Source: Albugo candida
Taxonomy: Eukaryota > Oomycota > Peronosporomycetes > Albuginales > Albuginaceae
Assembly (NCBI GenBank): GCA_905220665.1
Contig: CAJNAR010000191.1
Coordinates: 247,134 to 311,133 of the forward strand
DNA: 64,000 nt
Reading direction: 5' to 3'
Under the pieces are notes generated by a model. That model was not told where the DNA came from. It searched no databases and saw only the letters and a list, made by a program, of their open reading frames with translations. Below, piece by piece: positions 1 to 64,000 of the stretch; within the stretch, counting starts at the first letter, position 1; every line of letters begins with the position of its first letter. Position numbers and translations under genes: made by a program.

Positions 1-661
1 ACTGTATAAGCAATAAGTTTATGTGTAGTGGATCATCCGAGTTCAAGAGACTAGACTACTTGTGTATGAAATGAAAGCTTTTGTGAGAAAGCCTCTTTCG
101 TGAATGAATGTCTTGTATGAGCACTACCCCTTTGGTGAATTTGGATTATCTGAACACCGTTACTGTCTTTCACTTCTCATGTTACCTGGTTCATGAGTGT
201 GCAGAGCACGATCAATGAATATCTTTGAAGTACACAGGAGTTTCACGAACTAGATCAGTATTGAATCAATTAAAGGCTTTCATAAGATATGCTGACATAT
301 TAAAAAATGTCAAAGTATGACCAGAAAAGCTCTTACTACTACGACATTGCTGGTTCTGGACTATTTGAAGACTTTGCTGGCATCTCTCTTTCTACAATGT
401 TTTGAAACCATGTAAGCTGGTTCACGATAGTGAAATGTCGAAGCAATGCATATTGTAGAAGTAGATACGACTTTAACCAAATGGCTTAATATTGTATCAA
501 TTTGAAGCTTTGGTATGTAATTCTTCTATAACAAAGAATGTCGAAAAATGAACACAAAATCTGTTAATACTAGCACTTTGATGGATTAAGATTATCTCAA
601 CACCGTCGAGTATTTCATTTTCTACCATGTTTCAACCACTTTATCTAATTAATAGAATTAA
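1..661. repeat. Reference monomer: three diverged subunits A, B, C
   Basis: The 661-bp monomer is an ancient trimer. Subunit A (about 25-226) opens with gtagtggatcatccgagttc, B (227-457) with a version of gtagtgcacacgagtttcac, and C (458-685, into the next monomer) with a version of gtagtggatacgagttcaac. Further in, A and C share gattatctgaacaccgt / gattatctcaacaccgt. A and B share ctggttcatgagagtg / ctggttcatgatagtg, and all three share a 'tctaccatgtt'-like block. The subunits are much more diverged from each other than monomers are, so trimerisation came before array expansion. Boundaries are read by eye, to within about 10 bp. Confidence 0.8.
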
Positions 662-3600
662 ACTGTATAAGCAATAAGTTTATGTGTAGTGGATCATCCG
701 AGTTCAAGAGACTAGATTACTTGTGTATGAAATGAAAGCTTTGTGAGAAAGCCTCTTTCGTGAATGAATGTCTTGTATGAGCACTACCCCTTTGGTGAAT
801 TAGGAATATCTTTACACCGTTACTGTATTTCACTTCTCATGTTACCTGGTTCATGAGAGTGCAGTGCATAAGCAATTAATATCTTTGTAGTGCACACGAG
901 TTTCACGAACTAGATTAGTATTGTATCAATTTAAGGCTTTCGTAAGATACGCTGACATTAAAAAAATATCAAAATATGACCAAAAAGGCTCTTACTACTA
1001 CGACATTGCTTGTTCTAAACGAACTGAACACTTTTCTGGCATCGCTCTTCCTACAATGTTTTCATACCATGTAAGCTGGTTCATGATAGTGGAATGTGGA
1101 AGCAATGAATATCAATGAATATTGTAGTAGTGGATACGAGTTCAACGAACCGGCTTAATATTGTATCAATTTAAAGCTGTGGTATCCAATTCTTCTATAA
1201 CAAAGAATTCGAAAAATGAACAAAAAATCTGGTAAAACAACCACTTTGATGGATTAGGATTATGTCATCACCATGAGTATTTCATTTTCTACCATGTTTC
1301 AACCACTTTATCTAATTAATAGAATTAAACTGTATAAGCAATAAGTTTATGTGTAGTGGATCATCCGAGTTCAAGAGACTAGATTACTTGTGTATGAAAT
1401 GAAAGCTTTTGTGAGAAAGCCTCTTTCGTGAATGAATGTCTTGTATGAGCACTACCCCTTTTGTGGATTTGGATTATCTGATCACCGTTACTGTCTTTCA
1501 CTTCTCATGTTCCTGGTTCATGAGAGTGCAGTGTACAATCAATGAATATCTTTGTAGTGCACACGAGTTTCACGAACTAGATCAGTATTGAATCAATTAA
1601 AGGCTTTCACAAGATATGCTGACATAATAAAAAATGTCAAAGTATGACCAGAAAAGCTCCTACTACTACGACATTGCTGGTTTTGGACTAACTGAAGACT
1701 TTGCTGGCATCTCTCTTTCTACAATGTTTTGAAACCATGTAAGCTGGTTCATGATAGTGAAATGTCGAAGCAATGCATATTGTAGAAGTAGATACGACTT
1801 TAACCAAATGGCTTAATATTGTATCAATTTGAAGCTTTGGTATGTAATTCTTCTATAACAAAGAATGTCGAAAAATGAACAAAAATCTGTTAATACTAGC
1901 ACTTTGATGGATTAAGATTATCTCAACACCGTCGAGTATTTCATTTTCTACCATGTTTCAACCACTTTATCTAATTAATAGAATTAAACTGTATAAGCAA
2001 TAAGTTTATGTGTAGTGGATCATCCGAGTTCAAGAGACTAGACTACTTGTGTATGAAATGAAAGCTTTTGTGAGAAAGCCTCTTTCGTGAATGAATGTCT
2101 TGTATGAGCACTACCCCTTTGGTGAATTTGGATTATCTGAACACCGTTACTGTCTTTCACTTCTCATGTTACCTGGTTCATGAGTGTGCAGAGCACGATC
2201 AATGAATATCTTTGAAGTACACAGGAGTTTCACGAACTAGATCAGTATTGAATCAATTAAAGGCTTTCATAAGATATGCTGACATAATAAAAAATGTCAA
2301 AGTATGACCAGAAAAGCTCTTACTACTACGACATTGCTGGTTCTGGACTATTTGAAGACTTTGCTGGCATCTCTCTTTCTACAATGTTTTGAAACCATGT
2401 AAGCTGGTTCACGATAGTGAAATGTCGAAGCAATGCATATTGTAGAAGTAGATACGACTTTAACCAAATGGCTTAATATTGTATCAATTTGAAGCTTTGG
2501 TATGTAATTCTTCTATAACAAAGAATGTCGAAAAATGAACACAAAATCTGTTAATACTAGCACTTTGATGGATTAAGATTATCTCAACACCGTCGAGTAT
2601 TTCATTTTCTACCATGTTTCAACCACTTTATCTAATTAATAGAATTAAACTGTACAAGCAATAAGTTTATGTGTAGTGGATCATCCGAGTTCAAGAGACT
2701 AGACTACTTGTGTATGAAATGAAAGCTTTTGTGAGAAAGCCTCTTTCGTGAATGAATGTCTTGTATGAGCACTACCCCTTTGGTGAATTTGGATTATCTG
2801 ATCACCGTTACTGTCTTTCACTTCTCATGTTCCTGGTTCATGAGAGTGCAGTGTACAATCAATGAATATCTTTGTAGTGCACACGAGTTTCACGAACTAG
2901 ATCAGTATTGAATCAATTAAAGGCTTTCATAAGATATGCTGACATATTAAAAAATGTCAAAGTATGACCAGAAAAGCTCTTACTACTACGACATTGCTGG
3001 TTCTGGACTATTTGAAGACTTTGCTGGCATCTCTCTTTCTACAATGTTTTGATACCATGTAAGCTGGTTCACGATAGTGAAATGTCGAAGCAATGCATAT
3101 TGTAGAAGTAGATACGACTTTAACCAAATGGCTTAATATTGTATCAATTTGAAGCTTTGGTATGTAATTCTTCTATAACAAAGAATGTCGAAAAATGAAC
3201 ACAAAATCTGTTAATACTAGCACTTTGATGGATTAAGATTATCTCAACACCGTCGAGTATTTCATTTTCAACCATGTTTCAACCACTTTATCTAATTAAT
3301 AGAATTAAACTGTATAAGCAATAAGTTTATGTGTAGTGGATCATCCGAGTTCAATAGACTAGATTACTTGTGTATGAAATGAAAGCTTTGTGAGAAAGCC
3401 TCTTTCGTGAATGAATGTCTTGTATGAGCACTACCCCTTTGGTGAATTAGGAATATCTTTACACCGTTACTGTATTTCACTTCTCATGTTACCTGGTTCA
3501 TGAGAGTGCAGTGCATAAGCAATTAATATCTTTGTAGTGCACACGAGTTTCACGAACTAGATTAGTATTGTATCAATTTAAGGCTTTCGTAAGATATGCT

Positions 3601-6600
3601 GACATTAAAAAAATATCAAAATATGACCAAAAAGGCTCTTACTACTACGACATTGCTTGTTCTAAACGAACTGAACACTTTTCTGGCATCGCTCTTCCTA
3701 CAATGTTTTCATACCATGTAAGCTGGTTCATGATAGTGGAATGTGGAAGCAATGAATATCAATGAATATTGTAGTAGTGGATACGAGTTCAACGAACCGG
3801 CTTAATATTGTATCAATTTAAAGCTGTGGTATCCAATTCTTCTAGAACAAAGAATTCGAAAAATGAACAAAAAATCTGGTAAAACAACCACTTTGATGGA
3901 TTAGGATTATGTCATCACCATGAGTATTTCATTTTCTACCATGTTTCAACCACTTTATCTAATTAATAGAATTAAACTGTATAAGCAATAAGTTTATGTG
4001 TAGTGGATCATCCGAGTTCAAGAGACTAGATTACTTGTGTATGAAATGAAAGCTTTTGTGAGAAAGCCTCTTTCGTGAATGAATGTCTTGTATGAGCACT
4101 ACCCCTTTTGTGGATTTGGATTATCTGATCACCGTTACTGTCTTTCACTTCTCATGTTCCTGGTTCATGAGAGTGCAGTGTACAATCAATGAATATCTTT
4201 GTAGTGCACACGAGTTTCACGAACTAGATCAGTATTGAATCAATTAAAGGCTTTCACAAGATATGCTGACATAATAAAAAATGTCAAAGTATGACCAGAA
4301 AAGCTCCTACTACTACGACATTGCTGGTTTTGGACTAACTGAAGACTTTGCTGGCATCTCTCTTTCTACAATGTTTTGAAACCATGTAAGCTGGTTCATG
4401 ATAGTGAAATGTCGAAGCAATGCATATTGTAGAAGTAGATACGACTTTAACCAAATGGCTTAATATTGTATCAATTTGAAGCTTTGGTATGTAATTCTTC
4501 TATAACAAAGAATGTCGAAAAATGAACAAAAAATCTGTTAATACTAGCACTTTGATGGATTAAGATTATCTCAACACCGTCGAGTATTTCATTTTCTACC
4601 ATGTTTCAACCACTTTATCTAATTAATAGAATTAAACTGTATAAGCAATAAGTTTATGTGTAGTGGATCATCCGAGTTCAAGAGACTAGACTACTTGTGT
4701 ATGAAATGAAAGCTTTTGTGAGAAAGCCTCTTTCGTGAATGAATGTCTTGTATGAGCACTACCCCTTTGGTGAATTTGGATTATCTGAACACCGTTACTG
4801 TCTTTCACTTCTCATGTTACCTGGTTCATGAGTGTGCAGAGCACGATCAATGAATATCTTTGAAGTACACAGGAGTTTCACGAACTAGATCAGTATTGAA
4901 TCAATTAAAGGCTTTCATAAGATATGCTGACATAATAAAAAATGTCAAAGTATGACCAGAAAAGCTCTTACTACTACGACATTGCTGGTTCTGGACTATT
5001 TGAAGACTTTGCTGGCATCTCTCTTTCTACAATGTTTTGAAACCATGTAAGCTGGTTCACGATAGTGAAATGTCGAAGCAATGCATATTGTAGAAGTAGA
5101 TACGACTTTAACCAAATGGCTTAATATTGTATCAATTTGAAGCTTTGGTATGTAATTCTTCTATAACAAAGAATGTCGAAAAATGAACACAAAATCTGTT
5201 AATACTAGCACTTTGATGGATTAAGATTATCTCAACACCGTCGAGTATTTCATTTTCTACCATGTTTCAACCACTTTATCTAATTAATAGAATTAAACTG
5301 TACAAGCAATAAGTTTATGTGTAGTGGATCATCCGAGTTCAAGAGACTAGACTACTTGTGTATGAAATGAAAGCTTTTGTGAGAAAGCCTCTTTCGTGAA
5401 TGAATGTCTTGTATGAGCACTACCCCTTTGGTGAATTTGGATTATCTGATCACCGTTACTGTCTTTCACTTCTCATGTTCCTGGTTCATGAGAGTGCAGT
5501 GTACAATCAATGAATATCTTTGTAGTGCACACGAGTTTCACGAACTAGATCAGTATTGAATCAATTAAAGGCTTTCATAAGATATGCTGACATATTAAAA
5601 AATGTCAAAGTATGACCAGAAAAGCTCTTACTACTACGACATTGCTGGTTCTGGACTATTTGAAGACTTTGCTGGCATCTCTCTTTCTACAATGTTTTGA
5701 TACCATGTAAGCTGGTTCACGATAGTGAAATGTCGAAGCAATGCATATTGTAGAAGTAGATACGACTTTAACCAAATGGCTTAATATTGTATCAATTTGA
5801 AGCTTTGGTATGTAATTCTTCTATAACAAAGAATGTCGAAAAATGAACACAAAATCTGTTAATACTAGCACTTTGATGGATTAAGATTATCTCAACACCG
5901 TCGAGTATTTCATTTTCAACCATGTTTCAACCACTTTATCTAATTAATAGAATTAAACTGTATAAGCAATAAGTTTATGTGTAGTGGATCATCCGAGTTC
6001 AATAGACTAGATTACTTGTGTATGAAATGAAAGCTTTTGTGAGAAAGCCTCTTTCGTGAATGAATGTCTTGTATGAGCACTACCCCTTTGGTGAATTAGG
6101 AATATCTTTACACCGTTACTGTATTTCACTTCTCATGTTACCTGGTTCATGAGAGTGCAGTGCATAAGCAATTAATATCTTTGTAGTGCACACGAGTTTC
6201 ACGAACTAGATTAGTATTGTATCAATTTAAGGCTTTCGTAAGATATGCTGACATTAAAAAAATATCAAAATATGACCAAAAAGGCTCTTACTACTACGAC
6301 ATTGCTTGTTCTAAACGAACTGAACACTTTTCTGGCATCGCTCTTCCTACAATGTTTTCATACCATGTAAGCTGGTTCATGATAGTGGAATGTGGAAGCA
6401 ATGAATATCAATGAATATTGTAGTAGTGGATACGAGTTCAACGAACCGGCTTAATATTGTATCAATTTAAAGCTGTGGTATCCAATTCTTCTATAACAAA
6501 GAATTCGAAAAATGAACAAAAAATCTGGTAAAACAACCACTTTGATGGATTAGGATTATGTCATCACCATGAGTATTTCATTTTCTACCATGTTTCAACC

Positions 6601-7045
6601 ACTTTATCTAATTAATAGAATTAAACTGTATAAGCAATAAGTTTATGTGTAGTGGATCATCCGAGTTCAAGAGACTAGATTACTTGTGTATGAAATGAAA
6701 GCTTTTGTGAGAAAGCCTCTTTCGTGAATGAATGTCTTGTATGAGCACTTCCCCTTTTGTGGATTTGGATTATCTGATCACCGTTACTGTCTTTCACTTC
6801 TCATGTTCCTGGTTCATGAGAGTGCAGTGTACAATCAATGAATATCTTTGTAGTGCACACGAGTTTCACGAACTAGATCAGTATTGAATCAATTAAAGGC
6901 TTTCACAAGATATGCTGACATAATAAAAAATGTCAAAGTATGACCAGAAAAGCTCCTACTACTACGACATTGCTGGTTTTGGACTAACTGAAGACTTTGC
7001 TGGCATCTCTCTTTCTACAATGTTTTGAAACCATGTAAGCTGGTT
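662..7045. repeat. Higher-order repeat of ~2.65 kb (4 monomers)
   Basis: Monomers 2-5 (662-3308) recur as 3309-5956 and again from 5957. The period is 2,647-2,649 bp. Diagnostic variants recur in register: the 667-bp monomer with 'gcataagcaattaat' at positions 2, 6 and 10; 'cccttttgtggattt' at 3, 7 and 11; 'tgtgcagagcacgatc' at 4 and 8; 'actgtacaagc' at 5 and 9. Only a handful of substitutions separate the copies, far fewer than separate neighbouring monomers. The third copy breaks near 7,045, inside monomer 11, where subunit C switches to another variant. The 667-bp type returns at 7966, 15312 and 27225 out of phase, so the HOR is local. Confidence 0.88.
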
Positions 7046-10000
7046 AACGATAGTGAAATGTTGAAGCAATGAATATCAATGAATATTGTAGTAGTGGATA
7101 CGAGTTCAACGATCCGGCTTAATATTGTATGAATTTAAAGCTGTGGTATTCAATTCTTCAATAACAAAGAACTTCGAAAAATGAACAAAAAATCTGTTAA
7201 TACTAGCACTTTGATGGATTAAGATTATCTCAACACCGTCGAGTATTTCATTTTCTACCATGTTTCAACCACTTTATCTAATTAATAGAATTAAACTGTA
7301 TAAGCAATAAGTTTATGTGTAGTGGATCATCCGAGTTCAATAGACTAGATTACTTGTGTATGAAATGAAAGCTTTTGTGAGAAAGCCTCTTTCGTGAATG
7401 AATGTCTTGTATGAGCACTACCCCTTTGGTGAATTTGGATTATCTTAACACCGTTACTGTCTTTCACTTCTCATGTTACCTGGTTCATGAGAGTGCAGTG
7501 TACAATCAATGAATATCTTTGTAGTGCACACGAGTTTCACGAACTAGATCAGTATTGAATCAATCAAAGGCTTTCATAAGATACGCTGACATATTAAAAA
7601 ATATCAAAGTATGACAAAAAAGGCTCCTACTACTAGGACATTGCTGGTTCTAAACTAACTGAACACTTTTCTGGCATCGCTCTTTCTATATTCTTTTCAT
7701 ACCATGTAAGCTGGTTCATGATAGTGAAATGTGGAAGCAATAAATATCAACATATTTTGTAGTAGTGGATACGAGTTCAACGATCCGGCTTAATATTGTA
7801 TGAATTTAAAGCTGTGGTATTCAATTCTGCAATAACAAAGAATTTCGAAAAATGAACAAAACATCTGTTAATACTAGCACTTTGATGGATTAAGATTATC
7901 TCAACACCGTCGAGTATTTCATTTTCTACCATGTTTCAACCACTTTATCTAATTAATAGAATTAAACTGTATAAGCAATAAGTTTATGTGTAGTGGATCA
8001 TCCGAGTTCAATAGACTAGATTACTTGTGTATGAAATGAAAGCTTTGTGAGAAAGCCTCTTTCGTGAATGAATGTCTTGTATGAGCACTACCCCTTTGGT
8101 GAATTAGGAATATCTTTACACCGTTACTGTATTTCACTTCTCATGTTACCTGGTTCATGAGAGTGCAGTGCATAAGCAATTAATATCTTTGTAGTGCATA
8201 CGAGTTTCACGAACTAGATTAGTATTGTATCAATTTAAGGCTTTCGTAAGATACGCTGACATTAAAAAAATATCAAAATATGACCAAAAAGGCTCTTACT
8301 ACTACGACATTGCTTGTTCTAAACGAACTGAACACTTTTCTGGCATCGCTCTTCCTACAATGTTTTCATACCATGTAAGCTGGTTCATGATAGTGGAATG
8401 TGGAAGCAATGAATATCAATGAATATTGTAGTAGTGGATACGAGTTCAACGAACCGGCTTAATATTGTATCAATTTAAAGCTGTGGTATCCAATTCTTCT
8501 ATAACAAAGAATTCGAAAAATGAACAAAAAATCTGGTAAAACAACCACTTTGATGGATTAGGATTATGTCATCACCATGAGTATTTCATTTTCTACCATG
8601 TTTCAACCACTTTATCTAATTAATAGAATTAAACTGTTTAAGCAATAAGTTTATGTGTAGTGGATCATCCGAGTTCAAGAGACTAGATTACTTGTGTATG
8701 AAATGAAAGCTTTTGTGAGAAAGCCTCTTTCGTGAATGAATGTCTTGTATGAGCACTTCCCCTTTTGTGGATTTGGATTATCTGAACACCGTTACTGTCT
8801 TTCACTTCTCATGTTCCTGGTTCATGAGAGTGCAGTGTACAATCAATGAATATCTTTGTAGTGCACACGAGTTTCACGAACTAGATCAGTATTGAATCAA
8901 TTAAAGGCTTTCATAAGATATGCTGACATATTAAAAAATGTCAAAGTATGACCAGAAAAGCTCTTACTACTACGACATTGCTGGTTCTGGACTATTTGAA
9001 GAATGTGCTGGCATCTCTCTTTCTACAATGTTTTGATACCATGTAAGCTGGTTCATGATAGTGAAATGTCAAAGCAATGAATATCAATGAATATTGTAGT
9101 AGTGGATACGAGTTCAACGATCCGGCTTAATATTGTATGAATTTGAAGCTGTGGTATTCAATTCTTCTATAACAAAGAATTTCGCAAAATGAACAAAAAT
9201 TCTGTTAATACTAGCACTTTGATGGATTAAGATTATCTCAACACCGTCGAGTATTTCATTTTCTACCATGTTTCAACCACTTTATCTAATTAATAGAATT
9301 AAACTGTATAAGCAATAAGTTTATGTGTAGTGGATCATCCGAGTTCAATAGACTAGATTACTTGTGTATGAAATGAAAGCTTTTGTGAGAAAGCCTCTTT
9401 CGTGAATGAATGTCTTGTATGAGCACTACCCCTTTGGTGAATTTGGATTATCTGAACACCGTTACTGTCTTTCACTTCTCATGTTACCTGGTTCATGAGT
9501 GTGCAGAGCACGATCAATGAATATCTTTGAAGTACACAGGAGTTTCACGAACTAGATCAGTATTGAATCAATTAAAGGCTTTCATAAGATATGCTGACAT
9601 AATAAAAAATGTTAAAGTATGACCAGAAAAGCTCTTACTACTACGACATTGCTGGTTCTGGACTATTTGAAGACTTTGCTGGCATCTCTCTTTCTACAAT
9701 GTTTTGATACCATGTAATCTGGTTCATGATAGTGAAATGTGGAAGCAATAAATATCAATGAATTTTGTAGTAGTTGATACGAGTTCAACGATCCGGCTTA
9801 ATATTGTATGAATTTGAAGCTGTGGTATTCAATTCTTCTATAACAAAGAATTTCGCAAAATGAACAAAAATTCTGTTAATACTAGCACTTTGATGGATTA
9901 AGATTATCTCAACACCGTCGAGTATTTCATTTTCTACCATGTTTCAACCACTTTATCTAATTAATAGAATTAAACTGTATAAGCAATAAGTTTATGTGTA

Positions 10001-13000
10001 GTGGATCATCCGAGTTCAAGAGACTAGATTACTTGTGTATGAAATGAAAGCTTTTGTGAGAAAGCCTCTTTCGTGAATGAATGTCTTGTATGAGCACTTC
10101 CCCTTTTGTGGATTTGGATTATCTGATCACCGTTACTGTCTTTCACTTCTCATGTTCCTGGTTCATGAGAGTGCAGTGTACAATCAATGAATATCTTTGT
10201 AGTGCACACGAGTTTCACGAACTAGATCAGTATTGAATCAATCAAAGGCTTTCAAAAGATATGCTGACATAATAAAAAATGTTAAAGTATGACCAGAAAA
10301 GCTCTTACTACTACGACATTGCTGGTTCTGGACTATTTGAAGACTTTGCTGGCATCTCTCTTTCTACAATGTTTTGATACCATGTAATCTGGTTCATGAT
10401 AGTGAAATGTGGAAGCAATAAATATCAATGAATTTTGTAGTAGTTGATACGAGTTCAACGATCCGGCTTAATATTGTATGAATTTGAAGCTGTGGTATTC
10501 AATTCTTCTATAACAAAGAATTTCGCAAAATGAACAAAAATTCTGTTAATACTAGCACTTTGATGGATTAAGATTATCTCAACACCGTCGAGTATTTCAT
10601 TTTCTACCATGTTTCAACCACTTTATCTAATTAATAGAATTAAACTGTATAAGCAATAAGTTTATGTGTAGTGGATCATCCGAGTTCAAGAGACTAGATT
10701 ACTTGTGTATGAAATGAAAGCTTTTGTGAGAAAGCCTCTTTCGTGAATGAATGTCTTGTATGAGCACTACCCCTTTGGTGAATTTGGATTATCTGAACAC
10801 CGTTACTGTCTTTCACTTCTCATGTTACCTGGTTCATGAGTGTGCAGAGCACGATCAATGAATATCTTTGAAGTACACAGGAGGTTCACGAACTAGATCA
10901 GTATTGAATCAATTAAAGGCTTTCATAAGATATGATAAAAAATGTCAAAGTATGACCAGAAAAGCTCTTACTACTATGACATTGCTGGTTCTGGACTATC
11001 TGAAGAATGTGCTGGCATCTCTCTTTCTACAATGTTTTGATACCATGTAAGCTGGTTCATGATAGTGAAATGTCAAAGCAATGAATATCAATGAATATTG
11101 TAGTAGTGGATACGAGTTCAACGATCCGGCTTAATATTGTATGAATTTAAAGCTGTGGTATTCAATTCTTCTATAACAAAGAATTTCGAAAAATGAACAA
11201 AAAACTGTTAATACTAGCACTTTGATGGATTAAGATTATCTCAACACCGTCGAGTATTTCATTTTCTACCATCTTTCAACCACTTTACCTAATTATTAGA
11301 ATTAAACTGTATCAGCAATAAGTTTATGTGTAGTGGAACATCCGAGTTCAAGCGACAAGATTACTTGTGTATGAAATGAGTTTTGTGAGAAAGCCTCTTT
11401 CGTGAATGAATGTCTTGTATGAGCAATACCCCTTTGGTGAATTTGGATTATCTTAACACCGTTACTGTGTTTCACTTCTCATGTTACCTGGTTCATGAGA
11501 GTGCAGAGCACAATCAATGAATATCTTTGTAGTACACACGAGTTTCACGAACTACATCAGTATTGAATCAATTAAAGGCTTTCATAAGATACGCTGACAT
11601 ATTAAAAATTTCAAAGTATGACCAGAAAAGCTCTTACTACTACGACATTGCTGGTTCTGGACTAACTGAACACTTTTCTGGCATCGCTCTTTCTACAATG
11701 TTTTGAAACCATGTAAGCTGGTTCACGATAGTGAAATGTCGAAGCAATGCATATTGTCGAAGTAGATACGACTTTAACCAAATGGCTTGATATTGTATCA
11801 ATTTGAAGCTTTGGTATGTAATTCTTCTATAACAAAGAATGTCGAAAAATGAACAAAAAATCTGTTAATACTAGCACTTTGATGGATTAAGATTATCTCA
11901 ACACCGTCGAGTATTTCATTTTCTACCATGTTTCAACCACTTTATCTAATTAATAGAATTAAACTGTATAAGCAATAAGTTTATGTGTAGTGGATCATCC
12001 GAGTTCAATAGACTAGATTACTTGTGTATGAAATGAAAGCTTTTGTGAGAAAGCCTCTTTCGTGAATGAATGTCTTGTATGAGCACTACCCCTTTGGTGA
12101 ATTTGGATTATCTTAACACCGTTACTGTCTTTCACTTCTCATGTTACCTGGTTCATGAGTGTGCAGAGCACGATCAATGAATATCTTTGAAGTACACAGG
12201 AGTTTCACGAACTAGATCAGTATTGAATCAATTAAAGGCTTTCATAAGATATGCTGACATAATAAAAAATGTCAAAGTATGACCAGAAAAGCTCTTACTA
12301 CTACGACATTGCTGGTTCTGGACTATTTGAAGACTTTGCTGGCATCTCTCTTCCTACAATGTTTTCATACCATGTAAGCTGGTTCATGATAGTGAAATGT
12401 TGAAGCAATGAATATCAATGAATATTGTAGTAGTGGATACGAGTTCAACGATCCGGCTTAATATTGTATGAATTCAAAGCTGTGGTATTCAAATCTTCAA
12501 TAACAAAGAACTTCGAAAAATGAACAAAAAATCTGTTAATACTAGCACTTTGATGGATTAAGATTATCTCAACACCGTCGAGTATTTCATTTTCTACCAT
12601 GTTTCAACCACTTTATCTAATTAATAGAATTAAACTGTATAAGCAATAAGTTTATGTGTAGTGGATCATCCGAGTTCAAGAGACTAGATTACTTGTGTAT
12701 GAAATGAAAGCTTTTGTGAGAAAGCCTCTTTCGTGGATGAATGTCTTGTATGAGCACTTCCCCTTTTGTGGAATTGGAATATCTGAACACCGTTACTGTC
12801 TTTCACTTCTCATGTTCCTGGTTCATGAGAGTGAAGTGTACAATCAATGAATATCTTTGTAGTGCACACGAGTTTCACGAACTAGATCAGTATTGAATCA
12901 ATTAAAGGCTTTCATAAGATATGCTGACATATTAAAAAATGTCAAAGTATGACCAGAAAAGCTCTTACTACTACGACATTGCTGGTTCTGGACTATTTGA

Positions 13001-16000
13001 AGACTTTGCTGGCATCTCTCTTTCTACAATGTTTTGATACCATGTAAGCTGGTTCATGATAGTGAAATGTCGAAGCAATGAATATCAATGAATATTGTAG
13101 TAGTGGATACGAGTTCAACGATCCGGCTTAATATTGTATCAATTTGAAGCTGTGGTATTCAATTCTGCAATAACAAAGAATTTCGAAAAATGAACAAAAA
13201 ATCTGTTAATACTAGCACTTTGATGGATTAAGATTATCTCAACACCGTCGAGTATTTCATTTTCTACCATGTTTCAACCACTTTATCTAATTAATAGAAT
13301 TAAACTGTATAAGCAATAAGTTTATGTGTAGTGGATCATCCGAGTTCAATAGACTAGATTACTTGTGTATGAAATGAAAGCTTTTGTGAGAAAGCCTCTT
13401 TCGTGAATGAATGTCTTGTATGAGCACTACCCCTTTGGTGAATTTGGATTATCTTAACACCGTTACTGTCTTTCACTTCTCATGTTACCTGGTTCATGAG
13501 AGTGCAGTGTACAATCAATGAATATCTTTGTAGTGCACACGAGTTTCACGAACTAGATCAGTATTGAATCAATCAAAGGCTTTCATAAGATACGCTGACA
13601 TATTAAAAATGTCAAAGTATGACAAAAAAGGCTCTTACTACTAGGACATTGCTGGTTCTAAACTAACTGAACACTTTTCTGGCATCGCTCTTTCTACAAT
13701 GTTTTGATACCATGTAAGCTGGTTCATGATAGTGAAATGTCGAAGCAATGAATATCAATGAATATTGTAGTAGTGGATACGAGTTCAACGATCCGGCTTA
13801 ATATTGTATGAATTTAAAGCTGTGGTATTCAATTCTGCAATAACAAAGAATTTCGAAAAATGAACAAAAAATCTGTTAATACTAGCACTTTGATGGATTA
13901 AGATTATCTCAACACCGTCGAGTATTTCATTTTCTACCATGTTTCAACCACTTTATCTAATTAATAGAATTAAACTGTATAAGCAATAAGTTTATGTGTA
14001 GTGGATCATCCGAGTTCAAGAGACTAGACTACTTGTGTATGAAATGAAAGCTTTTGTGAGAAAGCCTCTTTCGTGAATGAATGTCTTGTATGAGCACTAC
14101 CCCTTTGGTGAATTTGGATTATCTTAACACCGTTACTGTGTTTCACTTCTCATGTTACCTGGTTGATGAGTGTGCAGAGCACGATCAATGAATATCTTTG
14201 AAGTACACAGGAGTTTCACGAACTAGATCAGTATTGAATCAATTAAAGGCTTTCGTAAGATACGCTGACATATTAAAAATGTCAAAGTATGACAAAAAAG
14301 GCTCTTACTACTAGGACATTGCTGGTTCTAAACTAACTGAACACTTTTCTGGCATCGCTCTTTCTACAATGTTTTGATACCATGTAAGCTGGTTCATGAT
14401 AGTGAAATGTTGAAGCAATGAATATCAATGAATATTGTAGTAGTGGATACGAGTTCAACGATCCGGCTTAATATTGTATGAATTTGAAGCTGTGGTATTC
14501 AATTCTTCAATAACAAAGAATTTCGAAAAATGAACAAAAAACTGTTAATACTAGCACTTTGATGGATTAAGATTATCTCAACACCGTCGAGTATTTCATT
14601 TTCTACCATGTTTCAACCACTTTATCTAATTAATAGAAATAAACTGTATAAGCAATAAGTTTATGTGTAGTGGATCATCCGAGTTCAAGAGACTAGATTA
14701 CTTGTGTATGAAATGAAAGCTTTGTGAGAAAGCCTCTTTCGTGAATGAATGTCTTGTATGAGCACTACCCCTTTGGTGAATTTGGATTATCTTAACACCG
14801 TTACTGTCTTTCACTTCTCATGTTACCTGGTTGATGAGTGTGCAGAGCACGATCAATGAATATCTTTGAAGTACACAGGAGTTTCACGAACTAGATCAGT
14901 ATTGAATCAATTAAAGGCTTTCGTAAGATACGCTGACATATTAAAAATGTCAAAGTATGACAAAAAAGGCTCTTACTACTAGGACATTGCTGGTTCTAAA
15001 CTAACTGAACACTTTTCTGGCATCGCTCTTTCTACAATGTTTTGATACCATGTAAGCTGGTTCATGATAGTGAAATGTTGAAGCAATGAATATCAATGAA
15101 TATTGTAGTAGTGGATACGAGTTCAACGATCCGGCTTAATATTGTATGAATTTAAAGCTGTGGTATTCAATTCTGCAATAACAAAGAATTTCGAAAAATG
15201 AACAAAACATCTGTTAATACTAGCACTTTGATGGATTAAGATTATCTCAACACCGTCGAGTATTTCATTTTCTACCATGTTTCAACCACTTTATCTAATT
15301 AATAGAATTAAACTGTATAAGCAATAAGTTTATGTGTAGTGGATCATCCGAGTTCAATAGACTAGATTACTTGTGTATGAAATGAAAGCTTTGTGAGAAA
15401 GCCTCTTTCGTGAATGAATGTCTTGTATGAGCACTACCCCTTTGGTGAATTAGGAATATCTTTACACCGTTACTGTATTTCACTTCTCATGTTACCTGGT
15501 TCATGAGAGTGCAGTGCATAAGCAATTAATATCTTTGTAGTGCATACGAGTTTCACGAACTAGATTAGTATTGTATCAATTTAAGGCTTTCGTAAGATAC
15601 GCTGACATTAAAAAAATATCAAAATATGACCAAAAAGGCTCTTACTACTACGACATTGCTTGTTCTAAACGAACTGAACACTTTTCTGGCATCGCTCTTC
15701 CTACAATGTTTTCATACCATGTAAGCTGGTTCATGATAGTGGAATGTGGAAGCAATGAATATCAATGAATATTGTAGTAGTGGATACGAGTTCAACGAAC
15801 CGGCTTAATATTGTATCAATTTAAAGCTGTGGTATCCAATTCTTCTATAACAAAGAATTCGAAAAATGAACAAAAAATCTGGTAAAACAACCACTTTGAT
15901 GGATTAGGATTATGTCATCACCATGAGTATTTCATTTTCTACCATGTTTCAACCACTTTATCTAATTAATAGAAATAAACTGTATAAGCAATAAGTTTAT

Positions 16001-17297
16001 GTGTAGTGGATCATCCGAGTTCAATAGACTAGATTACTTGTGTATGAAATGAAAGCTTTTGTGAGAAAGCCTCTTTCGTGAATGAATGTCTTGTATGAGC
16101 ACTTCCCCTTTTGTGGATTTGGATTATCTGATCACCGTTACTGTCTTTCACTTCTCATGTTCCTGGTTCATGAGAGTGCAGTGTACAATCAATGAATATC
16201 TTTGTAGTGCACACGAGTTTCACGAACTAGATCAGTATTGAATCAATTAAAGGCTTTCACAAGATATGCTGACATAATAAAAAATGTCAAAGTATGACCA
16301 GAAAAGCTCCTACTACTACGACATTGCTGGTTCTGGACTATTTGAAGACTCAGCTGGCATCTCTCTTTCTACAATGTTTTGAAACCATGTAAGCTGGTTC
16401 ATGATAGTGAAATGTCGAAGCAATGCATATTGTAGAAGTAGATACGACTTTAACCAAATGGCTTAATATTGTATCAATTTGAAGCTTTGGTATGTAATTC
16501 TTCTATAACAAAGAATTTCGCAAAATGAACAAAAATTCTTTTAATACTAGCACTTTGATGGATTAAGATTATCTCAACACCGTCGAGTATTTCATTTTCA
16601 ACCATGTTTCAACCACTTTATCTAATTAATAGAATTAAACTGTATAAGCAATAAGTTTATGTGTAGTGGATCATCCGAGTTCAAGAGACTAGACTACTTG
16701 TGTATGAAATGAAAGCTTTGTGAGAAAGCCTCTTTCGTGAATGAATGTCTTGTATGAGCACTACCCCTTTGGTGAATTTGGATTATCTGAACACCGTTAC
16801 TGTCTTTCACTTCTCATGTTCCTGGTTCATGAGAGTGCAGTGTACAATCAATTGATATCTTTGAAGTACACAGGAGTTTCACGAACTAGATCAGTATTGA
16901 ATCAATTAAAGGCTTTCATAAGATATGCTGACATTTGAAAAAATGTCAAAGTATGACCAGAAAAGCTCTTACTACTACGACATTGCTGGTTCTGGACTAT
17001 TTGAAGACTCAGCTGGCATCTCTCTTTCTACAATGTTTTGAAACCATGTAAGCTGGTTCATGATAGTGAAATGTCGAAGCAATGCATATTGTAGAAGTAG
17101 ATACGACTTTAACCAAATGGCTTAATATTGTATCAATTTGAAGCTTTGGTATGTAATTCTTCTATAACAAAGAATTTCGCAAAATGAACAAAAATTCTTT
17201 TAATACTAGCACTTTGATGGATTAAGATTATCTCAACACCGTCGAGTATTTCATTTTCAACCATGTTTCAACCACTTTATCTAATTAATAGAATTAA

Positions 17298-17497
17298 ACT
17301 GTATAAGCAATAAGTTTATGTGTAGTGGATCATCCGAGTTCAAGAGACTAGATTACTTGTGTATGAAATGAAAGCTTTGTGAGAAAGCCTCTTTCGTGAA
17401 TGAATGTCTTGTATGAGCACTACCCCTTTGTCTCAACACCGTCGAGTATTTCATTTTCTACCATGTTTCAACCACTTTATCTAATTAATAGAATTAA
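17298..17497. repeat. Truncated satellite monomer (~200 bp)
   Basis: The monomer jumps at 17430/17431 from the middle of subunit A ('ctacccctttg') straight to the corresponding part of subunit C ('tctcaacaccgtcgag'), losing about 460 bp. This leaves roughly one subunit. The breakpoint joins near-equivalent positions of two different subunits, as expected from misaligned recombination between them. Confidence 0.9.
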
Positions 17498-20400
17498 ACT
17501 GTATAAGCAATAAGTTTATGTGTAGTGGATCTTCCGAGTTCAAGAGACTAGATTACTTGTGTATGAAATGAAAGCTTTGTGAGAAAGCCTCTTTCGTGAA
17601 TGAATGTCTTGTATGAGCACTTCCCCTTTTGTGGATTTGGATTATCTGATCACCGTTACTGTCTTTCACTTCTCATGTTCTGGTTCATGAGAGTGCAGTG
17701 TACAATCAATTAATATCTTTGTAGTGCACACGAGTTTCACGAACTAGATTAGTATTGTATCAATTTAAGGCTTTCGTAAGATATGCTGACATTAAAAAAA
17801 TATCAAAATATGACCAAAAAGGCTCTTACTACTACGACATTGCTTGTTCTAAACGAACTGAACACTTTTCTGGCATCGCTCTTCCTACAATGTTTTGATA
17901 CCATGTAAGCTGGTTCATGATAGTGAAATGTCGAAGCAATGCATATTGTAGAAGTGGATACGAGTTCAACGAACCGGCTTAATATTGTATCAATTTGAAG
18001 CTGTGGTATTCAATTCTTCTATAACAAAGAATTTCGAAAAATGAACAAAAAATCTGGTAATACTACACTTTGATGGATTAGGATTATGTCATCACCATGA
18101 GTATTTCATTTTCTACCATGTTTCAACCACTTTATCTAATTAATAGAATTAAACTGTATAAGCAATAAGTTTATGTGTAGTGGATCTTCCGAGTTCAAGA
18201 GACTAGACTACTTGTGTATGAAATGAAAGCTTTTGTGAGAAAGCCTCTTTCGTGAATGAATGTCTTGTATGAGCACTTCCCCTTTTGTGGATTTGGATTA
18301 TCTGATCACCGTTACTGTCTTTCACTTCTCATGTTCCTGGTTCATGAGAGTGCAGTGTACAATCAATTGATATCTTTGAAGTACACAGGAGTTTCACGAA
18401 CTAGATCAGTATTGAATCAATTAAAGGCTTTCATAAGATATGCTGACATTTGAAAAAATGTCAAAGTATGACCAGAAAAGCTCTTACTACTACGACATTG
18501 CTGGTTCTGGACTATTTGAAGACTCAGCTGGCATCTCTCTTTCTACAATGTTTTGAAACCATGTAAGCTGGTTCATGATAGTGAAATGTCGAAGCAATGC
18601 ATATTGTAGAAGTAGATACGACTTTAACCAAATGGCTTAATATTGTATCAATTTGAAGCTTTGGTATGTAATTCTTCTATAACAAAGAATTTCGCAAAAT
18701 GAACAAAAATTCTTTTAATACTAGCACTTTGATGGATTAAGATTATCTCAACACCGTCGAGTATTTCATTTTCAACCATGTTTCAACCACTTTATCTAAT
18801 TAATAGAATTAAACTGTATAAGCAATAAGTTTATGTGTAGTGGATCATCCGAGTTCAAGAGACTAGACTACTTGTGTATGAAATGAAAGCTTTTGTGAGA
18901 AAGCCTCTTTCGTGAATGAATGTCTTGTATGAGCACTTCCCCTTTTGTGGATTTGGATTATCTGAACACCGTTACTGTCTTTCACTTCTCATGTTCCTGG
19001 TTCATGAGAGTGCAGTGTACAATCAATTGATATCTTTGAAGTACACAGGAGTTTCACGAACTAGATCAGTATTGAATCAATTAAAGGCTTTCATAAGATA
19101 TGCTGACATTTTAAAAAATGTCAAAGTATGACCAGAAAAGCTCTTACTACTACGACATTGCTGGTTCTGGACTATTTGAAGACTCAGCTGGCATCTCTCT
19201 TTCTACAATGTTTTGAAACCATGTAAGCTGGTTCATGATAGTGAAATGTCGAAGCAATGCATATTGTAGAAGTAGATACGACTTTAACCAAATGGCTTGA
19301 TATTGTATCAATTTGAAGCTTTGGTATGTAATTCTTCTATAACAAAGAATGTCGAAAAATGAACACAAAATCTGTTAATACTAGCACTTTGATGGATTAA
19401 GATTATCTCAACACCGTCTAGTATTTCATTTTCTACCATGTTTCAACCACTTTATCTAATTAATAGAATTAAACTGTATAAGCAATAAGTTTATGTGTAG
19501 TGGATCATCCGAGTTCAAGACTAGATTACTTGTGTATGAAATGAAAGCTTTTGTGAGAAAGCCTCTTTCGTGAATGAATGTCTTGTATGAGCACTACCCC
19601 TTTGGTGAATTAGGAATATCTTTACACCGTTACTGTATTTCACTTCTCATGTTACCTGGTTCATGAGAGTGCAGTGTACAATCAATGAATATCTTTGTAG
19701 TGCACACGAGTTTCACGAACTAGATTAGTATTGTATCAATTTAAGGCTTTCGTAAGATACGCTGACATTAAAAAAATTTCAAAGTATGACCAAAAAGGCT
19801 CTTACTACTACGACATTGCTGGTTCTAAACTAACTGAACACTTTTCTGGCATCGCTCTTTCTACAATGTTTTGATACCATGTAAGCTGGTTCATGATAGT
19901 GAAATGTCGAAGCAATGAATATCAATGAATATTGTAGTAGTGGATACGAGTTCAACGATCCGGCTTAATATTGTATGAATTTGAAGCTGTGGTATTCAAT
20001 TCTTCTATAACAAAGAATTTCGCAAAATGAACAAAAATTCTTTTAATACTAGCACTTTGATGGATTAAGATTATCTCAACACCGTCGAGTATTTCATTTT
20101 CTACCATGTTTCAACCACTTTATCTAATTAATAGAATTAAACTGTATAAGCAATAAGTTTATGTGTAGTGGAACATCCGAGTTCAAGCGACAAGATTACT
20201 TGTGTATGAAATGAGTTTTGTGAGAAAGCCTCTTTCGTGAATGAATGTCTTGTATGAGCACTACCCCTTTGGTGAATTTGGATTATCTGAACACCGTGAC
20301 TGTGTTTCACTTCTCATGTTACCTGGTTCATGAGAGTGCAGTGTACAATCAATTGATATCTTTGAAGTACACACGAGTTTCACGAACTAGATCAGTATTG

Positions 20401-20798
20401 AATCAATTAAAGGCTTTCATAAGATATGCTGACATTTTAAAAAATGTCAAAGTATGACCAGAAAAGCTCTTACTACTACGACATTGCTGGTTCTGGACTA
20501 TCTGAAGAATGTGCTGGCATCTCTCTTTCTACAATGTTTTGATACCATGTAAGCTGGTTCATGATAGTGAAATGTCGAAGCAATGCATATTGTAGAAGTA
20601 GATACGACTTTAACCAAATGGCTTAATATTGTATCAATTTGAAGCTTTGGTATGTAATTCTTCTATAACAAAGAATGTCGAAAAATGAACACAAAATCTG
20701 TTAATACTAGCACTTTGATGGATTAAGATTATCTCAACACCGTCTAGTATTTCATTTTCTACCATGTTTCAACCACTTTATCTAATTAATAGAATTAA

Positions 20799-21286
20799 AC
20801 TGTATAAGCAATAAGTTTATGTGTAGTGGATCATCCGAGTTCAAGAGACTAGATTACTTGTGTATGAAATGAAAGCTTTTGTGAGAAAGCCTCTTTCGTG
20901 AAGATACGCTGACATTAAAAAAATTTCAAAGTATGACCAAAAAGGCTCTTACTACTACGACATTGCTTGTTCTAAACGAACTGAACACTTTTCTGGCATC
21001 GCTCTTCTACAATGTTTTGATACCATGTAAGCTGGTTCATGATAGTGAAATGTCGAAGCAATGAATATCAATGAATATTGTAGTAGTGGATACGAGTTCA
21101 ACGATCCGGCTTAATATTGTATGAATTTGAAGCTGTGGTATTCAATTCTTCTATAACAAAGAATTTCGCAAAATGAACAAAAATTCTGTTAATACTAGCA
21201 CTTTGATGGATTAAGATTATCTCAACACCGTCGAGTATTTCATTTTCTACCATGTTTCAACCACTTTATCTAATTAATAGAAATAA
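20799..21286. repeat. Shortened satellite monomer (488 bp)
   Basis: Near 20901 the sequence passes from subunit A ('ctctttcgtga') into subunit B ('agatacgctgac'). Subunit B normally reads ggctttcgtaagatacgctg, so the junction lies in a short shared 'tttcgt.a' stretch. About 170-200 bp, roughly one subunit, is missing and two remain. Confidence 0.88.
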
Positions 21287-22092
21287 ACTGTATAAGCAAT
21301 AAGTTTATGTGTAGTGGATCATCCGAGTTCAAGAGACTAGATTACTTGTGTATGAAATGAAAGCTTTTGTGAGAAAGCCTCTTTCGTGAATGAATGTCTT
21401 GTATGAGCACTACCCCTTTGGTGAATTTGGATTATCTGAACACCGTGACTGTGTTTCACTTCTCATGTTACCTGGTTCATGAGAGTGCAGTGTACAATCA
21501 ATTGATATCTTTGAAGTACACACGAGTTTCACGAACTAGATCAGTATTGAATCAATTAAAGGCTTTCATAAGATATGCTGACATTTTAAAAAATGTCAAA
21601 GTATGACCAGAAAAGCTCTTACTACTACGACATTGCTGGTTCTGGACTATTTGAAGACTCAGCTGGCATCTCTCTTTCTACAATGTTTTGAAACCATGTA
21701 AGCTGGTTCATGATAGTGAAATGTCGAAGCAATGCATATTGTAGAAGTAGATACGACTTTAACCAAATGGCTTAATATTGTATCAATTTGAAGCTTTGGT
21801 ATGTAATTCTTCTATAACAAAGAATGTCGAAAAATGAACACAAAATCTGTTAATACTAGCACTTTGATGGATTAAGATTATCTCAACACCGTCTAGTATT
21901 TCATTTTCTACCATGTTTCAACCACTTTATCTAATTAATAGAATTAAACTGTATAAGCAATAAGTTTATGTGTAGTGGATCATCCGAGTTCAATAGACTA
22001 GATTACTTGTGTATGAAATGAAAGCTTTTGTGAGAAAGCCTCTTTCGTGGATGAATGTCTTGTATGAGCACTTCCCCTTTTGTGGATTTGGA

Positions 22093-22148
22093 TTATCTGA
22101 TCACCGTTACTGTCTTTCACTTATCTGATCACCGTTACTGTCTTTCAC
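22093..22148. repeat. 28-bp tandem duplication inside a monomer
   Basis: A 28-bp block starting ttatctgatcaccgttactg occurs twice in direct succession (22093-22120 and 22121-22148). All other monomers carry it once. It is a private duplication, useful as a unique marker in the array. Confidence 0.93.
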
Positions 22149-23962
22149 TTCTCATGTTCCTGGTTCATGAGAGTGCAGTGTACAATCAATGAATATCTTT
22201 GTAGTGCACACGAGTTTCACGAACTAGATCAGTATTGAATCAATTAAAGGCTTTCATAAGATATGCTGACATAATAAAAAATGTTAAAGTATGACCAGAA
22301 AAGCTCTTACTACTACGACATTGCTGGTTCTGGACTATTTGAAGACTTTGCTGGCATCTCTCTTTCTACAATGTTTTGAAACCATGTAAGCTGGTTCACG
22401 ATAGTGAAATGTCGAAGCAATGCATATTGTAGAAGTAGATACGACTTTAACCAAATGGCTTAATATTGTATCAATTTGAAGCTTTGGTATGTAATTCTTC
22501 TATAACAAAGAATTTCGAAAAATGAACAAAAAATCTGTTAATACTAGCACTTTGATGGATTAAGATTATCTCAACACCGACGAGTATTTCATTTTCTACC
22601 ATGTTTCAACCACTTTATCTAATTAATAGAATTAAACTGTATAAGCAATAAGTTTATGTGTAGTGGATCATCCGAGTTCAAGAGACTAGATTACTTGTGT
22701 ATGAAATGAAAGCTTTTGTGAGAAAGCCTCTTTCGTGAATGAATGTCTTGTATGAGCACTTCCCCTTTTGTGGATTTGGATTATCTGATCACCGTTACTG
22801 TCTTTCACTTCTCATGTTGCTGGTTCATGAGAGTGCAGTGTACAATCAATGAATATCTTTGTAGTGCACACGAGTTTCACGAACTAGATCAGTATTGAAT
22901 CAATTAAAGGCTTTCACAAGATATGCTGACATAATAAAAAATGTCAAAGTATGACCAGAAAAGCTCCTACTACTACGACATTGCTGGTTTTGGACTAACT
23001 GAAGACTTTGCTGGCATCTCTCTTTCTACAATGTTTTGATACCATGTAAGCTGGTTCACGATAGTGAAATGTCGAAGCAATGCATATTGTAGAAGTAGAT
23101 ACGACTTTAACCAAATGGCTTAATATTGTATCAATTTGAAGCTTTGGTATTCAATTCTTCTATAACAAAGAATTTCGAAAAATGAACAAAAAACTGTTAA
23201 TACTAGCACTTTGATGGATTAAGAATATCTCAACACCGTCGAGTATTTCATTTTCTACCATCTTTCAACCACTTTATCTAATTAATAGAAATAAACTGTA
23301 TAAGCAATAAGTTTATGTGTAGTGGATCATCCGAGTTCAAGAGACTAGACTACTTGTGTATGAAATGAAAGCTTTTGTGAGAAAGCCTCTTTCGTGAATG
23401 AATGTCTTGTATGAGCACTACCCCTTTGGTGAATTTGGATTATCTGAACACCGTTACTGTCTTTCACTTCTCATGTTCCTGGTTCATGAGAGTGAAGTGT
23501 ACAATCAATGAATATCTTTGTAGTGCACACGAGTTTCACGAACTAGATCAGTATTGAATCAATTAAAGGCTTTCATAAGATATGCTGACATATTAAAAAA
23601 TGTCAAAGTATGACCAGAAAAGCTCTTACTACTACGACATTGCTGGTTCTGGACTATTTGAAGACTTTGCTGGCATCTCTCTTTCTACAATGTTTTGAAA
23701 CCATGTAAGCTGGTTCATGATAGTGAAATGTCGAAGCAATGAATATCAATGAATATTGTAGTAGTGGATACGAGTTCAACGATCCGGCTTAATATTGTAT
23801 CAATTTGAAGCTGTGGTATTCAATTCTGCAATAACAAAGAATTTCGAAAAATGAACAAAAAATCTGTTAATACTAGCACTTTGATGGATTAAGATTATCT
23901 CAACACCGTCGAGTATTTCATTTTCTACCATGTTTCAACCACTTTACCTAATTTAGAATTAA

Positions 23963-24557
23963 ACTGTATAAGCAATAAGTTTATGTGTAGTGGATCATCC
24001 GAGTTCAAGAGACTAGACTACTTGTGTATGAAATGAAAGCTTTTGTGAGATGAGCACTACCCCTTTGGTGAATTTGGATTATCTTAACACCGTTACTGTC
24101 TTTCACTTCTCATGTTACCTGGTTCATGAGAGTGCAGTGTACAATCAATGAATATCTTTGTAGTGCACACGAGTTTCACGAACTAGATCAGTATTGAATC
24201 AATCAAAGGCTTTCATAAGATACGCTGACATATTAAAAATGTCAAAGTATGACAAAAAAGGCTCTTACTACTAGGACATTGCTGGTTCTAAACTAACTGA
24301 ACACTTTTCTGGCATCGCTCTTTCTACAATGTTTTGATACCATGTAAGCTGGTTCATGATAGTGAAATGTCGAAGCAATGAATATCAATGAATATTGTAG
24401 TAGTGGATACGAGTTCAACGATCCGGCTTAAAAGAATTCGAAAAATGAACAAAAAATCTGGTAAAACAACCACTTTGATGGATTAGGATTATGTCATCAC
24501 CATGAGTATTTCATTTTCTACCATGTTTCAACCACTTTATCTAATTAATAGAATTAA
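23963..24557. repeat. Monomer with two internal deletions (595 bp)
   Basis: Two gaps relative to the consensus: about 29 bp at 24050 ('ttttgtgaga' joined to 'tgagcactac') and about 45 bp at 24430 ('ccggctta' joined to 'aaagaattcg'). Both have a few bases of homology at the join. The second join also switches monomer subtype, because the sequence after it belongs to the 667-bp class. Confidence 0.85.
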
Positions 24558-27500
24558 ACTGTATAAGCAATAAGTTTATGTGTAGTGGATCATCCGAGTT
24601 CAATAGACTAGATTACTTGTGTATGAAATGAAAGCTTTGTGAGAAAGCCTCTTTCGTGAATGAATGTCTTGTATGAGCACTACCCCTTTGGTGAATTTGG
24701 ATTATCTGAACACCGTGACTGTGTTTCACTTCTCATGTTACCTGGTTCATGAGAGTGCAGTGTACAATCAATTGATATCTTTGAAGTACACAGGAGTTTC
24801 ACGAACTAGATCAGTATTGAATCAATTAAAGGCTTTCATAAGATATGCTGACATAATTAAAAAATGTCAAAGTATGACCAGAAAAGCTCTTACTACTACG
24901 ACATTGCTGGTTCTGGACTATTTGAAGACTCAGCTGGCATCTCTCTTTCTACAATGTTTTGAAACCATGTAAGCTGGTTCATGATAGTGAAATGTCGAAG
25001 CAATGCATATTGTAGAAGTAGATACGACTTTAACCAAATGGCTTAATATTGTATCAATTTGAAGCTTTGGTATGTAATTCTTCTATAACAAAGAATGTCG
25101 AAAAATGAACACAAAATCTGTTAATACTAGCACTTTGATGGATTAAGATTATCTCAACACCGTCTAGTATTTCATTTTCTACCATGTTTCAACCACTTTA
25201 TCTAATTAATAGAATTAAACTGTATAAGCAATAAGTTTATGTGTAGTGGATCATCCGAGTTCAAGAGACTAGACTACTTGTGTATGAAATGAAAGCTTTT
25301 GTGAGAAAGCCTCTTTCGTGAATGAATGTCTTGTATGAGCACTACCCCTTTGGTGAATTTGGATTATCTTAACACCGTTACTGTCTTTCACTTCTCATGT
25401 TACCTGGTTCATGAGTGTGCAGAGCACGATCAATGAATATCTTTGAAGTACACAGGAGTTTCACGAACTAGATCAGTATTGAATCAATTAAAGGCTTTCA
25501 CAAGATATGCTGACATAATGAAAAATGTCAAAGTATGACCAGAAAAGCTCCTACTACTACGACATTGCTGGTTTTGGACCAACTGAACCCTTTTCTGGCA
25601 TCGCTCTTTCTACAATGTTTTGATACCATGTAAGCTGGTTCATGATAGTGAAATGTCGAAGCAATGAATATCAATGAATATTGTAGTAGTGGATACGAGT
25701 TCAACGATCCGGCTTAATATTGTATCAATTTGAAGCTGTGGTATCCAATTCTTCTATAACAAAGAATTCGAAAAATGAACAAAAAATCTGGTAAAACAAC
25801 CACTTTGATGGATTAGGATTATGTCATCACCATGAGTATTTCATTTTCTACCATGTTTCAACCACTTTATCTAATTAATAGAATTAAACTGTATAAGCAA
25901 TAAGTTTATGTGTAGTGGATCTTCCGAGTTCAAGAGACTAGATTACTTGTGTATGAAATGAAAGCTTTTGTGAGAAAGCCTCTTTCGTGAATGAATGTCG
26001 TGTATGAGCACTACCCCTTTGTGGATTTGGATTATCTGATCACCGTTACTGTCTTTCACTTCTCATGTTCCTGGTTCATGAGAGTGCAGTGTACAATCAA
26101 TGAATATCTTTGTAGTGCACACGAGTTTCACGAACTAGATCAGTATTGAATCAATCAAAGGCTTTCAAAAGATATGCTGACATAATAAAAAATGTTCAAA
26201 GTATGACCAGAAAAGCTCTTACTACTACGACATTGCTGGTTCTGGACTATTTGAAGACTTTGCTGGCATCTCTCTTTCTACAATGTTTTGATACCATGTA
26301 ATCTGGTTCATGATAGTGAAATGTTGAAGCAATGAATATCAATGAATATTGTAGTAGTGGATACGAGTTCAACGAACCGGCTTAATATTGTATCAATTTA
26401 AAGCTGTGGTATCCAATTCTTCTATAACAAAGAATTCGAAAAATGAACAAAAAATCTGGTAAAACAACCACTTTGATGGATTAGGATTATGTCATCACCA
26501 TGAGTATTTCATTTTCTACCATGTTTCAACCACTTTATCTAATTAATAGAATTAAACTGTATAAGCAATAAGTTTATGTGTAGTGGATCATCCGAGTTCA
26601 AGAGACTAGATTACTTGTGTATGAAATGAAAGCTTTTGTGAGAAAGCCTCTTTCGTGAATGAATGTCTTGTATGAGCACTTCCCCTTTTGTGGATTTGGA
26701 TTATCTGATCACCGTTACTGTCTTTCACTTCTCATGTTGCTGGTTCATGAGAGTGCAGTGTACAATCAATGAATATCTTTGTAGTGCACACGAGTTTCAC
26801 GAACTAGATCAGTATTGAATCAATCAAAGGCTTTCAGAAGATATGCTGACATAATAAAAAATGTTAAAGTATGACCAGAAAAGCTCTTACTACTACGACA
26901 TTGCTGGTTTTGGACTAACTGAAGACTTTGCTGGCATCTCTCTTTCTACAATGTTTTGAAACCATGTAAGCTGGTTAACGATAGTGAAATGTTGAAGCAA
27001 TGAATATCAATGAATATTGTAGTAGTGGATACGAGTTCAACGATCCGGCTTAATATTGTATGAATTTAAAGCTGTGGTATTCAATTCTGCAATAACAAAG
27101 AATTTCGAAAAATGAACAAAAATCTGTTAATACTAGCACTTTGATGGATTAAGATTATCTCAACACCGTCGAGTATTTCATTTTCTACCATGTTTCAACC
27201 ACTTTATCTAATTAATAGAATTAAACTGTATAAGCAATAAGTTTATGTGTAGTGGATCATCCGAGTTCAAGAGACTAGATTACTTGTGTATGAAATGAAA
27301 GCTTTTGTGAGAAAGCCTCTTTCGTGATGAATGTCTTGTATGAGCACTACCCCTTTGGTGAATTAGGAATATCTTTACACCGTTACTGTATTTCACTTCT
27401 CATGTTACCTGGTTCATGAGAGTGCAGTGCATAAGCAATTAATATCTTTGTAGTGCACACGAGTTTCACGAACTAGATTAGTATTGTATCAATTTAAGGC

Positions 27501-30500
27501 TTTCGTAAGATACGCTGACATTAAAAAAATTTCAAAGTATGACCAAAAAGGCTCTTACTACTACGACATTGCTTGTTCTAAACGAACTGAACACTTTTCT
27601 GGCATCGCTCTTCCTACAATGTTTTCATACCATGTAAGCTGGTTCATGATAGTGGAATGTGGAAGCAATGAATATCAATGAATATTGTAGTAGTGGATAC
27701 GAGTTCAACGAACCGGCTTAATATTGTATCAATTTAAAGCTGTGGTATCCAATTCTTCTATAACAAAGAATTCGAAAAATGAACAAAAAATCTGGTAAAA
27801 CAACCACTTTGATGGATTAGGATTATGTCATCACCATGAGTATTTCATTTTCTACCATGTTTCAACCACTTTATCTAATTAATAGAATTAAACTGTATAA
27901 GCAATAAGTTTATGTGTAGTGGATCATCCGAGTTCAAGAGACTAGATTACTTGTGTATGAAATGAAAGCTTTTGTGAGAAAGCCTCTTTCGTGAATGAAT
28001 GTCTTGTATGAGCACTACCCCTTTGGTGAATTTGGATTATCTGAACACCGTGACTGTGTTTCACTTCTCATGTTACCTGGTTCATGAGAGTGCAGTGTAC
28101 AATCAATTGATATCTTTGAAGTACACAGGAGTTTCACGAACTAGATCAGTATTGAATCAATTAAAGGCTTTCATAAGATATGCTGACATATTAAAAAATG
28201 TCAAAGTATGACCAGAAAAGCTCTTACTACTACGACATTGCTGGTTCTGGACTATTTGAAGACTCAGCTGGCATCTCTCTTTCTACAATGTTTTGAAACC
28301 ATGTAAGCTGGTTCATGATAGTGAAATGTCGAAGCAATGCATATTGTAGAAGTAGATACGACTTTAACCAAATGGCTTAATATTGTATCAATTTGAAGCT
28401 TTGGTATGTAATTCTTCTATAACAAAGAATTTCGAAAAATGAACAAAAAATCTGTTAATACTAGCACTTTGATGGATTAAGATTATCTCAACACCGTCGA
28501 GTATTTCATTTTCAACCATGTTTCAACCACTTTATCTAATTAATAGAATTAAACTGTATAAGCAATAAGTTTATGTGTAGTGGATCATCCGAGTTCAAGA
28601 GACTAGACTACTTGTGTATGAAATGAAAGCTTTTGTGAGAAAGCCTCTTTCGTGAATGAATGTCTTGTATGAGCACTACCCCTTTGGTGAATTTGGATTA
28701 TCTGAACACCGTTACTGTCTTTCACTTCTCATGCTCCTGGTTCATGAGAGTGCAGTGTACAATCAATTGATATCTTTGAAGTACACAGGAGTTTCACGAA
28801 CTAGATCAGTATTGAATCAATTAAAGGCTTTCATAAGATATGCTGACATTTTAAAAAATGTCAAAGTATGACCAGAAAAGCTCTTACTACTACGACATTG
28901 CTGGTTCTGGACTATTTGAAGACTCAGCTGGCATCTCTCTTTCTACAATGTTTTGAAACCATGTAAGCTGGTTCATGATAGTGAAATGTCGAAGCAATGC
29001 ATATTGTAGAAGTAGATACGACTTTAACCAAATGGCTTAATATTGTATCAATTTGAAGCTTTGGTATGTAATTCTTCTATAACAAAGAATGTCGAAAAAT
29101 GAACACAAAATCTGTTAATACTAGCACTTTGATGGATTAAGATTATCTCAACACCGTCTAGTATTTCATTTTCTACCATGTTTCAACCACTTTATCTAAT
29201 TAATAGAATTAAACTGTATAAGCAATAAGTTTATGTGTAGTGGATCATCCGAGTTCAAGAGACTAGACTACTTGTGTATGAAATGAAAGCTTTTGTGAGA
29301 AAGCCTCTTTCGTGAATGAATGTCTTGTATGAGCACTACCCCTTTGGTGAATTAGGAATATCTTTACACCGTTACTGTATTTCACTTCTCATGTTACCTG
29401 GTTCATGAGAGTGCAGTGCATAAGCAATTAATATCTTTGTAGTGCACACGAGTTTCACGAACTAGATTAGTATTGTATCAATTTAAAGGCTTTCGTAAGA
29501 TACGCTGACATTAAAAAAATTTCAAAGTATGACCAAAAAGGCTCTTACTACTACGACATTGCTTGTTCTAAACGAACTGAACACTTTTCTGGCATCGCTC
29601 TTCTACAATGTTTTGATACCATGTAAGCTGGTTCATGATAGTGAAATGTCGAAGCAATGAATATCAATGAATATTGTAGTAGTGGATACGAGTTCAACGA
29701 TCCGGCTTAATATTGTATGAATTTGAAGCTGTGGTATTCAATTCTTCTATAACAAAGAATTTCGCAAAATGAACAAAAATTCTGTTAATACTAGCACTTT
29801 GATGGATTAAGATTATCTCAACACCGTCGAGTATTTCATTTTCTACCATGTTTCAACCACTTTATCTAATTAATAGAATTAAACTGTATAAGCAATAAGT
29901 TTATGTGTAGTGGATCATCCGAGTTCAAGAGACTAGATTACTTGTGTATGAAATGAAAGCTTTTGTGAGAAAGCCTCTTTCGTGAATGAATGTCTTGTAT
30001 GAGCACTACCCCTTTGGTGAATTTGGATTATCTGAACACCGTGACTGTGTTTCACTTCTCATGTTACCTGGTTCATGAGAGTGCAGTGTACAATCAATTG
30101 ATATCTTTGAAGTACACACGAGTTTCACGAACTAGATCAGTATTGAATCAATTAAAGGCTTTCATAAGATATGCTGACATTTTAAAAAATGTCAAAGTAT
30201 GACCAGAAAAGCTCTTACTACTACGACATTGCTGGTTCTGGACTATTTGAAGACTTTGCTGGCATCTCTCTTTCTACAATGTTTTGAAACCATGTAAGCT
30301 GGTTCATGATAGTGAAATGTCGAAGCAATGCATATTGTAGAAGTAGATACGACTTTAACCAAATGGCTTAATATTGTATCAATTTGAAGCTTTGGTATGT
30401 AATTCTTCTATAACAAAGAATGTCGAAAAATGAACACAAAATCTGTTAATACTAGCACTTTGATGGATTAAGATTATCTCAACACCGTCTAGTATTTCAT

Positions 30501-31203
30501 TTTCTACCATGTTTCAACCACTTTATCTAATTAATAGAATTAAACTGTATAAGCAATAAGTTTATGTGTAGTGGATCATCCGAGTTCAATAGACTAGATT
30601 ACTTGTGTATGAAATGAAAGCTTTTGTGAGAAAGCCTCTTTCGTGGATGAATGTCTTGTATGAGCACTTCCCCTTTTGTGGATTTGGATTATCTGATCAC
30701 CGTTACTGTCTTTCACTTCTCATGTTCCTGGTTCATGAGAGTGCAGTGTACAATCAATGAATATCTTTGTAGTGCACACGAGTTTCACGAACTAGATCAG
30801 TATTGAATCAATCAAAGGCTTTCAGAAGATATGCTGACATAATAAAAAATGTTAAAGTATGACCAGAAAAGCTCTTACTACTACGACATTGCTGGTTCTG
30901 GACTATTTGAAGACTCAGCTGGCATCTCTCTTTCTACAATGTTTTGAAACCATGTAAGCTGGTTCACGATAGTGAAATGTCGAAGCAATGCATATTGTAG
31001 AAGTAGATACGACTTTAACCAAATGGCTTAATATTGTATCAATTTGAAGCTTTGGTATGTAATTCTTCTATAACAAAGAATTTCGAAAAATGAACAAAAA
31101 ATCTGTTAATACTAGCACTTTGATGGATTAAGATTATCTCAACACCGACGAGTATTTCATTTTCTACCATGTTTCAACCACTTTATCTAATTAATAGAAT
31201 TAA

Positions 31204-32523
31204 ACTGTATAAGCAATAAGTTTATGTGTAGTGGATCTTCCGAGTTCAAGAGACTGGATTACTTGTGTATGAAATGAAAGCTTTTGTGAGAAAGCCTCTT
31301 TCGTGAATGAATGTCTTGTATGAGCACTTCCCCTTTTGTGGATTTGGATTATCTGATCACCGTTACTGTCTTTCACTTCTCATGTTGCTGGTTCATGAGA
31401 GTGCAGTGTACAATCAATGAATATCTTTGTAGTGCACACGAGTTTCACGAACTAGATCAGTATTGAATCAATCAAAGGCTTTCAGAAGATATGCTGACAT
31501 AATAAAAAATGTTAAAGTATGACCAGAAAAGCTCTTACTACTACGACATTGCTGGTTCTGGACTATTTGAAGACTTTGCTGGCATCTCTCTTTCTACAAT
31601 GTTTTGATACCATGTAAGCTGGTTCACGATAGTGAAATGTCGAAGCAATGCATATTGTAGAAGTAGATACGACTTTAACCAAATGGCTTAATATTGTATC
31701 AATTTGAAGCTTTGGTATGTAATTCTTCTATAACAAAGAATGTCGAAAAATGAACACAAAATCTGTTAATACTAGCACTTTGATGGATTAAGATTATCTC
31801 AACACCGTCGAGTATTTCATTTTCTACCATGTTTCAACCACTTTATCTAATTAATAGAATTAAACTGTATAAGCAATAAGTTTATGTGTAGTGGATCTTC
31901 CGAGTTCAAGAGACTGGATTACTTGTGTATGAAATGAAAGCTTTTGTGAGAAAGCCTCTTTCGTGAATGAATGTCTTGTATGAGCACTTCCCCTTTTGTG
32001 GATTTGGATTATCTGATCACCGTTACTGTCTTTCACTTCTCATGTTGCTGGTTCATGAGAGTGCAGTGTACAATCAATGAATATCTTTGTAGTGCACACG
32101 AGTTTCACGAACTAGATCAGTATTGAATCAATCAAAGGCTTTCAGAAGATATGCTGACATAATAAAAAATGTTAAAGTATGACCAGAAAAGCTCTTACTA
32201 CTACGACATTGCTGGTTCTGGACTATTTGAAGACTTTGCTGGCATCTCTCTTTCTACAATGTTTTGAAACCATGTAAGCTGGTTCACGATAGTGAAATGT
32301 CGAAGCAATGCATATTGTAGAAGTAGATACGACTTTAACCAAATGGCTTAATATTGTATCAATTTGAAGCTTTGGTATGTAATTCTTCTATAACAAAGAA
32401 TGTCGAAAAATGAACAAAAAATCTGTTAATACTAGCACTTTGATGGATTAAGATTATCTCAACACCGTCGAGTATTTCATTTTCAACCATGTTTCAACCA
32501 CTTTATCTAATTAATAGAATTAA
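31204..32523. repeat. Recent tandem duplication of one monomer
   Basis: Monomers 31204-31863 and 31864-32523 are both 660 bp, share the private variants 'gatcttccgagttc' and 'gagactggattac', and differ at only about four positions by eye. This is much closer than typical neighbours and indicates a single-monomer duplication independent of the 2.65-kb HOR at the other end. Confidence 0.85.
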
Positions 32524-35180
32524 ACTGTATAAGCAATAAGTTTATGTGTAGTGGATCATCCGAGTTCAAGACTAGATTACTTGTGTATGAAATGAAAGCT
32601 TTTGTGAGAAAGCCTCTTTCGTGAATGAATGTCTTGTATGAGCACTACCCCTTTGGTGAATTTGGATTATCTGACACCGTTACTGTATTTCACTTCTCAT
32701 GTTACCTGGTTCATGAGAGTGCAGTGTACAATCAATTAATATCTTTGTAGTGCACACGAGTTTCACGAACTAGATCAGTATTGAATCAATTTAAGGCTTT
32801 CGTAAGATACGCTGACATTAAAAAAATTTCAAAGTATGACCAAAAAGGCTCTTACTACTACGACATTGCTTGTTCTAAACTAACTGAACACTTTTCTGGC
32901 ATCGCTCTTTCTACAATGTTTTCATACCATGTAAGCTGGTTCATGATAGTGGAATGTGGAAGCAATGAATATCAATGAATATTGTAGTAGTGGATACGAG
33001 TTCAACGAACCGGCTTAATATTGTATCAATTTAAGCTGTGGTATTCAATTCTTCATAACAAAGAATTTCGAAAAATGAACACAAAATCTGTTAATACTAG
33101 CACTTTGATGGATTAAGATTATCTCAACACCGTCGAGTATTTCATTTTCAACCATGTTTCAACCACTTTATCTAATTAATAGAATTAAACTGTATAAGCA
33201 ATAAGTTTATGTGTAGTGGATCATCCGAGTTCAATAGACTAGATTACTTGTGTATGAAATGAAAGCTTTTGTGAGAAAGCCTCTTTCGTGAATGAATGTC
33301 TTGTATGAGCACTACCCCTTTGGTGAATTTGGATTATCTGAACACCGTTACTGTGTTTCACTTCTCATGTTACCTGGTTCATGAGAGTGCAGTGTACAAT
33401 CAATTAATATCTTTGTAGTGCACACGAGTTTCATGAACTAGATCAGTATTGAATCAATTTAAGGCTTTCATAAGATACGCTGACATAATAAAAAATGTCA
33501 AAGTATGACCAGAAAAGCTCTTACTACTACGACATTGCTGGTTCTGGACTATTTGAAGACTTTGCTGGCATCTCTCTTTCTACAATGTTTTGAAACCATG
33601 TAAGCTGGTTCACGATAGTGAAATGTCGAAGCAATGCATATTGTAGAAGTAGATACGACTTTAACCAAATGGCTTAATATTGTATCAATTTGAAGCTTTG
33701 GTATGTAATTCTTCTATAACAAAGAATGTCGAAAAATGAACACAAAATCTGTTAATACTAGCACTTTGATGGATTAAGATTATCTCAACACCGTCGAGTA
33801 TTTCATTTTCAACCATGTTTCAACCACTTTATCTAATTAATAGAATTAAACTGTATAAGCAATAAGTTTATGTGTAGTGGATCATCCGAGTTCAAGAGAC
33901 TAGACTACTTGTGTATGAAATGAAAGCTTTTGTGAGAAAGCCTCTTTCGTGAATGAATGTCTTGTATGAGCACTACCCCTTTGGTGAATTTGGATTATCT
34001 GAACACCGTTACTGTCTTTCACTTCTCATGTTACCTGGTTCATGAGTGTGCAGAGCACGATCAATGAATATCTTTGAAGTACACAGGAGTTTCACGAACT
34101 AGATCAGTATTGAATCAATTAAAGGCTTTCATAAGATATGCTGACATAATAAAAAATGTCAAAGTATGACCAGAAAAGCTCTTACTACTACGACATTGCT
34201 GGTTCTGGACTATTTGAAGACTTTGCTGGCATCTCTCTTTCTACAATGTTTTGAAACCATGTAAGCTGGTTCACGATAGTGAAATGTCGAAGCAATGCAT
34301 ATTGTAGAAGTAGATACGACTTTAACCAAATGGCTTAATATTGTATCAATTTGAAGCTTTGGTATGTAATTCTTCTATAACAAAGAATGTCGAAAAATGA
34401 ACACAAAATCTGTTAATACTAGCACTTTGATGGATTAAGATTATCTCAACACCGTCGAGTATTTCATTTTCAACCATGTTTCAACCACTTTATCTAATTA
34501 ATAGAATTAAACTGTATAAGCAATAAGTTTATGTGTAGTGGATCATCCGAGTTCAGGAGACTAGATTACTTGTGTATGAAATGAAAGCTTTTGTGAGAAA
34601 GCCTCTTTCGTGGATGAATGTCTTGTATGAGCACTACCCCTTTGGTGAATTAGGAATATCTTTACACCGTTACTGTATTTCACTTCTCATGTTACCTGGT
34701 TCATGAGAGTGCAGAGCACAATCAATTAATATCTTTGAAGTACACAGGAGTTTCACGAACTAGATCAGTATTGAATCAATTAAAGGCTTTCGTAAGATAC
34801 GCTGACATATTAAAAATATCACAGTATGACCAAAAAGGCTCTTACTACTACGACATTGCTGGTTCTGAACTAACTGAACACTTTGCTGGCATCACTCTTT
34901 CTAAAATGTTTTCATACCATGTAAGCTGGTTCATGATAGTGAAATGTTGAAGCAATGAATATCAAGGAATATTGTAGTAGTGGATACGAGTTCAACGATC
35001 CGGCTTAATATTGTATGAATTTGAAGCTGTGGTATTCAATTTTTCAATAACAAAGAATTTCGAAAAATGAACAAAACATCTGTTAATACTCGCACTTTGA
35101 TGGATTAAGATTATCTCAACACCGTCGACTATTTCATTTTCTACCATGTTTCAACCACTTTATCTAATTAATAGAATTAA

Positions 35181-35680
35181 ACTGTATAAGCAATAGGTTT
35201 GTGTGTAGTGGATCTTCCGAGTTCAATAGAATAGATTACTTGTGTATGAAATGAAAGCTTTTGTAATAAAGCCTCTTTCGTGAATGAATTTCTTGTATGA
35301 GCACTACCTGTTTGATGGATTTGGAATAGTGAACACCGTGACTGTGTCTCACTTCCTGTGTCTCACTTCCATGTTACCTGATTCAAGATAGTGCAGTGTA
35401 CAAGTAATGAATATGGTTGTAGTGCAGACGAGTTTCACGAACTAGATCAGTATTGTATCAATTTAAGGATTTCGTTAGATATGCTGACATAATAAAAAAT
35501 GTCAAAGTATGACCAAAAAAGCTGTTACTACTACGACATTGTTGGTTCTGGACTAATTGAACACTTTGCTGGTATCGCTCTTTCTACAATGTTCTGAAAC
35601 CATGTAACCGGGTTCATGATGGTGAAGTGTTGAAGCAATGAATACTGTGAAAGTGGATACGAGTTCAACGAACTAGCTTT
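35181..35680. repeat. Diverged edge monomer ending the array
   Basis: The last monomer has many private changes: 'caataggtttgtgtg', 'gtaataaagcc', and a local duplication of 'cctgtgtctcactt' near 35345-35368. It fades out inside subunit C at about 35,675, after 'tggatacgagttcaacgaac'. No target duplication or junction motif was seen. Divergence rising at the edge is the usual sign that this monomer no longer takes part in homogenisation. Confidence 0.85.
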
Positions 35681-36242
35681 GATGGTTGACCGTTTTAGAG
35701 AAGGCTTTACGTGGATTACAATTTTGACTTACGTAGGGTATTTATAAGTAAAGCCAATTCATCTAACAACTGTACTAAGGACTGCATGAGCTACTGATTC
35801 AGTCGCGTGTTACCAAACGTTATCTCTTCTCTGTCAACAACATCAAGAGTATCGGGTGACGCTGTTTCAATCGTGACTACTCAAAATCCGTTCCAACTTT
35901 CTTGATTATCCTTTCTGAAAGAAGAAGTCATCAGAACTTGGACAATTACTCACTCGACTGCGGCTTTGATTGAATCGTCTCAATAATATCAATTAGTCGT
36001 TATTATAGCTCTGTTCTTAGTTGCCTGAACTGACGAATCAGTGACGAGGTCCTTGATCATTTCTCGGGGCAATGATTTCTGTTATGTATCGTAAACGAGA
36101 TCTTTGAAAACAGGCTAGTATTTATAGACAGGTACTTATAGTAGCGCTACTTCAGTAAAATCAAGACCAAAATAGGTTGTCGTGAATAAAATCTCAATTA
36201 TTTCATTCAACGAATATCACATCATAGGAATGCAGGAAGAGT
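35681..36242. other. Unique sequence, nothing recognised
   Basis: First non-satellite sequence. All frames are broken. Short peptide-like stretches on the minus strand do not match a family I know. No inverted repeat or low-complexity structure was seen. Confidence 0.5.
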
Positions 36243-36768
36243 TCAAAAATATACCGACTCATGTTCCAGCAGCGCTGTTTGCTTCTGGGTGGAAAGTTCA
36301 CCCGCATGGGCAACACTGCTGACTAGCGATGTACTCTTTATAAATTTATACCAGATTCTAAATTCAATAGACCTGAAATTTAAGTTGGCCAGTAAGGGGA
36401 AAACAAAAGATAATACTGTATCACTCGACAAGAACGAGTGTGAAACAGACTATACATCTCTTCTGTGTGATTACACTTGAGATGTAACGCCCCCATCCCA
36501 TTTGCAACACGTCTTCACTCATGGCTTCGATACAAAATCTCTGACTAAGCGAGGACGTGCAATGAACGAATGTAATCCAGAAGCCTATATGCCATAACGG
36601 CTTGATGAAATTACGCAACCATGAAAAATGGACAAGTGCATACATGCCATTAAAACCTGAGGGGGAGCAACCCGCGGCAATTAAATCAAGATGAGAGATA
36701 GAAGTCTCCCTCTCAATTAATGAAGAGGCTAAAAAGGTATAGCACGATGTTTGCTCCATCAGGAGCAC
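36243..36768. other. Overlapping small ORFs, unassigned; faint SWIM-like trace
   Basis: The longest frame is minus 36768-36421 (115 codons). It has no recognisable domain and overlaps open frames on the other strand. In another minus frame near 36590-36650 the residues C-T-C-P-F-F, followed after a stop by a KPLWH-like stretch, loosely recall the start of a SWIM zinc finger as found in transposases. That is too little to call a gene. Confidence 0.25.
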
Positions 36769-37206
36769 TACGTTTATCTATCAAGTCAACGGACCAATAG
36801 TACCAATACAATTCTCTCACTATTCTATCTTTAAAGTGTGGCATCCGACCTTACAATGTCCGCGCATGCTTTATTATTTCTTGATCTACCTTGATGTACC
36901 AATTCTTCTAGCATAATATCCTAGCAGCTCATCCCATAGCGAGGTCGCGTCACATCTTCAGCAATAAAAATACAGCGACTTGAAACTACGATAAGGAATC
37001 TACCACTTTTTTCGACAAAACCTGATTTGTGTATCAAAACTTCAAAAGAAGCGAAAGTACCATGTCTTCCATTCTGCTAAATCTAGACATGAACGTTATA
37101 CCAAAACGAATCTTTTCACGGACGAAATTGTAAAACTTTGAAAAGCATATCAGCCAAATCGTAGAAATATGCATAATATATTGCGATATCACAAGTGAGA
37201 GATTAG
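36769..37206. other. AT-rich spacer
   Basis: No frame longer than about 60 codons. It lies just downstream (on the minus strand) of the MULE at 37.2-38.8 kb and may hold that element's 3' terminal region, but no inverted repeat matching the other side was seen. Confidence 0.4.
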
Positions 37207-38800
37207 CCCTCGCAGGTGCGCTTCATTTAGCCGTAGTTATCGCATGTAGTGCAGTTGTACGTGGGGTTCTTTTCCAAGGCTTCTGTGGCAGCCTAAGACT
37301 TAATTCGCTTCGCCTTCTTAGGCCGGCCTCGCTTCTTTGACACCATGAGGGGATGATAATCTCGAGACGCGCCAATTCATCCTTCATCACGGATTGACTC
37401 ATCTTCAACAAGGACTCGTAAGCACTACGGTAAACCTACTAGGTCCACGACGCATCGCCAAAATTCTTGAGCAGCGAAGGCTTCTTGACGGATCGAAGGG
37501 TCGTATAGAGATGAAAGCATGGCTCTTTTACGTATCCAGAGTAGCCACAAGAACTCGGATCTTCAGAAATATCTAGATTGATAGAACACTCGACAGATAG
37601 CTCTCCATCTTTTCTAACCTTGACTACGAAAGATGACAGAAAACTCAGGATGATTTTGATCTTGTAAACGACGAAGACAAAGCGCATGCACTCGGATTCC
37701 CTTGTTGCATAAGTCGTTAGTTCCCCCCACCAAAAAAGCCGACATAGCGACGAAATCAACCCACTTGATCCCTATATACGTTTCCACCATCATAAGCTAG
37801 TCCAGAACTGGCTTCTCTATACCTCCAAGCAGGAATTTACTCACAGACTACATGTTGTTGCTCGTCATGATCCCAAATCGCGGAAGTGAACTATAAACGG
37901 CAGCTCATTTGAGCTTGTCAGCATCGAGTAGCCATAACAGCTCCTTTGAATTGATTTTCATTAAGCCACTGGTTCGCGATTTGAACTACGTAACCGTCAA
38001 GAAACTAGTAAGTCCAGTTCTTTCAGTGTTGCATTGTGAAATTCGGTGTTGAAGTTCTCGAGCACGTGACGAGCAGAAACGAATTGAGGGAGTCACCTAC
38101 CTTCATAATCCTACATCGCCGTAATAAGACCCATTTGACTGCCGGAGATGACAAATTGTGGCACTTCTATAAAGCGTAGCATCAGTTCTAGGAACCATGA
38201 CCAACTGTCCTTAGTATCGCTTGACACCCAAGCGCATAGAACGTCTAGGCCATAGTTGTGCTATATGAACGTGGCACCTAGATTGATACCGCGATCTGCA
38301 AACGCGCGAAGCACATGATTGCCGGACTTGTATACGATGACGAATCGCCAAATTCACGAAACGCGACATGTGCCATGTGTCCGCACTTGTTCATTTCGTG
38401 TACGTTTGACAAGATGAACTGATACTGCGTGCGATCTGAAGAATTGTGCTTTTGCTCGGACTCACGCGACAACACAAGTCTGCTACGCCAATCGAAGCCC
38501 ACCAGCCGTCAGCTTATTCTGCAGCTGGACTGGCTTCAAGACCCTTATCCATAACGAACTGGAGTGTCGAATCAAGCAAAGCGACACAGGAGGACTTGTT
38601 ACCACGACTAGATTTGGATTGAGCCAAATCAACCCTCGTAGCGTCGCATGTATGCTGCACGAACGTATGAGGCGGCTTAAATCCTCTTCTATACGTAGAA
38701 GCGCCTACGAAGCTGCGCTCTTGATCGCCACACAACACTTGTTGAGTCTGTGGTCGCTCGATATGATACGAAACGCCCTTTTAAGTATTTCGTTGTATTA
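37207..38800 (-). pseudogene. MULE transposase relic, MuDR-type, with AT-hook and zinc knuckle
   Basis: Decayed Mutator-like transposase read from 38800 down to 37207 through several frames. The N-terminal MuDR-type DNA-binding region (about 38790-38650) includes a terminal HTC after an aromatic/basic stretch. A helical linker follows near 38450 (FILSNVHEMNKCGHMAH). The catalytic core follows near 38230-38110, with the family signature DSWSWFLELML and then PQFVIS..MGLITAM; here the aspartate of the usual ISD motif is lost. The C-terminus has an AT-hook (KKRGRPKKAKR, about 37317-37340) and a C-x2-C-x4-H-x4-C knuckle at 37212-37253 whose His codon is now a stop. It is certainly non-functional, and no terminal inverted repeats were identified. 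The family is clear from domain order; the element's ends are not known. Confidence 0.82.
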
Positions 38801-40800
38801 ATCACCGCATTTATATGTCGTCGTGACTGTCGTAGCCGCACGTCCGCCCAGTCGCTCGGTGAACAGCCGTTACTTCACTCGTGTGTCTCACCAACGTAGC
38901 CGTTGTTGTCGGCAGTCTTCACAGTCGCCAGATTTATATGTACGAAGATAAGGCAGTCAAGATTGTCTAAATATCAGACGTTCTGGTATAGTTTACATAT
39001 TTTCCAAACTCTGTTAAATACACCACTTCGCACAATACAACACCAGAAAGTATGGTTTGTGTACCACCAAAGTTTCGTTATACATATCAGTTTTATTTAC
39101 GAAAAGTGGTAGAAAATTTTTACGCCCAGTTGAAAAATTTAAGGGTTGTATATTTTGTGACTACGAGACGCAAATGTGACTTTATGATGCTGTGTAAGAA
39201 TGGCGGACGCCGTACACTTACCTACAGCCGTGTGTCCGTTAGCAATTATCTTTACGGTACCCAAACTACTCAAATAGGAGCCTCTGAAAAGGTTAGCTGG
39301 TTTTTGATGGTCGTTACTGCATTGCATAACATGTGTGATTTATCTACAAAAAAGTGAGATTGATACAACTCGCCAAACGAATAATTTAAATGAATAGTTG
39401 ATAAAAGCCTAGTCGCTATTTGGATAAGGAGAAAAACCCAAAATAATCGAAATGAGTTGATATCTCGTTTCATAGTGATCATTGAGGTAAGTTGCCTTCG
39501 CTCACTTTGCACACTAATTTTTCAAGTTCTTTGGCGAACTTTCGACAAGTCAAAATGTAATTCTTCGAGCCATTGATATTCGGATCCGGACGTTTGTGTA
39601 GAAATAAAGGCTCTTCTTTGGTAACTCCAGCGCCCTCCATGCCCATACCTTTTTGTATGCTATTTCAAAATCAGCGCTACGATCAAGTCCACATCATAGA
39701 AATTTGTAGATCTCTACCAGGATCTGACGTGTAGGTATCTTTCTTTTTTTCCTAACAAAGGACTTTAATAATCATTTTTTGAGTCTGGTAACAACAGAAG
39801 GATGCAGCTTACAATTTTGAAATCCATAAGTGAAAATATTGGCATCATGTCATGATGATATCTGAATTCTCGAGATTCAAACTCTAATAATTCAAATAGA
39901 AAAACCACAAAGCATTCTGAGTTAAACGAAGAGAAGATCCATACGTTTCGTATAAGAGCTTAGTCTAGCAAAATTCTACGAGATTAATCATAACGTCATG
40001 TTAGAAGACGTAAAAGGGAATCATGCTTTATGGTGAGGTGACTGGACTTTCTTTGTGACAACTGTTTTATCCTCTGAGCTGCTTATTCAGACTTGCATTA
40101 TTGCGTGGTAGCGAAAATGAAGTGAATCTACGGTCGAATTGAGCCGATTGATCTTTTGCTTCATAAGGAAAGGGAAGTTATGTCTCGATCTCATAGTCAT
40201 TGAAAGATGACATTGATTCACTCAGTACTAAAGTAAATATGATGGACTTCTGTGCGGGAAAGTTATCCGATTACAAGAATGCGCTTTCTCGAAATGCGAA
40301 AGACACGCCTCTTAGTCACAACAATAATCACTAGTACTGTACACTTTACTTGTTTCTTTTTTGAGTACATTCGCAAACTTGTATCGCATTATAGCGTAAT
40401 ATTAAGTTTGCAAACAGTACGGTTTTAACGTATGAAAGCATGCTGGTATTACTAGAGCGCTTGCAATATCGCAAATAGCGGCTTCGTTCTGGTTTCATAT
40501 CTCGCTGGCTCTACCTTAGACCAGATTGTGCAAACTTTCAGCTTTTTTAGGTTTTCTCAGGTGATGCTACGATTGTTGACAACAATTGTGACGAAATTGT
40601 AAAACCGCTTGGCAGCTTGATCATACTCAACGTAGTATATGCTAGATTATTCGATTGGCAACCTCTCTTTAGTAGTGGTATGAACCGGTCATTTGGTATC
40701 ATCTCATTAGCAACGTACATAGATTCGGATAATCTCCATGAAGGGCTTATCGTAGATCACGTTACACTTTCGAACGAAAACTGCAATAAACTAAGGAAGT
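38801..40800. other. 2-kb unique stretch without a supported gene
   Basis: Frames here are short: plus 39052-39357 (101 codons), minus 39512-39270 (80 codons), plus 40617-40808 (about 60 codons). None has a motif I recognise, and several overlap on opposite strands. Homopolymer runs and frequent stops suggest old, neutrally evolving transposon or intergenic DNA. Confidence 0.45.
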
Positions 40801-41480
40801 CGGTATAGCCACACACCCTTTTGGTATATCGACACACCCTAACTTAAATGAGAAGAGCGGAATCGTTAGACACGCTAAATATCCCTTTAAATTGGAGCCG
40901 GTATCGCCACACTCGCTAAATTCTAAATATATCTCAGTTCACGTATGTGTCGCTCCTAACATATGTGATGCTGGACGTTTAAGGGGACGTGGTCTTAGCG
41001 CCTAGAAAGTAACCTGCCGATACGTAATCAACAATCCGATTGTAGAGCCGTACTTGATTGCAACGCAATGTATCATTAGTACGAAAACAGAAAGTAGGAA
41101 TGAAGAAATGGATGTTGATGGTAACGAGATAATTGAGATGGAGCGTTCGTAGTTAGTAAAATATAGTTTATGAAACAACGCGGGATAGGTATTTAGAAAA
41201 TGGATACAAAAATCATAATAAGCGACGTAATCAAGCACACCAATTAGAGATGTTGATTTCTGACTTGTATCACAGCTAGATTTATTTTAATTTAGGAGGT
41301 GTGGCGCTACCGGTCCCCATTAAATTTAGGGGATTTAGGGGGTGGCGCTACCGTTTCCTCATTTAAATTCGATTTCGGGGGTTTAGCGAGTGTGGCGATA
41401 CCGGCTCCCATTTATTTGGATAGTTAGCGAGTGTAACGATACCGGTGTTCTCACTTAAGCTAAGGTGTGTGGCTATACCG
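40801..41480. mobile_element. Non-autonomous TIR element with subterminal repeats (680 bp)
   Basis: Begins cggtatagccacacaccctt and ends with the inverted counterpart ...gtgtggctataccg. The inverted repeats extend about 120-200 bp. Inside each arm the motif cggtatcgccacactcgct recurs with variation: left near 40900, right near 41280-41440 on the opposite strand, three to four times at about 60-bp spacing. No transposase is encoded; the 78-codon minus frame in the centre has no recognisable domain. Subterminal copies of the end motif are typical of MULE, hAT or CACTA-type elements, but the superfamily cannot be assigned. A clear target duplication was not seen. Confidence 0.75.
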
Positions 41481-41580
41481 AATCCCTGCATTAATCCGTT
41501 AATTCACATTTGAAGTGAAGCCTATCACTGATTGGCTGATTGATTATTTTAGGCCACTACAAAATGTACACACACCCCTG

Positions 41581-42759
41581 TGCTAAATGTACACCCAACC
41601 GATTAATAGCCAATCAAAAGCCTGGAAAAACTTTCTTGCGTCGCGATGCTGTTTGGACGCGCAGTTTTCTTCTGTTACATTCCTTTGTAACAGATTCGTC
41701 ACTTAGGTGCTGATGTTGCGCCTTCTCACACACTTTTTACAATGACCGTAAATTGTACAGGACACTTATCACTTTGGGGATACAACACCTCCTACTCTTT
41801 CTAATTACTGTAATTCGAGTGCATAATAACTCGAGCAATTCTCAATACAGGATAGGAGAAACACCTCGATAGATCGTCTTGTGTCTCTTCACATACTCGT
41901 GACGCTGTTCAAGCCAGTCAGCATTGATGAATGTTTTGATCTATCATGAAAGCCTTTTCCTCAAAGCATCGTACACTATGCTTGAACTCGCCTCCGATTA
42001 GCTGGCATCTTAACCAAGATCATGTTCTCATAGAGCCACAATCTGAAGTGAATGATCAGTATGTCTGGCTTGAGGAGTCTGAGACAAATGTTCTTTTAGC
42101 CTAGGCTGAAGGCTTTCTGATTATAACAATACTTTGACGTGGCACATTTCTCCTACTTGCTGAATTCGGTACATGCTCCTGTGCTATATAGGTTAATTTC
42201 ATTATTTTGAGTGTATACGAGTCATGCAGACAAATTCTCCCGGTCTTTTACTGGAAGAAACATCTTCTGGCAAAAGATTTAAGCTACGTTTGATGTGTCC
42301 GTTTTTGTATTTATAATGTTGCCGCTTAAATGAATGAATGATGTTCGCTACTGCACTAGACGACTTGGGTTGCTGTAACCTAGATTTTTTTAGATATGAA
42401 GCCACCGATGTATTCTCTGCTGTAATTAGTCGCATTTTTATTGATTTTATGTGTGCTCAAGACTCTCTCTATGGATGGTACACCACTGCTTTTGTAGCAG
42501 GATGCAATTAATCGCTTCTAAAATAAGACAAAAGATCATCTTTGCGACATCAAACGCTTCAGATTAAAGAGTATGACTTCGCCGAAGCGGCTAGTTTCTC
42601 TTTCTAAACGCTGCTTTTTTGTTTTTATTGGTTCATGGTCTCGCCCTTGTTACTTAGACAGAGGTGAAACAAATATTTACGCGTCCGAACAGTTTCGCGA
42701 CGCGAAACTGTTTTCCAGGCTTTTGATTGGCTATTAACCGGTGGGGTGTACATTTAGCA
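41581..42759. mobile_element. Non-autonomous TIR element (1.18 kb)
   Basis: Near-perfect inverted repeats of about 80 bp: left 41581-41661 starts tgctaaatgtacacccaacc and right 42680-42759 is its reverse complement (ends ggggtgtacatttagca). Both contain the reverse or forward form of agccaatcaaaagcctggaa and a cgcgtcgcga palindrome-like block. The interior has no convincing transposase. A 77-codon minus frame (42435-42202) is lysine- and serine-rich, with no family assigned. The flanks show a partial repeat of the end sequence just outside the left TIR (about 41563-41580), but no clean target duplication. The element ends only 52 bp before the ATG of the cysteine-rich ORF, so it supplies most of that gene's 5' flank. 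Confidence 0.78.
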
Positions 42760-42811
42760 GTGGTCTTTTTTATTTCTTCGGAATCAGCTACTACTGTTGT
42801 CCGCAAAAGAA

Positions 42812-44431
42812 ATGTTGAGATCCAGATTAAGGGCGCTGCTGATTACTGCGTTAATTTGCATGCATAAAATATCGCGTAGTATGAACGTACCAGAGCTTTC
42901 CGTGCTCTTACCTCTATCAACTTCTATTAGTCAAGATCATGCATCTTGTCACCAATGCCTCGTGATTTCTGCGGGGTTCGAAAAAATATGTTTGCTACAA
43001 GTGAAAAATAAATTTCGACTCTACAGGATTGAAAGTTTTTCAGGTATTTTCAGATCTTTTATAACTCATTGTCAGTCTCGAAAGTTGTGTAGCCTTCATG
43101 TCAATATACCTGCAAATTTCAATATCGAAGAGCCCAAAATAGCGATTTCTCCACGTAGCACAGATATGGAAAGTTACAAAAGCATGGAGGGAGCCATTTT
43201 TGCGCTGATTCACTTGGTGCCATCTTCAATGACGACTCGGAGAGCATTTCAGTTGAAGCCACACTTGCGAAACAAACATGGCTCATTTTTGGAGAAAAAA
43301 CTTAGCATCCCTTTCTCTTTTGCAGGCAGAATTATGAACAAAAAAAACAGCAATGTGCTAGAGCCAGTAGCAGAAGAACCGTTAAGCTCACTCAATCAGA
43401 ATAAGGAAGAAAGTGATCCGTCAGTTCGCTGCATGATCCTCATTGGACTTAAAAGCGATGCTGTGTGCCGAGAATGCTTAGCTATGCACAGTAAACGTTT
43501 TGCTCTTCGTAGCTATATATTGTTCTATGGCTCAACACTGGCTAAAGCCGAGTTGCTCGTATTTCGCAGCAATCACAACTCAGCCGACATAGAATCCAAT
43601 TGCCGGAAAAAGTTATGTCGACAGGTTTTTAGTTGGGATAGAAGTGACTGCCAAATTGTGAACTTCATATTTCCAATGCATCGCAACGTATTGAAAGTGC
43701 AGGAAAAGACGTATAATTGGTATGAAGAACAATATATTGAAAACACGATGAGTTTGGACAGGATCAAACAGGTACTTGATGTCATTGCCATCGAAAAGAT
43801 GCAAAGAGCTGGCCAGGGTACTGAAAATTCTCACAATTCAATCACGTTCCCGAGTGCACTTGGATTGCTGCGTTCGAAAAAGGCGCTTTGCCTAAATATC
43901 ACCGCATCACCAAATAGAAAATGGGACTGTATTAATTGTATCCTGAGAAATGTGGGAGAAGCTCGTTTAGCGATTGTTATGTCAATACGGAATACAATGA
44001 TTATTACGACTTGTATCAAAAGAAGATTGGAATGTGTCTTGTGCATCAATCTATCGCTGCTTGAACCAGACAAATGTGAACATTATCTTCAAGAATCTGT
44101 CATGAACATAGACACATACCCGAAGCCGACCGATAGTCATGTACTTGATCATTCCCTCAGGCATTGTATAGTGCTGTACTATACCCCATCACGTGAAGCC
44201 TCTTGTATACGATGCATGAAAATATCTTTATCGACAACGAGAGACCCTTATGTTCTTACAAAAACGTCGTCACTGGTTGATACTTCGAATCTGGATTGCA
44301 AAACTAGCANCATCGTCAATCCAGGAGCTTTCTGNATTGTAACANTAGGGATAAATGCATTCGATTACAAAAAGNTNCCAACCTTTTCTGCTCCGTTCAT
44401 GCAGCTATCATATCGGGGGGTTCTTCCCTAG
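42812..44431 (+). CDS. Cysteine-module protein, family not recognised (539 aa to first stop)
   Basis: Longest non-satellite frame with a stop in the window. I chose the ATG at 42812: the frame is open from 42758, but upstream codons lack an ATG. This start gives a basic-hydrophobic leader (MLRSRLRALLITALIC), a plausible signal peptide or anchor. The rest is a repeated module: a hydrophobic strand, 6-15 residues, C-x2-C plus a hydrophobic residue, then 30-45 residues later a basic stretch between cysteines. C-x2-C pairs are at 46/49, 219/222, 373/376, 408/411 and 465/468. The second cysteine clusters are at 86/93, 264/269/280 and 401/408. Intervening segments alternate as in beta-strands. The spacing could make disulphide-bonded extracellular domains or zinc sites; function is unknown. 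The frame closes just after five ambiguous bases (44310-44377) and module-like sequence continues in another frame, so the stop may be an assembly error. Possibly 5'-truncated by the adjacent TIR element. Confidence 0.6.
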   Translation: MLRSRLRALLITALICMHKISRSMNVPELSVLLPLSTSISQDHASCHQCLVISAGFEKICLLQVKNKFRLYRIESFSGIFRSFITHCQSRKLCSLHVNIPANFNIEEPKIAISPRSTDMESYKSMEGAIFALIHLVPSSMTTRRAFQLKPHLRNKHGSFLEKKLSIPFSFAGRIMNKKNSNVLEPVAEEPLSSLNQNKEESDPSVRCMILIGLKSDAVCRECLAMHSKRFALRSYILFYGSTLAKAELLVFRSNHNSADIESNCRKKLCRQVFSWDRSDCQIVNFIFPMHRNVLKVQEKTYNWYEEQYIENTMSLDRIKQVLDVIAIEKMQRAGQGTENSHNSITFPSALGLLRSKKALCLNITASPNRKWDCINCILRNVGEARLAIVMSIRNTMIITTCIKRRLECVLCINLSLLEPDKCEHYLQESVMNIDTYPKPTDSHVLDHSLRHCIVLYYTPSREASCIRCMKISLSTTRDPYVLTKTSSLVDTSNLDCKTSXIVNPGAFXIVTXGINAFDYKKXPTFSAPFMQLSYRGVLP

Positions 44432-44844
44432 CAATTATATCAACTAATCAAATCAAATTTACGCAAGAAGGAATTCCAATAGGTTTTTGGCCCCCTCAAA
44501 AACATCGTGTTGTCATGTCGCAATACAAATCAGGACACACGTCAGAAACATGGCCTGCCTTTCATAATACTATTTTTTTGGTCCAGTTTGAGTATGCTAC
44601 GTCTACATTTTCCGATTGTATAAATTCTCTGCTTGAACACACCGAAGTATTTTTCGCTTACAGCGCCGAAGCTACCTTATCTGGATATGTTTGGATGCGT
44701 CCAGCACCGTCAAATATTCTTCGGATATGTGTCAAGAAAAGTTGCACAAACCTCGGCTACTACGATGACCGAAAACAATTTGAGCGCCCTGCTGGCATAC
44801 AACACCTAACGAGAGCAGATTTCCGGATACTACCAGGTACATAG
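44308..44844 (+). pseudogene. Continuation of the cysteine-module protein in another frame
   Basis: This frame is open from just after a TAG at 44305 to the stop at 44842-44844, and has an ATG at 44515. It overlaps the end of the preceding ORF across the five ambiguous bases. It carries one more module: a hydrophobic strand, then SDCINS (first Cys of the C-x2-C pair kept, second changed to Ser), then about 33 residues on C-V-K-K-S-C, matching the C-R-K-K-L-C cluster of an earlier module. The shared architecture argues for one gene with a one-base consensus indel between 44308 and 44431, or a genuine frameshift. A splice donor-like 'caggtacata' lies at the stop, so an intron is another possibility. 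Confidence 0.5.
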
Positions 44845-44979
44845 AGGTAAAAACCCCATTCGGCCACAAGAAAAATGCAGAGATCCATTTTACAGACAAA
44901 TAAGTCAACTTTTTTCATGCGAGTTATTTGATCAGAGTTATTTCGTCCATCATACTTATTGACTGGAGAATGATGTTAG

Positions 44980-45213
44980 ATTGGATCGACTCGACTGTAC
45001 ATGTGATAACTTTGACGGTCCAGGTTGGCAGTTCTGAGATATCGAATACGTGCTTTAGCGGCTGTATTTTTTAAATCAAAAGAAACCTTGAAAATTCACT
45101 TCTTTTTAAATCCTTCTGATAAAATGATTAAGCTATCGGGCAACAGACACATCTTTGAGATCAAAATGTTTCGACCTGGCGAAATCCCCAAAGCAATCCC
45201 TACAGTCGAGTGA
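44980..45213 (+). pseudogene. Possible last cysteine module, frame-broken
   Basis: A short stretch reads VHVITLTVQVGSSEISN followed by CFSGCIF (Cys at about 45051). After a frame change at about 45063 come about 50 residues to a stop at 45211-45213. The hydrophobic strand and cysteine pair (here C-x3-C) resemble the modules upstream, and the distance from the previous pair (about 145 codons) fits the spacing between modules. It is weak by itself and depends on the upstream gene being read across frames. Confidence 0.3.
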
Positions 45214-46559
45214 CGGAACGATACCTGTACATAGTGTAATAGAATTTACCAAGGTGGCAGATGCAGGATTCGATCGGCATAATTACATCTACTAGAAAAT
45301 TTGTAAGGCATGAAGAAAGCAACCTCAAAGTGCTAGCAGAACAAGCGCGGAAAATGGTGGTCTGCCTACACGATGGCAAATAAGAATACGAAGAATCTAA
45401 TGGAAAGAGACAAAGAGAAGGGAAACCTTATGCGTCAAAATGAAATAAAGTCGTCAAATTGCATCAATAATTATGAAACGGATGAGAACAAAATGAAGAA
45501 ACGAATGGCGGCTTCAATCTTTGATGAAACTGGTTGGATGTGGTCAAACCGATGTCAACGCAATAAATAGTGAGAAAAGCGAGTGGAAGGCTTTTGAATC
45601 TCTAAAAAAAATCTAAAAGGTTGTTCGACTGGAAATTCTGGGCCAAATGTATAATCGAGCGGAAGATGTTTTAGAGCCCCGCTTATGCGGGAAACAAAAT
45701 AGATTATAGTGAACATGCTGATGGTGGGCACTACCACAAATTCGAGCATCTTCTACGGCATGATGGAGCATCAATGCTTTTTCCAAAATTTTTTTATGTG
45801 GATATGCTCGGCATGCCATACTCATTATAGACATATTCATATCAGCTCAAAATTCCTACAATGCCTTCGCTTTAGTTATAAGCCTCGTCTTGTATCTTCT
45901 GAAAAGGCTTCAGCCCTGTAGGTAATTCTTTGGTTGAGGAAAAGAGTTTGGATCTTCCATGTGGGCTTATTGAAATTATGTTATGACCGAACCTGACCCA
46001 AATCTATAAGAAAGGATTCTTCTCTCGATTTCGATCACTCGCCGCTTTAAATTTAATGACTGGTTGAAAATGACTCGTGCAACAGTGACAACAGAGAAAT
46101 TGTTTCCATTGTATTACGCATAAGTTAATACTCTACGTGGGATCAAATTGTATCGAGTTGATATGCTCACTTCTGCCGTGTGCCGGGACAGCGGTCAAGA
46201 CGACCAGCCTTGATTAGGAGCCAAATGTTCGAATCTTTTCTGTAGTACTTTCACACGACAATCCCTGCGTCTGAACAAGTCTCTATCTTGCAGAGGATTC
46301 CTGCTTGTGACAAGATGGCGCTTTATGCAAGTCATGAGATCGAGCACTTTTCCAGCTGAAAGAAATGGCACACATAATCTTTCAACAGAATCTATATACT
46401 CTGCACGGCATGTAACAGTACAGGCTACATCATTCCCTAGAAGGGCTCATTTCTAATTGGGAATTATAGATAGGGATTCGTAATTTAGCCCTACCTTTTC
46501 TGTTTGGTCTTAATAAATGAAACGGGATAAATACAGAAAAATCACACTCTTATCTTAAA
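45214..46559. other. Intergenic or decayed sequence, unassigned
   Basis: Contains a lysine/asparagine-rich 65-codon frame (45373-45570) with no domain. A minus-strand stretch (about 45920-45600) reads as protein-like across frames (SEGIVGILS, KILEKALMLHHAVEDAR), but I cannot assign it. It may be the 5' part of an older transposon. From 46000 on nothing is recognisable. Confidence 0.35.
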
Positions 46560-48140
46560 TCAGCAGCTAGTTCGCCTACTGATCATCTCACATTCTGCAA
46601 AAGAGATTCGCAACAAGTGTAGAGCTTGTAGTGTCTGGATTACTGATGTTACCTAGATAAGTAACATAAATGGAACCCCGCTCTTCCATGTTATTGGCAT
46701 CATAGCAACACGTAGAAGCTCCACCTTCGCATACTGCATTCTAAGAAACGAGACTTCGGCAGCCTACTTATGAGCAAGGTGCCATGATATAAAAAATTTC
46801 CAAGTATATGGCCTACAACATGCAGCACTCATTTTTGTCACAGATCGGGAGCTTGCACAGATGAGAGCGATTTTAGAGACGTATTATAATACATCTTACT
46901 TTCTTTGCTTCTGGTATATCAGAAAGAACATCCTGTTAAAGAAAGCGTTCCAAACTCAAGAACCCAGATAAGGATTTAACCAGGCCTTAAATCAACTTGT
47001 TGCCACCACAGGCATTTCAGCTTTTGAGAATCACCTCTGAGTAAAACATGCCACTTTCCCTGCAGCTTTTATGAGCTACCTTGAAACAATTTGGCTGGTT
47101 TACAAGGAGCGGTTTGTTGCTGCTTTCCTGCATCATAGACGTCATTAGGAGCATGTAACAACATTCCTGGTGGAGAGCGCCAATGTAGCCATATTTACCT
47201 GATAGTTCATTCATTTTAGGTGATCTACTCTTAGTGGATTCAGCAATTCTCCTAGCGTGCGAAGGCCAGCTGCTGCCACTGTGCTGCAAATTGCAAATAA
47301 GCGGGTTATAGTCAAAATGCAGCTTGTTTTATTATTTATAGAGGTGAGGGGAAAGAATATAGTAGCAGGTCTACGCGCAGCTCATCTGCAGTACCAGGAG
47401 CGGCCTAGTGATGACCGAGATTGTCAAGGTTTGTAGACTGTTGCTAAGTGCAAGTGATTGCGACCACCTACTATTAGCTACAACGGACTGGAGCTTCAAT
47501 ACTTGTATGCATGTTGATATCCAAAATTGGCTATCCTTGCGTTCACGCGTTTTTTCATCAAGTGATACCACTATCTGCTCTAATTTTGTTCAGCGTAAGT
47601 TGCTGGCACAGCCAGAACCAATTCACGTTAAGGCTGGATTATGCCAATTGGAACTGAGAAGGTATTTAAGGTATTTCTGATGAGTATAAGAATGCTTTCA
47701 ATCACCGTAAGCATGGCTACTATACTATATCTTGGCAGTCCCAGAGACAAAAATTCGCGGTTCTGTGCAAGTGCGAGGCCATCGAGTTCAACCCAGTGAC
47801 TTCCAGCAAAGTTTGAGCATTTCACTGTTGTTTTGGATGCTCCTGTTCATCACCGAAGATGTCGGATGTTCCAAAAGACAGGCTTCAATGCCAAAACCCG
47901 CCTACAAAAAAGCAGCAGTATCAACAGCTCCAACAACACCTGCAGCAGCAGATTTGAATATAGACTTAGATTATTGTAGTAGAGTACAACGTTTGGAGAA
48001 AGCGAAGTTTTTTTTTGTTATTTTTTTGTAATACTCCGTTACACTTATTCAGACCAATCACAGGCTACTATTTTCAATTCATCTATTACTCTATGGAGGG
48101 TGGGGGCTGAAACTTCTTTATAAAATATAGGGAACCATCA
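46560..48140 (+). pseudogene. MULE transposase relic (copy 1), 5'-truncated
   Basis: Read on the plus strand through several frames. The stretch before the catalytic Asp is PLFHVIGIIATRRSSTFAY. The core motif FVTDRELAQMRAIL at about 46837 has the second catalytic Asp, and FWYIRKNI is the degenerate form of the usual WH..KN. YKERFVAAFLHHRRH and TTFLVESANVA follow at 47100-47200, then a SWIM-like GYPC.HAF block near 47530. The zinc knuckle at 47860-47901 has lost three of its ligands (C..F....F....R). The tail has alternating TTPAAADLNIDLD. A terminal repeat arm is visible at about 48033-48105 ('cagaccaatcacaggc' through 'ggagggtgggggctga'). The N-terminal DNA-binding domain and the 5' arm are missing. 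It is the same family as the element at 58.75-61.26 kb, in opposite orientation. Confidence 0.85.
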
Positions 48141-48770
48141 AAAATCCCATCAGTGCTTTCGGTAAAATCCCCTCAATTGGGTATGATAAGCTCATCTTAT
48201 GCTTGCATGGTGCTAACGTACGCCTAGTTAAGGGACAATATGATAGCTCTGTCTGCTACTTTTCGGAGTGAACTATTTTGCGCTCAATTTTGCAATCGCT
48301 CAGTTCAGTTAGCGTTCGCGTTTGTGCGTGTAGCTCATTGTTGTTAGACTATTTTGCAGATCACGGTTTGTTGATAACACAAAAATATTCTTTCTGTAAA
48401 CTGCGACCTAGTATTTCACTGTGTACGGGTCATTCATGACCCAAGAACCTTATCTTCTATGAACTTGGTACTTCAAGATGGTTTCCGGGTGATAATGATA
48501 GCCTCTTTCGCAGTCGATAATGTTGAATTCTCAGTCTCGGAAAGTAGCCAATCCTGTCGAGACGTCTCGAACAGCAACCAAAAATATCAAACTGAGGGGA
48601 TTTTAACGGTTTCCAAAATCTATTGTGAATGAAAACAGTATACCAGAACGTTGAAAACTAACATAAATACCAATGATGTGTTCTATCAGTACCGGTGGAA
48701 AGGTTGCGCCTTTCTACACCAGCGATAAAATGCGACAAACAGCAAGAACGAAATCAGAGCTACTTCGAGG
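48141..48770. other. Spacer between two MULE relics
   Basis: No ORF. Contains 'gtgtagctcattgttgtt'-type AT-rich sequence and short inverted elements only. It may include the 5' terminal region of the next MULE, but no arm matching the family was found. Confidence 0.35.
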
Positions 48771-50300
48771 AAAGAAGTTCTTCTGATAAAATTTAAGCGA
48801 TGATTGATTTCAAAACTGATTGCAACCGTATATTTCGTGTGGTGGCAAGTGATAAACGGGGTTATAAAGCAGTGCGCACACGACATGGCTGTTTCTTCGT
48901 TATGCACTTTGTTTTTTTTTGCAAAGATCAAGCCCTTCAACCGAATTTTCTTTGCTCTCCTTCCAGACATTCGAATCGTAAAAGGTGTTTCGTAGATATG
49001 CAGCCAAGAAATAAATGGCTGTAAATCCTGCAATCAGAGATATGATCATGAACTCCGGCGTGAATTGACTACCGTCATGATCCAAAGAAGTTGAAAAACG
49101 GACGTATATCCGCCACCCATATAAAGTGTCCACGCAGTTAAAATGTTGCAGCAAGACATCTTCATTCCATCCTACATGGCGGAACGAATGACGGAGCCAA
49201 TCTTGATATATCAGGTAACGAACATATGCTGCTAAGTATAATTTTTCGAGAAGGCTTGAACGCATATAAGCCGTACAGCGAGCGTGGAGAGTCAGTATAT
49301 GACATATTTGTGAAGACGTCAGTCGGTTCGATCTCGCATCGGTGGAGAATACAAATAACTGGAGCTGGTTCTTAAAGTTCCTATTCTTCCACCCAGCCAA
49401 TTCCAGCATTAGTAATGTCGGATAGAGACAAGGAACTCATGTAGGCAATCCAGAGAACGGCGCCAGACACCGCACACTTTTTTGCTGTGTCGGTATTAGA
49501 TGGAGAATTTCAATAAGAAATACAAGTCGTATATTTCGGCGTGGATATCTGGTCGCTCACGGGCAATAACGCTAGTTTTTACAGAAGTTCGAAGTTTGAC
49601 TCCAGAAGGCTGGCCGTGAGATTTGATTTATATCTTACTACTATCGTCAGAGAAAACACTTTGACATCAAGCGACGCGGAAGCGGTAAACTGAGTGTTGA
49701 ATGGAATCCGGAGTCTTTTATCATCGTCTGCCTCATGATAATGGAACGTTACATATCCTGCAAGAGCGCTGAAAAAAATTCAAAAGTGATAGGGTGGGTA
49801 CTACGAATTCCATATGCATCACTCAGTGTGGATAGAATAATAGCTGCTACGAAGTGGGGCAAAATTGATGAATGCTCGATATGTTGATACATCTTCACAA
49901 TCCGCTCAAAGGTCGTGTTATTCCGGGGAAGGTTGCAATACAATTACGTGATAAAGTTCTACGATGGTTATGTGGTTATCTGCCTGGAAGATGCTATCTC
50001 GCCTTAGATTCAAGAAATTATAGCACTAAAGCTTTGGAAAAAAGTGAGATTTGCAGCCGTTTTTTTTTCTTAAATGAGATCTGAAGAGAAGATAATGCAA
50101 CTTATGCTAAAAGATGTACGTACAAGTTTTGTGCGAAACGCTTCATCTGTTCAAAAAAAAACAGGAACCCGAAGAAGAGGTCGATTCCATCGCCGCAAGT
50201 AACTGAGAAAATGGAAAAGTGCCAAACGAGAAGATGTGGAATGTGCAACCATTTTGACCACAACCGTAGGACCTGTCCTTCTCCCATTGCTTGACAATGA
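48771..50300 (+). pseudogene. MULE transposase relic, MuDR-type (paralogue of the copy at 56.1-57.8 kb)
   Basis: Several plus-strand frames reconstruct a MuDR-type transposase. An N-terminal FRVV.SDK.RG.KAV... DNA-binding region lies at about 48810-48920. The catalytic stretch NNWSWFLKF, then MSDRDKELM.AIQRTAPDTAHFFA, is at about 49355-49480. A LPYASLSVD-like block is near 49810, and a C-terminal KKR.IPSPQVTEKMEKC leads into an intact C-x2-C-x4-H-x4-C knuckle (CGMCNHFDHNRRTC, 50235-50276). Numerous stops and frame changes make it inactive. The 169-codon open frame on the minus strand (49409-48900) is antisense to this and has no domain of its own. The DNA aligns along its length with the copy at 56.1-57.8 kb. 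Confidence 0.85.
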
Positions 50301-53300
50301 AGAGTTGACGTAAAAAAGCTTCGATGGTGCTACAGCAATGAGAACATTAACTTCGTAACGGAGCGGAAGTTGGATGATAGAGATTATAGTAGACGCTCAG
50401 CTTCTTTATCTGCTCCCAGGATACCTTTCCTTGAACGCTGAAAAGCATTGCGTGGATGTCACCGATAAAGTCATAGAAGCTCACAAGAATAATTATTAGG
50501 AAAAGCCCAAGGCGACAACGACGATAATAGTCTTAAATGTGACTAGACTGAGATCGAAGATATATCATCTGGGAGATAGGTTGGCTCAAATATCGTATTT
50601 AGTGTGGACCCAAACTTGAGTGGAAAGTTTACACGCTACAAAGCTAGCCCGAGGCTATTGGCGCATTCCAAAGAAGCCTCTGGATTCACGTTTATATGCA
50701 CCGGATCGCTAAAAGGTCTCATTCACAGCATCAGAAATAAGTTTGGAAGTTTTCATGAATAATTCTCTCAAAAGTTTGTTAGGAAGCGTGGGCGCTCTTC
50801 TCGTACCACCCTCAGCTTTTGATCTTTTTCCGACTTTTCTTGCTTAAAAACGGCATGTACAAAATCAGAGATATGAGGTTTTCAGCTTGGAAGAATGGCT
50901 TTTGGGAATGAACAGCACTCGTTGCTTACTTGGCTTCTTACTGTGAAAATCATCTATCGGCTTCGAAAGAACTGAATGAGCAGTTAGATTATTGCAAAAT
51001 TAGAATCGCGTCAAAAAGTAGGTTTTGACGGAATAGCATGAAAAATTTCAATGCCGTGCGGATAAAACATATCGAAGTCACCTACATATCCATTGCTGAA
51101 GCTGTGCTTGTATTATGGAAGCTCAGGTAAATACGAAGTGCCATACCATGACTTTACACTGTGCAGATTGTATCATATGCGATTCTTGATAATTTTATAC
51201 TCGAGCAGCGGGTGATACACCCGAATTTAGTTAAAGAGGGAGTCTATGCGTTCCAAAAGCTTTTTACGAAATCACCGAGCTGTCTCTAACCTTGTGGAAT
51301 GTTTATAATTCTGATAGCTCATCTCGGTCTTCAAAGAACAAGCCGATCATGTGTGAAGTTCATAGGAAAAACCACCTGAGTTTAGTTGCAATCAATCAGG
51401 GATTTAAGCTGCTCCAAACTTCGCCATAAAAAGGATGAGCAACGGTTAATATCGCTTTTCCCTTCCCGATCGAGCATTCAAAGTCTTCCTTATATAAAAT
51501 CCACATTTCATTCACTTGGAAAAACATCACGAAATGGCCCTGAGAGTTCTCGAGAGCCTCGGCATGGATCAAACACTATTTTAGAGCGAGAACAACTCTA
51601 GAAATCCAGCCTTGCTAAGTCACCCAGAATACTCTAGGGAAGTTTCAGTAGCGGAATTGTGGCAAATCTCTCTCTCTACATATGTATAAATGAACGATAA
51701 AAGGCTTTCTTCGTGGCTGTCTTGTCCATTCTAGAAATCAAGAAGCAGCATGTATCACTATATTAGTAGCAGTAGTATCTCTAAAGTCTGGTTCAGTTTG
51801 ATTTTAGGCACAATGTTTTCGCTGGCATTTATTTACACTTCAATTACACCGATGAAAACATGTGGGACCAAAGATACCCCTCTACTAGATTCATTACCCG
51901 GCTCAATTGACCTTCTACTTCTGCACTATTTTTTTGGCTGATCGCTGTCGATGTAGATCATTATTTCTAACACAGATGAGAAAATAGATTAACAGTGCCT
52001 GAAAAGTCCTTCTTCGAATCGGCGCATGTATTCGTGGACACCCTATCCACAAGTAGAAATTGTCACAAATCGTACAGGTAAAAACTTACAAGAGATTTTA
52101 GTGCAGATGATGGAATTGACGATAAAACTCTCTGTTCTCATTACTTAAATCTACGATCATCTAATGACTTTCTCTTTACCCCATGTACAAGTATGCTAGC
52201 AGTATTCATGAAGACGAAACAAAGACCTCAATCGTAATGTCGAAAAAAGACATACTTTTGTAGCCAGTGCATCTTTCAAATAAAGGTGAGTGATGTGTAT
52301 ACCCCTTCGTTTGTCAGCTAAATTATTTCAAGTTTATCAAGTTCAAGAGCCATTGATCATGGCTCACGGACTCTCATAATTACTACCTCAGTGTCAGATT
52401 CATTCCATGACGCTCTCAAAACCAAAGTCAAACGTAATGCTGATCCCCTATTTTGTTTCACCCTTGTAGCAAACATAAACTAAATGATGGTACTATGAGT
52501 ACTTGCTAGAAAATGTGTTTTCACGCAACTACCGTGAAAAGAGATTGCATCACCATCTCTTCTAGACTTATGGCGACCTGACAGATCACTACATGCTAAG
52601 AACGAGGTGTGTGTCCATTTTTCCGTAGCCCGCTCGATGTTTCCTGTATAAATTCAGTAAGAAAAGTCAATTGATTGTCGTTGTAACGAATAAATGATTG
52701 GCAGAACCATAGCATAAAACTATTAACAAAACAAAGAAATACGAGTCAAAAAGCACGCAAATACGAGTATTTTGCTCAACGTTATCAAGCGGGTTTTTCA
52801 TATAGCTACCCAGTACTCGTCATGAATATGTGTAGCATACTGATTCTCTGTCGTAAACAGCGCACTACAAGTTGACCCGCCAGATTGTGCAAAGGAATTA
52901 AACTCATTCGCACTAACTCGATGTAAAAGCAACCTGTTACCTCGACCATATCCATTTAACCCCTCTCCTATTGATCTACAACACCTTCGGGAGCTTTTGC
53001 ATTTCAGAAATTTTCATTTTGAAATTGAGTTTCTCACCGAGATCTGTCGGTCTTATGTCGTATGAAGGATATTTACGAAATTTGCGCTGTATTAAGTATA
53101 GGCTTTGAAGGAATTTGAAAAAAGTAAATACAAACACGTGTCCTGATCCGAATCAAGAGTATGTTCCCATGGGTGAATATAGACACGAATTCAAGTCCTT
53201 TGCTTTATTACACTTGCAAACTTAATGTGAAGTGTATCTCTCGGAATGGAGGCAATGTAAGTTGTAGAGCACAAGTGGTTTTGCTGAAAACAGCACAGAG

Positions 53301-53848
53301 AACTTCAAATAAACATAGTTTACAGATATGTGCAACCCGATAGTTCAATTCTGTCGAAACGGCAGGTTTGAAAACGAGTGTGGTTGACGGTGAAGGCTAT
53401 AATTTACTCCCCTTGTCAGAATAAGATAACAGATTCAAAGTTGTTGACGTGTATTACATTTCCCGGACACATTGTCTAATAAGGCTAATGTGCGTTTAAT
53501 AACTGAGACATGCTAGCAGCCTCAGAAATAATCGAACATCATTCATGGCATCAGATTTTGAATTGGCTAAGCGTCAGGGTCACATTTAGATATACACCTT
53601 CTCTGCCTCATCGCCTGTCGGTACAATTATTTCGTTGCGAAGAATGGAAATCAAGCGTGGGATATAAATATTTGCTTTCACCACCCCCCTATCAGGAGCG
53701 TTACGCTTCCCCAACGTTACCACTTCATGAAAATGTTTGCCCGTCATCAATTTAGATACGGACAATTTCATCGTCAGTAATGAAACCAAAGACCGTAACT
53801 CTCGTTTTTAAAAGCTTTACGAGATGTATGTATCTTTAATTTTTTTTA
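50301..53848. other. 3.5-kb stretch with no supported gene
   Basis: All frames are short. A minus segment near 50490-50340 reads about 40 residues with a hydrophobic start (LFLIIILVSFYDFIG) but has no family. A plus segment 50900-51300 reads protein-like across stops and is also unassigned. At 53161-53343 a 60-codon plus frame has YYTCKLNVKCISRNGG followed by SCRAQV, which loosely recalls a FLYWCH or transposase N-terminal zinc finger. Otherwise nothing is seen. Confidence 0.4.
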
Positions 53849-54022
53849 GGGTATTGATATCCTCATAACTAGAATTGATATTCCCATAACGCTTTTCTTG
53901 AAATAGAATTTTATCATAAATTCAATTACATCATGCCTACTTCAATCATTCCTCCCACAACTTCTTATAAATTTAATCGGAGTATCGATATTTATACAGC
54001 TAAAATTGATAACCTCACAACT

Positions 54023-54030
54023 TTTTTTAA
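54023..54030 (+). repeat. Target-site duplication, left copy
   Basis: ttttttaa immediately outside the left inverted repeat of the nested MULE. The matching copy is at 55988-55995. The low-complexity sequence lowers its value as proof, but position and orientation fit exactly. Confidence 0.75.
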
Positions 54031-55987
54031 GGGAGCGCATATAATCACACACCCATTAGAAGTATTCTCATTCTCACATCCCTTTAACTATTCGCACCCG
54101 CCCCCCCCCAACTCCGGAGCCGATAAAATCATTCCGTATCAATTCTAACAATCACGTAATTAATATAATATAAAACCAATACAATCATTCCGTCGTATCA
54201 ATTCTACCACTCGTAATAATATTATAATATTCATTGATTTCAATTCTTCAACGACGTTCACTAACATCCACCGCGTATCCACCACAATGCAAAATCTATT
54301 AAACGCGTCCTATTCCTGCCTCGAAGTCACGGATAGTGATGTCAATAGCTTTGCTAAACTCTAAGGGTACGCTGTGACTCGCGCTCGCTCAAAGAAAAGC
54401 AAAACGGACGAAATGCGAAAGTTTTGGCTGGGATGCGTGCAGCGGCAACGCTAAGGGAAATCGGGAAGCGACCTACGAAACACTTCGACGATCAAAACCG
54501 GTTGTACAGGGCAGGCTGCTATTTAACGGGTCCAGGATCCAGAACGCCCAGATTTACGTTAAGAATGGGACCTTGTGGTTACAAACGGCGAACATCATGG
54601 ACATAATACCGCTACTGATGCCTCGGCCTACACGAGAAACAGAGCGCTTGATTTCGAGCGGGAAAAGTTGGTTGCAAATATGACCAAAGCAGGCGCATCT
54701 CTACACGTAGTTCTTGCAACCCTCTGCCATAATGATCCAGGCTGTCTGGCTGTTAGGTAGGATATACAATACAGCAATAATGTGCAGGCCAATCGCAAAG
54801 CACACACTTTCAAAATAGACGAATCATATAGTGAGTCTTAGAAGCTGTGGCTATCACTGTGCAATTCCACTGACGAAGAGATCGTCGAGGACCGCTGGAG
54901 AAACATTAGGGAAAGAGTGTCGCCTCTTGTGGTACGATATCCCGGTACACGTGGCTCCAACCGCACAGACAACAGTTTGTGAATGCGTGGATTAATAAAG
55001 TTGATCATTTTGGTCATGCTGTTAATTCCAGAGTCGAAGGTAGTCCTGTATTTAAAGAAACAATGGATTGCGGTATCCACAGCCAATCTCCACGGTATTT
55101 GCGGTAAACAATTTACTTGCTGGGGAGGTATAAAGAATTGAGATTAGCCGGGAAATAAGTGTGGAGGAGATGTTGAGGGTGCCAATACGCTTGCAGGCAG
55201 ACCTCTTGTCTGTAGTTGTTCGCGAAATCTCGTCATTTGTTCTGTTCAAGGTAATCAATTCGAATCAAGTAAGAGAAATCCTTTCCTTTGTTTTTCTTCG
55301 TGCTGAATGTTTGGTATTTTAAGTGCACGGAAAAAACAGCTTGCCATACAACCTGGTCCCCGGACTTTTTGTTCTGGAGCCTTTTGCCAAGTCAATGGAA
55401 CTACCCTGCGAACATAAGTTGCGGGCGATGATCGAAAAACAACTTCGCTAGCGGTTTCTGACTTTAACCGCCACTAGTGGTTGCGGCAGCCACTTCATTA
55501 AGCTCCTGCTCCCATGGGACACGTGTTCAAAACGACAATCGAATCAATTGTGCGTCGTCATGCAGAAATGGATCCGCACCAGAAAAGGCAGCTGCGGACA
55601 TCATTGGTGGGATTGAATGCTACGGAAAATATCGAAGCTGACGAACCAAATGACGATCGTACACACGGTCGTCCCACTTCACGATCGCAGCGATCAACGC
55701 GCCGGAACCCATCCCTTTTTGAGGATGTTATGGCATCAAAGCAACCAAGGCGGAAGAGCAAGAACTACAAACAGGAATGGCATAATAAGCGAACCTGCCC
55801 AAACTCTCGTCGAACATCTACTGAGTAGAGAGCTATGCCTCTGAAATTGAGAGCTATTGACAATACTCTCCGCGACTATTATAATTACGTGATTGGTGTA
55901 ATTGATATGGAATGATTTTATTGGCTCCTGAATTGGGGGGAGGGGGGGTTGAAAATAGTTTAAGGGTGTGTGATTATATGCGCTCCC
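54031..55987 (+). mobile_element. MULE with inverted repeats and 8-bp target duplication
   Basis: The left end is gggagcgcatataatcacac and the right end its reverse complement (...gtgtgattatatgcgctccc). The inverted arms run about 120-150 bp, and each contains a run of 7-9 C or G residues (54101-54110 left; 55937-55950 right) plus 'caatcacgtaatta'. The direct repeat ttttttaa flanks both sides (54023-54030 and 55988-55995), within the 8-11 bp range of Mutator target duplications. The element sits inside the 5' region of the surrounding MULE, so it inserted later. Its transposase is internally deleted. Confidence 0.88.
54287..55828 (+). pseudogene. MULE transposase relic with FAR1-like DNA-binding domain
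   Basis: The first ATG in the element is at 54287. The N-terminal FAR1/FHY3-like zinc-binding region is recognisable across frames: TRARSKKSKTDEMRKFWLGC, a QIYVKNGT.WLQTAN block, and an HHGHN motif supplying the His ligands (54390-54610). ALDFEREKLVANMTKAGAS then leads into LCHNDPGCLAVR (helical linker, 54640-54760). The catalytic core with its Asp residues is missing at about 54835. The sequence resumes with the post-core region (STDEEIVEDRW, FVNAWINKVDHFGHAVNSRV, 54870-55035), a MELPCEHKLRAMIE SWIM-type segment (about 55395) and a C-terminal knuckle at 55757-55798 with its first two cysteines changed (S..Y....H....C). It is non-autonomous at best. Confidence 0.82.
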
Positions 55988-55995
55988 TTTTTTAA
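55988..55995 (+). repeat. Target-site duplication, right copy
   Basis: ttttttaa immediately outside the right inverted repeat of the nested MULE, followed by 'ggaattataaag', which continues the host sequence interrupted at 54030. Confidence 0.75.
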
Positions 55996-56069
55996 GGAAT
56001 TATAAAGTGAAGATACCAAGGTTGTATACTATACGTACGGATATCATATTGCACATTTTAATACTAGCA

Positions 56070-57790
56070 ATGGAAAGTGACGACGAGGAACAGCAAACTA
56101 ATAGCAGCTTCTTCGACAACAGGATTTATGCCAATGAAGAGGATTTCATTCAAGCAGTAATTGAGTGCAACCGAAAGTTGAGCGTTCGTTTCGTGTGGTG
56201 TCAAGCGACATACGGCGTTACAGAGCAGTTGGCGCACAACATGGCTTTTTCTTCGTTGTACAGTTTACCTTTTCGCAGACATTCAGCCCTCCAGCAAAGT
56301 TTCTTTTGCACACCTGTCAAGTATCCGAATCGTCAAATGTGTCTCATAGATATACAAATGCGAAACAAATTGCTTTAAATCATGCAGATAAATGGCCATA
56401 GTCTCCGGTAGGAAAGCGACTCCCGTGATGATAGAAATGAAGTCCCGCCACTATATGAACTGTTCTCACGCACTCAAAGATTTAAAACTTGGGCTATACA
56501 GAAGTGATATTGAGGAATACAGCCTTATTCCAACCTACATGGCTGTACTTAACAGTCGAGGCCACGAAGCCAAGCTTGAAATCGTAGATATTGAATTTAT
56601 GCGGCTGAGTATCACTTTTCGGGAAGGGTTTCAACAATATAAGTCATACAGCACACGTAGGATATCCGTGAACGGCTCAATTATAAACACATAAATCGCT
56701 GGGATTCTCCTTGTAGCATGCTTTTGAATGGAGCAACGATATCCAAATTAACGGAGTTGAGCTCGTGTCGTTGGAGAATGAAGGTAAATGGAGCTGGTTT
56801 TTGGAATTCCCACTCTCTACCTCAAGCCATCTCCAGCATTCGTGATATCGGATAGAGACAAGGGACTTATGAAAGCTATGCATACATCGGCACCAGACGT
56901 CCCACATTTTTCTGCTCCCGACTTTTGATGGAATTTTTTTACAAGAAATACGAGTCCAAGTTATTGAAGATTTTGGCATGAATATTAGATCGCTCACGAA
57001 TAACGGTGGATTACGAGAAGGCGAATGCAAACATCGCAAATTTGAACATCAGTGCGCTGGTCTGGCTTCAAGATTTTGAGCGTGAGAATTGAACAATAGC
57101 TTACTCACCATGTCCAAGATACAACACTTTGACATTAAACAATGGGGAGGCGGTAAACAGCGTGTTGATGGCTTCGGATTATCGACTGCTCGATGGAGAT
57201 CGAACGTCACATGACGTGCAAGTAGGCTGAAAATATCAGCAAAGTGAAACGCTAGAGAGTACTAACTCCATATGCATCACGAAAGTTTGATAAAACAATG
57301 GCCGCTACGAGGCAAGGTGAAACTGATGAATGCTCGACCTGTTGCTTCATCGTCGCAATGCGCTCAGGGGTGGGGAGTATTCCGGTGAGATTTTCAGTTC
57401 AATTCCGCGATAAAGTTGTACGATGGTCTTGTGGGTACTCAAAAGAAGTTGGATCACCCTTGCATTCGTCCATTACTAGCTTTAAAGCATACCAGAAAAT
57501 TTCCCAACATGGTCACGTATTTCCAAGAACCCTGGAAATCATCGATGTTTTTGGTCACCTATCCTAAGAGTTTTGACGATAACATAATGCCAATCGTTTT
57601 GAAAAATGTCCTCAGAAGAGGTGTGTGCAACGCTGCATCCATATTTTTGAGCAAAAAAGGGCGCTCAAAGAAGAAGCGGGTTCCATCGCAACAAGCTACT
57701 AAGAAAATGAAAGAGCGCCAAACGAGAAGATATGGGGTTGTGCAACCATTTCGGCTAGAATCGTGAGATCTGTGCGAAAAGGCACGCATA
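56070..57790 (+). pseudogene. MULE transposase relic, MuDR-type, in the outer element
   Basis: The ATG at 56070 opens a frame to 56378: an acidic start (MESDDEEQQ), then FF.NRIYANEEDFIQAV, typical of the MuDR N-terminal DNA-binding domain, followed by a zinc-binding region across frames. Next come IEEYSLIPTYMAVLNSRG (helical linker, 56500), SITFREGFQQYKSYS, the core WSWFLEFPLST then VISDRDKGLMKAMHTSAPD with the Asp preserved (56800-56900), and a post-core LPYAS..FDKTMAATR (57270-57310). The C-terminal KKKRVPSQQATKKMKERQ leads to a knuckle broken by an indel and a stop (57735-57775). At least six frame changes or stops make it inactive. It aligns with the copy at 48.8-50.3 kb, which kept the knuckle but has decayed elsewhere. 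Confidence 0.85.
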
Positions 57791-57917
57791 ATTGTATGTC
57801 ACATTCTCCTTAACACATAGTGCTATATTGATCAGAGGTTTTCCATCCAAAAGACTGGGTTTTCCTCGCTTTATCCATATGAAAAGTATACAGCCTTGGC
57901 CTGTTCATTTTATTTTA

Positions 57918-58703
57918 GGGTAATGCTATCCCGACCACTTTTTTTTAATTACATTCTTATTAATCATTTTAGATTACATCATGCCTACTTAAATTATTAC
58001 TCCCATAACTTTTTTGGAACAATAATTAATGGTATTGATATCCCGACAACTTTTTTTTTAATTTATTTATTGGCAATTCAGATTACGTCATGCCTACTTA
58101 GATTATTACTCTTACAATTTTTTTTAAAGTAACTAAGTTTACATATTCAACTAATAGGATTCATTTACGTCTAATGCCAAATCTAGTAGATACAGACACC
58201 TGCAACTGAGCTAAACACTCATCAGTAATAGACGATGCATTGCCAGTTTGTTAAGGTATGATGCGTCGTAAAGATGCAAAAGTTATTATACACTAACGGC
58301 CGAAAATAAAATGTGTTTAGAAAAAATTCTGTGTAGGGAAAATATTCAATTTTTTACAAAAGCTTGTTCTGAATCTAACCTTGTAACGGAATTCCGCAAG
58401 ACCGCTTGTTATGGCCGACTCCCCGCAGTTGCTGCACCTGCATTTCCCTGTGTCCGATGCTCAAATGCTATGTGTCAAAATTGTCACATGCAACGGCCTA
58501 TCATAGTTGTAACATTCTAGGTATTAGCCAATCACAAATAATCTCGATTGAAGCTGTTGGAGCAACAACTTAGGGTGTGTATGGATGTAATTAGTTAAAA
58601 ATGTAATATCATTCATGTATTTTGCAAAAAAGAAAAAGTTGTGAGATTAATAATTTAACTAGGCATGTTGTAATTTAAAAAAGTTGTCGGGATATCAATA
58701 CCC
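57918..58703. mobile_element. Short TIR unit with duplicated left arm
   Basis: Two direct copies of the arm (57918 and 58031, about 113 bp apart; both have tatcccgac followed by a T-run and 'catgcctactta') face one inverted copy ending at 58703. This could be a MITE-like derivative of the surrounding MULE, or its duplicated right end. The interior holds a 69-codon ATG frame (58311-58520) with C-x2-C-x4-C-x2-C (CVRCSNAMCQNC) near its end. That is reminiscent of a transposase C-terminal zinc finger but not assignable. Confidence 0.55.
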
Positions 58704-58751
58704 TTATTTTATTACTATCTTGGTATATTTTTTAGGAGGAATCGCTCGTTG

Positions 58752-61263
58752 TTCAGCACTCACCTATTCTGTGATGAGCACTCAGCCTCCATAAATTAAT
58801 ATATTATGGCATCTGATTGGTTCAAATAAGTATAATAAAGAATAAAAATCTAAAATAACGAGAATCGTTAATCAGCCCCCATCCTTCAGTAATTGATGAA
58901 AATCATTGGTCTGTGAAAGTGCAGTGAAATGAAAACAATAAAATCAAAACAAACTTAGGTACCTGCAAATTTTGTACTACTTAATCTAAGTCTGTATCTA
59001 AATCTACTGCTGCAAGTGTTGCTGGTGCTCCTGGTGCTACTGTTACTTCTTGACGGCAGGTTCTGGTATTGTGACCTGACTTTTGGCATTTTCGACATGT
59101 TTGGCGATGCACAGGAGAAGCAAATGCAGCGCTTACATGCTAAAACTTCGATGGAAGTCGCTGCGTTGAGCTTGATGGCCTACCACGCGTGCGCACTTGC
59201 ACAGAATCGTCGCTGGGACTGTCAAGATATAGTCTAGCAGCGCACGCTTACGATGATTAAGAGCATTTTAATACTCATCAGTAACCATCTTTAATGCTTT
59301 CTCAATTCCAATTGGCATGGTCCCAGCCTCAATAGGAATTGGCATTGGCTGAACCAGCAACCAATGCTGATCAAAATCATTAACAGATACCAACATTACT
59401 TGGTGACAAAAAGCATGGGCGCAAGGATAGCCCATTCTAGATTTCAACAAGCCTACAAGTAAATTGAAGTTGGTTTAGTTGCAGTTCATGGCACTTTGTC
59501 GCAATTACTTGCATTTAGTTGCAGTCTACAGATCTTGATAATTTCGGTCATCATTAAGCCACTTCTGGTACTGCCGATGAGATGCGCGCAGACCTGCTAC
59601 TGAAATCTACCTATGAAAACATGGAACCTAGTTGCATCGTGACTATAGCCCGCTGCTATGAGTTTTGCTGCACAATGATAGCAAGCTGACCTTCGCAGGA
59701 AAGGCGAACTGCTGAATTCACTGAGAGTAGATCCACTGCAATGAATGAAATTTCAGATACATATGACTGTTGCCAGCATAATCAGCATGCAATACAACTT
59801 ACTTGTCGAAACAGCGATCCCTTTTTTAAAGAAACATGGTCGCTCTCCACCCGGGATGTCGTTACATGCCCATAATGACGCTTATTGTACAAGAAAGCAG
59901 CAACAAACCACTACTTATAATCCAGCCAAGTTTTCTCAAAGTATCCCATCGAAGCTGCAGGGAAGGTGGCATCCATTACTTAAAGTTGGTTCGGAATTTA
60001 GCAATGGCTGTGGCGGCAACAAGTTGGTTTCAGGTTTGGTTAAATTCTTGCCAGTCTTCTGAGGTTTAAAATGCTGTCATTTGCTTGGCAATAATGTTCT
60101 TGCTAATATGCCAGCGGTAAAGCAAGCAAGATGCATTGGAAAACGTCCTTAAAAGCGCGCTCATCAGCGTATGCTCCCGATCTGTGACAAAAGAGTGCTG
60201 CATGCGGCCACATCCTTGGAATTTTTTTAACATGACGCATTGCCCGTAAGTAGTCTGCCGAAGTCTCGTTCTCCATAAAGCAGTATACAAATGTGAAGGT
60301 GCTATTTGTTGCTGTGATGCCAGTAATATGAAGGAGAGGGATTCCATATCTGTTGATTTGTAGGTAGCATCAATAAGTCAGACACGGCCAGCACTGTACT
60401 TGTTGCAAATCTACTTTGCAGAAGATGAGATAATCAGCAGGTGATTAGCCGCTGCAGAACATCATACTGAGAGAAGTAGTCACTGGGAGCAAGGCCATCT
60501 AATTAAGCTACCAGTAAAGATCGTCCAGCCAGCATCCTGTTGCGTTCTGCATGATGCAAGTTGTAGATATCTTGAGTTGTGGCCATGATATTATTGTTTT
60601 GGCGCAGTGAAGTGACAATACGGCTGGGTGCCACACCATAACGACCCAGCATCAAGACTGATTGTCGGCTTTCTTTTGCTAAAAAGCGCACTCTTGGATG
60701 CGCATACTAGTGATCAAAGGGAGCATGATTGTGTTCTCCATTGTCAATTTGCACTTGCAATTCACCAGACTTTTATTTCCGTGTGAACAAACACCCAGTA
60801 CTGCAGCTAAAAGAAACACGTTGGCGAGTACCTACACCCATCACTGGGGAGTTTGATTGCGAGCACGTAAGAATCAAAGCTTTAACTTCTCCATCTGCCT
60901 TATTGCCTATCTTTCTTTTGTGTTTGATAACAACAACATAGCCTTGTTGTACTGTAGTGCATGATCATCAATTATCGCCTTCGTCTGTTCAATAGTAGTG
61001 AAGGCTAGCTGGGGTGGTTGTGTAAAGCTGTTCATTGTGGTTTCTAGAGGTGATGGAAGCGCAATTTCATTGTTTTCATTTCGTTGCATTTATTCAGACC
61101 AATCAGAGGCCACGATTTTCATTAATTTATGAAGGGTGGGGCTGATTGGCGATTCCCGTAATTTTTATTTTTATTTTGTTAAACTTATTTTAAACAACCA
61201 AACGCCACTAATCTATTAATTTATGGAGGGTGAGTGCTGATTACAGAAAAGATGAGTGCTGAA
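58752..61263 (-). mobile_element. Near-complete MULE with ~170-bp inverted repeats (2.5 kb)
   Basis: Left arm 58752-58921 begins ttcagcactca; right arm about 61093-61263 ends tgagtgctgaa. The arms align over their whole length, with shared landmarks 'cctccataaattaata' and 'gccccca/gccccac' followed by 'gattttcat'. An arm of the same type is found at 48.03-48.11 kb. No clear target duplication: the outside bases differ, so the insertion is old or the ends have eroded. On the minus strand its right end abuts a copia LTR remnant, which it appears to truncate. Confidence 0.85.
58981..61089 (-). pseudogene. FAR1-type MULE transposase relic (copy 2)
   Basis: Reads from the ATG at 61089-61087 to a TAA at 58983-58981 with several frame breaks. 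The N-terminal FAR1-like domain includes a CSTGC.F block and NGEHNHAP (zinc ligands, about 60880-60730). The linker is GVAPSRIVTSLRQNN..ATTQDIYN and RMLAGRSLLVA (60640-60505). The core is MESLSFILLASQQQ (60345), then FVTDREHTLMSALLRTF and RWHISKNIIAK (60190-60080). The post-core TTSRVES lies near 59790, and the SWIM-type RMGYPCAHAFCHQ near 59430. The C-terminal knuckle CRKCQKSGHNTRTC is intact (59056-59097). The tail is Ala/Asp-rich. The domain set is complete, but stops rule out activity. It is the best template for aligning the other copy at 46.6-48.1 kb. Confidence 0.88.
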
Positions 61264-61558
61264 AAACTATTTTTTTATACTCCCTTGATATTAATGCCTC
61301 ATTTTTATCGTGAGCTGAAAATTGAAATTCCAGATTATCAGACAAAATCCTCATCAAGAGAAACAGAAAATAAAATACAAGACCCTGCAATAGCAATGCA
61401 ACAAATAGGGATTGTGTAGATAATCTGTAACCAACGACATCCAGGGAGCTTAAATCCGGAAGTACTGATATTACGTCCTTAGTTTACCTAACAGTTAATC
61501 TAAGCCTTTACAAGCTACCGCATCTTATCTGCACATCCGTTATGTTGAATATCCAACA
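61264..61558 (-). repeat. Copia LTR remnant (3' LTR, truncated)
   Basis: On the minus strand a purine tract (gttgagggggag, about 61570-61559) is followed by TGTTGGATATTCAACATAAC, the expected start of a Ty1/copia LTR (TG, imperfect palindrome). The LTR runs to the MULE end at 61263 without a recognisable CA terminus, so at least its 3' part was probably lost or displaced by that insertion. Confidence 0.7.
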
Positions 61559-61569
61559 CTCCCCCTCAA

Positions 61570-61965
61570 CATACTTAAACGGATTCCACTTGAGGTATTC
61601 GAAGTGTTTTGTCGAAACTGACCTTGTCAAGAAGTCGGCTAGTTGCAGATTCGTTGGGATGTACTCCAATCGGATAACTGCGGATTTAATGTGCCTGATG
61701 TCGATATACTTCGCTCGACTCTGTTAACCACTGTCTGTTGCAATTGCGATTGCGCTCTGATTATCCACAAAAATTTGGATAGGCCTGTCGAACTGTTGTT
61801 CCATTTCTCGCAATAGCTCTTCACCCATATAATTTCTTGCACGCACACGGACATTGCCATGTATTCAGCTTCAGCTGAGCTAAGCGCAACAGTACTCAAT
61901 TTGCCGGCTACTAAGTAACCCGCCAATTTAGTAAAACAACTCGAAAAAACAACCTTTTTCACCTC
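61570..61965 (-). pseudogene. Ty1/copia RNase H fragment, end of pol
   Basis: Signature of copia RNase H: LVAGKLSTVALSSAEAEYMA, then a frame change, then IFVDNQSAIAIATDS, a stop, and YIDIRHIKSAVIRLEYIPTN followed by LQLADFLT. The catalytic Glu (SAEAEY) and Asp (VDNQS) are visible. The frame continues to the end of pol (GECWIFNI) just before the purine tract, so the gene and LTR are correctly juxtaposed. Everything upstream (gag, protease, integrase, reverse transcriptase) is missing: the sequence stops being copia at about 61,965, where the LINE begins on the opposite strand. At least one frameshift and one nonsense codon show it is dead. Confidence 0.9.
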
Positions 61966-61981
61966 TTTCCTCTCGAAAACA

Positions 61982-64000
61982 ATGGTTCAAGTCGACATAT
62001 CGACACAACCAAGGGTGCTAGCGTCCACTTGTACTGACGTGGCAACCCTCATGAGTCACCCTGTTTTGGGTGATTGTATGATTGTTGATCAGTCATCACC
62101 CCTGTGTGATGACGTGGAAAGTACCCCCACCCCCAGTGTAACGGTACTGGTCAATACCGGTACTACAGGTGTCGGATGTGGTACCGGTGGTACATGCGGT
62201 ACTATCGTTGCCTCGTCACAGGATGACCCAAAGGCAACTGCAAGTGTGGACGACACTAAAAGTCCCACTTTGGCTGACCTGATCAGGTCACAGGAGTCCT
62301 TGCGTAAGGACCAGGCTAGAGCTCGGGCGAAATTTCGCGTGGAGCTTCCAAAGCCTAAAGCCTCGGACATCGAGTCTATTATGCGATTGTATGCTGATGG
62401 ACAACATCCCGAGTGGTCGGTGTTGGCAGAAAAATTGGAGGCAGCGAAGCCTTTTAAGGTCTCCAAAGCCACCTTTCCCATGATTCTGGAAACAGGTCAA
62501 GCGTTGGTGCGTACTCCAAATGGAAAAATCCTGTCTTCCCTTATGAAGGATCATGGGAATCCAGTATTCGAGAGTCTACTGGAGAGCAGAGCCATTGCTC
62601 AAGTCTCAAAGATGCCTGGTGGCAATCTTCGAGTGATGGTCTCCACCGAGGATGCTTTTCAACAGCTGGAGTGCCAGCCGATAACCATTCTCGGGTCTCA
62701 ATACTTTTTTCGGGAGTACGATTCTCTCGAATCCAAATACTATCTGGATATATTTGGAGTGGGCGTGGAGGAAGAACGGATTCCGATTTTACGTTCCCTT
62801 CACAGTCTAGGATGTCCAGTAGTCTTTGCTACTTTCCGCGAAACTGTTCCGTGCAAGGGTGTCGTGATGTCGACGTGGAGAGTGTACTTTAGTACTCCTA
62901 CATGCCCTCCACAGCTGGTCCGCATCGGTAAAGTATGCGAACAAATTGCATACGAAAAGTTGCTTTACCCTGTGCGAGGGAAAAACGCTCCTATCCCATC
63001 GGAACGACCACGTTTTGGTCAACGTGGTCCTTATTGCTTGGATTTGTGCGCTATATCAACCACGGGAGCACGGCAACAACAATCGAACAAGCAAAAGAAA
63101 AAGCAAAACCACATTCAAAATCAACCGCAACAAAAACCACAACAGCAACCAAAACAAACAAACGCGCCAACGGAGCTCGTGGTGGCACCACAAAAAGTAG
63201 TGAAGCCAGTTCTCAGTCAAGAATTGAAAGCGAGGAAACCTGACCGGAAGCTATCCGATCAAATCTCGTTGAAGCTCAACACTCCCCCCACTATCACACC
63301 ACCAGGAGCACAAGCTTTATTGCAACACACACCTCCCATCCTCCAACTGACCAGTCAGTCATACTCCCAACCACGGGTAGAGCGGGATGGGGATGTATCC
63401 ATGAAGTTGGCTTGGACGAGTGGAAAACGTAATCGGGTGGAGCCGTTCGACCAAATGGTCTCCAAAGCACCACCTCTTGCGCTTCCAAAACTAGCGACGA
63501 GTAACTATTTTTCCGTGCTCGCAACTATGGAGGTGGAGATCGAAGAAGTAACAGCGGTTGCCAATCCAGAGAATGGCAATCGCGTCCAAATCATCCCCGT
63601 GAAAGCACGGATGCCAAAAGAGGTGGCCACCTCGAAAGAGGCGGCACACTTTTATCAAAAACGTCATACAACAATCGAGAAATCGGAACGACCAACCCGA
63701 GTTGGTGAAATAGGGGAGCTGATGGAAATCGATTCGAAAAATGCCCTTCACTCACTCCGACCGGACAAGCTGGTTCAAGCGGATTCTTGCATCCCTCATG
63801 TGCGGAAGCTAATCCAGTTCTGCACAAATCCGGACAAAATCATCCGAGCGGCACTTGATCATCCGATCACGATGAATGGTGTGCTACTTGCATGTATGGA
63901 GTCGAATGATAAAGCTTTGGATGAAGTGGCTCATCTACTTATGATAAATCGCGTTTTTGCAACTCACAATCTCGGCGAAGATGTTACGTTTGCGACGACG
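61982..64000 (+). CDS. LINE-type (non-LTR) retrotransposon ORF1, partial, open for 673 codons
   Basis: The ATG at 61982 (context aaaacaATGg) opens a frame with no stop through base 64000, so the protein is at least 673 residues and leaves the window. Residues 1-110 are Ser/Thr/Gly/Asp-rich and unstructured. About 115-205 is a helical region. About 205-352 looks like a ferredoxin-like RNA-binding fold: hydrophobic strands (CQPITILGSQYFF), DIFGVG, LHSLGCPVVFATF, TWRVYFSTPTCPPQLVRIG. About 361-395 is a Gln/Lys-rich linker (QQKPQQQPKQ), and 505-523 has TSNYFSVL..MEVEIEE, a short motif often seen after the ORF1 core. This organisation resembles ORF1 of LINE elements of filamentous eukaryotes. No reverse transcriptase or endonuclease is visible yet. 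In contrast to every other element here it has no internal stop, which suggests a recent insertion. It could instead be a host gene with a similar fold, but that is less likely next to a truncated copia. Confidence 0.68.
   Translation, partial: MVQVDISTQPRVLASTCTDVATLMSHPVLGDCMIVDQSSPLCDDVESTPTPSVTVLVNTGTTGVGCGTGGTCGTIVASSQDDPKATASVDDTKSPTLADLIRSQESLRKDQARARAKFRVELPKPKASDIESIMRLYADGQHPEWSVLAEKLEAAKPFKVSKATFPMILETGQALVRTPNGKILSSLMKDHGNPVFESLLESRAIAQVSKMPGGNLRVMVSTEDAFQQLECQPITILGSQYFFREYDSLESKYYLDIFGVGVEEERIPILRSLHSLGCPVVFATFRETVPCKGVVMSTWRVYFSTPTCPPQLVRIGKVCEQIAYEKLLYPVRGKNAPIPSERPRFGQRGPYCLDLCAISTTGARQQQSNKQKKKQNHIQNQPQQKPQQQPKQTNAPTELVVAPQKVVKPVLSQELKARKPDRKLSDQISLKLNTPPTITPPGAQALLQHTPPILQLTSQSYSQPRVERDGDVSMKLAWTSGKRNRVEPFDQMVSKAPPLALPKLATSNYFSVLATMEVEIEEVTAVANPENGNRVQIIPVKARMPKEVATSKEAAHFYQKRHTTIEKSERPTRVGEIGELMEIDSKNALHSLRPDKLVQADSCIPHVRKLIQFCTNPDKIIRAALDHPITMNGVLLACMESNDKALDEVAHLLMINRVFATHNLGEDVTFATT

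What the first reader, a model, noticed from the sequence alone, without database searches (positions are those of the whole stretch)
1..35680. Three-tier satellite: ~220-bp subunits, 660-bp monomers, 2.65-kb higher-order repeats
The monomer is not a simple unit: three internally homologous blocks begin with related 20-mers (gtagtggatcatccgagttc, gtagtgcacacgagtttcac, gtagtggatacgagttcaac) and share later landmarks. Four monomers then form a local higher-order unit. Such nested amplification is the classic sign of a centromere- or heterochromatin-type array and gives a dated history (trimerisation, then array growth, then local homogenisation).
Basis: partly seen in the sequence, partly recalled or inferred. 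Interest (0 to 1): 0.8.

Follow-up and report, generated by a model that had tools for sequence, protein, structure and literature searches.

The report
Three-part satellite DNA in white rust
A 66-kilobase stretch of tandemly repeated DNA in what appears to be the white-rust oomycete Albugo is built from three diverged copies of one 225-base unit locked into a repeating trio, a contig-specific layout like that of human centromere satellites; whether it works as a centromere is not shown.

Summary
The array is real and longer than reported: 65.8 kb (contig C189:217030-282812, window -30103 to 35679), 299 subunits on one strand, uninterrupted. The ~220-bp subunits are truly homologous and form a trimer of median 667 bp; 288 of 299 subunits lie in clean ABC trimers. 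The third tier fails as stated: the 2.65-kb four-trimer unit exists only near window 686-6648; elsewhere monomers form a patchwork with other block duplications. The genome is Albugo candida or a close relative (CENH3-type frame 98% identical). A, B and C belong to a 225-bp satellite family that forms monomer and dimer arrays on other contigs; a motif of the A unit occurs only on this contig (99 of 99 matches). Best reading: a chromosome-specific higher-order satellite kept in register by unequal exchange, probably centromeric or pericentromeric. For: arrays lie opposite telomeres on two contigs, and a Copia element inserts in them. Against a universal centromere role: a contig with telomeres at both ends showed no match in 40 of 40 samples. 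CENH3 could not be mapped.

The parts
1..35679 (+). Window part of the trimeric satellite array (whole array C189:217030-282812, i.e. window -30103 to 35679; 299 subunits, one strand, no insertion)
   Evidence: blastn coverage of 1-35679; nhmmer segmentation, largest gap 30 bp; GC 0.344 against 0.433 (left 40 kb) and 0.415 (right flank)
686..886 (+). Example subunit A (201 bp; class consensus 202 bp, shortened by two main gaps against the 225-bp family)
   Evidence: segmentation; consensus alignment
887..1126 (+). Example subunit B (240 bp)
1127..1352 (+). Example subunit C (226 bp; class consensus 228 bp)
686..6648 (+). The only place where the claimed 2.65-kb four-monomer period was found: monomers 45-48, 49-52 and 53 (monomers 45-49 match 49-53 at 99.8%)
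   Evidence: 1,509-bp exact repeat at offset 2,648
7990..12657 (+). Monomers 56-62, a near-perfect copy (99.96%) of monomers 32-38, which lie about 16 kb upstream, outside the window
   Evidence: exact repeats of 3,036 and 1,499 bp at offset 15,941
17322..17521 (+). Extra A subunit: break in the ABC register (a 200-bp tandem duplication here is also found by TRF)
20823..21310 (+). Subunit that begins with the A motif but clusters with B, then a C: register break, by inference from unequal exchange or deletion
21972..22121 (+). Truncated A subunit beside a 28-bp tandem duplication: register break
35205..35679 (+). Right edge: A- and B-type subunits at 0.89 and 0.91 to their class consensus, then a C-type start cut off at 35679

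Best explanation
The finding is a chromosome-specific higher-order satellite array of a 225-bp satellite family in Albugo candida or a close relative. Shown: three subunits diverged about as far from each other as from the family's other arrays, and a fixed A-B-C trimer amplified about a hundred times. Inferred mechanism: once the subunits differ by over a third, exchange between misaligned copies is efficient only in the 667-bp register, so unequal exchange and block duplication homogenise trimers while A, B and C stay distinct. Inferred role: the array is constitutive heterochromatin at or beside a centromere, with CENH3 nucleosomes, if present, loaded epigenetically and not by a sequence box.
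For: Register: 96 clean trimers; 11 of 299 subunits, three of them at the edges, fall outside. Mosaic exchange: four block duplications of three or more monomers, against a mean of 0.04 in 100 permutations. Edge relics: the first two subunits at the left are intermediate, 0.69-0.82 to A, B and C and 0.69-0.78 to four 225-bp monomer consensuses. Family: 225-bp monomer arrays on C83, C119, C174, C178 and C187 and 448-bp dimer arrays on C120, C127 and C178. Contig specificity: 99 of 99 matches to an A-unit motif, up to 2 mismatches, lie on C189 (B and C motifs not tested). Position: C178 has satellite at 0-19 kb and a telomere at its other end, 420 kb; C147 has a telomere at its start and satellite fragments at 702-707 of 763 kb. 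A Copia element abuts satellite, within about 2 bases, at C83:16048/16049 and C178:14577. A CENH3-type histone gene is present on C1.
Against: C143 (1,218,497 bp, telomere repeats at both ends) gave no family match in 40 of 40 samples of 300 bp at 30-kb spacing, nor any row in DNA searches (which score only the best candidates), so the satellite is not shown on every chromosome. Phytophthora sojae centromeres are rich in a Copia-like transposon and have a GC content like the genome (passages of PMC7082073), unlike this AT-rich array; other oomycete centromeres were likewise traced by Copia-like elements (passages of PMC11139960). The Copia family here is not confined to satellites: 7 of 13 matches of 87% or more lie on contigs where no satellite was found. 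No CENP-B box in the window, where 0.09 was expected by chance, and no excess of short dyads in seven consensuses. There are no chromatin data.
Confidence: 0.52

Rival explanations
1. A non-centromeric satellite block: selfish tandem DNA expanded by unequal exchange in an interstitial heterochromatic, transposon-rich region, with no role in segregation. The same exchange mechanism explains the structure.
For: No family match in 40 samples of C143, which has telomeres at both ends; described oomycete centromeres rest on Copia-like transposons; flanks of C189 hold a LINE, a Gypsy-type RNase H piece and a below-cut-off MULE match.
Against: Arrays on several contigs with trimer and dimer forms of limited spread, far from telomeres on C178 and C147, is the pattern expected of centromeric satellites.
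Confidence: 0.37
2. A subtelomeric satellite, as reported for solo PpSat1 copies beside telomere repeats in Phytophthora parasitica.
For: The array ends 28 kb from a contig end; PpSat1 solo copies are mostly telomere-linked (passages of PMC7290008).
Against: On C178 and C147 satellite and telomere lie at opposite ends; no telomere repeat at the C189 left end, and the window's right end holds a LINE.
Confidence: 0.08
3. An assembly artefact: a shorter array inflated or rearranged by the assembler.
For: Near-identical blocks (3,036 bp exact at 15.9-kb offset) could mislead an assembler; several array contigs are short.
Against: Monomers differ by about 8% on average, the longest exact repeat is shorter than usual long reads (read lengths recalled, not seen), and non-satellite DNA flanks both ends. 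A false copy number inside the array is still possible.
Confidence: 0.03

Closest known systems
Primate alpha satellite (recalled, not compared by sequence)
   Same: Diverged short subunits locked in chromosome-specific higher-order units; degenerate monomers at array edges; unit-register homogenisation.
   Different: No sequence relation tested or claimed; 225-bp not 171-bp subunits; no CENP-B box found in the window; CENP-A occupancy unknown.
PpSat1 and PpSat2 of Phytophthora parasitica (PMC7290008; abstract and passages read)
   Same: Oomycete satellite arrays with transposon-rich flanks; PpSat1 (337 bp; [quoted passage not shown]
CoLT-rich centromeres of Phytophthora sojae (PMC7082073; passages read)
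   Same: Copia elements are present in and beside some satellite arrays here; a CENH3-type histone is encoded.
   Different: P. sojae centromeres are transposon clusters with GC like the genome; here the core is a tandem satellite. Whether the Copia here is a CoLT relative was not tested.

Membership tests
Satellite DNA | Long head-to-tail array of related, non-coding units | tested here: met
   299 subunits, 65.8 kb, one strand; no Rfam match at gathering score in the window
Higher-order-repeat satellite | Diverged subunits in fixed order, with copies of the whole unit much more alike than subunits within it | tested here: met
   92-94% within class, 61-63% between classes; 96 ABC trimers, 11 of 299 subunits outside them
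Higher-order-repeat satellite | Chromosome-specific unit | tested here: met
   99 of 99 A-unit motif matches on C189; dimers on C120, C127 and C178. Contigs stand in for chromosomes; only the A unit was tested
   Lag-4 identity 0.996 in six pairs of one block, 0.922 in the other 86 pairs
Centromeric DNA | Occupied by CENH3 | not testable with these tools
   CENH3-type gene found but no chromatin data
Centromeric DNA | One array on every chromosome (expected if this satellite is the general centromere DNA) | tested here: inconclusive
   Negative so far: no family match in 40 of 40 samples of C143, which has telomere repeats at both ends; an array under 30 kb, a strongly diverged one, or a chimeric contig is not excluded
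Subtelomeric satellite | Adjacent to telomere repeats | tested here: not met
   C178 and C147 carry them at opposite ends; the nearest telomere of C189 itself is not assembled
CoLT-type oomycete centromere | Cluster of Copia-like elements of the CoLT clade | tested here: inconclusive
   A Copia family lies on 5 satellite-bearing contigs, but 7 of 13 matches of 87% or more are on contigs where no satellite was found; clade not tested

The most novel reading that the evidence does not exclude
Albugo has built centromeres from chromosome-specific higher-order satellites, with Copia elements inserting in them, in a lineage where the described centromeres are transposon clusters: convergence with primates and many plants, caught in one small genome with monomer, dimer and trimer stages side by side.
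Probability: 0.35. Interest if true: 0.65.

Novelty: new member of a known kind. Interest (0 to 1): 0.42.

Why it matters
Oomycete satellites are little described, and none of the papers listed by my searches reports a higher-order satellite in an oomycete or any satellite in Albugo, as far as titles and abstract beginnings show (papers listed of papers found: 10 of 25, 10 of 44, 2 of 2, 2 of 2, 10 of 42, 6 of 6; open-access library only). A spanned 66-kb array with relic edges, next to monomer and dimer arrays of the same family, lets the build-up of higher-order satellites be studied in a 39-Mb genome. If CENH3 sits on it, centromeres would have switched between transposon-based and satellite-based within oomycetes.

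Tried and rejected
Array-wide four-monomer repeat: rejected. Rfam families, tRNAs and CENP-B box (consensus recalled) in the window, and excess dyads in seven unit consensuses: none found. A single in-place trimerisation as the origin of A, B and C: neither shown nor rejected. Exclusive targeting of satellites by the Copia element: rejected. Of the 11 core-histone matches, five were fetched and read by eye as H2A, H2B, an H2A.Z-like protein and two NF-YC-like proteins, not CENH3; the two pieces on C1 were fetched as one stretch and are the CENH3-type gene. The family search by pattern caught only dimer-type units (60 matches, on C120, C127, C174 and C178) and says nothing of the monomer type. 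skips very common words and did not list the array itself, so it could not show contig specificity; one search was run for that. The tandem-repeat step inside one search failed and was redone for the other contigs. WW-dinucleotide correlation was not interpreted. The telomere listing was cut at its first places and that misses some ends (C178 among them), so telomeres were not counted.

Full report
What was checked. The window is G000:C189:247134-311133, the right part of a 311,133-bp contig in a 38.9-Mb assembly of 196 contigs. The array fills window 1-35679 and goes on upstream: L009 and L010 are covered throughout, L011 all but one base, and L012 only near its end. A profile of the subunits cut the whole stretch into 299 hits from C189:217030 on, all on one strand, with one gap of 30 bp and none larger.

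Subunits. In pairwise tests of six subunits, 11 of 12 cross-class pairs beat all of 200 shuffles; A1 against B1 did not. Clustering gave three classes of 101 (A), 100 (B) and 98 (C) subunits, 92-94% alike within and 61-63% between. They run ABCABC with few breaks: 96 clean trimers, median 667 bp, nearly all of 653-662 or 665-671 bp. The 11 subunits outside clean trimers lie at the left edge (1), at window -27305 to -26838 (4), 17322 (1), 20823-21083 (2), 21972 (1) and the right edge (2).

Third tier. Mean identity by lag runs from 0.914 to 0.932 over lags 1-24. Lag 4 averages 0.927. This exceeds the permutation mean of 0.919 (300 permutations, p 0.003), but mostly because of one block: without six pairs in monomers 44-53 it is 0.922. 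Lag 24 is highest (0.932), with monomers 32-38 copied at 56-62. Four block duplications of three or more monomers were found, against a mean of 0.04 in 100 permutations. So the array carries recent local duplications of various sizes, not a regular 2.65-kb unit.

Organism. A LINE reading frame in the left flank matches oomycete elements, among them one of Albugo laibachii at 62% over 55% of the query; the top-scoring hit (60%) has no name. The histone frame at C1:521.9-522.3 kb (131 residues) is 98% identical over its whole length to an Albugo candida protein (P0121), with CENP-A/H3 chimeras as the best solved structures. The published A. candida draft has GC about 43% and 34.5 Mb assembled of an estimated 45.3 Mb, and its authors suggest unassembled repeats, centromeric or telomeric ones among them (passages of PMC3206522).

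The wider family. The array's profile finds arrays on other contigs: 225-bp monomers on C83 (16 kb), C119, C174 (6.8 kb) and C178 (14.6-19.1 kb), and 448-bp dimers on C120 (19 kb), C127 (9 kb) and C178 (1-9.3 kb). C114 and C131 carry monomers. C187 has them in every sample from its first base to 35.3 kb of 140 kb, with more matches between, and not at 40.0 kb. C174:11.7-15.4 kb holds a further form with about 489-bp spacing, mostly 68-69% like the dimer. Small fragments lie on C7, C42, C147 and C178. Consensus units of A, B, C, D1 and the five monomer arrays align at 63-98% with z of 9 or more; D2, the other half of the dimer, is the most distant (59-69%, z 2-8), so its kinship is weakly supported. 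In a tree of 60 sampled subunits (7 each of A, B and C; 5 of each of four monomer arrays and 3 of C187; 4 each of D1 and D2 from two contigs) A, B and C are each one clade, B and C are sisters (95/91), and the monomer arrays form one clade. A clade of A+B+C is not rejected (AU p 0.24). The family sums to roughly 0.18 Mb if C187 is taken as continuous to 35.3 kb and C119 as 10 kb.

Contig specificity and edges. A 22-base A-unit motif with up to 2 mismatches has 99 matches in the genome, all on C189 and on one strand. B and C motifs were not searched. At the left edge the first two subunits are intermediate between the classes; subunit 0 is partial (118 bp) and subunit 1 has full length (231 bp) where class A has 202. 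These are likely relics of the monomer stage, as known at alpha-satellite array edges (recalled).

Where arrays lie. C178 has arrays in its first 19 kb and a telomere at 420 kb. C147 has a telomere at its start and satellite fragments at 702-707 of 763 kb. C7 has a telomere tract near its start, an 82-bp fragment at 395.9 of 427.8 kb and no telomere repeat at its other end. No telomere repeat was found at the far ends looked at on C174 and C187, nor at the left end of C189. This speaks against a subtelomeric array. Against a satellite on every chromosome: C143 has telomere repeats at both ends, yet 40 of 40 samples at 30-kb spacing show no family match (best E 0.55). An array shorter than 30 kb, a strongly diverged one, or a chimeric contig could still explain that.

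Transposons. A Copia element about 4.4 kb long with LTRs near 207 bp abuts satellite, within about 2 bases, at C83:16048/16049 and at C178:14577; the two copies are 95.7% alike over 3,953 bp. Of 13 matches of 87% or more to its RT region (covering 611-901 of 901 bases), 6 are on satellite contigs (C131 twice, C114, C83, C178, C119) and 7 are not (C144, C103, C146, C153, C159, C162, C2), with a partial one on C12. C83, C114, C119 and C131 may be copies of one locus, so independent satellite cases are about two. C189's own flanks hold a LINE (RVT_1, 124 bits), a Gypsy-type RNase H piece just over its cut-off and a MULE match below its cut-off.

Mechanism and verdict. Shown: structure, register, contig specificity of the A unit, recent block duplication, divergent edges. 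Inferred: in-register unequal exchange keeps trimers alike and subunits apart. Inferred and untested: heterochromatin at or near a centromere. The kind is known; this instance, in an oomycete, was not seen in the listings of searches, which showed part of what they found and cover open-access papers only.

Noticed in passing
L059 (G000:C1:521651-522300): CENH3-type histone gene with a diverged tail, 98% identical to an Albugo candida protein; a second exon seems to follow.
   Followed up: partly
G000:C143:1-1218497: Contig with telomere repeats at both ends, apparently a whole small chromosome; its centromere is unplaced.
   Followed up: partly
G000:C174:11737-15419: A further tandem array with about 489-bp spacing, mostly 68-69% like the 448-bp dimer, separated from the 225-bp array by a Copia fragment.
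   Followed up: no
L025 (G000:C119) at about 9321: Strand switch inside a 225-bp array: units on - before and on + after.
   Followed up: no
window 61870-63997 and L014 1559-3682: Two LINE copies, 93% identical over 2.1 kb, on opposite sides of the array about 120 kb apart.
   Followed up: partly
window 42758-44431: 557-codon open frame with no Pfam match in its first 516 residues; it holds the window's only ambiguous bases, five N between 44310 and 44377.
   Followed up: partly
window 46561-48027 and 58932-60454: Inverted copies, 73-75% alike, of an element whose relatives also lie in L012 and L015, left of the array.
   Followed up: no
window 57919-58124: A 109-bp tandem repeat of 1.9 copies, 80% matches.
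   Followed up: no
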